From assembly GCA_905220665.1 (NCBI GenBank), contig CAJNAR010000006.1, positions 248,001-312,000 of the forward strand: a DNA stretch of 64,000 nt, written 5' to 3'. Under the pieces are notes generated by a model. It did no database searches. It worked only from the letters and a program-made list of their open reading frames with translations, and was not told the DNA's origin. Made by a program: the position numbers and the translations under genes. Position 1 is the stretch's first letter; every line of letters begins with the position of its first letter. Below, piece by piece: positions 1 to 64,000 of the stretch. Source of the DNA: Albugo candida (taxonomy: Eukaryota > Oomycota > Peronosporomycetes > Albuginales > Albuginaceae).

Positions 1-165
1 ACATGTTACACACATGCTTCCATCAAAAGAATGATGCTGAAAATACAGAAGGAACAAGCTCGGATACTACAAACAACTCATCGCCAGTTTGCGGATGACA
101 ACATAAAGCTATTACAAGATGCGGTCCGAGTGCTGAAGCAGGGAAAACGCATCAACGAGCATTAA
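1..165 (+). CDS. 3' end of an unidentified coiled-coil protein (partial)
   Basis: Frame 1 is open from the window edge to a TAA at 163-165 and gives 54 residues. The segment is charged and helical, rich in Lys, Gln, Arg and Leu, with no recognisable motif. It looks like the C-terminal tail of a coiled-coil protein. The stop lies only 52 bp before the start of the next gene, in line with the tight spacing in this window. An intron end could hide in the first 30 bases, so the true exon start is unknown. Function cannot be assigned. Confidence 0.5.
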   Translation, partial: TCYTHASIKRMMLKIQKEQARILQTTHRQFADDNIKLLQDAVRVLKQGKRINEH

Positions 166-217
166 AGAGCCGATAAACGATGCTTCTCATCCGAACTTAA
201 ATTAAGTACGAGATCCA

Positions 218-1308
218 ATGCACGGACGCGTGAAAAGTGTCGAACGCGCTATCGATGAAAAGAAGACGGAAAATGATCGTATAGAGGATCTTAATAAAGT
301 GAAGATGTATAAAGATATCGTATCAAAGGTTTTACGTATGAAAAATGAGAGCGTATATGATGCACAAGTCGCTTTACCGCTCACACGCCATCTGTTATTA
401 CTAAATCAAGAATTTCATATCGTTTGGGGATATCGTCGTGCGATAATTTTACACATGTCGAAAAAAGAAGACATCACCGAAAGGAGTAAGATGGATCTCG
501 GAAAAGAAGAGTTGAAGCTTACTTTTGTACGTTGACATGCCGCAATGTGTTTGAGCGCTCTTCGATTCATTTTGCTTAGGAAGCCTTACAACGCAACCCA
601 AAATCCTATGCAGCGTGGTTTCATCGACAATGGGTACTAGATAGAAACTTGGTTGAAAATGTGCAGAAAGAAATACATTTGTGTGAAAAGTTGTTGGAGT
701 TGGATGAACGCAATTTCCATTGCTGGAATTACAGGCGATATGTTGCAAAGAAAATTGGCATGGGTCGTGAAGAAGAATTACAATTTTCAACGATCAAAAT
801 AGAGCAAAACTTTTCCAATTACTCGGTAGGGTCTACAATGAGCTTGTAAAGTGTATTCTCACAACTTTCACAGGCTCTTCATCATCGAACTATATCGTTG
901 CCAACACCTCTCACGAAAGATATTATTCTGGAAGAAATCAATCTGGTTCAGCAAGCAGTTTTTACAGAGCCGGACGATCAGAGTGTTTGGTTTTACTACC
1001 GTTGGCTCATTCAGAATGCTGTCGATCTTGGAAAGAATGAGACGACATCCGAGTCTTTTGGCTTGCACAGCTTTATTCAATCGCAAATCATATGGGTTCA
1101 GGAGCTTTATGAAATGGAAGCTTCAGCAAAATGGGTGCTTGTGACATTGGCTGCATTACACGACCGATTGTGCATCCTCACAACAAATGGAGCTGATGCC
1201 CAGGACACGCGAGATAAAAGTCAAGCGCTTTACCGAAAGTTATGCGACCACATCGATCCAAATCATAAACACTATTATGAATACCGCATTAAACATTTCA
1301 CAACATAA
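218..1308 (+). CDS. RABGGTA: Rab geranylgeranyltransferase alpha subunit
   Basis: This is the alpha subunit of geranylgeranyltransferase II, which with the beta subunit and Rab escort protein attaches geranylgeranyl groups to Rab GTPases. Three exons, 218-526, 580-825 and 874-1308, joined in phase 0, give 329 residues. The start MHGRVK matches the typical family start. Prenyltransferase alpha repeats are visible as W-x-x-R motifs (VWGYRR, AWFHRQW, HCWNYRR), followed by NFSNYS, where the family usually continues AWHYR. In this gene the intron falls exactly after NYS and the next exon reads ALHHR. The leucine-rich and Ig-like extensions of the animal enzyme are absent, as in yeast Bet4. Introns are 53 and 48 nt. 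The identification is firm; the Trp replaced by Leu in the last repeat is a small oddity. Confidence 0.88.
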
Positions 1309-1355
1309 CCCATAAACACTGAATTCTAGCTGTGTTAAGTACCAGGAACGTTTCA

Positions 1356-2402
1356 ATGCATCGATCTCCATGTTCTTTATGTCGCTTACACTGCGCTTCA
1401 TTCTACTGCCCGAGCTGCATCAATGAGCTCCTACAGCAGCGGAGAGTGCTGTTACAAGCGCTAAAGGCCGACGTCGCTGTTCTTCGCAAGAAAATAGAGA
1501 TTTCGATTCACGTACGTTGTATCACAACTAGCAAAAGCATTCGATGCTTCCACTACCCTTACAATAGCAACAGCAGCACGTCGTGCAAGCAGAGTATGAC
1601 CTGAATCAACAAACGGAAGCAGTAGAGTCGCTAACGACTCAAGTGCTCCATCAAAGAGAGAAATTATGTCATGGTAAGTCTCCTTACTCAGTCTATAATG
1701 CTTGCTAATTGAACGCAATAGAACGGCTCAAGGCAATCGAGAGGATATCATCGCTAGAACATCAGTCGGAGGAGCTAGGAAATGCACAACAAGTTGTTCA
1801 AAAAAGTCAGCAACGCTCAGAGGAGTTTCATGTCGCTATCCTCCAGAGTTTGGATGTGGAAATGGGTCACGCAAAACAGGTTTCAATCTATTTGACGATC
1901 CGCCATTTTGATTCATTTACTATGTGTCTCAATTCAAAAGAGTGTGCGGAGTGTTCGGGGCGAGAAAATTCGTCAGCTTTTTGCGTTGTTTGGGTTGAAG
2001 ACTGAGTCGAGTCCGTCCGCGGAGAATGGTGTAGCACAGCAGACATTCTTCCGATCCATTGTATCGCTTCCTGTTCCAATCTCTGGACGTTTCGAAATAG
2101 TTCCAGTCAAAGTAATGGCCGCAGCCTTTGGCAAAATTGTACATCTTCTTCAGTGTCTGACGAAATATCTCACTATCGAGTATCCGCATCCCATGGTGCT
2201 TAATGGCTCCTATTCAACGATTGGTACCATGAATGAAGGCGCTGGGTGTCATATATTGTATCCAGATGGTTCGCCAGGCTTTCAGCGAGGAGTTGAAATG
2301 CTCTACGAGAACATATCATGCTTGTGCAAAGCTCAAAATGTGCCTCTACAAAATTTGCATGAGACCGATATACTTGGAAATTTGCTGAAAATTCTACCCT
2401 GA
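1356..2402 (+). CDS. ATG14/UVRAG-like subunit of the PI3-kinase (VPS34) complex
   Basis: This is a candidate autophagy or endosomal subunit of the class III PI3-kinase complex. Four exons, 1356-1511, 1568-1673, 1722-1879 and 1941-2402, give 293 residues. The N-terminus carries a cysteine cluster (C6, C9, C13, C18, C21), as seen in Atg14-like proteins. A coiled coil follows at about 25-140. The C-terminal part contains a hydrophobic segment of the type AAFGKIVHLLQCLTKYL followed by YPHPMVLNGSYSTI, a pattern shared by the UVRAG/Atg14 family (Pfam Atg14 family). It ends convergently with VPS13, 64 bp apart. I cannot separate UVRAG/Vps38 from ATG14 by eye. The start at 1356 is the first ATG in frame; upstream in-frame codons lack an ATG. 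Confidence 0.7.
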
Positions 2403-2466
2403 TGGCATCTTTCAAGGACCCGAGTCAAACGTTGACGATGAATAGTTTAGTTGGGCAATAGATCAA

Positions 2467-5400
2467 CTAGGATTGGTCATAGTTGGCTTTCCTGGTGAGA
2501 AATACTTCGATCGTTTTGTTGAGAGCATTCGTCAGCGCGGAAGCAATAAACTCTGGAGTTTCTCGGCATCCAATTTCAAGTTTAGATGCCGCTGTTGGTA
2601 CAAAAAATCGTTTTCCTCGAGAATGACGTAGTCCTTTCCCAGCTGCATGCGCCAGAGAAGATTGCCATAGCTCCATTTCTTGCATTGTGGCCGCTACAAG
2701 GATAATCTCATTTTGTATCTTCTGGATCACTTGACCATTATCGATCGCTAGCGATAGAATTCCTTTCTCTCGTTCCGAACTCCGAATTCGAATGGTTAGT
2801 GGCTCGGCGAGCTCCGTGACGAATCGTACGTTTCCGAGTGGAACGATTCCACGCAGCTCCTTGGACACTGTAAAGTAGTAGAGACAATTCCGGCTCAGTA
2901 CAAACCATCGTTTGGAGCTAGTGAACCCGCTTTTCTTCAGCAAGTAGCCATTCAAACTTGTGTCCGATGGCCAGAGTTCTTGCTCATCTGCGATTGCCGA
3001 CATGGACCCAAAACAAGCGCGCATGGTGTCGCTGAAGATTTGCATGTGGCGCTGATGGGCTTCAAAGGATTTCCATGTTGGATGAAGACGAGGACCGGTA
3101 GGAAGACTGTCGACACCGACACTTAAATGAAGACATATCTTGGATCCTTTCGAGTGTTCGACACGATATATGTAGCACAGCGGTGTTGTCCAGTTGACGA
3201 CTGGAGTCGTGCCCATTCCAACTTCGATGTATAAAGCCCGCTCTTCCGTAACGATGATCCAATGCGTCAGATCCACCTTCTGTGGATCTTCTATCTCCCT
3301 TGTCTGCTGCTGTGCTTGCAACACGCACTCCTCCAGACTTTCGAATTGAAGTGTAATTGGCCGACTGGCTCCCCGCAGCAATCGCATCGTTTCATGGAAC
3401 CCAATGCCTCGAACATCTACACCACAAACGCCAATCAGGAAATCGCCATTTTGAAGAATTTTATGACTTGAGCTTAGTTTCGTTTTGACTCGAAATTGTG
3501 CGCTTAAGGCATCAAATGATTTGATTGTGACATTTTCACAGTAGAAATCGGATTCTAGCTCCAAGCCGAGTCTTTTATCAAGAAATTCGACTTCATATTG
3601 GAGCTTGCGGACGCCATCTTCTTTCTTGTCTTCAGCTTCCTGCAATGTCCGGCGGAAGGAGCTCGTCAGCTCTTTGATCGTATCGGCGTTCTGTGTCTGT
3701 GTACGAGCATCTCGGACAAATTCATCGGCTGATACGCGTTGCGTGATCTCGAAATAAAACAGAATTTTTTCCTCCATCAATTTGTTCCCTCCCGTGCGTC
3801 TCAGTAATTCGTGTGCGATGACATCCACTTCTTTGTAGCATTTGAGCTCATTGCATCGGCCAAATACTCGTGGTTTTCGAATTCGTTGGACTTTATTCCG
3901 TTCATGATACGATCGATTTCGAACGCCTTGTGAAGCTCGCGAAGCGAAATCAAAGATACCGGCGACAGGCTTTACAGGCAATCCGATGATTCCCGTGATC
4001 GTACCCTTCACAAAGCCAATTGTTCCATTCTCTCTTGTTCCTCGCACAGGTCCGAGCACAAGTCCAGCGACACCTTCATACAGCCCAAGACTCAGTTCCT
4101 TGGAGCCTTGAATCAATCCCTCGCGGATACTTCGCACGTGATGACGTCGAGCTCGAGCGCGTGTCTGCTGATAATGATCATCCATGCTCATGGTGGCTAG
4201 CCCTTGACCAAATGTGCCTGAGATCTTGCTGGCCGCATCAAATGTCCCATCCAGTGTGTTGGACACGAGACTCGCTGTACCCTTTGCAACTCCCATACGG
4301 AAGCCTTTCGCACCAATTTTAAGTCCATCCAATGGCTCATATACGAAATCACGGACGCCGGTGCCAATATGATCGAGAAATCCGACGGGATTTCCTAGAA
4401 AATCAAAAGAGCCCAAGATGATATGCAATTGCTTCCACAATTGCCGTGTATAATACTTGGAAACGCGTCGAATAAGATCTCCGCTCGTCCCAAACGCATG
4501 CTCGATCATGAGTGCATTCAGTCGAACAGGAGCGTTGTCCAAGTCTGGAACGTGCATGCTCAGATTCGGGAGTATCCAAGAGCCTTCACTTTTGTCATGA
4601 GATCCTGCTGTCATCTCCGTAGACGTCGATCCTGAGCGGTAAAGCGCATCTGGAGCCATTCCGACTTGGAAAGAAGTCGTATCTCTCAAAAGAATCGAAG
4701 TACTTGCTTGGAAAACATCGGATCGAAACGTGATATCAATCTCTATCGGATGAATGTGAAGAAGAGCAAAGTACACTTTTTGCATTTCTTCCGATGGAGG
4801 TGCCGTGAAATGACTCAAGCTGTTTAACGGATCCAATTCTTCGCTGTGAATGCTTTCCTTCAGATTCGCCAGAGCTTCTATCATCGTCTCAATGGAGTCC
4901 GTTTTCATGCAAATTTCGCCGTGACGGAGTTTGTAATCTTTTCGACTCCACGGATCCGATAAAATCTGTCGAATACAAAGTGAGACCGAGAAGACAATTG
5001 TTTGATTGAGGATTCCTACCGCATTGAGAAACATTCGAGAAGAATGTAGCAGTTCCTCGTCCAGTTGCACGATCATCGGGTACAGCCAGAAGGAACAATG
5101 CTCAAAGTACGCCGTTGTGCCTTGCTCATTCGACCACGTGCAGCAAAAGTGTACAGAAGCGAGATTAGCTTGACGATAATGGCAGTCGGCACAGACAAAG
5201 ATACTCGATTCGTCGGTGGGTGTAGCGTTCTGAGAATCAACAAGTTGTGGGCTGGACAGCACAGTCGAAGCTTGTTGACTCGTGCTGGTGTCCATGCACT
5301 CCAGCGTATCGGCTGGAATCTCTCGGCGTGGACATAACAGCTTGATAAAAGTAGCTTCATTGCTTTGATTATCAGCTTCGAAATCGTCCATTGTCACTTG

Positions 5401-8400
5401 CAGTCGCATTTTCTCACCAGAGCGTGCGTAATGGATACTGACACCTCCGAAGAAGATATACACAAGTTCCATTGGAATCTCATTCACACACGAGATGCCA
5501 ACTCCTTCCGTTCGTAGCTGAAGGAATACTCTCGGACCAAACGCATTGGTCGCTTCTGTCAAACTCGAGCTACTCGAAGCGCACGAATCGATCGTTCGTA
5601 GCTCGTGTTTCGACTCTTTCTCATCAAAGTCTTCTTCGCCGCCTTCAAAGAGTTCGAGAACTTTAGTTGGCCCATCCGCTCGAATGCGAACATGCACAAA
5701 CGTTTTGGCACTTTGGGTCGGCATCTTTGGCACTTCCTTTGCAGATCGTGACGCTTGTTTGAGCTCCTTCCAATCGATCCAGTCTTCACGAGCCTTATCT
5801 GTGGATGTCTGAAGATGGTGAAGCCATTTACGGGCTTCCTCCAACGTGAGCGCCTTGAGATCGTACGTTTTTGTCGGTGTTACAATGGAAAACTGTTTTG
5901 ATCTCACGTGCGGTCGTGACGACTTTCGTACCGCACATATCGCCACAGTCGATCGATCATCGACTGCTGGACTTTGAACGCTGTACCAAACATTCTCAGA
6001 CGGGTCAAATGTGTTCAAAGGAGAGGATAATTGCCCACGTGACAGCAGTCCAAGTCGCATCAAACGCGTAGCAACCTCCAAAGCTTTTGCTCGTTTGAGC
6101 TGCTTGTTGGCTATCAAAAACTCGACAATATTTCGACCGTGTGCGTACATCTGAGAGCTTGTTTGAATGCCTTGATCACGTTCATACTCAGCCGAAGCTT
6201 CTTGAAGCTGTTTGGACGTGCACAAAGCCACAATTAATTGCTGGTACGCACGTAATTGTTGCTCACGCGCTGAATGCAACAGAGGAGCGTCTCGTTTGGT
6301 TTCTTCCTCGTCATGCGTTCTTCTCGCTGGAGTCGATCCGAAAAGCGTGTCAGAGATCGAAGCGACCCAGCCGTTCAGCGACATGATGCCATTACCACCT
6401 TTGTCTGCCTGTTTATCATCCGCATTCTCGAGAATGGTCACACCGACGCTGCCAGGGACATTCAAACCCATCTTAAGATCGATAATTCCCAGCAATTCCT
6501 GATCGGATCGTGCATTAAAGTAATACAGCATGTGATCGTACAGCCGAAAGTATTTCTTCGACCATTTTAGCGCTCCATCTCTTCGATACAAATATCCGTG
6601 ATGTTCTGGCGTGATAAATAATTCCGACGGAAGCGATCGTGAGAGTTGGATGCGTCGATGTGTGGTCATTTCGTCCAAATCATACTCTTTGGCTTCAATG
6701 ACATCTCTTTCCGAATCGAGGCCGGTCGTCGATGATGTAATGCGCATGAAGCGAACACAAAGGCTGTGGCCTAGAGCACAGACAGGAGCTGATGTGTCTG
6801 CATGGATGGGCACTGAGCCTTTTTCATCACCATCTATTCGATCCCACGAGTACGGACACGAGCTCCGAGGAAGAAGCTCATCAAAGTCCTTTTCTGTGCC
6901 CCACTGATTCTGACGGTATTGGATGCGGAACGACGTCATATTATCGATACGATAAGGTGGGAAGCGTTTAGATTCTTCTCGAAAAATCAATGCCGCTGAG
7001 CCTCCAATAATCTCCACTTGACACTGCAAGATGTAAATCCGAGCGCGCTCGTTGGTATCCCGAAGCTTGAGATACGTAGTGCCCATCGCTCGGATACGAA
7101 AGCTACCGCTCCACGTGTACTGATGCAGCAATGACACTTGCAAGAGCTTTGATTTAGTCGCACTCGGCCAGTGAAATGGACGGATCGCGTTGGGCTCGAG
7201 CTGAAATGTATGAGGGACATCCGCCTGACGATACTTGATCGTGCCCAACGTCCTGTTCACCAAGATGTAGCGGGGTACAATGGTCGCAACGATAGTGTCG
7301 ATGTATTTGCCAGTGCCATAAGACGTCCACAGCGCGAGTTCCTGGTGACCTTTGACGAGCTCGTTGCCTTCTTCTAGCTCGTCTGTATGACTTGTGAGTG
7401 TGATCACTTGAGCAACGCCGGAATTCCCTAACGCGTTCTGCTTGAGACGAATGATTTCCGACCAGCAAGAGGTTTGTGTCTTCACACGAAGAACGTCCCA
7501 ATTCCTTCCTCCAGAGCCGTACAGCAGCACCTGATTCCAAGGAACCGCTCGATGCTGAGCGGGATTACTCTGCTTTGATAAAAGCGCTCGAGGTGTCACG
7601 TGATGGACACTCGCGGTGCTTGACTCATCGTACAGCCGGATCGTCGACATGGCGATCTTGTGACATAAATGTAAGCCGTTCAGGCTGCCGAAATGACCGA
7701 GGTAAGCGTCCATATTGATGCGAGCACCATACCATCGTTCCCCTTCGGGTCGGCCTGCACTTCGAAGTGAGATAAAGCGCGGTAACACGAGCTCGTAAAA
7801 ATCGTATTCCTCGATATTCAGAATGCCATGGACACCGCTTTTCACGCACACTGCTTCGAAGACGAGTGTCATAGGCCATTCCGTGTTGGCAGATATCACA
7901 ATGTGTGCAAAGCGATTGTGAGGAAGATATACTTGCAACAAACGCATTTTACCGCATGCAGGTGAATCCGTTTCAAAATGCCTGCCCATGCGTGTCGACA
8001 AAGGATCGAATGGAGTATTCTCCGGTAGTATGCGTGACGTCAAGATTTCCGGGAGATAGCTGGGACCAAGTCTTGTGGAAATAAGATTGGTTTCCTCCAA
8101 GCTCGAAAGCGGACGAGGGAGAAAAATATTCCCTGATGTTTGATTCCATCGACTTGGATGGACTGGAAATGGTCTATCCAAAGGCTCTACCTGTGTCTGT
8201 GCCTGTCGTGGAGACAGCGCCGGTTGCACCGAGTCTTCGTAGATGGATGGAGACATGACATCTTCGTCTTCATCGTGAGATACATCCAGCTCAGTCGCTA
8301 GTTGTTGGGTCATTCCCACAGAAATGGATGCACACAGATCGCCGAAATGCTTCCCAGCCTGACTCTCGTCGACATTTCGCGTTAGGGTCTTTTTGATGAC

Positions 8401-11400
8401 TTTATACCAATTGAATTCCGCTGCTTTTGCTCTATTGCGAAAGATCTTATCGACACTCACAGAAGCAATCCCGAGACAGGAATCCATTCCGAATTTGATA
8501 TTTCGCACTTCCATCAGTAAAATCGCATGTTCCAATGTCTCGACATCGGACGGAATCGTTAAAAGTAAGGTATTATGCAGCCGATGATCCCATTCTGGAT
8601 CAACACCCCCAGAAGGTGACGGACGCGTCATTGCAGAGCATACTGGAGCTAATTCTGATCGAGAATGATCTTGATCGTATGTTTTCTTCATCGTATACAG
8701 CGACACACGAACATATGGACTTTGAAGTCCCCAAGCTTGTGATCGATACAGATTTCGACATTGCTGAATGACCACAATGAACGCTACTGGACTTGTTGCT
8801 GGTTTGTGTTTCTCCAGTCGTAAGAGCTCGATGTCTCGTTCAGGGTCGAAAAAAGACATACTTTGCGTTGAGAAATGTTCCTCTCGCTGAGTATCGGACA
8901 TGTGTGCATGAAAATATTTCTGTATGGTGTCCAGGCGACGAGAAGAAGAGCTCAACGAGTGGCAATACTCCAGATTCAAGTCGGTGTGATTCACGATCCA
9001 GACCGCACAGTACAAAAGAAGCTCTCGGCCAGAGAATTTGAGCTGCAGCTGGATATCGGGCACGGTGGCCTGTTCGTTGCCGACCTGACAATCAAAGACA
9101 CGCCCAACAAGATCGATCGGTACTACTTTTTTCTTTGCAGCCGGATACATGCTCTGAGGAGTGCTCCAATTGTAGTTTTCCAGTCGGAAGGATAGAAACA
9201 AAGTCGAATTTGAGTCGATTTGGAAGAGCGGAAGTATGGTTCCCACAGCAAGGACGCCTTCCGCAATGAGTTGTAGCGAGGGATTGAGCAAGCGGTAGGC
9301 CACAGCAGTGGCCAAGTGATTGAATAAAGTGAGAAATGGTGAGATAGAAAGATGATATAAACTCGCGTGAGTCGCCTCACAGTGTCGCTGTTGGGTCATT
9401 TCCTCCACAATCGCCGTCTCCACGGGAACATGCGTAGCAGCTTCTTGATTGAATGCGTATGTGGAAAAATCCTGCTCTGGAGCCTCCATTTTAGCCAGAG
9501 TGCCAAGAGCTTTTTTTCCCGGTGCAATAGCTCGCATCAGATAATAAGCTTCTACGTCGTATGTGCATTGCCAAGGAGGCAAATCGCGCTCCACAAAGCC
9601 GGGCAAGGTCGTGTCAGGAACATTCTTTTCATCGACGACTTGGAAGTGACATGTGCACGTTCCCGAGCGGATAAAGCGTTTGGTGTTGTACGTTTTCACC
9701 ACACGCGCGTGATCACCTAGCTCTTCCAATGACGCTGCCAACGGCGCATACGCCACCGAATCGCATGGCCGAATACTGAGTTTACTGTGTGCGTGAATCA
9801 TCTCCAAAGGAACATAACAAATCTCTTCTCGGTCAAGAATCCACTCACGAATCTCACCCCCGAATCGTGGTGCAAAGGCCCACATCATCAGCGGAACGCA
9901 TGTACGGTTTTGGATGACAATCTGTGAATGAAGATTGATCAATTTGCTTCCGTCTGCTTGGATGCTGATCTCTGCGACCAATACCGGAAGTTGTGACATA
10001 TCAGCGTCATTCTCATCGAGAAATTGGGCTTCCAGTGGAATAGACACATGACCGACGACATCGACAATGACGGAATACGCGCTACTCCATTGATACCGCG
10101 GCAAGCCCACAGAAAGCGTATGATGCACTGTAGCTGTATGTGTATCGCTTGAAAAAATTCGATCGAAATCATGGTCAAATCGTTGAATGCTGCCTTGTTC
10201 ACGGCAATCAATTGCCACCGTATCGTCTTTTTGTATCAATTGTTCGATCGGAGTTCCATTTCCACGCCGAAATATGCATTCCACATCGCTTCCCGTCTTG
10301 TTTTGGATCCAGAAAGGAGCTGTGGATTTGGATCCTGTGGTGACAAAATCGGCTTGATGGAGTATCTTGGAGGTGATAATGGGCGCCATTGCCGGCGTCA
10401 TATTGACATTGATCGGAGACGGAACATTCACATACACTTCCGTGCGATTCTCGGCTTGAAGTGCTTGGATCACACGTATTTGGATCCCTACTGGCTCCAC
10501 GAGCGGTTCCCATCGATAAATGCTGTTATTGAAGAAATGCACAGACACAATAGCGCCAAGAACTGTCGTGCAGTCTTCATGCTGGAGATGCTCACAGACG
10601 ACTTCGGTCACTTGGACATCGGCTATCGGGATCCCAAGACTGTTATTCACTAGCACGAGTCGCACCTGCCCGATGTCGCCAAGCAATTTATCCTCCACAA
10701 ACGCGCTAGCGGATGGCTGATTCACTGTGCTGATCGATGCGGTCTCGCTTTCGTGGAGAGGTTCGATTTGCGTTTGTATGGCTGCTGTATAATTATTGAC
10801 AATGTTGAAGAAGAGATGTAAATCCTGCACGGAGAATCGCATTTCCAGCGGTTCTAAGACGATAGAGTGACGGCGTATGTACTGAGTATTTGCTCTAGTC
10901 TCGACAATATGATCGAGTACGATTGCAAAAGTATTTGTGAGCGGGAAGGAGACGTCCATGTGAGCTTCGGGTAGTTGCGCGATGTAAATTCCACGCTGCT
11001 CACAATTCAAATGCCATTTCCACGTGTCGGGTATCTCATTACACCGCTCACAATGAAAGTACGTCATGGAGATATCGGAGAGAAGCATTAATGCACGTGC
11101 ATCTATCGCTGTAAAGTCTTCCAAAAACGCAAACAAGCAGCCGTTCGCACTAATATCCGCATGAAATGCAGTCTGTCGTGAAGTTTCCTGCGGTAAGAAC
11201 CCGCTGGAATAAGTCTTCGGGTCAGCGGCGTTCTGGAAAAAGTTGAGTATGTCGATAAACGCGTCCACAACACCGACAAAACGGATGTGATTGAGTGCTA
11301 AACGCTGATGACTCGTGGTCCAAGACGCTTTGTACGACCACGACAATGCATTCAATTCACCGCCTAAAGGCCCCACGAGCTCCGTCTTGGCGCTACACGT

Positions 11401-14400
11401 TGCTGGCCGTATGTCCACTACAGTGACTGAATCGGTTCGAACAGCAGTTTCCATGGAATCATCCGTTTGCATTGTAAAACTAAGCTCAAAGTTCTCCATA
11501 AATGTATCTGAAAGCGCGTGTTCGTTATTGGTGAGGCGTAAGCCTGCGTCCGCGACACAGACTACAACACGAAGCCAAGTGGAAGCGCAGGACTGATACG
11601 ACCAGTGGTGTCCATTGCATTCTTCGCACAAAGGATAGGTGTCTTCTCTCACAACAGATCCAATCTCTTTGAAATTCTCGAAAAGAAGTGACAATAATGT
11701 TCTGTACTGATGCTGATTGCTTGCAACCGCTAATTCCCAAATATGTACGCCGACTTCGAGATGAGGTCGAGCAGACCTGATCCAGCCGGTCGCTAGCACT
11801 CGGTGGAAGAGAGGGATGCTCGAGGAGGTTGTTGATCCATTCAGATCGGTCAGGTCGAATTGTAGGTCATACGTGATGTCTGAGGCCGTATTCGGAAGAA
11901 TTGTGTCATTTTGGATCGCTTGCAGTGTTTGCTTCACGCTCTCGGGCGCGAGATCGGAGCCTTCCTCGCGTTCGAGTGTGTTGATAAGCTCCCAGACTTG
12001 ATCCAATTGACGATCTAAAGCGATCACTTTAGTATGGAGCGCTCGAGCAATTTGATCGACTTCTGATTCGACTTGCTCGTGTTTGTGAAGCGCTGATTTC
12101 ACGCGTTGTGTGACTGCTTTGAGGTCGACCAAGATTTGACTGCGATAGCTAGTCAAACGGGCACTCAGATTGCGAGCTTGTCGTTTCAAATCACGACAAT
12201 GGATAACTGATGGGGAGCTATGTACCATTTCTCCTGTCTGAAGAAAGTGAGAGGCTTCCACGCTGACGGTCGACGTCCACATGCGAGCTGTGGTAGCATA
12301 AAGAAGAATTGCTTCCTTGGAGAATGAATTCTCAGGCAGTGAGAAAGTCAAGTCATGAGCAACTATCTCGAGTTGCATCCTATGATTTCTCGGTGGTTTT
12401 GCAGGGTACATCTGTCCAAGGCAGTCGTGAAGAGGTACTGGTAGCTCGTTCAAGTCCAGTGAGTACGTTTCCATACATACACGACAGTCTGCAGCATTAA
12501 TACTTTCAGAAGCAGCTGCAATAAGTAAAAACAAGTGGTCGACAAGAAAGTGCTGAAATTGCTTGAAGACACGATGCAAGTACGTCCATTTTACAGAATC
12601 CAAGAATATTTGTATTCGTGTCAGATCTCCCGTCGGCGTCTCATAAACTTGGAATCTGATTTCGTTTGCAATTTCACTTGACCCAAAAACGATGCGATGC
12701 GCCATATCAGTGTCCATCGGTCGCGTTGCATGCGTAAGATCTCGAATTTTGACGTTGTGAATCGAACCTTGAATACAGTGATTCGCGAGACTCCAGGATA
12801 GTACGACATTGTCAGCATACACACATCCTATTGCGGTCGAATGGTCGTGATCGGGCTGCCAATGCATAATAGTGACACTACAATCGCTGAGGTCGAGGGC
12901 TAGCTGGAATTCTTCAATGATCGTATCTCGGAGCGGAGTCGGTTGTTCCTGGATGCACGCTCCGGTAGACACTCCAGTCGAGCCTGATACAATTCGCGCT
13001 GTCGTGCAATGTGTTTTCATGGTCTTCCATGCACCGAGAATCGATCGAAAACAAGCAAGATCGACGGTCACTACTGCGTTTGTCACTGTCACTTTACAGT
13101 TGCTTGTGGATTTCTCGTACAGGCAAGAAGACACCTCTTCTATCGTCGAGGCAAACATAGGCACGTTCCGTCGAGAAAGACGTAGCATTAATGCATTGCT
13201 AGAGGCGGGAAGTTCCACCAGCGATGTTCCATTGACGCGTAATCGAGCAGATGAAAGTGATACCTGCACGAAAGAGGCCTCAAAGCATACATTGTTGACA
13301 ACCTGAAGCGCTGAACATTCCATATGGATGGCTTTATGATCATCAAGATGGATCGAGACTGTGCAGATTTGACAGGAAAAGCTCCATTGATAATTGATGA
13401 CTCGGTGCGTCGACGTTACGGGTTCTGAAGCGTCTAACTGAATGAGAGATGTCCACTTTCCATACATCCACGCAAGACGGTCCAATTGCTCGCTGTGAAA
13501 AGCGATGTCAAAACTTGGAAGGTCGAACAATGTATCAAACATGACGGTATTTTCTTTGTCTTTGGATGAGTCTTGTATGCGTTTAGTGTGTGTGATCCAA
13601 ACGCAACGGGGAAGTTCGGTGATGTTCAAAGATGTTTGCTGCGAGAGCCACGACGCGTCTATGAGCGTTTCGTCTGCCATAACGGTCATAATGCTAAATA
13701 GGTTCATTCGTTCAAATTGTCCTTTACGTTCTGCTGCATTCGTAATAATTTGAAGTTGATCTATTGAGATACCCAATGCAAAGGTTCCCAAAGAGGGAAG
13801 AAACAGGCTTAATCTTGAAGTTTGTATACTCAAGTCGCTCAAAGCTTCAACTTGTCGTGCATCGGACGGAACGAACTTTGACGGATGAGAATGATTCCAT
13901 TGCTTCCACCATAAAAATAAAGGCTCTAATAGCTGTTTCCACAAGGTCAATGTCTCGTCCGATAAAATGATGGCCAAATTGTGCGGTACTTCCAGATGAA
14001 TCTTGGATGGATGCCCGGTGATCCGTGTATCATTCGCAGGAAATAGGCACTCAAGTCGAAGCAAAAAACCGCTTTCGTTCGTAGTATTGCCGTCTAATAG
14101 TACGTATCGGGTCTCCGAATCATTATATTGCACGAGATGCAAAGATTCAATGTGGAGTTCCACCTCGTCTTCGATGCAGGATTGCTTGATACAGGTCTGA
14201 ATAGCTCCTACTTTTAGAATCCAACGATACGTCTGATAGAATACTGAGCCGTGCTTTCGACCAAACACATGCACGATGACACCATTACCGAGAATGGCAC
14301 GAACAGTGAGAGTAGGAGGTGTGACTGCGTCTTCAAAAACGTCTTCCTCATCATTATCATCGCTCATACCGTCATAGTCTAGCGGTTGAGATGATGCTGT

Positions 14401-15633
14401 GCGATCATCCATGCATTCTGCAAGTAGCCATTGCTTTGCATACGACAATACCATGAGAAAGCCTTCAGGTCTTGAGATATTTTGTTGGATAGAAAGCTCT
14501 GAGAAGCGCTCGTACTCATCATACGGAGCTCGGACCTCCATGAGGATGGCAGAAAAAACATCAATATGCTCATGAGTCAGGTGGATACACGGCACAGTGA
14601 GGTCGTCCCGGTCCATTGACTCACATATTTGACAAGGATGATCGATAGGTTGCGTTGATTGGGTACGACTGATGCTAATTGTAAGATCCACATCACAGAA
14701 AGCAGCGTTGACACTCGGGTAGGATAGTACAGCCTGTCGAGCATATAAGTGACGTTCAGGCGGCAACGAAAGTCAAGTGTACCTTGACATCACTTGACCA
14801 GTCATGCGCTAGGTATCTTCTCTCGACTGAGTTACTCTCTGCCTCGCGTCTGTATTCGACGTAGATTGCAGCTCCTACAAGTGTCAGTAGCTACACAGAA
14901 AAGATTTATATATTAGTTGGTACATAGGTCCTATACTTGTACACATACAAAAACAAAAACATTTCACCGACTTTTCGAGACTCCAAACTTGAATTCGATT
15001 GCAACGAGTACATCAATTCCCAGTCGACATTCGCGTTGATAAGATTCATACTCGATAGCTCAAAAATTGCGGCTCCTGGTGGCTACACATCAGCTTAGAA
15101 ACCCCCAGCAAAATTCTGATACAATATTCTACCTGTGCTGCCGACTCAGAGAGGCATTCGTATCGTACTTCTATATCTCGACACTCAATTTGAACGTTCG
15201 ATATGATATGGGTCACGAGTCGTGAAATATATGTGCGTTCTGAGTGAGATAATAATCAGTTTGTTTCATTAGATCACCCATATCCATGCTCCGTACCATC
15301 ACCTGCATCGACATGTTTGTCTTTGGAAACCTCATGCGCCAAAAGCTCTTCTTCAGTGATGGTTTTATGACCGTTTTCTTGTGCGTTGGAAGACGAATGT
15401 AAGAAAATGCGGATTCTGTTCGCTCTTATGACAACAGACTGCGTCCACAAAGCTCGCCATGGAATTCGTATGGATAGATCGCCGATGACACCTCGTCCGT
15501 AAGCAATTTTGAGTTCCAAATCCTGGAATGCCACATCTCCTTGCCACAGTGATAAGCGCAGCATACTGGAGTCGAATGAGAAGAATTTGCCAAGTAGGCG
15601 CTGCAATAGCAACGCGATCGCATGCTGCAGCAT
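2467..15633 (-). CDS. VPS13: VPS13-family bridge-like lipid-transfer protein, 4303 residues
   Basis: VPS13 proteins form long hydrophobic grooves that move lipids between membranes at contact sites. Five exons were read: 15633-15303, 15239-15133, 15082-14968, 14874-14783 and a 12.3 kb terminal exon, 14733-2467. All phases agree. Exon 1 encodes the chorein N-terminus, with motifs LLGKFF, LSLWQGDV and LSIRIPW. Exon 2 encodes the conserved helix ending in DIEVRYE. Further along lie a C2-like domain (about 2195-2320), a PH-like fold (about 2927-3190) split by a long insertion, the conserved VPS13 C-terminal region starting near 3640 (LDHIGTGVRDFVYEPLDGL), a PDZ-like segment (about 3945-4020) and a final PH domain (about 4140-4245). 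The length is larger than typical VPS13A-D or plant SHRUBBY-like proteins of 3100-4300. Chorein and C-terminal assignments are firm; C2 and PDZ are by resemblance. The first in-frame ATG that keeps the chorein start is at 15633. Confidence 0.93.
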
Positions 15634-15903
15634 TGAAATAGCGATTTGTGCACAAAGAACGCGCTGCGTGGGAGCATAACCTAAGGTTCGGTTATGAGAT
15701 ACCGTACTTGACAAAGTACGTTTCGATTGCCGCTTCAGCTACTTTAATCAAGATGGAAGTGTCGCGGATTCTTGGAATTAAAGAAAGACTGGGAGGCACT
15801 TTTGCAGGAGCTGCATAAATCCCATATCAAATTAGTTTTGAATGGGTTGGTCTTGTGACCGAAAATTGCTCTTTAGAAATGTGAAAAAGATTTTGAGTAA
15901 TAA
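15634..15903. other. Upstream region of VPS13
   Basis: About 270 bp between the VPS13 start codon and the pepsin-like relic. It presumably holds the VPS13 promoter. An AUG-less open stretch continues upstream of the chosen VPS13 start, but the chorein homology begins exactly at the ATG at 15633. I see no other gene here. Confidence 0.4.
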
Positions 15904-16500
15904 AATTTACGTCATGTTTATCGTGCGGAGGAAATTCACGCATCTCTTGGTAAGCTGGATGCAAGAATCGAGATGGTATTTTATATCGCAGCATTTTCTG
16001 GACGTCGGCGAGATTTTGTGGCTAATTTGGAACGATATACGCTGATAGTCGATTATGGCTCAGAAATTAGCAGATCTCCAGCTTTTTTCTGACGGATCGT
16101 CCAAGCACGGAATGAAGGTGGTATTTCCGACATGACGTCTTTCATATGTCAGAAGTTTAGCGATATTGAACTGCCGTATCCAAGGAGTATCTTTCCAGAT
16201 TGCAAAATTTACAAACTCACAAAATATGAATACGTTCCCCGTCTTAAAGGCTCTAAATTAATGTGCTTCATGGCACTCAAAGCTTTGGGAAATGGAGGCG
16301 ACGAGATGTATATCATAGGCGCTTCATTTTCGAAACGCTACGCTACCAGAATCTACTTCATTGTCAGAATTCCGGAATTCGAATTCCAAACGTACAAATT
16401 CATTGATGATACCAGGGAATGGATTGTCGGAAAGGTAGAAGCAAGTAAATTGAGACAAAAAGTTGGTCAGATGAATGTTATATTGCCCTCTCGTGTATAA
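15904..16500 (+). pseudogene. Degenerate copy of the secreted pepsin-like family (C-terminal lobe)
   Basis: One frame is open from 15904 to 16500 except for a TGA at 16090-16092. It encodes IVDYGSEI, then after the stop a segment ending YIIGASFSKRYAT, followed by about 55 unrelated-looking residues. These landmarks match the intact gene at 19366 (FNYGSVI, WLIGATFAKRYAT) and the frameshifted copy at 59385 (FDYGSPI, WRIGAAFARGYPT). There is no start codon or signal peptide in frame, so only the C-terminal half survives. The Asp of the D-Y-G-S motif, which would be the second catalytic Asp of an aspartic protease lobe, is still present. It is best read as a dead tandem copy. Confidence 0.6.
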
Positions 16501-17058
16501 TCTTGTTCTGATCGTATCTGCAGCATGTCCTTTGATTGAAATCCGACAGCTTCACATATGATCAGGCAAGCACTACAGTTCTTCATCATCCGGAGTGACC
16601 ATTATCATTCTCTTGATCAAACTATCACCTTCCCTGCGCAAAGTGATGCGGGATTTGAGCAGCAGCGATAAGCTCATCAAGTATTTGTACAGTTGTTATC
16701 AGGACTTGGTGAGATCAGGCGATGGTCAGTATCGAATTTTGTCAGTTTGTTGCTTGCTTGGCTTTTCTCAACACATTTGCATCCAACGCCCAAACTCACA
16801 TGGCTGTCCAGAGTCATCATCTATGTTTATAGTTTTATTGTGGAATACAAGGCATAGTGGCTGACACCGACTAGGTGCTCCTGTTAAGACCATCCATGTC
16901 AGGTGCTGTAGTGTACTCTCGAAATGTCGGAATCGATGAGAACGTACCAATCTTGAACGCTCCGTCGCTGGCGCAAAGGTTTTGCGAGAGACTTGACTTC
17001 ACCGTGACGTATGGCATCAGTCATTGAATGGATTCATCTTTTTTTTTACATGAAGGGA

Positions 17059-18478
17059 ATGCGACATGTATGTGTTGCAATCGAAGAACAATGGCACTTG
17101 CTTTCCCGCAATCAACCTTTGAAATATCAGCCACTCCCTCTTCATTTGTTGATGGCAAGGACCTTAACATTCAACGGAACAGAAACTTTTCGTGAAGTTT
17201 TTTTAACATTTTTTCAGGCACTTGGACCGACAACAGCACGATGACGATTGTTTACTTGAAAGCATATGTTTCCTGGTCTTCATGCCACAGCACTGTCGAG
17301 ATTTATCGCCTGATTATGTTGAGATGCGATTATGTAGTACGGTTTCATCATTTCTCTCAATTTCGATTTGGGTACCACGTGATTGATAAAATAGTTGTGA
17401 GGTTGAAGGAAGCGTTTGACGCACCAAAACAAGGTCAACTATCCTTTGCAGCAACATGGTGGTCATGTTTGTTCTGGATATGAAGGCCACCAAGCCGATG
17501 GTGTGATGTGGACTATCGCGTTACAAAGCGAAGATATGTGGCTCCGTTCGGCCATTATTGTGTCTCAGTGGCGACCTCGTAATTCATGCTTCATAGTTGA
17601 AGTAATAATATCCGATTTGAATGCGAACACGCGTTATATTTGGATATGATGGAATTGGCTGGTGCAATACGTTCTCGCTACAGAGAGATAGAAGGTGTCC
17701 AGTTCGTTGCGTACGGCGATATGTGATTTATGGATCAGCTGATGGAGACGACAGCAAGCGTGTAGGGTGATATCCGATGAGTATTCAAACGAATTTTCTC
17801 TCGCATTAAGGAGACATCATTTATGCCACTGGTCGTGACTTACAATGGGATCAATTTATGCACATGATTGAACCCGTCGCAAGCTTTGTCCCGTTTGGTG
17901 TTGGCAAACACGAGCATGATTACAATCGACGAGGCATGACGCATTATCCTAGTCGAGCAGTCAAGTGTGATGATGAATTGGACTATCAAAACAGCTTGGG
18001 GCCGTTTTTATAGAAGTACTTCATCGGGTGAATGCTACTTGCCTTTATATCATCGCTTCCATGCTCCTGAAAATGGTCGTACAGACATCTCCTCGGAGCA
18101 CGATTGGCGTCGTAATTCGGAGCAATCAAGTTGATCGAAAAGAATTTGAAACACAACGCAAGCTGGCGAGGCTGGTGGTATCTTTCCAAATACGTATGGA
18201 ATTAAAAGATTTGCTTCGCAAGTACAATGTGACTGTGCTCATTACTGGTCACAAGCACTCGCACGAGCGAAGCTGCCGTACAGACACAGAGCATGTATCA
18301 TTAGTGAAGGGCCATGTAGTCGCTGATACTCCTGGGGGAAAGTAAAGCAGACACTTCATCCTTACTCGGGAAATGAGGCTGTGTATACATGGGACACATT
18401 CAATTTTGGTTTAGCGCACCAAGATGCAATTCGTGCTGGGGATTCATCTGATCAAGTGGAGATTACTCCATGGAATTG
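17059..18478 (+). pseudogene. Purple acid phosphatase pseudogene
   Basis: This is a decayed copy of the intact phosphatase at 61225-62925. Fragments in all three frames match it in order: MRHVCVAIEEQWHLLS at the start (intact copy MRCVFIAIAAQWQLLS), the stretch IMLRCDYVVRFHHFS near 17310, VSQWRPRN near 17560, AYGDM near 17710, KHEHDYNRRG near 17910 (intact GNHEHDYNRGG), SSEHDWRRNSEQ near 18095, VLITGHKHSHERSC near 18235, and the end EITPWN with TGA at 18476-18478. Several frameshifts and in-frame stops separate these pieces. In the metal-binding GNH motif the Asn has become Lys. It sits upstream of the intact pepsin-like gene at 19366, in the same order as the pair on the other strand at 59-63 kb. 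Confidence 0.88.
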
Positions 18479-19365
18479 AACCTTTTTTTAGGTATAGGCA
18501 GACGAGAAAAGCAGAGGACAATTTGTTTGCCTAACGCTATTGTTTGCATAGAGAGTAGCGGTCAGAGGCAATTGGAGTGGAGCAGGTAAGTTGATGTGAT
18601 GATTTCATCAGCCACTTCAAATACGACTTGTTGTGCCGAAGAAGTATGCTGAGATTGTTGCCGTGTCACATGGTTTAGCCTAAGTGAGCCACTTTCGAAC
18701 TTCCAGTCTATCTAAATCTTTGTTCTCATCGACTGCATATGTCAAGCATTACAGATCAAATCTGCATGATTCATACATGACGGTCCTGTCTGTGCGGGAC
18801 TTGATAATCTTTCAAGACCCTGTTCAAGCCAGAACTAGTTCCCAGGAGTTAACAATGGCTCCAAGCGGTGTTAAACCGTTCGATATGGGCGATAAATGAC
18901 ACGTTCTTATTCTTTCAAATCATAAAGCCCATCCAAGCAAAGGACAAAATAGCAACGCTTACTAGTTCTTTTCCCACTTCGAAATTTTGTAATGTAGACG
19001 GTTTACAACACCGTGGAGCGAATTTGCAAAAATTGCTCTTGAGTGAGCACTGATAGAGATACAAGAATCCGTTTTTAGCTTCATCTTAGCAAATTGCTAG
19101 CAAAAAAACAAAGAAGAACGCTTAGAGCAATCGTGCGAATTTCCTTCTGTGCTGGTACACGTAATAATGCTAGGAATAGGATTAGTTATGAACTGACGGG
19201 TGGAAGTCGTACACTTGGCATTATTATAGAGAAGAAAGGTGCTTATTGCACGCATCAATAAATAAGTACACCTCCCGGAAGATAGAAAGAAATCTCCTTC
19301 TAATCCAGTGGCTGTGGTTAGCTGGCGCGCTACCAGAAAATGACACTTTTGAAGTATCCTGCTAA
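18479..19365. other. Spacer between PAP pseudogene and pepsin-like gene
   Basis: About 890 bp with only short, unconvincing open frames. The equivalent spacer at the inverted copy (60292-61224) is of similar length. No feature is supported beyond the likely promoter of the pepsin-like gene at its right end. Confidence 0.4.
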
Positions 19366-20379
19366 ATGACAAGTCTTTTATTGAAATTCTCTCTTCTTCT
19401 AGTATTTCAACCACTTGAGCCTTCGTATGCTCGATCATATTATAAACTTGGCGTGGTACCGCGTTCAGTGCGTGGTCCACGCGAACAAATAGTTATCGCT
19501 GCAAGGAAGTCAGAAAAAGCTCGTGACAAATGGACACCCATTGTTGTACTTGACAATAATATGGAAGAAAGCAAGCATGATGAGCACGTGAATAATAGGT
19601 GCAACACAGCTGCAGCTGACATCGATTTGTCTCTATGTCTTGGATTGAGCAGCACAGATTCACAACCACCAGTTTCAGTTCATCACCGACGAAAAGTCGC
19701 CGAGAGTTTTTCTTACGTTCAATTTCATCAGCTCTCGTTCCCGTCCTTTGTAAACATACTTAGTTTCGAATGGTCACAATCTGATCATCCAAGATTGTAT
19801 TTTCCGCCCGATCCCCTTATCCATGAAATGCCGAACACGGACGAAGAACAAATTTATCTGCATGATCTTGGCAACGAGATGTTTAAAACAAAAAATACGT
19901 TTGGTGCTTCAGTGAGTCGTGTCACACTGATAGAAAACTGGGCTCGTCCTGAGCTTGCTTCTAATACGATTTACGATTACACTGGTATCTCATTCAATTA
20001 TGGCTCAGTGATAAGCACGATAGATGAGAACGTTTACGAAAATATCAAAACGGAAGTGTTAGAAAGGTTGCAAGTCCAGGATATTAATCATTTCGAATGT
20101 AGTACGGCCGAACAAGCTGAGTTGCCTATATTCAAATTCAAATTGGGTCACGATGGAGTAGAATACGAATTTACAAGTAAGCAATATATCGTGCGGAGAG
20201 AAGATGGGCCAACGCCCATAGCAATTTGCTTCCTGGCGTTGAAACCTCACAAGAGAACCCAGAGGGATATGAGATGGCTTATTGGTGCAACATTTGCCAA
20301 AAGATACGCTACCAAAATCTGGCTTAAAGAGAAGAAATTCGGATTCGTGCCATACAATCAGGTCAGACAAGGTACTTAA
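19366..20379 (+). CDS. Secreted protein with a pepsin-like (A1) second lobe, catalytic Asp replaced by Asn
   Basis: A single-exon gene of 337 residues. The start MTSLLLKFSLLLVFQ followed by a small-residue stretch looks like a signal peptide, so the product is probably secreted. The middle is not recognised. The C-terminal third resembles the second lobe of pepsin-family proteases: a motif FNYGSVIST at about residue 210, where active enzymes have D-T-G-S/T, then a conserved region ending WLIGATFAKRYATKIW and FGFVPY, which is the usual G-x-x-F-x-x-x-Y pattern before the last strand. The first-lobe D-T-G motif is not visible and the second-lobe Asp is Asn, so protease activity is unlikely. Two relatives lie in this window (15904-16500 and 59385-60291). 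Family assignment is by pattern only and could be wrong. Confidence 0.62.
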   Translation: MTSLLLKFSLLLVFQPLEPSYARSYYKLGVVPRSVRGPREQIVIAARKSEKARDKWTPIVVLDNNMEESKHDEHVNNRCNTAAADIDLSLCLGLSSTDSQPPVSVHHRRKVAESFSYVQFHQLSFPSFVNILSFEWSQSDHPRLYFPPDPLIHEMPNTDEEQIYLHDLGNEMFKTKNTFGASVSRVTLIENWARPELASNTIYDYTGISFNYGSVISTIDENVYENIKTEVLERLQVQDINHFECSTAEQAELPIFKFKLGHDGVEYEFTSKQYIVRREDGPTPIAICFLALKPHKRTQRDMRWLIGATFAKRYATKIWLKEKKFGFVPYNQVRQGT

Positions 20380-21959
20380 ATGTAAGTAGGTCGAGGCACG
20401 CAACTAAAATGCAATACATTCAATCGATATTTGGATTTTGTCAGCACGATCTATTTCGTAGCATGCACTAAACTTCTTTGGGGTATGTGATCAATGCTTG
20501 CCTTCAAATCCGAAGGTCTTCGATACTAGTGACATATCCATCAGAATGAGCATAGCCATGCTAGGAGCATACTGAGCACATAATAAGAAAGATTTTCCAC
20601 CCATCGGTACGCTATATCACAGATATCGCTCTCTCACACGCATGCGTACGATATTTTAGTTGCAATCAACCAGTCATGCTTATCTAAAAGGATATGACAA
20701 AGTGGAAGAACGGAACTAAAGCTGGGTTTGAAAGACTTGACTACGATCATATTCATCCACATTTCGCTTGAGCTGTTATTTCTGTTGTTGACTAAATTCA
20801 TTGCAATTCGCGCTTGATAGGTGTGATATATTCGATAATGGAATACGTACATAGGGAATCGATGTAAAGTACTCAATTCCAGCAGCTTGTAAGTCTTTGT
20901 TGCTACTGTTGTACACAGAAGTGGTTACACTTCTGTGTCTGTGGATGCGTTGGTAGTTTAAAAATTCCACGTCTAGTACCTTTCCTTCCGATTCTGCGAT
21001 AATGGCACGCATTAGTAGTAGTGTATTCAAGCTTTGACTCTTCTTTTCATGTCCCATCTCAATGCGTTCTCCGTTGGATGTGTACAAGCTACTTGCTCAG
21101 ATAGGAACGATCAAGGCTGGATGGCGAATACACAGATCTACTCTAAAGGCTCACAGCCATTTTCAGTCATATCTTATCTTCCTGGTAGACTTGCAGAGCT
21201 CATTGGTACCAGGCTATCAGTCAAGGTCGAGAAATGCCATAGGATAACTTTGACATGATCGCCTGACATTTGGAAGAAATTTGAATGTCACGATATCCGT
21301 CGACTTGCGCTGGCTCAGGCATTCATTCATTGTTCCCTCTACCGGAGATGTCTGCAAGTTGTGTGCACAAAGTATATCGAGCCGAGTATGTGATCGCAAT
21401 ACCGCTACCGCTACCAAGCGCCAAAAATAACAACAGGGTGATGTGGGATGATTTGAGAGACATCTCAGTATTGTTCATGGTAGCAATTCGTGCCTAAACA
21501 GAAGAGAGGAGACTGATTCGAGAATCATCTCATAAGCGTATGCTGATAGAGAAAAATGATCGGTGCTGGATGACAAAACCAACGCTGCAAATCAATCAAA
21601 TTCTATGTGTGTATTTTCCTGATTATTGCCTATAGCTACGCTCAAAAACGTTCAACTGGATAGAAAGGAAAGAGTGGCAGTAAATATTACGATGGTATGA
21701 AGAAAACATAGCAAACTCTGCAAAATCTAGTCAGCAGTCTATTCAGGTTATGCATAACGAAGGACCAAAAATTGCAAGAAAGAAAAAGCATGCTACACGC
21801 ATACCGCAAGAGCGGAAGTTTGGAGTGCGATGAGTCGGTTTCGAGAGTGAAGATTACGTATTGACCAGGCATGTTACCAACGAAGAAAACCACAGTTTTG
21901 TATTGCAGTAGCCTCAGCCACCTTAATACGAGACTGTGTCCAGCTTGTAAATGCTGTTA
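20380..21959. other. Gene-poor stretch before the LINE
   Basis: About 1.6 kb with only short open frames, no family resemblance and no clear repeats. The right part may include the 3' untranslated end of the minus-strand LINE, whose exact end I could not place. Confidence 0.35.
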
Positions 21960-22299
21960 AGTTGTAAAGTTGTAAAAATGGTCCAAAAGTACCGTGGTTT
22001 GCAAATTGGTGAGCGCCACACTAGGCGGAACAATGCCATCCAACTTAGACTAGGATCTGAGTTGCAGTTGCATTTTGACTTGTCTGTGCCGTACCCGCAG
22101 TAATGATCTTCGGCTTCTGAAACATCCACCAAATGATCCTTGCATTGCGAGTTGATCCAGCACCTTTGCAAGCCGAATGCGCTCGTCTTGGTCGTGATAC
22201 TGTCTTCGAAAGTACCGAATGTGCGCACTGAACGTGGTGTAGATCACGGAAAGTGCTGGAATTGTCGGATTTGCTGATCGCTGATCGAACAAACGACGT

Positions 22300-25200
22300 T
22301 TACGATCTGACCAGACGAAGTGCAGTGTCACCGCTTTGCAATGCAAGCCATAAATCTGATATAATTTGTTGATATTCTTTCCAATCCGACCGTAGTGTTG
22401 GTACGATTGCACATGCAATATGCGTCCAACGTGGTCCAGAGGAGAAAAACTGATCCCAACTAGGGAGTAACTCCCTCCATAATTGTGCCGTGTGACTGCA
22501 CTCTAAAAAGAGATGTTGATCGGATTCCACTGCCCCACACGAAGGCTGCATGCACAATATAGTGTCAGGCTGAATAAGAACCAGAAACGAGATCGAACTG
22601 GCAACATTCGAAAGGCTAGACGGGACTGTAAATCTTCGGAAATTGGTAATACACGTTTTCGAAGATGCCGTGATGTAGCCATAAAAGTTCGAACTCGTTC
22701 TGAATCCAGTGCGTCCGATCTCTCCCGTGCTGACCAATGTGTCCACATCGGATGACTCTTGGTTGGTTCGGGAGGTTTCCAGACGATTCGTGAGAGTTGT
22801 GAGCGTGGAATAGATGCAAGAAAAGTTTTCATTCCTTGCTTTTTACTCCCACATAAAATGATCTGCCACTTGTGGTTGGTGTAATCCAAGTGATGAGACC
22901 AATCGTCGAGTGGATACGCTGGAGTATCTGAGTGACTTCGTTGTAAAGTCGACTCAGCAACTTTTCTTCAGGCATATCCGATGTATTTAGCTCTTCGTCG
23001 TTGTAATAGTTGGCGACGAAATCTTCCTTCGTTGGCGATGTGTCGCTTTCCCGAGAAAAGTCTTGCAGACTTCGAATCTCGAAAAGTGTAACAAACGTTT
23101 TTCGAAATGTGCGATGTGGTTCATCCGCCATACCAAGATTGTACCAAACGATCTGCGTACTCGGATGACGAGTAGCAGCTTCATATTGTAATTCTTGGTC
23201 GCAGTGAAACCTAATCGGTTGTTCCATGTAGTACTGACAGCGTTGGAGAACTGTCGAATCTGCAATTGTAATGCTCCAATCCATCTGATGCCACATTTCA
23301 AATGCGTGTTTCCACCATGACGAAGTGCTCTCCCATTGAACCATTTCCCACGTCGATTTGGTGCGATGGTGAATATATCCATCGGCTTGTGTGGTCCAAA
23401 GAGAGGTTGAATAAGTTGTAATAATTCCGTCGAAAGATTTGTCCAATTCGCAGGAATACTTGTCGACACATCGGATGCGAACTGTTGAAGGAATTGAATA
23501 CATTGTAGCTTTAGTCGTCCTACCAAAAAAGGAACTTGTAGTCCACCATCCTGTCGGCGAAGATGTAAAAATTCTTTGCTGATCAGGTGAACATGTTTTG
23601 AATCTTTTTTGTGTTTCCGACCAAGCACAAATCGACTCAACATTGACTGCCACTGTCGGATAGTCTCTGCTGGTATATCAACGTGCATCGTGTAATGCCA
23701 CAGACGTGATAAAATAATCGTCTGCGCAACCAGCAGTCAACCACCAACAGTTCTCACTTGTTGGAACCATACACCAAACCCATAGTAAAAACGCTCGTCG
23801 AGAGTTGAAACAACCATCGAATGAGTCGGTGTCTGGCCGAACGGAATACCCAAATACTTGACCGAATCCTCCGGACCCATTATGGTCAAATTGGGAATAC
23901 GTGGACACGGCATGGTCCATTTCATTGAGAGCTAGGATGATTTACTCAGGTTGAGTTTCGCACCCGCAATAGACTTGGACGAGTTCGAGTTGCGTCAAAA
24001 CACCATTTGGTGTCTCTGAAAGCAATGTCGAATCGTCCGCAAAAAATAAACAAGTTGCGACAGTCGTGCCATTAATCCAAATGCCATGTTTTCATGTTGT
24101 CGTAGTAGATTTCCCAAAGTTTCCACGTTGTGGTGTAATGGACGGTGTGATATTTTCGTTGATCATCAACTGCGCCTTTGTGCTATTGTACAAAAGACGA
24201 ACCTAGTCGATGAAACTTTTTCCAACGCCCATTTTGTCCAAACCGCGAAACATGTACGTCCAATTGACTTGATCATAAGCTTTCTCAAAGTCGAGGAAAG
24301 TCGCATATGCTTCCTCCCCACGATGAGTGACCAAGTCTTGGATGTCGGTGAGATGTCGAATATGATGATGCATCGACCTTCCTCGCACAAATGCTTTTTG
24401 ATCTTGATGGATCAATTTTGGCAAAAAACGTTGCAATCGATACGCCAACACTTTTGAAAGTACTTTTACATCGACGCAAAGCAGTGCGATCGGTCGATAG
24501 TTGCCAGGATCACCTCGTGATCCTTTCTTGTATAAAAGTGTGATTGCTGAGTGACGTTGTGATCGAAGTAAAATTCCTCTTTCCAGCCTATATTCGAACA
24601 CGATCTTCAGACACTCGCCAAACGTATCCGGATCAAGGTGATAAAATGCTGCTGGTAGTCCGTCCATACCTGGAGACGAACTACTCCGCATATGCTTGAT
24701 TGCTTCCGCCTTTTCGGTCGTACTTAAGCGAGTTGAGATACGGTCTTGCTCTGCTGAGGCAAGTGAAACTTGAATCGAATCGAGTAACTTTTCTTGCTTT
24801 CTGTCATATGGAGCATTTGAGTCGGTCTCTGATCTATAAAGAGAGCCCATGACACCACCCCAATGATCTCTGAATTCGTCAATAATCTCCCTCGGGTTCG
24901 ATGTCACGGTACCACATTTTTTGATGACATTTTAGATCGGCACGCGACGACAAGAACTATCCGGAGGGCGAAAAAAATGCTTGGAAGAGTTCTCCATATG
25001 CTTCACGTGATGGTCGAAACTTTCATCTTGGTTGTATTTCGCATTGTTTTCGACTGAAATTCGAAATTGTTCGAGACTCGATTCGTAGAAATACCGTGAC
25101 TCATTGGTGTCTTGAATGCGATATCGAGCTGCTGCGACTTCCAAAACACGCTGGCTAGACTCAACACCACGTCGGCCATCTTCTGCAACCTTTTTTTCAA

Positions 25201-26140
25201 TTCCTTGAAGCTGTTTCTTGATTTTCGTCTTCCAACTTTCCCACATTTTACCGGGATTCGAAGTTGTCCGCAACTGTTCGAGCACCAAATACGCTTCCAA
25301 TTTGATTGCTTCGACAACTTGAGAATATTCCAATAGTCGTATTGAACATTTCCAATATCTTCGACTTGGAGATTGAGTTGGATTTCCAAAAGTTACTTTT
25401 TGTGCCAGATGATCTCCCGCATGGCGTGGACGGAAATATCCTAAGGTTTTATATACCATATTGAATAGCTCTTACGACATGCAGGTGCAATCTAGTTGAT
25501 TCTTGCGCGGTAATGATCCTGTAAATACTTTCTCAGTCAGATGCTGGATTCACCAAGTGTCTACCACACTCAAGTGTGAAAGCCATTCCAAACACGCTAA
25601 TCGACTTGGTTCGTGTCGAATTGCTTCACTCGAAGCATCGATAGCTGGATCGAGTGGTGTGTTGAAATCACCAAATACGATATGTGTCGCGGTCGATTCG
25701 AAAGTGTCGGAGAGCAATAACTCATAAAAAACCACTCGTTCTTCGGCCTTGACCGGTGCATATACATTGTGAATATGCACCGGTGCATCTTGAATGAGAT
25801 CACGCAAAACCAAATAACGATTTTGAATGCTTCGTTTGGTGAGTTCTCCAGCTGTTGTATAGCCGGGAAAGTCCGAACGAAGGATTGTCATGACGCCGCC
25901 ACTGCGGTTTTGAGTCGGATGGAGAAAAGCACTGTTGATCATTGACAAACATTTTGTGTTGCATTTTCGAATGTAATAAAAGTGAAATGATTCCAGTTGG
26001 TTGTGATCGTGAAACTTGGTTTCTTGAACAAAGAAATGGAGTGTTTGGAGAAAATCTGGTCGATCAAAAGATTACCATTTCTATGAATTCCATTAACATT
26101 CACCGTGAGTGCTGAGACATTGTTCCACGTTGTAGTAGTA
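22300..26140 (-). pseudogene. LINE ORF2: endonuclease, reverse transcriptase, zinc region (broken)
   Basis: This is the LINE polyprotein for nicking and target-primed reverse transcription. The endonuclease begins near 26130 with ALTVNVNGIHR and continues at 25948-25550, where HIVFGDFNTPLDP is the conserved GDFN motif. The reverse transcriptase is at 24907-24203, with SSSPGMDGLPAAFY, NYRPIALL and FLDFEKAYDQVNW. Its catalytic F-A-D-D is coded at plus positions 24032-24043, after a frame change near 24200. Another 1.5 kb in changing frames follows. The C-terminal zinc motif C-x5-C-x8-H-x4-C lies near 22440-22580. At least five frame breaks are visible, so it is not functional. Confidence 0.8.
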
Positions 26141-27214
26141 AACCTTTGAAGAAGCCCCGAATGATTCGTACGTTCCTCGCATCAAATAGTCGAGGAGCCC
26201 TTAGCATTCACGCTGGAGTGGACCAGAAATCAACCTCGTTACACAATCCTGCTGTGAGAGGTGAAGTGTTGTATGTTCGTCTGGGAAAAAGCTGAGATTG
26301 ATTGAAAGCTCAGCAATGTCACCATGGAGAATTCCGCGCCATTTACCTCCAAACCATTGAGACCAACACTTTATGCCCACATCGGAGCGGGAGAAGGAAT
26401 GATCACATTGGTTGGAAGTAAACGACAATGATGACCCGGAATTCAAATCACTGGTCCATCGGTGAGATATTGGATCCAGTGATCGTTTTTGTAGAATGTC
26501 GGGCAGTACACATAAATAAGAGTTCCAAAAACGCGAGAGCCTTGATTTCTCGAGTCAACCCGACAACTATGTCCGGCACTGACGTCCACCACGACATGAC
26601 TTTCTCGAACAAGACAGTTTGTTTTGAGGGAACTTTTTACCAACGTGGCGAATCCATCGCGTCGCAAACATTACATCTTCTACGAGATTCTGGGCTGCAA
26701 AAACGCGATTAATCATCAGTAAATGCGCCAATTCATCCAATGCCTTATCATTCGACTCCACACACGCGAACAGCACACCATTCATAGTGATTGGATGATC
26801 AAGTGCCGCTCGGATAATTTTGTCCGGATTTGTGGGATCGATTTTCATTTGCTCCCCTATTTCACCAACTCGGGTTGCTCGCTCCGATTTCTCGACTGTT
26901 GTATGCCGTTTCTGATAGAAGTGTGCCTCCTCTTTTAAGGTGGCCACCTCTTTGGCATCCGTGTTTTCACGGGGATGATTTGAACACGATTGCCATTCTC
27001 AGGATTGGCAACCGCTTTTGCTTTTTCAATCTCCATCTCCATAGTTGCGAGCACAGAAAAATAATTACTCGTCGCTAACTTCGGAAGTGCAAGAGGTGGT
27101 GCTTCGGAGACCATTTGTTCGAACGGCTCCACCCGATTACGTTTTCCACTAGTCCATGCCAACTTCATGGATACATCCCCATCCCGCTCCACCCGTGGTT
27201 GTTAGTACGATTGA

Positions 27215-27219
27215 CTTGC
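27215..27219. repeat. Target-site duplication CTTGC, left copy
   Basis: The five bases directly left of the gypsy element are CTTGC, identical to 31179-31183 directly right of it. Five-bp duplications are usual for Ty3/gypsy integration. Confidence 0.85.
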
Positions 27220-27363
27220 TGTAACGCCGGTAGGAGGAAGGGAGAGGAAGCAAAGGAAGATATTTGCTGGCGGTAAGGAATCCTGATTCCCCTATCTGAT
27301 TATCTAATCCAATTTTCCAACTCAATATGAACTATTCATGCATGTACAATGGAGGTTGTTACA
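27220..27363 (-). repeat. 3' LTR of the gypsy element (144 bp)
   Basis: It begins TGTAAC and ends GTTACA on the plus strand, so the six terminal bases are inverted repeats. It matches 31007-31178 along most of its length, for example around the shared run AGAGGAAGCAAAGGAAGATA. It is 28 bp shorter than the other LTR because of a deletion just after TTTGCTGGCGG, and there are scattered substitutions. Confidence 0.9.
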
Positions 27364-29841
27364 TCCTCCCGGAATTGACTTCTCGTTGCCGCTTCTTGAA
27401 ATCGGCGATGAGAAGATTCCAATGAGAAACATGACGAATATCTTGCTCCCACTCCCATGAAGCTTCGTGCTCGAGTAATCCATGCCATTTCACGAGCCAT
27501 TCAGGTTTACGATTAAATTGACGCTTCTGAAGAAGCTGTTCTATGATGGGCATCGTGTCACCACTGTCCTCGTCAAAAATAAGTCGGGATGATTTCGGAA
27601 TCGGACGAGTTTGAAATCGCGGTAGATTTCCCACATATGACTCAGCACGTCAAAATTGCAAGTAGAGTTCAATCGGCTCATACTCCGCGGAAGCTTCAAT
27701 TGCGCAACATTCGAGTTGACCATTTTAATAATTTGAAATGGTCCAACTTTGCGAGCAGCTAATTTGGCGCGTTTCCCATCAATGTCTTGTGTCACATGTT
27801 TCGAGTATCCAACCAGACCATATCTCCAATTTTTAAAGCAATCTCAGTGCGTTTTTTGTCGTAGTACTTCTTTTGACGATCCTGAGCTTAAGCAAATGTT
27901 TCATGGCTAAATCAATGATTTCTTGACGGTTTTGGAAGTGTTTTGCATTCTCAGCGATTCCATTTGCTCTTGAGTTGTGACGCTAGGAGTACTTAGCGGA
28001 TTCGACGGATTGCGTTCCTTGCGACTAGTATGTCAAATATCGAGCCAGCTTTGGCGAAATTTTCGGATGATGCAGAAACCATTTGCATGCCGTGTTGTCA
28101 GTGTAGATGTCAAATCCACGACAATAAAAATAATGACGCCACTATTCCAATGAAAGCTTGATTGCAAAAGTTCCTTTTCATGTGTAGGCCAATTAAGCTC
28201 ATGATTCCCCAGCTTCTTGGAAAATAATGCAATGGGATGATCGTAACCAGAATGAAGCTGAGAATGAACACCACCAATACAATAGCCAGAGACGTCCGTT
28301 GTCGCAGTGAATCGTTTGGCATGATCTGGTCAACACAGGTGCGTCTTGAAGAGCGGCCTTGAGTTGATCAAACGCATGAGTCTGGCCATCCTTCCATTCC
28401 CAAACTTGTTCTTTCTTGACCAGAGGGCCAAGTGGTAGCGCAAGAGTTGCGTAGTCACGAATGAACCGACGGTAGTAACTAGCCAAACCCAAGAAATTTA
28501 ATAGTTGTTTCTGATTTGTAGGAGTCGGCCACTTCAAAATAGCTTCTGTCTTCCGAGTATCCACTGTAAGTCCCTTAGGCGAAATTGTATGACCTAGAAA
28601 CTTCACTTTTGACTGGTCAAAATGACATTTGGACTGACGGCAGAATAACTTCTCACACCAAAGAATTCCAAACAGAATGCAAAGATGTCCAACGTGTTCG
28701 TCCAGACTAGTGGAGAACACACAAATGTCATCTATATAGACTACAATGAAGTTGTATTTTGCAAAAAGCACTCGACTGAGACGAGACCAAACACCAGGCA
28801 TCCCAGATAATCCCTTAGAAGCCACGTACCAGTGATAGGTTTCAGCATGTGTGCGAAAGGCGGTATTCTTGCGGCTTGTTTCAAAATAAAATATTAAAAA
28901 ATGTAAATAAAATTGTGAATGCGATCCGCATCAGATGATAGCCTCGTTCCAGATCCAGAACTGAAAAGATGACACAAGCACACATCTTATCAAAGAGTTG
29001 GTCGATGCGAGGAAGTGGTATCTTCGGAATGATCGTCTGCGAATTGACGTAACGGTGATCAATACCCATCGAAGAGGTTGATGTGCGTTGTCAGATTGTA
29101 CCCACTTGGATCGTGATATGTTTTGACCAGTAATGGGGTCCTTCTTAGGTACACCAAATATATTTGATACCCATGAAGAGTCAAAATCTAGATCCAGCCT
29201 TTCTTAAGCTTTTCCACGACAAACATGTCAAGTGCATCTTGTTCGACCATAGATAGGCGAAACTGTACACGGTTGCCAGGTACAGCATCCGGTTTCATGA
29301 TAAGATCAAAACCCACACGACGTGAAGGTGGAAGTTCATCAGGAAGTGTCTTTAGAAAGAAATCTTTGAACTCGTTCAAAAGAGTAGTAAGTGATTGAGG
29401 TATTGTATCACTCTCCGTCATAAAAGCCCAGATCTTTACGCGATACACTTCGTCGTACTCATGTTTCTTGACTTTTCGTTTGAAGTCAACTACAGCAACT
29501 TCCATATCGATTTCATTGCTTTTATCCCTAGTAGTGCATGTCGAAGGCACGCACTGATGTGAAAATGGAATTTCATGAGAACGCCAATCAAGCTGAGGCT
29601 GAAACTTGGTAAACCATGGTTTTCCCAAGATTAATTCATGAGCAGAACCCAATGGCCATTCCATGACTTGTAATTTGCGAAATCTGTATCGATCAAATAC
29701 AATAGTCGCAGCATCCTTTTTAATGGAGCGGGCTCTAGTGGAAGTTCCATCAAATCGTGTAACTTGGGAGACACCATATTGTGTCAGTTTCTTCACCTTG
29801 CCGGGACGAACAACAATACAGGTTGCACCGCTATCAAACAT
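27364..29841 (-). pseudogene. gypsy pol: protease, RT, partial integrase, chromodomain (broken)
   Basis: The polyprotein remains. The protease motif F-D-S-G-A-T is coded near 29840. A reverse-transcriptase start with HRYVNSQT and LDLERGYH is at 29069-28881, and the catalytic Y-I-D-D lies in the block 28825-28199, near 28738. The RNase H region follows, frameshifted near 28320. The integrase zinc finger and catalytic core are not found. The SH3-like GPF segment is at about 27795-27640. The chromodomain, with WLVKWHGL and ASWEWEQDI, is at about 27530-27430. The pol stop codon overlaps the first bases of the 3' LTR. Chromodomains guide integration to particular chromatin in related elements. Confidence 0.85.
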
Positions 29842-29983
29842 AATAGTGACAGGTGTTACATCACAAGTTCCTTGTTTACGCCTTGTTTATTCTATGGATT
29901 CACCGGATCCATAGCCGACGTCGAGATTTCTTCCATCTCGACAATTACACTTCGTTCTCGGAACACGTAATAGAAGGTAACGA

Positions 29984-30838
29984 TTAAGTCGCTCTAGGAG
30001 ACGTGGAAGCATTGAAGCTTACAGCTGCTTGTTCATGTCGAACGCTATGAGCTTGCTTCTCCTTATTCTTCAGCTTGTAACAGTGTCCGAAGACGTGACC
30101 AGGCTTCTTACAGTAGCGACATCTCTTCGACGAAGAAGCTGATGATGATGAGGAGCGACCATGTTTGGTAAATCCTGAGTCAATCTCCATTGGTTCCGGG
30201 TCACTCTCTTGCACGTGCGGTGATGCAGGTTGTTGATGGTGATGATGTTGAATGAAAGTTGCACGTGATCGTTCTTGCGAGTATACCGGTGGACGATAGT
30301 TCTTCCCGTGTGGGACACTAGTCCTCGCGTAAAGTAAGTAATTTTTATCCAACTCACTCATTTCCGTACCTTGCATGATAGCTTGACGGAAACGTGAAAT
30401 ATAAACTTCCAGGTTTGGACAAAGTTTCTGTTTGATTGCGTAAAATTGATCATGCAAGCGTTCTTGCAGATCAGGGGGTACAAACTCTTCATTTACTCGA
30501 ACGATGAGGTCTTGCATGTCTTTGATATATGGCTTGTTCATCTTGTACCAAGCTGCGACATTCCCTTTGAAAGTGGCGGTCGTGATTGCCAAGATACGAG
30601 CGCTTTCACTGACATCGCGCCAGTCGATAATCTTTGATTCGAAGTACTGAGACAGTTGCTCAAACTACAGATCCACGGACTCGCCTATTTTATCATGGAA
30701 ATGAGGTAAGCTGATCCCCTCAACTTTTATTTCACGCTTGGTCATAGCTTCAAGCAATTGCTGTTGTTTTTCGACTAATTCGATCAATGTTTTCGTGATG
30801 GCGTCGGGGGGCCATCCTTGAGGGTTCAATGATGTCAT
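29984..30838 (-). pseudogene. gypsy gag with zinc knuckle, one in-frame stop
   Basis: Gag forms the particle and binds the element RNA. The frame starts at the ATG at 30838 and is open apart from a TAG near 30666, then continues to 29984. The retrotransposon gag region is followed by a serine-rich stretch and a zinc knuckle C-x2-C-x4-H-x4-C within RCRYCKKPGHVFGHC, coded near 30110-30065. One stop is the only break seen, so decay is modest here compared with pol. Confidence 0.8.
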
Positions 30839-31006
30839 GATAGCCAAAAAAAACAAAAAAACAAAAAAAACGTCCAACCAATAGAGCCGGAATAAACGAC
30901 AAACAATCGGCGAGCGGCTTTCCCAATGTCGTGACGCTAAATAGCGCGTAAGAAAAACTCCTTCCGGACGACCAACGACCTTTGAGCTATGTCAAGTGCT
31001 ACCGGT

Positions 31007-31178
31007 TGTAACGCCGGCAGGAAGAAGGGAGAGGAAGCAAAGGAAGATATTTGCTGGCGGAGCTCTATTTGATAAAAATGGAAAGTGAGATCTAATCCTG
31101 GTTCACTTATCTGATTGGCTAATCCAGTTCTGCAACTCAATATGAACTATGCATGCATGTACAATGGAGGTTGTTACA
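31007..31178 (-). repeat. 5' LTR of the gypsy element (172 bp)
   Basis: Same TGTAAC/GTTACA ends as the LTR at 27220. It carries 28 extra bases and several substitutions relative to it. I could not recognise a standard tRNA primer site just inside it: the adjoining minus-strand bases are ACCGGTAGCACTTGA, which lack the usual TGG start. Confidence 0.9.
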
Positions 31179-31183
31179 CTTGC
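31179..31183. repeat. Target-site duplication CTTGC, right copy
   Basis: CTTGC directly after the 5' LTR, identical to 27215-27219. Together they show that the gypsy element integrated at one site and that both junctions are intact. Confidence 0.85.
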
Positions 31184-32537
31184 CAGTTGGAGGACAGGAG
31201 GAGAAGGCTGCAATAAGGTCGATGCCCCTGGTGGTGTGATAGGGGGGGGGGAGTATTGAGCTCCAACGAGATTTGATCGGAGATCTTCCGTTCAGGTTTC
31301 CTCGTCTCCAATTCTTGACTGGGAACTGGCTTCATTACCGTTTGTGCGGCTGTATGGTTTTGTTGCTTTTTTTGTTTCTGTTTGTTGTGAATCTGAGTTG
31401 CAGATTGAGTTTGGCTTTGTTTTTGATTATTATTTTTTGCTTGGGTGTTGCGGTGCTCCCGTGGCTGATCTAGCACCCAAATCCAAGCAATAAGGACCAA
31501 GTTGACCGAAACGTGGTCGTTCCGATGGAATGGGATCATTTTCCCCCTTACTGGGTAAAGTTGTTTGTCGTAAGCGATTTGTTCAATCACTTTACCAACT
31601 CTAACCAGCTGTTGGGGGCACGTCAAACACCCAAAATAGACTCTCTAAGTCGATATAACCACTTCTTTAGTGGGAACCGTCTTGCGAAAGGTGTCATACA
31701 CCACGTGACATCCGAGTTGGTGAAGAGAGCGGAGTATGTTGTTCCGCTCCTCCTTCACGCCTACGCCGAAAACATCGAGGTAGTATTTTGTTTCAAGAGT
31801 ATCAAACTCCAGAAAAAATACTTTTCCCCAAGGATAGTCACCGGCAGACACTCCAGCTGTTGGCAGGCATCCGCCGTGGTGACCATCACCCTGATGTTTC
31901 CCCCAGGCATTTCGGATACCTGAGCAATTGACCGGCTCTCCAGTAAACTTTCAAAGACCGGATTGCCGTGGTCTCGCATCAGGGAGGATAATATTTTCCC
32001 ATTTGGAGTACGGGTCAAGGACTGGCCCGTCTCCAACACCATTGGGAAGGTTGCTTTCCGGATTTGGAAAGGTCTTGCTGCTTCCAAATTCGCAGACAAA
32101 ACAGACCAATCCGGGTGCTCCCCATCAGCATATAGCTGCAATATAGCCTCGATATCCGAGGCTTTCGGCTTTGGGAGTTTGACGCGAAAGTTCGCCCGAG
32201 CTCTAGCTGGTCCTTACGCAAGGACTCCTGTGACTTGATAAGGTCAGCAAGAGTGAAACTTTTGGTGTCGTCCACTTGCAATTGCCTCTTGGTCACCCTG
32301 GGACGAGGCAACGACAGTACCGTATGTACCACCGGTACCACATCCGAAACCAGTAGTACTGGTATTGCCCTGTACCGTCACACTGGGGGGGAGTACCTTC
32401 CACGTCATCACACAGGAGTGATCACTCATCAAAACAATCATGCAATCACCCAAAACAGGGTGAATCATGACGGTTGCCACGTCACTACAAGTGGACGCTA
32501 GCACCCTGGGTTGTGTCGATACGTCGACTTGAACCAT
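31179..32537 (-). mobile_element. LINE ORF1 region, 5' part, cut by the gypsy insertion
   Basis: The 5' portion of the LINE that continues at 27219. The minus-strand reading starts at an ATG at 32537 and passes through several frames: 32537-32244, 32341-32015, 32141-31761, 31851-31645 and 31626-31179. The last piece is rich in Gln, Lys and Asn. No domain is recognised. The reading order, strand and continuity across the CTTGC site tie it to the endonuclease and RT further left. A G-run at 31242-31250 and several frame breaks show decay. Confidence 0.6.
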
Positions 32538-35500
32538 TGTTTTCGAGAGGAAAGAGTTGAAAAAAGTAGTTTTTCGAGCTGTTTTGTACTAAATTGGCGG
32601 GTTACGTAGTGATCGGCAAATTGAGAAGTTCCATTCTAAGGTTAGGTCACGCGTATCTTTCATATCTTTCCGTAAAAACCGGTACCGAGAGGATCTTAAA
32701 TAATATACTTTTGATTTTGCAGTTATCGGAGTCGAACAACCCCGAAGCCGTCGGCGGTTGAAGCAGTTAAAGACTTGTTCAGGAGTGAACGAGATATCAG
32801 TGGGTTTACATCACTTGAATATTAGACTCGACATTTGACTACCTTCGAGTGGACGCAGAGATGGAAAACATTTCAGAGGTCGTATTTATCTACAAGACAC
32901 ACAAGTACACACGTACGGACTTGTCTATTCATTGATGAAATGGAAGAGCCGTTTAGCCATATAAAGCCATGAAGCTCGTAGATACATCTAACCTGTTGAT
33001 ACGAAGCAGCTTTATCCTTCTCAGATACATGGAAGACCTGCTCAACTTGTTTGGAACGGCCCTAGTGTTTGTGAATCGATCAACCCATCTGTCACTGCCT
33101 TCTCAAATGAGTGTTCCCGACATGAGATGACCATCTGTTCGAATCAACTTACTATCCAAAACAATATCTTACGTGACGCAGTATTGTGGCTGACATCCTT
33201 TGCAGTGTACTCGATGATGTAGAGGCAAATGATACATCTGAATAATTTGAGCACCTCGTCTTAGAGTCTACATTGGATCAGCTTGAAGCATTAGAATGGG
33301 CATGGAGGATAGCGCAAGAAATGACGCGACAAGTAGGCCATTATGAGTACTCTGTAAAGCTGGAACTACAAGGCATCACTGTGCTCACAACGGAGACTAC
33401 AAAGCAGACTCTGACGCCCTTGCATCAGAATGTGCGCTCCATGATGAGATATGTCGTGGTCTGCATCGCCATGAAGAATGGTCATCGAGAGTGCGCGGTT
33501 ATCAATTCATGCTGAAATGATCGCCTCGTAAAAGCTCGCTCAGTGAACAAAGTCTTCCGTCCAAACACTGTGATGGCGCAGTTTTTCTGTGTGTCGTGTT
33601 GAGGTAGATGTATGCTCCAGGCGTTGATCAGAACAGCACACTAAGGTTCAGGACATTGAGAACGAGTACATGATCGTCACCTTGCTCTAGTTGAATACAG
33701 CCAACATGCCCGGCATCGCGTTCGGACTCTTTGTACTTCCTCGACAGCCCGCGTACTACCGACTCAGACTTTACATGCATCGATTCAATTAGAAAGCAAC
33801 AGTGGCGATAGCATCGAAGTCGGTAGCGTCCAGCACGACGGCTTGTGTAAAAAGATACGTGAACACGAATATTGGATCCTAGAAGAGGTATGTCCATCGC
33901 GACCACGAGAAGCTGGTGTGCCGTTTCTAAAGCCTTTTAGTGTGCACATCGACTCTGTACCTCTCAGTTACTCAGGTTAGACGTCTTCTTTCGAGAAAAC
34001 AGGTCGAGAAACGATACCACAAGGATCCGGACGACAGTGAGATCTGGCTTGCTTCTGTGACTCTATTAGATGAGCTCTACTCGGAACGTCCACCTTCACC
34101 CAGTTCGGCACGTTACAGTTAAGCACGATTCGTGGGGTTTTCAGCGAGCAAGCGAAGCACGTGACGCTGCAAGTTGTCTCATTAGAGCCCGTAAGTATTT
34201 GCTTAGGAAGCAGAGCCGCGAATGTATTGCCTCAAAAAGGTTCATCTTCTCCCAATCATCGACTGAAGCCTAACGCATACTGGTATAAGTTCCAACAGAT
34301 CCACTGGTCTATTCACATGTCAGCTAGAAAGGAATGCGGTAATTCTTGCAACGATGCATCAAGGGCTCAATGTACTCCCTTATCATCTTCCTTGACTTGT
34401 TGCGACTTTGCTAACACCATACTCGGTGCAATAAGAGCATCGCATTTGACGACTTCCATCACGTACTCGAACAGGGCACCGTTAGCCGCTTCCGCAGCGT
34501 AGCGCGACAGAACACGTAAATTTGATAGCTATAGATTTTCTACTCGTATCACTTCTCATCGAACAAGTGTAGATTCTTGCGTCCAGCCATCGAGTAGTAG
34601 CGAGCAACTCGACGATGCTCTATTAAGGCTCACCTCGTACTCATTCTCGAAATGAGGACTTGTAGATTAGCAGCGAAAAAAACTACCCTGGCAGATTGAG
34701 AAGCTGTCAGATATCAAGGCTTGCTACTACACCTATACCAAGAATAATAGCTGCCTTATGGAGAGGTCTATTTTATACTTTACAGCTTTTCTGTTGATCT
34801 CATTCTACCAGCGGTTTTCGTGCAAAAGAATGATCAAAAGATTGCACCTTCCGAAACATATGATTCTTGAGTCACTACGTAAGTATAAACTTCATGTGGC
34901 AATTCGGTCCAATTAACAAGTTTATACGAGACATCTGACTGATCAGCATCAGTTTGAAAGCGACAAGTATTCTCCAGCTTGCGCATTGTAATTAATTTTT
35001 ACTAAAAGATTCAAGTCAATCACGATTCCTGCACAAAAGCGCCACAACTCTACGCGCTGTAAGTAGCGCTATAGAGAAGTGTACGCTGTTAAGCACTACG
35101 TAGTACCCCTATGTTAGCGATGTACCATAGTGTCAGAAATAAGTTCCATATTCGCTTTCTATGCTTATTTGAATATAGGACATAGGGCCTGATGTTCATG
35201 GGTGCCCGCTTGAATAGTACATTTTTGATTGTGAAGTAGAAAGAATCTTATTTGCACAAATGGTCGTGAGAGGCAATGTGAGCTGTCTGGATTGAGAGCG
35301 AATGAAGCAAGGGTGAGGATATAAGAATCGCGAAGCGAAATGCTCATGGATGTGATGAAATTAGCCAGAATCAGAACTGCATTCAATTGTGACGCTGTAC
35401 GGGCGAAATGATACTTAATGCATAAGAAAAACTTGCTATAGAAGCTAGATTATCATCATTGCCATTTGTTGCCAACCTCACACAATGTCTAGTCTTATTT

Positions 35501-35581
35501 ATACTTCAACATGAAGGAAATATGCAACAAGCGATCATTGGTTAATGTAAGAACCAATGATAGCTCCAGAAACAAAAACAA
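32538..35581. other. 3 kb without recognised genes
   Basis: Only fragmentary open frames on both strands. Some stretches (for example around 33380-33510 and 33780-33960 on the plus strand) have a protein-like composition but are broken by stops, and I could not link them into a spliced gene. It may hold an old pseudogene or further decayed repeats. Confidence 0.3.
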
Positions 35582-36551
35582 ATGCTTTCGATCCCATCCA
35601 TTATCCCGTCACACTCGACGCTCGTTTCGCTCAATCCTCCGCTATTTTATGAGATTGTTGACGAGAATGTGTACCAATCGAATAAGTTTGACTCGACATC
35701 ATTTCCATTTGTTGCGAATTTAGCTTTGAAAACAGTAATCTACTTATCTCCAGACGAGCTCTCATCTGAGCTTACCGATTTCTTCGAAGAGACAAATGTC
35801 GAAGTGGTAATTGCGTACTCAGTCAAACTTTTGATGCAAAAAGGTTGCTGATAAAGCTATATAGATTCATTTGGGGGCAAAATATCGATCTTTATCACCT
35901 TGGAAATCTATGACAGAAGGAATGGCCAAAGAAGCGATCCAGTTCGTGCTAGAGAAACAGCTACATCCCCTTATGCTGATGTGCAAGTACGTTGGATATT
36001 TTTAAAATAAGACGTTTTAATGCTTTTGCGCTTCGTGATCGCTTTAATAGAACTGGAATACACATGTCAGGGACAGTCATTGGGTGTTTGCGTCGTTTGC
36101 AAAACTGGAGCCTCACTGCGATTATTGATAATGTAGTTGACCTATCTACAATACTGAGCATGGGCTGAGTATCTCTGACTGTCGATAGTATCGAAATCTT
36201 GCAAGTAGTGTCAAGACTAGATTCGAGAATGAGCAGTTTATAGAGCTGTTTGATGTTGATTTGGTTACGCTGCCAGAGAAAATGCCGGATTGGTTTGTTG
36301 AGAGCCAGAGAATCATGGTACATAAAGTGCTTTGCAGAAAATCAAGGTCTTTTCAATATTGAGCGTAGGAAGAAGAGAGGTTGGCGATTTTGAAGGGAGA
36401 ACGCTACCCAGGTCTGGTCTGTGGAGAAACTTGTTCAGAAAACATACCGGCGTACAAACGCCATTACTTTCAGAACCTGGGGCCTCTTATATCTCCCTCA
36501 GTTGTATTTTCGGAGAAATTGAGCATAATCGGAGATGACGACGATGACTGA
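35582..36551 (+). CDS. Atypical dual-specificity phosphatase-like protein (SIW14/OCA family), catalytic Arg missing
   Basis: Related to plant and fungal atypical dual-specificity phosphatases (SIW14/OCA1, inositol pyrophosphate phosphatases). Five exons, 35582-35806, 35865-35986, 36051-36132, 36189-36317 and 36369-36551, give 246 residues with all phases consistent. Family landmarks are FYEIVDENVYQSN, TVIYLSPDE, EAIQFVLEKQLHPL, VIGCLRRLQNWSLTAI and NEQFIELFDVDL. The P-loop, normally H-C-x2-G-x2-R, reads M-C115-K-T-G118-I-H-M121. The Cys and Gly remain, but the preceding His and the phosphate-binding Arg are both Met. That suggests a pseudo-phosphatase like some yeast Oca paralogues. The C-terminus ends in five Asp. 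A shorter model ending at 36362 is possible if the last intron is not removed, but the spliced exon is clearly coding. Confidence 0.78.
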
Positions 36552-36703
36552 TATGAGAGCACCCTCAATCATGGCATCTGCGTCAAGAGTTATACATTCG
36601 AATGATGTTGCAAGTCGCTTGTTCGAAATGATTTGGACTCCTCATCTTTGTTTTTTGTGTGTGTCTTTTTCAACTAATTTCTTGCTTTCTCCAAGCACGC
36701 GAG

Positions 36704-37006
36704 ATGAATATTGATAGTCGACCCCTCCGCGGTGGTTTCTACTCAGCTTTTCTCAGCATATTATGCTATATTTATTGTATTTTCTGTGTGGTGAGAGAAA
36801 TACGTTTTTATTCTATTCACATTTACAGACGGTATCTTCATCGCTGCCTGCATCACTCTAGAACCCTTTTTGCAAACTCTAGCCATGAAGATGGGGCCAA
36901 ACTACGCACGATTTTTAGGCCGCGCGAGGGAATGATGGCGGAGGCATTTCTAACAGCTGTCGAGCGCACAATGCGTCGATTGTACATTCCGAAGGTACCA
37001 TCATAG
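36704..37006 (+). CDS. Hypothetical small protein, uncertain
   Basis: An ATG at 36704 opens 100 codons. The first 30 residues contain a hydrophobic segment (FYSAFLSILCYIYCIF), then a basic stretch and a C-terminus ending RLYIPKVPS. A second frame over 36830-36935 also looks protein-like (LEPFLQTLAMKMGPNYARF), so an intron or a frameshift may be present. No family is recognised. It could be a small membrane protein or a decayed gene. Confidence 0.3.
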   Translation: MNIDSRPLRGGFYSAFLSILCYIYCIFCVVREIRFYSIHIYRRYLHRCLHHSRTLFANSSHEDGAKLRTIFRPREGMMAEAFLTAVERTMRRLYIPKVPS

Positions 37007-37419
37007 CTCTAGACATCCGATTGTCGTGATTTGCGAGAGATCGATGTGATCCGGGCGTCAGGGTCTTTCATGTGCTCTACCTCACTTGTGATTAGACCAT
37101 TTAATTGGCTTCAAACGAGGTCCTTTGCAAGGGTCGATATTTCCAGATGCCTAACCATTTCGGAATTGTTCTTCTCACAGACAAAAGTACCTCTACGCCG
37201 TCGTCATGTCCTACTGCTCCTAAGCGAACTCATTAGGATGACTTCTACAACTTAATGAGAAAGTCGATTGCGATAGACTTGATACGTGCATACTAATCCT
37301 TATGGAAGCTACAACCAGCAAACTAGTCCATGTGCATGCAGAACATACTAATGGCATCCGCGTACGCATCCTGATGGGCACAATGTGACTGATTGTCGTT
37401 GTATCACACATCAGCGCTG

Positions 37420-39614
37420 TTATAATTCTTCTAACCATTGCTGTGCTTTTCTCCACAAAAAGTCTTTTTCTCGAGCAATTTGGCGATCATCAATTACCTG
37501 TTTAATCACACGGCACCATGCTTGAAATACGAGCGCTTTCTTGCGTCGGTCAGTTCTCTGTCTCATTGTGTTTACCAAAACACAATGTGCCATTTGAGCT
37601 TGTGCATTGCGATATCTCCAAGTTTTCAATCCTTGTTCCATGATACTCCTGATAGTCTGGCTGTAGAGTGTTGTTTCGGCATGATAAAACCATGCGTGAA
37701 GCAGCTTCCAGTGAGTTAGCGATCGGCGACACATCGCTCCATTGTGATGTGATGATGCAATTGCTTGCTTTTGGTCCTCGATATGCTCTCGATATGCTCG
37801 ACAGCACTTGCAGAAAAAAAGCCACGCTTGGAAGAGTCTGAATTGAATAGATAGCAAGTACCATCGATAGGCTTTGTGCTCCAATGCTTTTCGACGCTTT
37901 TGATACCGCCACAACGGATGAAAGCCATAGTGGTAGAGTAGTCTACAGCGATTAAATTCAAGTACTCGATGGAGTATTATTCGATATCGATCCCGACGTT
38001 GTTGTTTCTCAAGCTCTTTTGTTTGTTTTAGACTATGGAATAGAATAAGTCGATGCACAATAAGCAAAAGCAGTATTCTCACCGATTCTCCTCACGAGTC
38101 CGTTCCTTCTCTTCTTGTCGACGCGATTCTACCATGTTCTCTAGCTGTACTTGTTTGGCTATTAGAGCTTCTTGCTTCCGTTTGCTTGTCTCGGCGTATT
38201 TTGCTTTCAAAAGTTCCCTTCGTGACTTTCTCTCAGCCGCTCTCTTTTGCATTGTGACGACCACAGAATCCTGTACTCGATGACTTGATTGTTCTCTCTG
38301 TGTGCGTCTCATCGAATGCGTGCTAGAACCCGAGCGGGATGCAACTGGAGGAGGAGGTGATTGCAATAGTGCATCATGCTGCTGTCTAGAAAGTTCATCC
38401 ATACCAGGTGGCGGTAAATGTGGTAGTGCTGATGACACGTTCGCGCCACTAGGTGGCCCTGTTGAGTGTGGATGTTCATCCCTTCCTTTGACCAAACGCT
38501 CTATTAATTTTGTCCTCATCTGTCTGCGCTTTTCCGACACTTGCTGTACTTGATCCAGGTGTTTGCGTGCTCGTGTATTGGCTTTCCAGCCATAAAAGTA
38601 TTTTGGAAGAAACTTCTGATGATAAAATGCATCAGCAATCGTCAAGTGCTGAATTGTTCTGACGTGCAATTCCGCAGCACGAGATGCCTGACAAGCCATT
38701 GTGTATCTCTTCCATCGAACGAAAGCACTCGTGACGACTTTATAATCGCACTTTACCTGTGCTTTTTTTTCAATTTTTTTCCTGTAAACGCGGTAGGATT
38801 GCCAACTTTGCATGAGTTGTTTCATCAAATGCCTCTGCTGAAGTTTGCGCTCAAACTCCTCCAGTTTGCTCTCTTCTCGTTGATTATCTGCTTCAACCTG
38901 TTGGATTCGCAATTGGATCCTCTTCACGTCGAGTAATGGAATGTCTTTCGTCTTGTCGGATGCAATCGCTGTGTTAATAAGTCGATTGCTTTTCCTTCCA
39001 CTGGCTTTTGTTTTCTTCCTCAATCGAGGGACACTTCTCTCTCTGCAGCGATCTATTGTTTCGGTACTTGAACGAAATGATTTTTTGCGGGCACTGACCT
39101 CCGCATTTTTTCGTGGACATGACCTCTGTAAAAGGCACTTAGATCTGTCCTTAGCTGATCGGATTGCATCAGCCTCCGCTTCGACTCGTACACGTGATTG
39201 TGCAATTTCATGTGCCGAACAAATCAATTGTTCATCTTCTAATCGTTTCAGGAGAGACGGTTTAGATAACCAGATCCCGTCGCGCTCGGTCGTACTTGCA
39301 ATATCTGTGATCGGCCTTGCGTCATTTTCAACCATTCTGTACGAAGAAAGAAATGTATTTTTGCGCCCAATCAAGGCTTCGGCGCATGCACGACCATGAT
39401 TGTCTAGTATCCCATCATCCTCATTTTGTCTTGATAAGAGCTGCGTGACCAAATCGCTGTCATGTTCATTTTCTTGGTTGTCAGCACCAGAATGTTTGTG
39501 ACCTTCTACTTGAGACTGGCGGCCAAACCGTAGCTGCCAGGTCGACATTGATAGAGACTCTGATGACTTTGCTCGGTCAGCACTGACTTCATCGGAGCTT
39601 GGCAGTACATCCAT
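37420..39614 (-). CDS. Coiled-coil protein with Sfi1/CCDC191-like W repeats
   Basis: Two exons, 39614-38083 and 38032-37420 (50-nt intron), give 714 residues. The N-terminal 240 residues are polar and low complexity. From about 240 on there are long helices with recurring tryptophan motifs of the type LMQSWQSYR, AFVRWKRY, YFYGWKANT, HPLWRYQKR, LFQAWLFF, LLHAWFY, LKTWRYRN and VFQAWCRV, spaced 30-60 residues apart. This pattern is seen in Sfi1 (centrin-binding) and CCDC191 proteins of centrosomes and basal bodies. A Pro-rich linker (LPHLPPPGM) lies in the middle. A ciliary or basal-body role would suit an oomycete that makes flagellate zoospores. The name is by pattern; orthology is not shown. 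Confidence 0.68.
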
Positions 39615-40127
39615 AAAAGTACGAAATACTCCGCAGTCTATTTTTGATATAAGCCGCTCTAGGAGAGCGCACTAGCTAAACGCTTTTACTGAATCCATCC
39701 ACATTTTAGAGAGTTTACTTCCAGTCTTGTGGATCTAGCATCAAGACTCTTAGGTGTGATGAGAGCACATACATATACAGGGATACTTATGCGGAAGAGA
39801 CTCGTAAGTACTCGAATCCCACTCAATGAAGAGGAAGGTATGTCGAGATCGATTGTGACGAGTCTCAGAATGAGAAAAATTTTGTCATGCGGAATGATGG
39901 GGCAATTGGACAAATGGGAGTAGATAATTTTGGCAAATGCGAGAAATGGACGACGATTTGAGAAATAGAATGTCGTGTGCAGGTTGATTCGGTGCTTATG
40001 TATAAGGGACGGGAAAGCATCGGCAATCTGATAAAACATCAAGCAAAGCTGAAACCAAGTTGATATTCTTTCTGGTTTGAATATGCACATGAACTGGAGA
40101 TCAGACACTGTCCGTTGCTCAGCGTTA
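39615..40127. other. Intergenic, upstream of the coiled-coil gene and downstream of TRA2-like
   Basis: About 510 bp. Open frames here on the minus strand are continuations of TRA2-like exon 5 in another frame. No separate gene is supported. It should hold the promoter of the 37420-39614 gene and the 3' end of the TRA2-like gene. Confidence 0.4.
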
Positions 40128-41064
40128 TCAGCGTCGCGATCTTCTACCCTCAGAATAGCCACCACGTCCACGAGGACCTCTATCGTCATATCGTCGATCA
40201 TGACGATCTCCCATGCGGTTATCATAACGTTTAGTGTAGCGATCTCGGCTTCGGCTTCGACTTCGGCGGCGATCGAATGTTCGTTCTCTACTTCGTCCAG
40301 GACGATCACGCCCGTACCTGATACTCGCGAGTTTTGGTCCAAGATCTATGAATCACAAGTTTCATGGTGAAGAATACAAGATCAGATCGGGAGTTTTCAT
40401 CGTACATTGCCCCGGAGTTTTCGGATGACCACATTTCCGTTTGGCATGCTCCACACGCATTCGACGTCCTTGTATGTCTTTTCTAAACGCACGAGCTTTG
40501 AGACAAGCCTTCTACACAATTGTAGCATACAAACCCGTTCAGCTCTTGTACTGCATCAGCGGCGTCTCGAACATCTTCAAAAGTTACGAATGCGAATCCT
40601 CTGCGAAGACATTCCATCAGTTCGTCTTGCTCATGCAAACTTGCAGCCTTCCAGTACTCACCTTGAATCACGAGATATCGGGTCGATAATAATCTCGCAT
40701 TTTTCCAGGCGACCAAACTTCTCAAATAACTGGCGTAATTCTTCATCAGTGACCTAATTTTGTCGTCTGAGTACATTGCGACTCAACAAAGTGTAAGAAA
40801 GAGTATATGTACCCGATGTGCCAAATTCGCTACATAGAGATTGTTTCCCGGATTCGATATATCTCCATGGTCGCTAGCCATTTGGTTTGAAGAGGGAGAA
40901 GTCGATCTTCTTGCGCCTCCATTCACGCTTGACTTGTTTTCATCTTGATGGCTTTTTTCATGTCCATCTTGACTCGCATCGTTGGGCGAACGCGTGTACT
41001 TTGGACTCGCCTGTCGTTCTTCTTCTTTGATAGATGAGTGCGGAGAGCTTTCACGATCAGACAT
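40128..41064 (-). CDS. TRA2: Transformer-2-like SR splicing factor
   Basis: An RNA-binding splicing regulator of the nucleus. Five exons, 41064-40813, 40753-40662, 40600-40535, 40482-40406 and 40345-40128, give 234 residues with consistent phases. An N-terminal Ser-rich region is followed by one RRM with RNP2 LYVANL (76-81) and RNP1 RGFAFVTF (115-122). After the RRM comes RRMRVEHAKRK, then TPGQYLGP, equivalent to the TPGIYMG linker of Tra2 proteins. The C-terminal tail is RS/RD rich (RRRSRSRSRDRY) with a short Gly-Arg patch. Introns are 48-61 nt. The start is shared as a divergent promoter with the poly(A) polymerase gene. TRA2-type naming is supported by the linker and tail; paralogy within the SR group cannot be settled here. 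Confidence 0.85.
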
Positions 41065-41143
41065 ATTACTTGTGAGCCACTCCGAAAACGAATGGATCGA
41101 CAAATTTCAACCAATCAAATATTTTAGTAGGACTTTACAGCCA
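41065..41143. promoter_or_regulatory. 79-bp divergent promoter between TRA2-like and TENT4-like genes
   Basis: The start codons of two conserved genes on opposite strands are 79 bp apart. Both 5' UTRs and any shared promoter elements must fit here or overlap the coding starts. I see no obvious TATA box. Confidence 0.6.
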
Positions 41144-42622
41144 ATGATGGCACGGACCAAGGATGAAGCACGCCGATCCAATGCGTCCAAACTCGTATCG
41201 ATTCTAACCGGAAAAGAAAGGAAAGAGAAGAAAGAAAAGAAAAGTAAGAAAACAAAACGAACGAAGAAGGGAAAGAAAATACAAAGAAATTTGATTGAAC
41301 CGATTCAGAAAGAAAAAGTTTTAGAAACGAAAAATCGCAAAGAGGATGGATTTATTGCGTTTCAGTATACGAGCAATCCGCTTGCACAAAAATCAAAGTC
41401 TAAGGGAACAGATGAGACTGAACATTCGACGTTAGAGTGCATTGAGACTGACCATATGGCACCGTGGATGAACGAAAGCGAAGGCTACAACCACATGAAT
41501 TTATACTTATGTTTACATGAAGAGATCCTCGACTTTGTGCACTTTATTAGCCCACACGAAGAGGAATTACAAGCAAGAGAGAATCTTATTGCACAAATGA
41601 AAGACCTCGTGTCGAAATTGTGGCCAAATGCTGCAGTCGAGACTTTTGGCTCTCATGAGACTCAAATGTTCTTACCTCATAGTGACATTGATCTTGTGAT
41701 ATTTGGTGCACCTACTGGAAAAGAATCTCTCTTTGTATTAGCCCAAGAAGTAGAAGCTCGGGATATGGTTAGTTACTTGGAAGTTATTGATAAAGCCCGA
41801 ATTCCTATCGTGAAGTTTGTCGATAAAAACAGTGGAATTCAAGTGGACATCTCTTTCAACATCAGCAGCGGACTTGCGACTGCCGATCTCATCAAACAGT
41901 ATATGCGCATCTTCCCGTCTTTTCGTCCATTGGCCCTTGTACTAAAGTATTTCCTCGCACAACGTGAATTGAATGAAACATTTCAGGGCGGCATTGGATC
42001 TTTTTTGTTGCAATTGATGGTTGTAAGTTTTCTGCAGCAATATCGACGTCAATTGGGCACTTTGTATGACGACTTCCGATACAACAATTTGGGCAAATTA
42101 CTGGTGGAATTCTTCGTGCTATATGGACGTGATTTCAATTACGAACAAGTCGGGATTTCGGTACAAAAAGGCGGCTTTTATTTCAACAAAGAAAACCGGG
42201 ATTGGCTCGATCACAATCGCCCATTTTTGTTATCGGTAGAGAATCCGAATGAACCCTCAATGGATGTTGGTAAGAACTCGTACGAGATTCGGACTGTACA
42301 ACGATCGTTCGAATACGCAAGACAAATTCTTTCAAATGAGATTCATCGAAGAGGGCAGCTAGACCGAGGACCCGTCAAAATGTTACATCTGATTATTTCA
42401 AGCTCGAAATTGATGAATCGGACCAGACCACCACGTATGGGTTACGAGATACTGTATCATAATACAGAAAAAACGGTTGCCCTCCAGAAAAAATATGAAG
42501 CACGCTGTAGATCGATGGAGGACAACTCGGTCGATGCTCTTAGAAAAAGGGGGCGAGATCGTGCCTCCGCTCAAGTTTTACCGCATCTGCGTTGGCGAGG
42601 GCAGACTGCGAATTGTCTTTGA
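41144..42622 (+). CDS. Non-canonical poly(A) polymerase (TRF4/TENT4 type)
   Basis: A nucleotidyltransferase that adds A tails to RNAs for exosome decay or stabilises them by mixed tailing. Single exon, 492 residues. After a lysine-rich N-terminus (about 20-60) comes the polymerase-beta-type core, with GSHETQMFLPHSDIDL giving G-S and the catalytic pair D181/D183, and the third carboxylate D235 in VQVDISF-like context (IQVDISFN). The PAP-associated domain follows, with RPLALVLKYFLAQR, GGIGSFLLQLMVV and NLGKLLVEFF. The chosen start is the first ATG of MMARTK; the frame is open further upstream but that overlaps the TRA2-like gene. The C-terminus is basic and short. It matches TRF4/PAPD5/7 proteins. 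Confidence 0.9.
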   Translation: MMARTKDEARRSNASKLVSILTGKERKEKKEKKSKKTKRTKKGKKIQRNLIEPIQKEKVLETKNRKEDGFIAFQYTSNPLAQKSKSKGTDETEHSTLECIETDHMAPWMNESEGYNHMNLYLCLHEEILDFVHFISPHEEELQARENLIAQMKDLVSKLWPNAAVETFGSHETQMFLPHSDIDLVIFGAPTGKESLFVLAQEVEARDMVSYLEVIDKARIPIVKFVDKNSGIQVDISFNISSGLATADLIKQYMRIFPSFRPLALVLKYFLAQRELNETFQGGIGSFLLQLMVVSFLQQYRRQLGTLYDDFRYNNLGKLLVEFFVLYGRDFNYEQVGISVQKGGFYFNKENRDWLDHNRPFLLSVENPNEPSMDVGKNSYEIRTVQRSFEYARQILSNEIHRRGQLDRGPVKMLHLIISSSKLMNRTRPPRMGYEILYHNTEKTVALQKKYEARCRSMEDNSVDALRKRGRDRASAQVLPHLRWRGQTANCL

Positions 42623-44501
42623 ATTCGAATACAATTTTATGAAGAACGTGTACCTTTTGCATCTCAATGATTGCTCGTCGTTATGAGTCTCCGTATCCTG
42701 GCTAAAGACGCACAACGTGACTTGACGAAGACCGCCGGAATTTGACTGATTCTCGATGCATGACTGGAAGTGTCACAAGCCAGTTTCGTCTTCAAACCCA
42801 TGCCAATAAACCAATGACCACAATTTTTTGAAATCACTTTGTCATTGGATTTCTTCGCATTTAAATCTCCTCGTTGCCCTGACTTTAATGCTCTCATCCT
42901 CATCGTCACCCAGCTTGCTGTATAGACACAGATCACAGCCATCACGACAGCTTTCAATAGCGGCAATCGGACCCGTAGATTGTGCGACTTCTCGACGTAC
43001 CATGAGAAGTCCTGCGAGAGTTCACGCAGACAAATCGACCATGCATGCTCACGAGATATGCACTTTAGGCATTGGACATCACAGTCTGCTTTTAAAATTG
43101 ATGAATTTTGCTTTGTGAGCTTTCAAATGAGCTTGCATGCCTCAACGCACGATACGCAGTAAGTCGACCATCTTCTCTCCAGCGTCAGATTCTAAAATGT
43201 GGAAATCTGAACGAGGTTTTACGCCCGATCGAGAGGAAACTGCACAATGTTTCGTGGTAATAGGAATTTGGCACTACTGATACTGTTAAGTAATACACTG
43301 CAAAGCATTTGATGGGTGGTCTTTCGAACAAGACGTCCAAGCTCGGAATTCTGCTTGGCTTGCAATCAAGCGAATGATATTGAATTGATTGCGCGAGATT
43401 CGCAGTCTATCCGGTTGAGTCTTCTCTTTTCTTGACCAAAAATTGAGTATATCCATTTTCACTGCTCTCACCTTCGCAATATTGAGCATATGTAATGTGA
43501 AAAGGATTGGGCGCTTCTCAACATTTTATAAAACAAGTGGACTTTTGATGGATTTCTATTATGCGAACACCTTCGAGCTCGCCGTCGCACCCGCCGTAGC
43601 AGTCGACCAGATGCACGCATGAACCTCGCTACGACGTACCTTCGTGAGGCTGGAATAAGAATTAGTGAGATACAAAACGACCAAAAGAATGCGACTCGAC
43701 TTCTATAATCGTATCGCATAAATAACGCTGCATTTGATCGAACGCATGCTGGTGAAAATTGCGAACGGTGTATGCACTTTGCATCTTTTAAGGTATATGC
43801 CTTCAATGACGTGGCACCAGAATGAATTTTGGCGTCAACTTCCTTCAGTGCTTCAAGCAGATTACACTCTAGCACACTTGAAGAATTCAGGGAGATGCTC
43901 TCAGGAACGGTGTCGTAAAGGCTGCGTTAGATCTCAGTGATGACTTCCTCGAGACACTCTCCTGCCACCCACCCACACAAGATGTGTCAAAGTCCTTGCC
44001 CGCTCTAAAGAGAGCCAGAAATATTCAAGTCTGAAAATTGGCAAGCGAATATGGATCCGTGTCCAAGCGGTAGATGATCCTTTATTACATAGAGGGCGGA
44101 GTCACTTGTCCATTTTCTCCGACTACACGAGTGAATGCTTGATGGGGGTTATGTACCATTTCTAAGCGTTTTATCAATATAAAATTCACTTGGAACAGCT
44201 CTTGTGGTCGTTCACTTGTGCGACCTCTTTCAGCGATCGTCAGAATGTCTACTAGCTTCCACGTGTTCACAAATCTATTCTCTGCTAATCAAATCAAGAG
44301 AGCCAGACTGCATTTGGTGCTGCGTTATGACACGTACGCACCCACTTTGTCTTTAAACAGAAATGTCACAACTGAGTTGGCACGGGCTTTCGCTACTCTT
44401 GACACATATCAACCCTCTTGGGTACTTGGTCGATTGATTTGCATCGTGTTTCCAGTATGCATTTGTAAATTTGCATCTCCATCCTCAGTGAGCAATTACT
44501 T
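42623..44501. other. 1.9 kb between poly(A) polymerase and tyrosinase
   Basis: Broken frames only, apart from a short tyrosinase-like relic near 43020-43110. The right end should contain the tyrosinase promoter. No other gene is supported. Confidence 0.4.
43020..43110 (+). pseudogene. Possible tyrosinase relic (CuA-site fragment)
   Basis: The plus-strand reading at 43047-43109 gives AHEICTLGIGHHSLLLKLMN, which lines up with AHGVCTFGMWHRVFLLGFEN of the tyrosinase just downstream. About nine of the residues are identical and several more are similar, including both copper-site His and the Cys and Gly between them. Stops follow soon after and I could not trace the rest. It is a candidate dead tandem copy; the match is short. 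Confidence 0.4.
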
Positions 44502-46618
44502 ATGGTATGTGTAAGGACTTATTTGTCAGGACTCTGTATTGCCAGCGCTTTATCACCGACACAATCCTTCAGATGTGACGTCCGTTATCGACAATCGTGG
44601 CGTACGCTCTCTGGAGAAGATAAATCCTTATTTCGAGAGGCTGTGGCTGTATCAATGGACAGAGGATACTTTGCATTGTTCACTGATGCTCATATATCTC
44701 CACTATCGCTCAGAGAGGCTCATGGGGTATGCACTTTTGGCATGTGGCATCGCGTATTTTTACTGGGATTCGAAAATATGCTGCGAAGTTTAGATGAAAG
44801 ATTTGCGTGCATCACGGTTCCCTACTGGGATCACGTGTCCAATTACGCAAGTCAAATCAGTGGATTTTGCTCGGGGATCGATGATTGTGACGCGACCAGA
44901 TACGAATTGGGTGGTCAGTCTTCGATCCGTCAGCGCATCCAGACCACGGTGTTTGGGGTGCGTGTAAGTGGGGACGTTTGTGCGACTGGATTCCCGTACC
45001 ATCAATCCTGCGGGAGGTCGAATCACCAGCCTTGTAGTAGTTGCGTACCTCGAAACGTGCGGAATACACCCATTCCTTCTACCGCATCCTTTGCTGCCAT
45101 CTACACGCAAGTTCTTGGCCAACCCGACATCGACGATATGCTGGAAAACATTGAAACTGGACTGCACAGTACGTGAACGAGATCGTAGATGAATTAGTGC
45201 GTTGTTCTAACTCTGCTTGTAAAGACGATATACATTTCGTACTAAGCAGTATCATGGGCACTGCTGCAGCTCCGGCGGACATCGTCTTTTATCTCCATCA
45301 TGTACGTGTTTGATCCTCGTCGGACACTGAAATGAGCCTTACACGTATCGCATCGTAGGCACACACAGACTTGCTCATTGATATTGGAGTACAATGTCGT
45401 TTGAGGCGACGAATGGATCCGTACAATTTCTGCAAAATGAATAATTTTCTCAACCCGAATGAGAGAGTTTATGCGAACGGAAGGGTCCAAATTGTCACTG
45501 GAGGATTCCAAAGCCCGGTCATGTCCGTTTACGACAAAAAACATCCATTGAATCCATTTTTTGCAGACATGCCTCAACAGTATGACGCATTTATGAATCT
45601 CCAGAATCTCGGCCCTTATTCGACATTTTACGAGCTATCAGACTTTACCGAAACTCTTTCTAACACATGCGAGGAAGCTTTATCGCCACCTAGGAACCAA
45701 CCTCGCAATCTGTACATTGAAAGGCAGCAGCCATATCCCACACCGCAAATGTATTCGGGAACTCAGCAGGAGCTGTATGGAAGAAGCGGAATGCAGCAGG
45801 AGCCTACTGAGGAGAGACCCGATAGCAAGCCAAGAGAAGGCTCAGGCGTCCAGCAAGAATACATCGATCAAGAGAGGAAGTTCCAGCAGCCAAATGATAT
45901 CCAGCAATTGTATCCGGGAGTCCAGGATGATCTCAAGAAAAGTACAAGCGGTCGGCTCAGACAGGATTCGAGATTTCAGTCGGAAGAGCCCAAACAAAGT
46001 ACTAAAATTCAGCAGCCATACCCAATGTATCAAGCGCATACGGCGACCCAGCAAGAGCCTCCAACTCAGCGAACGGAAGTCCAGCAAGAATACGAGAAGA
46101 ATACGCGAAGCCAAGAATGGAGTACCCAGCAGGAAATCAATGGAGAAGGATCGGGAACCCCGCAGCCATACAATACGCGACAATCCAACATGGGAAGCCA
46201 GCAAGAGCACGTTAGACAGGATTCAAGGACACCGCAGCCACAAGTCAGATGGAAGGAAGCACAATTGTCGCCAGCTCTACAGGATCGACAAATAGTTACT
46301 TCCGGAATTTTACAATGGATGTACGAAGCTGAACAACTTCTCGAGGACTTGAATCCATCAAGCACATACCAGACGACCTTACAGCCTTCGGAAACCACGA
46401 TCTTGCAATTGGAAATGATGGTGTGCGTGTTCCACGACAAGTGCCGAGGTGGAGCTACCGAGTACGACGAAGATTTCTTGCATTCCTTCAACCCAACACG
46501 CAAACAATCACGCTGCTACGTATTGATCGAGAGAATCACCGCGGATCAAACACAATTGCGACTGGAAAAATGGATGGTGATCATCACCAAATACTTTCGC
46601 TGCGACAACTTAAAGTAG
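44502..46618 (+). CDS. Secreted tyrosinase/polyphenol oxidase-like protein with Gln-rich tail
   Basis: A type-3 copper oxidase that would hydroxylate or oxidise phenols. Three exons, 44502-45168, 45225-45301 and 45359-46618, give 667 residues. The N-terminus (YLSGLCIASALS) may be a signal peptide. CuA ligands are H64, H74 and H83 (TDAH, REAH, MWHR). CuB ligands are H222, H226 (GLHNDIH) and H248 in FYLHH, followed by AHTD. Both introns cut the CuB site. Other family landmarks are MDRGYFALF, FENMLRSL and VPYWD. After the core, residues about 370-550 form a Gln/Pro/Ser-rich region with repeated QQEY, QQPYP and QQE units, then a folded-looking C-terminus. All six Cu ligands are present, so it is probably active. 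It may act on host phenols or in wall or melanin chemistry; that is inference. Confidence 0.88.
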
Positions 46619-46657
46619 GGATAGAAAAATGTTTTTGCATTCAAAATATAGAAATTC

Positions 46658-48708
46658 TCAAGATAAACCTGCAATGATCTGTTTGGCTTTAAAATGTGCC
46701 TTTTTCTCACTCTCTGGCGAGTGTTTCTGAGCCTCTGACCGAGCACACGTCAAGCTCGACGGCGATGCAGACGCACAAGTATTCGACATAGCTGTTGGTT
46801 CCGATTTCACCACATCTAAGAAGTTACGGTCGCCCCAAGCTCCTGCGACCGGTACGTTGTCGACCGCTTTGATGACGCGTTTGTGATCGAGATGCTTTTT
46901 CCCATTCCGTTTCTTTGTGCCTTTTTGGTTCGATTTGGGCGCAGCTTTGGCTTTATTGCTGTCGACCGCTTTACCAGTCTTTCCTTCACGAGACACACTC
47001 ACCGGTGCAGGAGCAGGAGTTCCATGGATAACTGCTGCAGCATACCCAATAATTTTCCCGGATGTAGGCGATGTGTCACCCTGCGTCTTGGGTGCAACAG
47101 GAGCAGGATCTTTCGATGCGGTGGTCTCCACTTTGGCGGTGATGTGAGAATTTGTTGCCTGAGAAGCTTTACTTGCACGTTGAGCCCGAGCCTGATTCGT
47201 GAATTCTTCTCCATACATCATGCTTTCATAATCGATAGAGCCGATCGAATCACTTCGTATTGGACGACCGTGACGTAAAGCCTCGCGTGCTTGCTCGATA
47301 CTACATGTACGTTGATTACGCAGTAGATCTGGATGAGCTTTTCTCGTCACAACGTCCGAATGTGACTTATACTCCAAACCATCTTTGAGTTTACAATCAT
47401 CTTCGTCCATATGTTTGACGATCTCTATGATGTCGTCGTGTGAATAGCAAAATTGTATATCTTTCAAATGGTGTAATGCATTCCCAATTTCGTCTTTTTC
47501 GTCATTTTGCAGAGGAGGGAAATTGGATGCGTCCAGAACTGGTTCAATGTGATCTGGACGCTCTTCCGTTTTGGTTGGCTTGGTTACATTCGTATCGGAA
47601 CCGACTCCATGCTGGTGACTTGCTCGACGTCCATTTCCCTTATACGCTTTTCGATATGTCGATCGATGTTCAAAACTGTGACTTTTGTCGCGTGGGCCCG
47701 AAAATTCTTCTCGATTTGATCCAACGCTGCTGGTCGACGAAGCATGTGATTTCGAATGACTGTGTCGTCGACCACCTTGAACATTATGAGCTGATGATCC
47801 ATACCCTCGACGATCATGTCCATTACCATTCCGTTTGAAGCCATTACCTCTCCCATAATAATCGATTCCGGCGGTGTTGTACCCATACACGCTCGCTACA
47901 TCATAATACCCAGCTCGAGAATCGTAATAGTTTGCAGCGATCATATTGGGGTACATGTCCGCTAACGGATTGGCTGCTTCAACCTCTTTGTTTTGTGGCG
48001 AGAAATACGACTTGACAACATTTTCCGACTTAAGTCGCGCTTTAATAGGCACACCATCCAATTGTTTGTCACAAAGTGTCAAAAGCGTTTCGATTGCTTC
48101 TTTTTCTGATTGAAAAGTGACAAACCAAGTGTCGCCAACATCACTGCGAACATCGACCTGTCCACAGTGCGTGAAAAGCTCTCTCACTTTCTTCACATTT
48201 GTATCGGACGGTATCTCACGCAGGATGATTGTGTTTCTCTCGTGTTTGGCATTCGGTCGGATAGCATTTTCACTCTCATTTAGCACGCAAATCTTCACAC
48301 AAAATCAGTACGTTGCATCCACAGAATACAAAACAACAACCTTTGAGTTTCGTATCGCATCAGCGACAATGGACGGGTCCTGTGTGAGCTTTTGGATTTT
48401 GGAGAAGCTGAGTATTGTCTCAATAGGAACAAACCTGAAGGCAGAAAAGGTGTCAGAAAGCTGTCATTGAGAGAGAATTGGGAGCTTACATCTGCGAGTC
48501 CATTTGAGAGACAAGAAATGTATCACTTGCGAGATTCTCGCGAGAAAAATAGAATTCGACTTGTGCTTTAATGGCCTCTTTGACATTGGCTTGATCTAGC
48601 GACAAATTACGTCAGTTTATGCGTTCGATTCTCAAGTGTAGGTGCTGCACCTCGTTGCACGACTGCTCTAGAGCTGTTTGATGCAACTCTGTTTTCAACT
48701 GCACTCAT
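46658..48708 (-). CDS. LARP4: La-related protein, LARP4/LARP4B-like
   Basis: An mRNA-binding protein that in animals binds poly(A) and PABP and supports mRNA stability. Four exons, 48708-48651, 48595-48490, 48434-48323 and 48274-46658, give 630 residues. The La motif spans about 20-92 (VEFYFSRENLASDTFLVSQM, FVPIETILSFSKIQKLT), followed directly by the LARP4 signature RPNAK and NTIILREIP and an RRM-like domain to about 175. A long low-complexity tail carries a Gly/Tyr/Arg-rich patch and Ala/Lys-rich end. The third intron starts GTGGAT and ends ATGAG, weaker than the others. I chose it because it preserves exact spacing to RPNAK. The gene ends convergently with tyrosinase, 39 bp apart. Confidence 0.86.
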
Positions 48709-48899
48709 AATCAATCTGTATGGATCGCTACGGCTTGATGAATACTTGATTCGCGCTTGGGACCACCCAACGCCGAATACCGCTCTTTTATTACGAAAAA
48801 TAGGATACTGCACTGAAAGAAAAACATATTCTGTTATGCTTTGATCAAAGCTGCGTATATGCGATGCTTTTTTGGATTCGTTACTGGGTCTTAAATGAA

Positions 48900-49645
48900 T
48901 TACGAACGCAAAGATGTCAGGCAATGCAGCAAGTGTCTGATGGCTGTAACTTGCTGGTGCTGGGGAATTCGATGAAATGGTGGAATGTGGACAAACAAAG
49001 CGTGCGCATCAGGAAGCTACGGAATCGATCAATGTAATGCACATCGGATAAAAACGTCTCCAAACCTGCTTTTGGTTTTGTTCAAGCCAGTGTAATGAAT
49101 GAAAGTAGACGAGATTGCAGATAAATCGTCCAGGATCGGTTGACAGAGTGAAGTCGAATTTTTGCAGGTTTTCTGCAATCGCGTCGATAGGAATCTTCGT
49201 CTCATACCGCGATTTGCAATCCGACAAGATGACAGATTGTTTGATTAAGTTACCACGCTCGTCCGAGATACGAAAATCGGCTATATTGTACGCGTATCTT
49301 TCAAGTCGAATAGCTGTTGCTTCCGCATGTACGCCGAAATGAATGAAAATGCAACGCCGTTCCCGCTCCTAATTGATGATAAGATGTCAGATTTTCGAGT
49401 CGGCGAATACTCTCACCAACCAGAGCTCTGTGTTGCATGGCGTGCAATGTCTGGATGGACCCTAAGGCATTGTTATATTGTAAGAGCGAATCCTCATGCT
49501 GTGGAAGCTCTATACCTTCCATAGATACCTCCATCACCTCCACTTCTGTGACGTTGACATCATTCGCAATATCTTGAGCAATTTTAGCCGAAGGATTGTC
49601 GATTATGTCGCCGAATTTGCCAAAGCCAGTGATGTAAAAATCCAT
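48900..49645 (-). CDS. Pyroglutamyl-peptidase I-like cysteine peptidase (C15)
   Basis: This enzyme removes N-terminal pyroglutamate from peptides in the cytosol. Three exons, 49645-49421, 49368-49066 and 49016-48900, give 214 residues, the usual family length. Landmarks are YITGFGKFGDIIDNPS at the start, CIFIHFGVHAEAT, DERGN, and the active-site region DPGRFICNLVYFHSL with Cys159. The general-base His is likely H186 in LFVHIPPF. The exact first splice site is uncertain: cutting after CTG at 49421 gives the frame that matches the family, while the GTGAGA three bases further on would not. It resembles the plant-type proteins more than bacterial ones. Confidence 0.86.
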
Positions 49646-49764
49646 TGACACAGTATCAAAACGATCAAAAAGTAACAGTTTATTAATTTGCAAAAATCAT
49701 CCTGTTTTTCTTCTTGCGTTTTCGTCCCACTCCTGCGAACTCCAATTCTTGAGAAATCATTGAA

Positions 49765-51194
49765 TCATTCAACCTTCTTTTTGCGCGTCTTTTGCGCGAG
49801 GCTGAATTCACATCGAAACATGATCATACAAATCACAAAGAAGATGAAGAATCCAGAAATGAGCAATCCCGGTTCGAAGAGCATAAACTTTGAAGGAAAA
49901 TCAAATGTCACAGTGAATATCGCATTGTGTTTTCGTGTCAGATTCTTCTTCTTTAGAATCAACACTGGCCGTCCGATAAGAGATGTGTCCAGGTACGTGA
50001 GACGACGTGTTTCACTTTGATCATCGATTTGAAAAGGGACATTCACCTTCACATTCTGTGCACCTTCCGGCAGGATGATTTTCAGTGTTTGAGAGTCCAC
50101 AGCAATGCCTGCGATCGGCGATGAGAATTCCACCTCCAACTTGTACGATTCTCCAGAGCGCTTCAGGACAGACGAAGTGGGAAGCGCATAACCAAGGTAG
50201 AACTGTGTCTTCCATCCACCCATTATAGGAAATCGAAGACTTAGTTCAACTTCTTTGCTCTTGCTGGTGGCTCGAACATGTGAGGTCGTAATATTACCAA
50301 TTTGATCGCGATAGTAAATGCCCATCGCTTGTTTTGGAAGTCTTGCGTGTAATGTATTAAACGAAGCTCCAGTCGTTCCAAGAGAGTATGCTAGACGAGA
50401 AAACGGTCCCTTCAATGCTGCGCCAGTATGCGATATATCGTACACTTCTTCGACACTCACTCTTCCCCACATTGACACTTCGACTTCTTTGATGAGTTCA
50501 GTTACCGTAATAAAAGGCGAATGATTGCGGTAGTGCACGCGAACATCGTTTGCATTTCCCGCATATGGCTCGACATTCTCATAGGGTCCGTATGTGATGA
50601 AGGAGCCTTTATGCTGACACGGCTCCAATTTGGAAAAGCTCTCGACTCTTGCAGACGGCATTTTCAAAATTGTTGTCTGTGTTTCAGTGACATAAGGACT
50701 CAGAACAAATTGTGAATCGTAAAAAAGCACTTTCTGATCATCACCCTGCTTGATCTGAACGGGATACGGAGTCAATGAGCGTGTTAGCTGCATTGTGACC
50801 TTGATCGTGCTCTCTTCGCCTTTGGCAATGGGAGTCTTCAATTTCAGAATATAAGTAGCCACCGCTTGCCCCTCTTTGGAAACGATTTTATCCGATGGAA
50901 CGATATCACCAAATTTGGGTGCTGCTATATAGGCAACGTGCTCATTGATACTCTTATGGACCGCAATTACGTATTCCGTGATATCATTCTCAGAGTCAGT
51001 GACAGTAATGTCGGTATTGACGCGAACGACATGCTGAGTGAGATCGATGACGCGTTTGATCTGCACAAAGGACATGAATTCAAGTCTCATTGTCAGCGGG
51101 AAGGAAGACGTACCGATTTGTTGATGATTGCAGCATCTGTGGCGTGATGCAATCCAAGCGTAAGGAGTAATGTTCGGAGCAATTGTAGCCTCAT
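49765..51194 (-). CDS. OST1: Ribophorin I, oligosaccharyltransferase subunit OST1
   Basis: A non-catalytic subunit of the ER oligosaccharyltransferase that transfers glycans to Asn. Two exons, 51194-51114 and 51060-49765, give 458 residues. Exon 1 is a signal peptide (MRLQLLRTLLLTLGLHHATDA). Exon 2 opens with RVIDLTQHVVRV and continues with family landmarks DSQFVLSPYVTETQ, VSMWGRVSVEE, FSRLAYSLG and GWKTQFYLGYALP. One transmembrane helix (LLISGFFIFFVICMIMF) lies near the C-terminus, followed by a basic tail ending KKKVE. The cytosolic tail is short, as in yeast. The start faces the mitochondrial L7/L12 gene 112 bp away. Confidence 0.93.
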
Positions 51195-51306
51195 GTCAAA
51201 ATTGGTGGATTGAGCGCTGTCCGCAGATTCCGTATAAGATATGTATACCTTATGTGTTTAGAACAGATTGGTAGATATTCGAGACAGCGTATAACCAATC
51301 AATTCA
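51195..51306. promoter_or_regulatory. 112-bp divergent promoter between OST1 and mitochondrial L7/L12
   Basis: The start codons of two divergently transcribed conserved genes are separated by 112 bp, which must contain both 5' UTRs and promoters. Confidence 0.55.
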
Positions 51307-51887
51307 ATGCTAGCGCGGAGATTATCACGTCAACTCTTGCACGCAAGTTCTGGCGGTCGATTTTGGAGAAAACGGATTCGATTGTGCGCGTGCTTTTCAA
51401 CAGATGATTTTCCAGAACTTCCGAAAGATGAATTGGCTCTCAGTCCCAATGTAGAGAGTGCATTGAATTATATTTTGGAGCTCAATATGTTGGAGATTGC
51501 TGAGCTCTCTCGTGCAGTTCAGGTGCGAATACTTGAACTCTCAATGTGGGAATTCACTGACATGTGTGATAGAAACAATTCGATCTTCCTGAACCGACGC
51601 TCGGAATGGGCGGTGGGTCCAGTGCAAGTGGAAACACAGAAGGAGCCTCAACGCAAGCCAAAGAAGAAACAAAGACAGCATTTGACGTGAAACTTGTCAG
51701 CTTTGATGCCAAAATGAAGATCAAGGTGATTAAGGAGATCCGTGCAATCACAGGATTGGGCTTGAAGGAAGCCAAAGAGCTTGTAGAAGGAGCTCCAAAT
51801 GTCATAAAAAAAGATGTCAAAAAGGATGAAGCAGAAGAATTGATTGCGAAATTAAGCGAATTAGGAGCAGTATTAGCGATGGAGTAG
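51307..51887 (+). CDS. MRPL12: Mitochondrial ribosomal protein L7/L12 (bL12m)
   Basis: The stalk protein of the mitochondrial large ribosomal subunit. Two exons, 51307-51522 and 51573-51887, give 176 residues. The N-terminus ([15 protein letters not shown]) is basic and serine-rich, a likely mitochondrial presequence. The dimerisation helix [14 protein letters not shown] follows, then a Gly/Ser/Ala hinge at about 85-105. The conserved C-terminal domain contains [40 protein letters not shown] and a final LSELGAV. The hinge and domain order match bacterial L7/L12. The 50-nt intron lies between the dimerisation helix and the hinge. Confidence 0.93.
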
Positions 51888-52040
51888 GGATAAATTAGAA
51901 ATATGACCAGTAACATCTCCTAAGCTTTTACAGCCAATCACACATTTTGTCCAGCATATATTACCAATTTTTCTCCAATCATACTCGACATCTCTTTTCA
52001 TTTCAACCAATCACAACTTGGGCACACATTACAGCGCAAT

Positions 52041-52881
52041 ATGACTGAGACCTCTTCGATGGCGGCAAACCGCGCGAGCTGTGAAAAGCTCCAACAGCAG
52101 TCACTCCAAAAATGTAACCTCGCTAATAAAGAGCCGTGGTGTATTTTACTTAAATGTATTATGGCTGCAGGTCAACGAGTCGCTTATTTGGCGTACGCAA
52201 TGGACCAAATGGGATGCAAGATGAGCCACTTGCGATTTGACATACGACATTGCCAATCCAAGTCGCTGGGAGGTTTCGAGATCGACGAAAATGGACAGCC
52301 AATTGTACGTGCATGTGATTTGGGTCGCGCATATGAGACTATAAACCTCTTTCGGTGGAAAAGATCGTTTTGTGTCAGAATCATATTCAGACTCAGGAGG
52401 CAATGGATCGAACATTGGCACATGAAATGATACACGCGTTTGACCATTGTCGAGCCAAAGTGGATTGGGAGAATCCCGCACATATCGCATGCACAGAGGT
52501 TTGTGGCACCAATTGGCTGATCTGACGAGGCTAATGTATACATGGAAAGATTCGTGCTGCAGCATTGAGTGGTGACTGCGACTTTAAGGAAGAGGTCTTA
52601 CGCCAACAATTTAACATTGTCGGACAACACCCGGTAAGCATCTGCTCACATATTAGCTTTGGCATGTCAAACTTGTCGTTTGCAGATTTGTACTCGTCGG
52701 CGCGCCAAACTTTCAATGTCGATGCATCCATCCTTCCAAGGAAAGGTTAGTCGATCCATATTTAACCGTAATATTTGCAACAAACCAGATGACATCATTC
52801 TGAATCTAGGAAAGCGACACAGTTGATCAGGTCTTTGAGACTTGCTACCGTGACACCGCTCCATATCGAGAAATCCCATAA
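52041..52881 (+). CDS. ATP23: Mitochondrial inner-membrane protease ATP23
   Basis: A zinc metalloprotease of the mitochondrial intermembrane space, which in yeast matures Atp6 and assists F0 assembly. Five exons, 52041-52304, 52364-52498, 52550-52633, 52686-52745 and 52810-52881, give 204 residues, all in consistent phase. Landmarks are GGFEIDENGQPI, IVLCQNHI, the zinc site HEMIHAFDHCR (H108-E109-M-I-H112), KVDWENPAHIACTE, IRAAALSGDC, ICTRRRAKLS and VDQVFETCYRDTAPY. Introns are 51-64 nt. The Cys-rich, C-x9-C-like pattern of Atp23 is preserved. The first exon is short and lacks an obvious presequence, as is typical for intermembrane-space import by Mia40. Confidence 0.92.
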
Positions 52882-53014
52882 TACATTCCAAATGATAATA
52901 GCTCACAAAATGCATCTCTGACCGCATATAAAAGCTTGCTGGAGCGTTGTACTTGGCTGGAAACATCACAACACATTAAGCTCAAATGTGATTCTATCGT
53001 ACGCCATTTGGGTT

Positions 53015-54589
53015 CTATCTTGATCGATCCCTTTTAACTGATTCAGATTTTGACTTTATAACGACATCAAGCACTGAGTGCATGAATCGACTTAATTCTC
53101 TTCTATGGAATGTCAAGTCATCCTGAATAACGACATTAGCATGAAAAAGACTCAGTCTGAATTGAACTCGCAAGCACCTGAAGATACGCTGGGGGACAGA
53201 CGCCGTCAGCTTGGATTTCGTTCGGATAATATTCAATTTCCTTGTTTTCTCCTTGTGGGATCGCCATTTCAAATACGAATTGAGTTTTTGATTTTGTATC
53301 GGATACAGCACAAGCGACTTCTGTTGTCGATGGCATTTTGTTAGAGTCATCCGAAAGCCTCGAATCAATAAGACGGATTTCCAAGCAGCTCATAAGGCGA
53401 TAGACTTGCAGTAACTATTCAAGGGAACTATTAAATTGGATAAATGATGTCAGACGAGAAAGTAGAAGTACCTTTTCCAGTTGATCTGCTCGAGTTTGCA
53501 GTGAATTCACTACTCGTTGCGAAATTGTGGCACATCATGAGATCAAATTGTTGACAAAGAAAACGAGTATTGACGTACACTGAGAGCTGTCTGGACTCTT
53601 ATCCTTCTGCGTCGACCCTTGTCGATGGATGTGCGAGCGCTCAAGCTGTGACTGTAATTCCTCGACTTTATCTCGCAGCTTATGATTGTCTGTACTAAGG
53701 TTATAGCTATCCCGCTCAGCTTTTTCCATTCTACGTATTCGCCACCCAATTAAGTCTACAGATTTTGCTGGCTGATCCGATGGTTTCTACCTTTTGTCGT
53801 ATTTTTGCTGTGCAGAACTCAGAGCTTTCCGATGAGTGATTCTATTACTCTCGAGCTGCTCTGTCAAATCTTGCATTTGTTTTCTCATATCGCGCACCAT
53901 CTTTTCATACACTTTTCTCTCTTCTTCTGCAAGTCGTTTTGCATCCTCTAATAGCTTCTCACTCTCAAGATCCCTCATCTGTCACAGAAAAGTGAGCATT
54001 CGCAGTCACCAACATCACACTGATATCAAACCTTTTTCAGCGCTTGATATTTTTGCCGTAGTGACTCTACTGATTCCGCGACGTCCGACTCATTAATGTC
54101 ACGTAAAGTATTACTCGGATGACTGGGCACGAGCGCACCTCTCCCATTTAATAACCTCTCAGTTCGTATTATATCTTCTTTGACTTTCTTCTTCTCACGT
54201 TTTCTTCCAATCATACTTTCTTGTGTACTTTGCTGTGAGCGCATCTTTTTTTTCGCAGCGACTCCATTCATTTCTTTGCCAGTTGTGTGATTTGAGTTTC
54301 CTATTTCGATATTTTTCTTCTTCCTCTTTTTTTCCTGCTTAACGTCTCCCACAGGAATTGATTGCGAGCTCTTTGACTTTACAGCGACCCGAATGCTATC
54401 CTCCGATTGCTCACGTGGGCGTTTCTTACTCTTGCTTTTTTTATTCACATGTGTGATAGGATTTCGTTTCAATTCACCTACATCTTCATTTTCAGGAGCG
54501 CGAGGATGAGTTGGATATGACTTTTTGAGTGGGGTAGGCGATAAGTAATCGGTATAATCGACTGGTTTTCGATCCCGTAAGCGCGGCAT
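53015..54589 (-). CDS. Monopolin subunit Csm1/Pcs1-like chromosome segregation protein
   Basis: In fungi Csm1/Pcs1 forms V-shaped dimers that clamp kinetochore microtubule sites. Six exons, 54589-54032, 53978-53791, 53730-53579, 53512-53472, 53414-53178 and 53122-53015, give 427 residues in consistent phase. The first 150 residues are basic and disordered, starting MPRLRDRKPVDYTDYLSPTP. A long coiled coil spans about 155-320. The C-terminal globular domain shows ACAVSDTKSKTQFVFEMAIP, EIEYYPNE and YLQ, then DDLTFHRRELSRFMHSVLDV, matching the Csm1/Pcs1 C-terminal domain pattern (F-E-L / Y-x-P / L-x-F-x-R / F-x-x-x-L-L-D). The fourth exon boundary (GAG before TA) is the weakest junction. It is convergent with ATP23. 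Confidence 0.78.
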
Positions 54590-54680
54590 TTGCTTTAGTT
54601 GCGTGTGGTTGACGGGGGGCTCTTAATTCGCAAGGGAAGGATATCAAGTACCGGTAATACCAAGTTTATAAAAGTGGTGG

Positions 54681-56066
54681 TTAAATGTTACAAACTGCAA
54701 GAGCTTTCTGATAATATTCAATGGCTTGATCGGGATGACCTTGACACATCATAATTTGACCTAACAACACTAGATTGGATGGAGTGTCCTGATACTGAAT
54801 GCTTTTGCGACACGCTATTTCCGCAGCAACATAATCGACAACCTTCATGCGACATTGTGCCAACAAATTCCATGCTTTTGCATTTGATTGCTCGATCGCC
54901 GTTGCTCGTAATAATTCAAGAATGGACGCCTGATATTCTTCTTCGGCAAATAATTTCTCCGATGAGGCAACTAATTGGGAAGCCTTTTGACGAGCCTTTC
55001 CAATCCGACGAATACGGACAGTAGCGCATTTTGCTTCATTTGCTGCAACATCTTCCTTCCTCTGGAGAAACTGCCACTTATGATAGAAATACTGTATCTC
55101 CATTTGATTCTGCAATATCATTTGTTCCTTTCGCGCGATCGTATCGACCAAATCTTCCATTTCCTTTTTATTATTTCCCACAGCTATACAACTTGCGTTA
55201 TCTTCCGATTTGGCTGGGGAATCGGGCAGGGATTTCACCGCAATGGAGCGTTTGGATGCTAATAAGCGACGTGCAATAGCATCTGCATCATCCGAATTGT
55301 TACCGTCCCCAGCACGAGAAGGCTGATGCTTTGATTTTCGTTTCCGAGCGACTTTATCGACAGATTTTGCATCCGCTAAACGCTGTTTCGAGCGCTTCTT
55401 TTTATGCTGATCGACATGGCATTCTTCAGACTTGACGCCACTGCGGTCACGGGACACTTTTACTGACGAACCATCAGTTGGTCTCGAGCGCTGTTTTGGC
55501 CGCGACGAATGCTGACTATGTTTCGTTTCTCGCTTCCGATGTCTCTTTTCCGGTTGAGTACCTTTTGCTTTCTCAGGCGCTCGGACAAGCGGTACTCCAT
55601 GCTTTCTGACATTATCGTCTCCAATTGTTTGACTTGGTGTCGACGCAGGTCGTGTACCCGGTGGAACGCTTGCTGCACTTTGAGTTCGATGCGGCACAGA
55701 CGAATGACTCGTTTCTCGTGCATTTATTTTCTGCATTTGCCTCCCTTGATCTGCACGTTTGGCCATGTGTGTGCGCCAGAGTGACGTATCTCCGACAGAA
55801 GACATATTTCCGATTTGTACGAGTTGGAAACACGCATCACAAACGCGCTGTTTGTCTGATGATAGAGAAGAAGGAATTCGAACTCTTCTTCGAGAATGAG
55901 ACCCACATACCGAAATTCCACAATTTCGACAGTGATGTCGGAGTCGAAATGGAGAGAAATGACCATTGCAAACGGCACATTTATTAGCAAGCTGCCAGGG
56001 TTGTTGTGGAATGTAAGTTTTATCGGACTTCCTGTAGCGAATGCGATGTGTGGAAGCACTCGGCAT
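54681..56066 (-). CDS. FYVE zinc-finger protein with C-terminal TPR-like helices
   Basis: FYVE domains bind PI3P on endosomes and autophagic membranes. Single exon, 461 residues, starting MPSASTHRIRYRKSD. The FYVE finger is at about 24-81: WQLANKCAVCNGHFSPF, RLRHHCRNCG (the basic R-x-H-H-C-R motif) and VCDACF. Zinc ligands are C30, C33, C46, C49, C54, C76 and C79. At the sixth position H57 replaces the common Cys. A long basic, low-complexity linker (about 110-300, many KRH and SKH runs) follows. The C-terminus has helices and a TPR-like unit (AIEYYQKALAV). FYVE proteins with varied partners are expanded in oomycetes. The partner and role are unknown. Confidence 0.85.
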   Translation of the reverse strand: MPSASTHRIRYRKSDKTYIPQQPWQLANKCAVCNGHFSPFRLRHHCRNCGISVCGSHSRRRVRIPSSLSSDKQRVCDACFQLVQIGNMSSVGDTSLWRTHMAKRADQGRQMQKINARETSHSSVPHRTQSAASVPPGTRPASTPSQTIGDDNVRKHGVPLVRAPEKAKGTQPEKRHRKRETKHSQHSSRPKQRSRPTDGSSVKVSRDRSGVKSEECHVDQHKKKRSKQRLADAKSVDKVARKRKSKHQPSRAGDGNNSDDADAIARRLLASKRSIAVKSLPDSPAKSEDNASCIAVGNNKKEMEDLVDTIARKEQMILQNQMEIQYFYHKWQFLQRKEDVAANEAKCATVRIRRIGKARQKASQLVASSEKLFAEEEYQASILELLRATAIEQSNAKAWNLLAQCRMKVVDYVAAEIACRKSIQYQDTPSNLVLLGQIMMCQGHPDQAIEYYQKALAVCNI

Positions 56067-56271
56067 GATGCATGGAACCTGACGATATATATGCGATATT
56101 GTGAAATTGCGATATTGCAACACCTGATCGAGTGCGCTGTGACAAGTGGATGACACGATGACAGCTCATATTTATTTGAAACTTTACTGCCAACTGAATG
56201 TGAAAAAATGCTATTTTCGTTCCTTTACATTGCAAAGTATTGAAACACACAATATACGCTTTGTATTGCTT

Positions 56272-59064
56272 TCAAGTGGTCGGAAGCGTTATCTGCTCAT
56301 GGAGTGCAGCACGCAATTTCCAGTATACATTCAGAGTTTGCGTCTCGACAAAAGCGATTCGATCAAACAACGCTGCAAGCTCATTGATTGTGAGAGAAAA
56401 ATTGTCGGGATGTCTGAATTGAATTTCGAATGTTTCCTCCAGTTCCTAAAACAAGTGTAAGCGCAAAGAGTACAATCGACTTTGGGTCCTTGAACCTGCA
56501 GGTGAGTCCCCAACGCAAGCATATCGTCTCCGAGAGAATTGAAGCTGCCGCTGAGATGCATGCCAAGCTCCGATGCTTCCGTTTCGGAGAGCTCGATATG
56601 CTCATTATTGTCCAAAAGAAAGGCTCGAGTCTACAATGCAACCAGACTAATTCAATTGAAAGAGTGCTGCGGGTTCACGTACGCCCGGGAGATCTGCGGC
56701 ATTATCGCTGTCCACGTATATACTGTTGATGCGTCTCATTGCCGCCAAGTTGCCTGTAAAGCTTTTCAAAATGAGTAATTTTGTAAAACTGAGCTCGTGC
56801 TGGAATTGCTGTCGGAAGCTTTCCAAGCAAACGGGAAGGATCAGTTCAGTCGGTTTGTAGCTCTTTTCTCTGATCTGGCGAGGCTCTATATGCACTCCGC
56901 AGTATTTCCAAATTCGATCGACCTCCGTGAACCAATCTCTCTCATATGAAGCCTCTTTTCGTTGTGTTCCATTAGTTGCACTCACTACTTTACTTGCCGC
57001 TACCAGATGAAGACATTCATTCTGAAGCAGTGTGCATCTCACAGGCATCAATTTCATGTCTTCCATACACGGACCAAGTCTTGGAGTAAATACTAACGAG
57101 GAATCGACCATCACGATCCCATAATCATAAGGCATTTGATCCAGACTGATCTCGATGATCTGTTCGGCATCGTTAGGCCGCCATGGGAATGAATAGCACG
57201 GGATTGCGTTAAGGTGCGAGCAAACGCAAACCTCGATATGCCTATTGCAGAAAAGTGACCAAGAGACAGATACGCGAATACAAACATTTGAGCTTACCAA
57301 AAGCTTGTGTCTTCAAGATTCTGAGTGACAGCAATAACTGCGGAGCACGTCTGAATCCGAATACGGACAACGTACGCATTCTCATCGCGAAAAGATCCTG
57401 TTTTGATGCGTCCGATTTCCGACTTGCATTCCATTGCATGTCCTACGCATAAGAGTTGACAAGAGCACTACTAGTTGAGCGTCGCCCACCATCCACGGAA
57501 AGGGACTGTTGCATATATAAAGCTATCTTGAGATTTCTGAGAACACCATCAATAGTTAGAGAGTTTTCTCGTGAGCCTGCTATTTTCTCTGCGACAAAAT
57601 CAATGTGGTCTATATGCGGTTTGACCCGTGATAGCATATCGGTTTCCTGATCACGGACATCGGGCTTAGTTGCGCTGTGACGTGAGCCTTGAATAGATGC
57701 GAAAAATTCGCTAAATTTCAGTTTTTGAATACGATTGTATCCTCCTCGAAAAGTAGAGTAAAGAGAGAACTCGTTCGTCGTCATCCACCGATATGGAAAA
57801 TTGCTTTGTGCCCTAGACCGTATTATCTCATAAGGTTTGTATGAGTATAAAGGCCTTCACCTACCGATGAACCGGGCAAACGACGAAATGATTTCATTGT
57901 CGAAGTTCCATTTCCGTTTTCGAGATGCTGAAGAAGATCATCGAGACATGCAACTTGTACGTGGTCTCTTACTAGGCAAATGATGCAATTGAAAGAGGTC
58001 ATATACGCCACCCTTGGAAAGAGACCTTGAAACAAAGCACATTCGAAACAACCAGAATTTCTATCCCGTATAAGATAAAAGTTGCCAGATCGACCGATAG
58101 CTAGTAGAGCTACAAAATGCATACTTCTGGGTCGTAAGGTGACTAGCGATACGATTTCTTCCGGAAAAGTCCAGAAAACGCCAGACTGGAAAATTTTGCT
58201 ATCGAGGTCTTGCTTGATGGTGACATAACGAAGACACCCTTCGTGATCTCCTTGAATACCACAAATGCACTTTCCTTAGCCGAAAGAGTGAACGACTTTC
58301 TGAACTCAAGCGGGATGAGGTCTCGAATCAGTGTCGCTTCTATCGTTTGACTGCGAAATGCTATCACGCAGGTTGCTCCAATTCCCTCCAAATCATCAAA
58401 TATCAACGTGTGGTGTGTTTTATGAGCGCTCAGCAGTGGTAGCTGTATCGTGATCATCATGCTCGGCTCGACGTAGCCTGTACATACAACTTGCAACATA
58501 TATTTCTCGGAAGGAACGAGCAATAATTGCATGAGCCCAGCGTAAGTGAACAGATATTGTGACGAATAGCTTGAATCCGTAGGAGAAGTGTTCTCAACTG
58601 AAATCCTACCGCGTTTCATTAACCGCGACTGAGAGTCAGGTAGCAACGAGTTTTGTGAATCCAAATCAGGAAGATACGATTGGAGTGATAATGGCTGTAA
58701 GCCTCTGAAGTACATTGGGAGACTCACCATCCACACTTGCCCATTGCTGTCTGCTACAATTAACTTGTACGTATCCAATGACGTTGATTGAAGCTCCTTT
58801 ACATCCACAATAAGGCATTTAGATCGGATGACACACTGAGATTTCGTGATGAAAAACTAATACAAGTTGCAATACATTACTATTGCGTACCATTACCACA
58901 TTATTGACAATGAAATGCATCAGATGTGGTGCCCTTTGTACTACCAACGCATTCACAGGGAGAGAAGCGGACTGGAATTTCGCGGACAGTAGTAGGAACA
59001 ATGGGTTGCATGCTCTTGCAGTACTTAACATCAAAGTACTACGTACGCATTTGGAAGATACCAT
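56272..59064 (-). CDS. Unidentified multi-exon protein, beta-rich, ~800 residues
   Basis: A conserved-looking gene I cannot name. Supported exons on the minus strand are 59064-58891, 58835-58260, 58185-57865 (end uncertain), a block ending at 57490, 57442-57298, 57241-56683, 56630-56496 and 56445-56272. All checked phases agree except between about 57870 and 57780, where the frame changes and I could not place the splice. The first half is beta-strand rich, with propeller-like repeats (YKLIVADSNGQVWMVSLP, SMHFVALLAIGRSGNFYLI). The centre is also beta-rich, and the last 150 residues look helical (FSLTINELAALFDR, LNVYWKLRAALHEQ). Propeller plus beta-sandwich plus helices recalls BBS subunits or FANCB/FAAP100, but no diagnostic motif was recognised. 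The start may lie in an upstream exon. Confidence 0.55.
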
Positions 59065-59384
59065 TTCTGGTTGCAGCGAGTTGAAGCAACAGAAATATAT
59101 GGACACGTGCGTTGACCAGTCTCTGCGAGATCTACTGATCGCAACCTTCTCTACATTTAAAAGTACTAAGCTTACCGAGTCTTTGTTATTGGTACTTACC
59201 TCTTAGACTGAAAATGAGTTGCGTCATTCGTTTCTTACGTTCGAATATATATAGATGATAAGCGCAATGACTTCAGCAAAAAGAAGAGATGATGTGAATG
59301 AGGTGCAAAGGTTGGAGTAATTGTATTGACAATTAGAGACCCTAGGGTGACTTACAGCACAGGTAGCAAAGTGGATTTGTATGC
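59065..59384. other. Intergenic gap
   Basis: About 320 bp between the start of the unidentified protein and the stop of the pepsin-like copy. Short open frames only; possibly an extra 5' exon of the gene to the left. Confidence 0.3.
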
Positions 59385-60291
59385 TCATTCTTTTTTCGGT
59401 AAGAACCCAAACATCATTGTTCCGCCTGGAGGACGCCATATTTTGGTGGGATACCCTCTGGCAAATGCTGCGCCAATTCTCCAAACTCTATTCGCGCCAT
59501 TACAAGGCTGAATAGCTAAGTAGCAGAAATCTGTGGCGTCACCAAGATTATATTTTCGTACAATGTACTCGTCTTTGGTGAATTCGTACTTTATTTCATC
59601 CTCTGGCAATGTGAATTCGATAAATGGCAGCTCGCGATTATCAGTACAATCGCATCGGAAATTGATTGGATCGAAATTCTGGCAAGAAGTTGAGATGAGT
59701 GCTTCTTTGAAAATTTTGTAAGTTGGAGTATCAATAATGGTTATTGGCGATCCATAGTCGAAAGAAAGGGCAATCGGAGTTGGCCGGGGGCGGGTTTGTC
59801 CGGGTAGGATCAGAGTGATTTCAGCAAGCAAAGTACCGAAATCTTCGATGGCAGGTTCGACAAACACTTGCTTGACTAATGGATGACCAACGATACTTCT
59901 TCCATTATTGTTCAAAATCACGCCATGTAGTAATTGGTGTTCCACGTACAATCTTGGATTACTAGATTTTGGCCAAAAGAAAAGAAGTTGTGAAGGCAAT
60001 TTGGCAGGAAAAAAACACTCGATTATCGAAATTATGAAGCGGCACATATTTCCCTGGTTTTATTTGCTCGAATCTCCACTTAGTATCCGCCACGCTTGGG
60101 GCATCTTTTCTCTTCTGTAGCGCAGTAGAGCTAGATCCCTCTCTATAGTCTTCGTCGGGCGATACAAGCGGTAGATTTAAATCTATGAGATGACCCAAGT
60201 TATCATTGTCCGTGGGTTGCTCCGACCCATAAGCAAATTCTACTTTATTTTTCAATTTGTTCAGCATCACCTCAGCTACTATTCCAGACAT
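59385..60291 (-). pseudogene. Pepsin-like secreted-protein copy with a frameshift
   Basis: Relative of the intact gene at 19366-20379. From about 60291 the minus-strand frame runs to near 60015 and then continues in a second frame from 60047 to the stop at 59385. The switch occurs at a run of seven A (plus strand 60009-60015). Conserved landmarks are LIDLNLPL, NPRLYVEHQLLHG, FDYGSPITIIDTPTY, EFTLPED, WRIGAAFARGYPTKIW and FGFLP. The Asp of D-Y-G-S is kept. No ATG precedes the hydrophobic segment LLKLLLLQGIKV (about 60390-60350), so the signal-peptide start is lost or lies on another exon. The only ATG in frame is at 60291. Either this is a recent pseudogene or the homopolymer length is a sequencing error. 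Confidence 0.6.
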
Positions 60292-61224
60292 CTTCACTTT
60301 CAACTTGATATAATGTTGGGGATGCGTTGGCTTGCATACTTTGATACCTTGCAGAAGAAGGAGTTTCAATAGATGATTTTTCACCGAGGGCGAATTTTTA
60401 AAAGTGTTATACTCTAGCCCTGCATCAAGAACTCCGGACAATCCACTATTTATGCGATATGTGCATAAGTGCACCTTTCCGATTCCAAAAACTGCCTACT
60501 GTACGACTCTCACAAGTCCACCAATTAAATGCTGGATCGCTCGCTATGTCACCGTTCTTCAATCGATTCATTTCTTCTTGGTCTAAATGTGCTTAACACA
60601 AGCTTCCAACGTAATTTTGTATCTCAATTTCACTTCACTTGCAAAAAGGTTTGCCCATTGAGCGATAAACATTGCACGATGTGACATGCCTTCTACGGCT
60701 CTAAATTCGAAGATGCGGATAGGTTAGGAAGCGTTGCTACTGCCTCTAATGATCGGATGGGCTCGGACTATTTGCTGTATCTCAGAACGCGAGCGATTTT
60801 TTAGGGAGATTGACATGGCTGAGAGAGATGCTATATCTGTGGGATATGTCTTTGCTTCGATAATTTTCAAAAATTTTAAAAATTTCAGACTTTCGACTGC
60901 ACAATGTGACCGTTGTGTATCGAATAATCGACCGTTAGTGCATGGCATATGCAGCCATTGAGAACAGAGGCTATGCATCAGATGCTGAGTACGACGAGAG
61001 CATTCGGATTCGACGCAGCAATAATCTGAGAATGAGTTCAAAACCGTAAACAAGTCGTGTTTCAGGTGATTGTTTGTGATTGTGAATCGATTCTCACACC
61101 ACTTTGATTGATGCGAACTTTTCTTTTCACTCAAATGACATATACCGCTATTATTCCTATACAAACACATTACTTCAACAGGTAGTCCTCGCTTCTCTCA
61201 TCTACCCATATTTGCAAAGGGTAT
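60292..61224. other. Spacer between PAP and its pepsin-like neighbour
   Basis: About 930 bp, the counterpart of the spacer at 18479-19365. It includes the hydrophobic leader-like stretch of the pepsin-like copy at its left end and otherwise only short open frames. Confidence 0.35.
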
Positions 61225-62925
61225 TTATTTCCATGGAAGGATATCCACTTGGTCAAACACAACCCCGGTTCGACTCAAAACAAATTGCATCTGCATGCGC
61301 TGAGTTGTCACCGTAAACCGAAGGTATCCCCAATCTACGGTATGTGAAACGCTCCATTTGCCGATCGAGGATGAAAAGCCGTATTTTTCTAAATCGGCAC
61401 CGGCGGTACCAACGACTACATGCACTGGCCCTTGCTCCTCCTCATTGAGACACAGTCCCCGTCGCACGCGGCAAGTTCGTTCGTACGAGTGCTGGTGACC
61501 AGTGATGACCAAATTCACTTTGTACTTGAAGAGCAAATCTTCTAGTTCCATACGTAAATGGAAAGACATAACCAGATCCTCAGCTTCACCACCTTGCGTT
61601 GTGTACATCATACGATGTGACGTGAGTACGATCCAGGGTGTTGCACTACGATTCACTTGTTTCAAATCCTTTTCAATCCACTTGTATTGCTCCGAATTAC
61701 GACGCCAATCGTGCTCCGAAGATATCTGTACGATATGGATAGGTCCATAATCGAAAGAGTACCAGAATATTCCACGACCATTTCCAGGCGCATGGAAACG
61801 ATGATACAAAGGCACAGAGCATTCTCCCGATGAATCACTTTTGTAGTTGCCCCAACTGGGTTGAAAATCCATTCCATCATCATACCCAACTGCTCCACTA
61901 GGATCATGCGTCCTGCCTCCTCGGTTGTAATCATGCTCGTGGTTGCCAACGCTAACCAAATACGGAACAGAGGTTGCAATGGGTTCGATCATGTGCATAA
62001 ATTGATCCCACTGAAACCCACAACCAGTTGCATAACTGATGTCTCCTACATGCAAAAGGAAATTATTGAATCCCTGTCGAATATCGTCAAAGACACGCTT
62101 TGCTGTCCATTCCGCCGACTGATACATAAATCCTCCCATATCGCCGTACGCAATGAACTTGACGTTTTCAATCTCTCTTTCCGGTCTTGATATGAACGAG
62201 TCAATTCTGCTCCAGCCAATTGCATCATTGCCAAACTGGTAGTAGTAACGCGTACTTGGATGTAGGTCAGACATTATCACTTTGTGCATAAAACCTGGAT
62301 TTCGAAATCGCCACTGGGACACAATAGTGGCTGGACGGTGGCACATATCCTTTGCTTCGTATGTCGTCCACGTACCGCTAGCATAACGATCCAAAGCTTC
62401 ACGAGATAGTCCATATCGCACCATTGGCTCGGTAGCATTCGAATCCGAATTAAACATGACCACCATCTCGTTCCATAGCGAAGTGAACGACAAGTGGCCC
62501 TGTTTCGGTGTGTTGAACGATTCTTTCATCTTCACAACCACTTTATCAATCACGTGGTACCCAAATTGAAACAGGGAGAAATGATGATATCGTACAACAT
62601 AATCGCATCTCAACATAATCTGACGATAGAACACGACAGTGTTGTGATAGGAATATCGGACAACATAAACCTTGAACAGGAAATCGCCATCGTTTTGTTG
62701 TGGTCCACAAGTGATTGAAATAAAGTCTAGCAAACTCCAAGAAAAGTTTTGGTTCCACTGAACCTTGAGGTCCTCGCCATCACGTAATTGGGACGGAGTC
62801 ACTCGGAGTCCTAGTTTCAGTGCCGTTGTTTGTGACGACGAAACGACTCGAAAATTTGACTCGAACACATCATTGGCTGAGAGTAACTGCCATTGTGCTG
62901 CGATTGCAATAAACACACATCGCAT
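61225..62925 (-). CDS. Secreted purple acid phosphatase-like metallophosphoesterase
   Basis: A dinuclear-metal phosphatase, probably secreted, that releases phosphate from organic esters. Single exon, 566 residues from the ATG at 62925. The start MRCVFIAIAAQWQLLSA is signal-peptide-like. An N-terminal fibronectin-like half is followed by the catalytic domain with the five PAP motifs: GDMGG near residue 260, GDISYATG, VGNHEHDY near 327, VILTSHRMMY, and VITGHQHSYERTC near 475. The metal ligands (Asp, Asp, Tyr, Asn, His, His, His) all appear present. The C-terminus ends FDQVDILPWK. The frame is open further upstream only with a GTG start and is not used. A broken homologue lies at 17059-18478, and a pepsin-like copy follows downstream. 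It may serve in phosphate scavenging from the host; this is inference. Confidence 0.92.
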   Translation of the reverse strand: MRCVFIAIAAQWQLLSANDVFESNFRVVSSSQTTALKLGLRVTPSQLRDGEDLKVQWNQNFSWSLLDFISITCGPQQNDGDFLFKVYVVRYSYHNTVVFYRQIMLRCDYVVRYHHFSLFQFGYHVIDKVVVKMKESFNTPKQGHLSFTSLWNEMVVMFNSDSNATEPMVRYGLSREALDRYASGTWTTYEAKDMCHRPATIVSQWRFRNPGFMHKVIMSDLHPSTRYYYQFGNDAIGWSRIDSFISRPEREIENVKFIAYGDMGGFMYQSAEWTAKRVFDDIRQGFNNFLLHVGDISYATGCGFQWDQFMHMIEPIATSVPYLVSVGNHEHDYNRGGRTHDPSGAVGYDDGMDFQPSWGNYKSDSSGECSVPLYHRFHAPGNGRGIFWYSFDYGPIHIVQISSEHDWRRNSEQYKWIEKDLKQVNRSATPWIVLTSHRMMYTTQGGEAEDLVMSFHLRMELEDLLFKYKVNLVITGHQHSYERTCRVRRGLCLNEEEQGPVHVVVGTAGADLEKYGFSSSIGKWSVSHTVDWGYLRFTVTTQRMQMQFVLSRTGVVFDQVDILPWK

Positions 62926-63399
62926 TCCTCTTGTATAGATATGTAAGGATAATGTTAACGTGATGTATTTCACATCTATTTTGTGACAGATGTTCACAAA
63001 TGTACAGTACCTTACAAAATCGCTCTGGCTGCGATGAAACCTTGCTTTTAAGATAGATATGGGACAAACGACGTTAGCTACTCGTATCGTTAGTACAATA
63101 TCATATAATATCTACTCATATAGTTCCAATCAACAAAAAAAAAATGAATTCTCAAGCATGGCAATCAGCATGTGCAGGTTATATCCGCTTCGAAAGCTAT
63201 ATTGGGACATTTTCTATTAATATGAGTTGCGCGTTATCATGCGGCTGTAATAAATTTCAACAATTATACGCAAAGTATAGCATCGCTGTTGTGTGAACGT
63301 TACCATGTCCGACGCTGATAGATACCAAACAGAGACAAAGTATCTCCTCAGCCGTACGAAACGCCGAGCAGCATGCACTCCATAGGTCACTTCAAAACG
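62926..63399. other. Intergenic, PAP promoter side
   Basis: About 470 bp, AT-rich, with an A9 run near 63137. It should contain the PAP promoter and the 3' UTR of the membrane-protein gene. No gene is seen. Confidence 0.4.
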
Positions 63400-64000
63400 T
63401 CACAACTCGACAGCACAATTACGTTGATGATGCTGTCTCGGTGCATGAAAGTATCCACGAGTGTACTCTTCCGCGACTGGCAATTGCTGCGTACCACTGT
63501 TAGAAACGTGTCGTGTGCGATGCCGCCGATCTTGGTTACTTATAAAGTGGGCATCAGGTTGCAAAGTTGATGGCGTCAAGTGAGAGCTCTTGGCATCTTG
63601 CGAGTCCGGTTCACAAGGTTTTAATGACAATTTGTCTGGTTGCTGCGGTGTGTTCTCTTTGAAATACTCGTCCACTGTTTCCATTGTCTCACCATTTCGT
63701 TTCGCTTGCTTCTGTAGCTTGTACTTTTTGTAAAAGGCGTAAAGCGATCGGACAGTTAGCATGAAAAGCACAACTAGATTCAATCCGACAATTGCCAGAG
63801 ACACCCCGTGCTGTAATTCAGTTGGAAATCCATCGGCGCCAGCAGCACTGATGAGGAAGAATGTCAATACCAAAGCAGCGATTTTCATTATTGTCACAAA
63901 GCTGGTGGTTGTTTGTACGAAACGGGAATGATGTGGCGAGCGAATCTCCAGGTACACGAAAAACAACACGTGAGCTGACAATAAAATGCCAACTTGTACA
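63400..64000 (-). CDS. C-terminal part of a multi-pass membrane protein (partial)
   Basis: The frame is open from the window edge to a stop at 63400 and gives about 200 residues. Three hydrophobic segments are visible: LLSAHVLFFVYLE, IAALVLTFFLISAAGA and VSLAIVGLNLVVLFMLTV. A basic stretch (YKKYKLQKQAKRN) and a long polar tail ending RNCAVEL follow. The pattern suits the last helices and the cytosolic tail of a larger membrane protein whose start lies outside the window. Resemblance to large oomycete cell-surface proteins with C-terminal TM helices is only an impression. Confidence 0.6.
   Translation of the reverse strand, partial: VQVGILLSAHVLFFVYLEIRSPHHSRFVQTTTSFVTIMKIAALVLTFFLISAAGADGFPTELQHGVSLAIVGLNLVVLFMLTVRSLYAFYKKYKLQKQAKRNGETMETVDEYFKENTPQQPDKLSLKPCEPDSQDAKSSHLTPSTLQPDAHFISNQDRRHRTRHVSNSGTQQLPVAEEYTRGYFHAPRQHHQRNCAVEL

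What the first reader, a model, noticed from the sequence alone, without database searches (positions are those of the whole stretch)
17059..62925. Inverted duplication of a PAP + pepsin-like gene pair with reciprocal decay
At 17059-20379 (+) a PAP pseudogene is followed by an intact secreted pepsin-like gene. At 62925-59385 (-) an intact PAP is followed by a frameshifted pepsin-like copy. Order, relative direction and spacer length (about 0.9 kb each) match. The two copies face each other across about 39 kb that holds the retroelements and a dozen housekeeping genes. Each site keeps one working gene of the pair, as in reciprocal loss after duplication. Such inverted copies can recombine and invert the block between them.
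Basis: partly seen in the sequence, partly recalled or inferred. Interest (0 to 1): 0.75.

Follow-up and report, generated by a model that had tools for sequence, protein, structure and literature searches.

The report
Copied gene blocks sharing DNA patches
The two facing gene pairs are real, but they are two of at least six copies of one gene block in a white-rust genome, and one of them has a closer mirror copy just outside the window with which it seems to have exchanged DNA around, but not inside, the gene for a fast-changing, probably secreted protein.

Summary
In detail: a purple acid phosphatase (PAP) pseudogene plus an intact 337-aa pepsin-like ORF (S1) face an intact PAP plus a frame-split pepsin-like copy (S2), in matching order, direction and spacing. 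The 'inverted twin with reciprocal decay' reading mostly fails. S1 and S2 are two of six main block copies in this Albugo candida genome: S1, S2, S3, S4b on C6, S5 on C161, S6 on C43. S2's mirror partner is S3, outside the window. They share a 3,452-bp tract with one difference, covering PAP, inside arms that are otherwise 79-98% identical by segment outside the pepsin-like ORF. S1 is closest to S4b by pepsin-like gene and spacer, not by PAP alone. S1 and S2 share no exact run over 34 bp, S2 and S3 share 2,171 bp, so S2/S3 is the inversion-prone pair. Best model: birth and death of a segmental unit with ectopic gene conversion. The pepsin-like ORF is a divergence island: 59-62% identity to S5 and S3, 5' flank 89-93%, first 356 bp downstream 77-79%, then 91-98%. 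A known kind of process.

The parts
16048..16392 (+). S1: remnant of a second pepsin-like gene (pepsin-alpha), interrupted
   Evidence: C6:264048-264392, 1 TGA inside; open relatives of 330 and 325 aa at S4a and S4b
16661..16939 (+). S1: fragment of the TRP-like membrane gene
   Evidence: 77.7% to C6:312499-312783, inside the TRP-like ORF of S2
17056..18445 (+). S1: purple acid phosphatase pseudogene (right limit chosen by me)
   Evidence: 24 indels (16 frame-changing), 8 in-frame stops against the intact S2 frame
19366..20379 (+). S1: uninterrupted 337-aa pepsin-like ORF (pepsin-beta), C-lobe half only, secretion inferred from its hydrophobic N-terminus by eye
   Evidence: dN/dS 0.59 (bootstrap 0.39-0.99) against the open S4b copy
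21074..21738 (+). S1: remnant of gene C; right edge of the block as shared with S4b
   Evidence: 21074-21455 matches S2 58389-58778 (68.3%); similarity to S4b runs to C6:269738
54681..56066 (-). S2: FYVE-TPR gene (461 aa); similarity to S3 and S5 stops inside it
   Evidence: FYVE E 1.2e-14; S3 similarity ends at C6:303003, S5 similarity at 303059
56647..58856 (-). S2: gene C region (several ORFs, no Pfam family over cut-off); C6:304048-307028 is 97.5% to S3
59132..60388 (-). S2: divergence island containing most of the frame-split pepsin-beta copy (open-frame pieces 59388-60059 and 59965-60495)
   Evidence: ORF stretch 61.6% to S3 and 59.4% to S5; 5' flank 89.4% and 92.7%; first 356 bp downstream 78.9% and 76.9%
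60939..64000 (.). S2: window part of the 3,452-bp tract shared with S3 (C6:308939-312390), one difference
61225..62925 (-). S2: intact purple acid phosphatase, 566 aa
   Evidence: 1,701 of 1,701 bp identical to S3
63400..64000 (-). S2: C-terminal end of the 975-aa TRP-like gene, which continues outside the window to C6:314327

Best explanation
S1 and S2 are two members of a family of segmental copies with the order [pepsin-alpha]-TRP-PAP-pepsin-beta-gene C-[FYVE], lying in both orientations on C6, C161 and C43. S2 is most likely the source locus, because only there are the two edge genes (TRP-like 975 aa, FYVE-TPR 461 aa) complete; the other copies carry truncated TRP next to pepsin-alpha. The copies then went through birth and death: among the block copies PAP is open only in S2 and S3, and pepsin-beta is uninterrupted only in S1, S4b and S5. 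Ectopic gene conversion between the inverted neighbours S2 and S3 very recently made a 3.45-kb stretch with PAP near-identical. Older exchanges homogenised gene C between S2 and S3 and other stretches among S2, S5 and S6. The pepsin-beta ORF has been left out of this exchange and keeps an old divergence, either because selection removed converted copies or because the divergence itself blocks conversion. Shown: copies found, identities, segment mosaic, gene states. Inferred: source locus, conversion as the process, timing, reason for the island.
For: Six main copies plus partial S4a in the own genome. S2/S3 tract of 3,452 bp with 1 difference; beyond its edge 17 differing columns in C6:308889-308938, a count that depends on the alignment since an indel lies there. 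Runs of concordant variable sites exceed all 5,000 shuffles for S2=S3 (85, shuffle max 26) and S2=S5 (22, shuffle max 12). Segments conflict: in the FYVE segment S2 is closer to S5 (95.3%) than to S3 (84.4%), in the gene C segment the reverse (91.2% vs 97.5%). Pepsin-alpha next to truncated TRP is seen in S1, S3, S4a, S4b, S5 and S6 but not in S2, although PAP sequence groups S2 with S3, S5 and S6 (support 100). S5 and S6 share 3 of 4 frame-changing PAP indels. Island: ORF 61.6% (S3) and 59.4% (S5) with dS 0.60-0.78 among S2/S3/S5, while the other segments are 84-100% to S3 and 91-96% to S5, except the first 356 bp downstream (78.9% and 76.9%).
Against: No reads, second assembly or population data were available, so conversion is inferred from one sequence. 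The exact shared TRP junction is weakly resolved: similarity upstream of it to S3, S5 and S6 has z 2.2-3.3 for S1 and 1.7-3.1 for S4b (5.1-6.2 for S4a), against 0.3-1.4 to S2; for S4b this is hardly a difference. S1's PAP alone is not closer to S4b than to S2 (74.6% vs 75.1%). S1 and S4b share 2 of 8 stops and 2 frame-changing indels, but S5's single in-frame stop also coincides with one of S1's and S4b shares one frame-changing indel with S5 and S6, so shared lesions are weak evidence there. Both S2 and S3 pepsin-beta copies are frame-split, so present-day selection on those two is doubtful. The gradual recovery of identity over the 356 bp downstream of the ORF is less tidy than the 5' edge.
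Confidence: 0.8

Rival explanations
1. One reading: one inverted duplication produced S1 and S2, then each site lost the other gene (reciprocal loss).
For: Matching order, direction and spacing, and opposite gene states. S1 PAP is no closer to S4b than to S2.
Against: Six main copies; S2's nearest relative is S3, and S1's spacer and pepsin-beta are nearest to S4b. The same opposite states recur at S3, S4b and S5. S1 carries pepsin-alpha beside a TRP fragment as S3-S6 do, S2 does not.
Confidence: 0.05
2. S2 and S3 are simply a very recent inverted duplication, without gene conversion.
For: Near identity over 3.45 kb and 97.5% over the gene C segment.
Against: A single recent event would give even identity along the arms; instead it runs 97.6, 100, 89, 62, 79, 97.5, 84% in successive segments, and S5 is closer to S2 than S3 is in the FYVE segment and in C6:308743-308982 (95.0% vs 87.9%). 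Run-length test 0 of 5,000 shuffles.
Confidence: 0.07
3. Assembly artefact: haplotigs (C43 as an allele of C161) or a mis-joined inverted copy on C6.
For: Diploid organism (recalled), no reads seen; C43 and C161 are 91-96% identical in the main pieces over about 14 kb.
Against: C43/C161 similarity stops at both ends inside fetched sequence (C43:32685 and 46818), and S6 lacks pepsin-beta; structurally different alleles are not excluded by this. A false mirror copy on C6 would not carry a mosaic of 62-100% identity. A second inverted half-pepsin pair exists on C26.
Confidence: 0.08
4. The pepsin-beta island is passive: once the ORFs had diverged, mismatch blocked conversion there, with no selection for difference.
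For: dS between copies is high (0.60-0.78), so the island is old rather than driven by amino-acid change alone; dN/dS about 0.7-0.8. S2 and S3 copies are frame-split. Identity recovers only gradually downstream of the ORF.
Against: The fall in identity begins at the start-codon site, with the preceding bins at 84-96%. At C26 a half-pepsin ORF lies inside the 99% part, so such ORFs can be homogenised.
Confidence: 0.45

Closest known systems
Duplicated genes under gene conversion with a peak of divergence at a selected target (red/green opsins; review PMC3924837, passages read, citing Teshima and Innan 2008)
   Same: Low divergence in flanks kept by conversion, a narrow peak of divergence over a protein-coding stretch
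   Different: Here the peak spans a whole ORF at 59-62% identity, S2 and S3 are in inverted orientation, and two of the three island copies are frame-split
CEACAM32 in ruminants (PMC7042247, abstract and outline seen)
   Same: Conversion in leader and non-coding parts but not in the mature protein
   Different: Exon-intron gene of mammals; here a single-ORF gene of an oomycete, no expression data
Recombination or gene conversion among RXLR paralogs of Phytophthora ramorum (PMC3820680, passages read)
   Same: Oomycete plant pathogen, secreted-protein paralogs whose segments give conflicting trees
   Different: There exchange occurs inside effector genes; here it homogenises neighbouring genes and spares the pepsin-like ORF
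Loss of heterozygosity in Albugo candida races, for which gene conversion was suggested (PMC4384639, passages read)
   Same: Same species; gene conversion named as a possible homogenising process
   Different: There between alleles genome-wide; here between paralogous copies at different places
Purple acid phosphatases of oomycetes
   Same: S2 PAP has the N-terminal, metallophosphatase and C-terminal domains; 57% to a Pythium insidiosum protein
   Different: Nothing unusual beyond the identical inverted copy

Membership tests
Interlocus gene conversion tract | Stretch of far higher identity with sharp edges inside diverged paralogs | tested here: met
   3,452 bp with 1 difference; neighbouring segments 89.4% and 97.6%; pepsin side edge sharp, TRP side milder
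Interlocus gene conversion tract | Segments of one alignment support conflicting relations beyond shuffled sites | tested here: met
   S2=S3 run 85 and S2=S5 run 22, each 0 of 5,000 shuffles; S3=S5 run 5, reached by 16 of 5,000; identity table
Interlocus gene conversion tract | Conversion seen between individuals or generations | not testable with these tools
   one assembly, no reads
Two-copy duplication with reciprocal gene loss | The two copies are each other's closest relatives | tested here: not met
   S2-S3 closer by PAP, S1-S4b closer by pepsin-beta and spacer; S1 PAP alone unresolved (75.1% vs 74.6%)
Two-copy duplication with reciprocal gene loss | Each copy keeps a different gene | tested here: met
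Inverted repeat able to invert the block between | Long near-identical arms (S1/S2) | tested here: not met
   longest exact match 34 bp, 68-80% identity in matched pieces
Inverted repeat able to invert the block between | Long near-identical arms (S2/S3) | tested here: met
   longest exact match 2,171 bp
Purple acid phosphatase (S2) | Three-domain layout in an open frame | tested here: met
   PF16656, PF00149, PF14008, all over cut-off
Purple acid phosphatase (S2) | Five metal-ligand motifs (list recalled) | tested here: inconclusive
   four literal; VxxH only as LTSH under a looser pattern
Pepsin family A1 (S1 337-aa protein) | C-terminal lobe similarity | tested here: met
   renin, E 3.2e-10 with the 8-sequence profile, positions 232-332
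Pepsin family A1 (S1 337-aa protein) | Two lobes, each with a D-T/S-G catalytic motif | tested here: not met
   no N-lobe match; the loop at the second motif reads NYGS in S1, NYGT in S4b and DYGS in S2, S3 and S5 (motif recalled, correspondence by eye)

The most novel reading that the evidence does not exclude
The inverted S2/S3 repeat works as a conversion engine that keeps upstream regions and neighbouring genes uniform while holding a probably secreted half-pepsin ORF apart as a hypervariable cassette. In this white-rust parasite inverted copies would thus be an active means of diversifying a family of probably inactive pepsin-like proteins. The C26 inverted pair would be the same arrangement caught after a recent conversion of the ORF itself.
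Probability: 0.25. Interest if true: 0.62.

Novelty: new member of a known kind. Interest (0 to 1): 0.38.

Why it matters
It replaces a two-site story by a family in which the closer inverted partner lies just outside the window, a caution for reading duplications from a limited window. It also gives an oomycete example of one block where some genes are homogenised and a pepsin-like ORF between them is not, which can be tested directly with other Albugo isolates.

Tried and rejected
Structure of the S1 pepsin-like protein: AlphaFold model from a 5-sequence alignment, mean pLDDT 30.7, pTM 0.22; no fold search was run on it. Pfam at its cut-off recognised only 1 of 7 family proteins or pieces scanned (the 445-aa relative at C6:335590, Asp); the pepsin assignment rests on the profile search and that relative. 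Transposon-carried spread of the block: a dispersed repeat of about 0.7 kb lies in the S2-S3 spacer and a reverse transcriptase fragment lies right of S1, but I saw no element bounding the copies consistently and did not pursue it. dS between S1 and S2 PAP was not computed because S1 is too broken for a codon alignment without reading through; DNA identity was used instead.

Literature: of the papers listed by the searches (15 of 51; 10 of 15; 15 of 604; 10 of 12; 10 of 164; 12 of 474; 12 of 46; 10 of 12), none showed by title or abstract start this locus or conversion between such blocks in Albugo. I read passages of four papers and one abstract with outline; one find returned nothing. Furzer et al. 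2022 was seen only as a citation. This is not proof of absence from print.
Full report
Setting. The window is C6:248001-312000 of a 38.9-Mb, 196-contig assembly. The organism is taken to be Albugo candida or very close to it: the S4b pepsin-like protein is 332 of 337 identical to an NCBI Albugo candida protein. Window coordinate plus 248,000 gives the C6 coordinate.

Observation. S1 (window 16.0-21.7 kb, +) has a PAP pseudogene with 24 indels, 16 of them frame-changing, and 8 in-frame stops, then a 337-aa uninterrupted pepsin-like ORF. S2 (54.7 kb to the window end and beyond, -) has an intact PAP of 566 aa and a pepsin-like copy lying in two frames. DNA similarity of the PAP parts is 70-80% and inverted; a third segment downstream also matches (68.3%). 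The spacers align weakly but above shuffles (z 6.0), and the sequence tested outside the blocks does not align.

The family. Searches of the assembly and pairwise BLASTN show further copies: S3 at C6:318.3-329.3 kb (+), partial S4a at 358.1-360.2 kb and S4b at 360.9-372.2 kb (-), S5 at C161:249.1-261.5 kb, S6 at C43:38.3-46.8 kb. A more distant open PAP sits on C24 (55%). S2 and S3 are mirror copies with roughly 10-kb arms (C6:303003-312839 and 319504-329261) around a spacer of about 6.7 kb; S3 and the spacer are outside the window, and so is the last 0.8 kb of the S2 arm. Only S2 holds a TRP-like ORF of 975 aa (the S3 and S5 copies lie in frames of 489 aa, S6 is interrupted; paralogs elsewhere have open frames of 875 and 890 aa among others) and the 461-aa FYVE-TPR ORF across the points where the S3 and S5 copies stop; this makes S2 the likely source. 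In the alignment of the TRP end, S1, S3, S4a, S4b, S5 and S6 continue into pepsin-alpha sequence and S2 does not. For the precise junction the support is moderate for S4a (z 5.1-6.2), low for S1 (2.2-3.3) and S4b (1.7-3.1), against 0.3-1.4 for S2.

Who is closest to whom. S2 PAP: S3 100.0% (1,701 of 1,701), S5 96.3%, S6 94.9%, S1 75.1%, S4b 74.1%. S1 pepsin-beta, C-terminal pieces: S4b 87%, S2 36%, S3 33%, S5 30%. S1-S4b spacer alignment score 782 against 36 for S1-S2. Against this, the S1 PAP by itself is as far from S4b (74.6%) as from S2. So the inverted relation of S1 and S2 comes most likely from membership in one family, not from one duplication.

Gene states. PAP is open in S2 and S3 and broken in S1, S4b, S5 and S6, with only fragments in S4a. 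Pepsin-beta is open in S1, S4b and S5, frame-split in S2 and S3, absent in S6, where C43 similarity to C6 jumps from 309208 to 307255. Exactly one of the two genes is open in 5 of these 6 copies; with six related copies this is no test of reciprocal loss. S5 and S6 share 3 of 4 frame-changing PAP indels. S1 and S4b share 2 of 8 stops and 2 frame-changing indels, but the single S5 stop also coincides with an S1 stop and S4b shares one indel with S5 and S6, so I give that little weight. Small assembly errors cannot be excluded for the frame changes in the S2 and S3 pepsin-like copies.

Conversion. Along the S2/S3 arms identity runs 97.6% (distal TRP), 100.0% (3,451 of 3,452 over C6:308939-312390), 89.4% (5' flank of pepsin-beta), 61.6% (pepsin-beta ORF), 78.9% (356 bp after it), 97.5% (gene C), 84.4% (FYVE). 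S5 to S2 reads 95.3, 95.9, 92.7, 59.4, 76.9, 91.2 and 95.3% in the same order. Runs of concordant variable sites exceed all 5,000 shuffles for S2=S3 and S2=S5; for S3=S5, 16 of 5,000 reach the observed run over both segments together, and 2 and 202 of 5,000 in the two segments taken apart. A simple recent duplication would not produce this; ectopic conversion would. Gene conversion has been suggested for A. candida before, for loss of heterozygosity between alleles (PMC4384639, passage).

The island. In roughly 100-bp bins, S2 against S3 and S5 reads 84-96% from C6:308798 to 308389, 66-73% in 308388-308289 (the S2 start-codon site is at 308384 by alignment to S5), 47-70% per bin from 308288 to 307451, 73-84% from 307347 to 307029, and 98-99% in the next bin. 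Synonymous divergence is 0.60-0.78 and dN 0.48-0.53 among the three, so the ORFs look older than their flanks. This resembles the divergence-peak signature described for duplicated genes under conversion (PMC3924837, passages) and the CEACAM32 case (PMC7042247, abstract). Whether selection or mere mismatch protects the island is open. The open S1 and S4b copies show dN/dS 0.59 (bootstrap 0.39-0.99) overall, 1.65 in codons 1-130 and 0.34 in the rest, the parts without intervals.

What the pepsin-like protein is. With the family profile, the matched solved structures are pepsin-type proteases, best renin at E 3.2e-10, over the C-terminal part. The loop at the second catalytic motif reads NYGS in S1, NYGT in S4b and DYGS in S2, S3 and S5 (correspondence by eye, canonical motif recalled). 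I infer a secreted, probably inactive half-pepsin family; no signal-peptide predictor was run. The own genome shows 31 matches to the S1 protein at E up to 0.001, self included, a lower bound. A role in infection is not shown.

Verdict. Interest lies in the clean mosaic and in the spared pepsin-like ORF.

Noticed in passing
G000 C26:21401-22400 (+) and 31165-32166 (-), L045-L047: A second inverted pair of half-pepsin genes, 99% identical over 1 kb around the ORF and 86% in the adjoining 1.2 kb; here the ORF itself lies in the near-identical part.
   Followed up: partly
C6:316218-318340 (L010:4218-6340): The S2-S3 spacer holds about 2.1 kb absent from S5 and S6, containing a dispersed repeat of about 0.7 kb; 83 matches with 40 of 151 candidates scored, a lower bound.
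   Followed up: partly
C6:361106-362970: S4b carries a 1.9-kb insertion in its gene-C remnant relative to S1, with the S1 alignment resuming at the same base, C6:269540.
   Followed up: no
C43:44380-44390: S6 has lost the whole pepsin-beta interval, the PAP 3' end meeting the gene-C side within about 10 bp.
   Followed up: no
C6:335590-336927 (L012): A 445-aa relative of the family over the Asp cut-off, 100% identical over 433 residues to an unnamed protein with source tag lgn, lies 6 kb right of S3.
   Followed up: no
window 40973-42619 (+): Nucleotidyltransferase of the Cid1/mitochondrial poly(A) polymerase type between the two sites, unrelated to the purple acid phosphatases.
   Followed up: no
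window 49768-51195 (-) and 2470-14616 (-): Ribophorin I gene and a 4,049-aa VPS13-like ORF, ordinary housekeeping genes.
   Followed up: no
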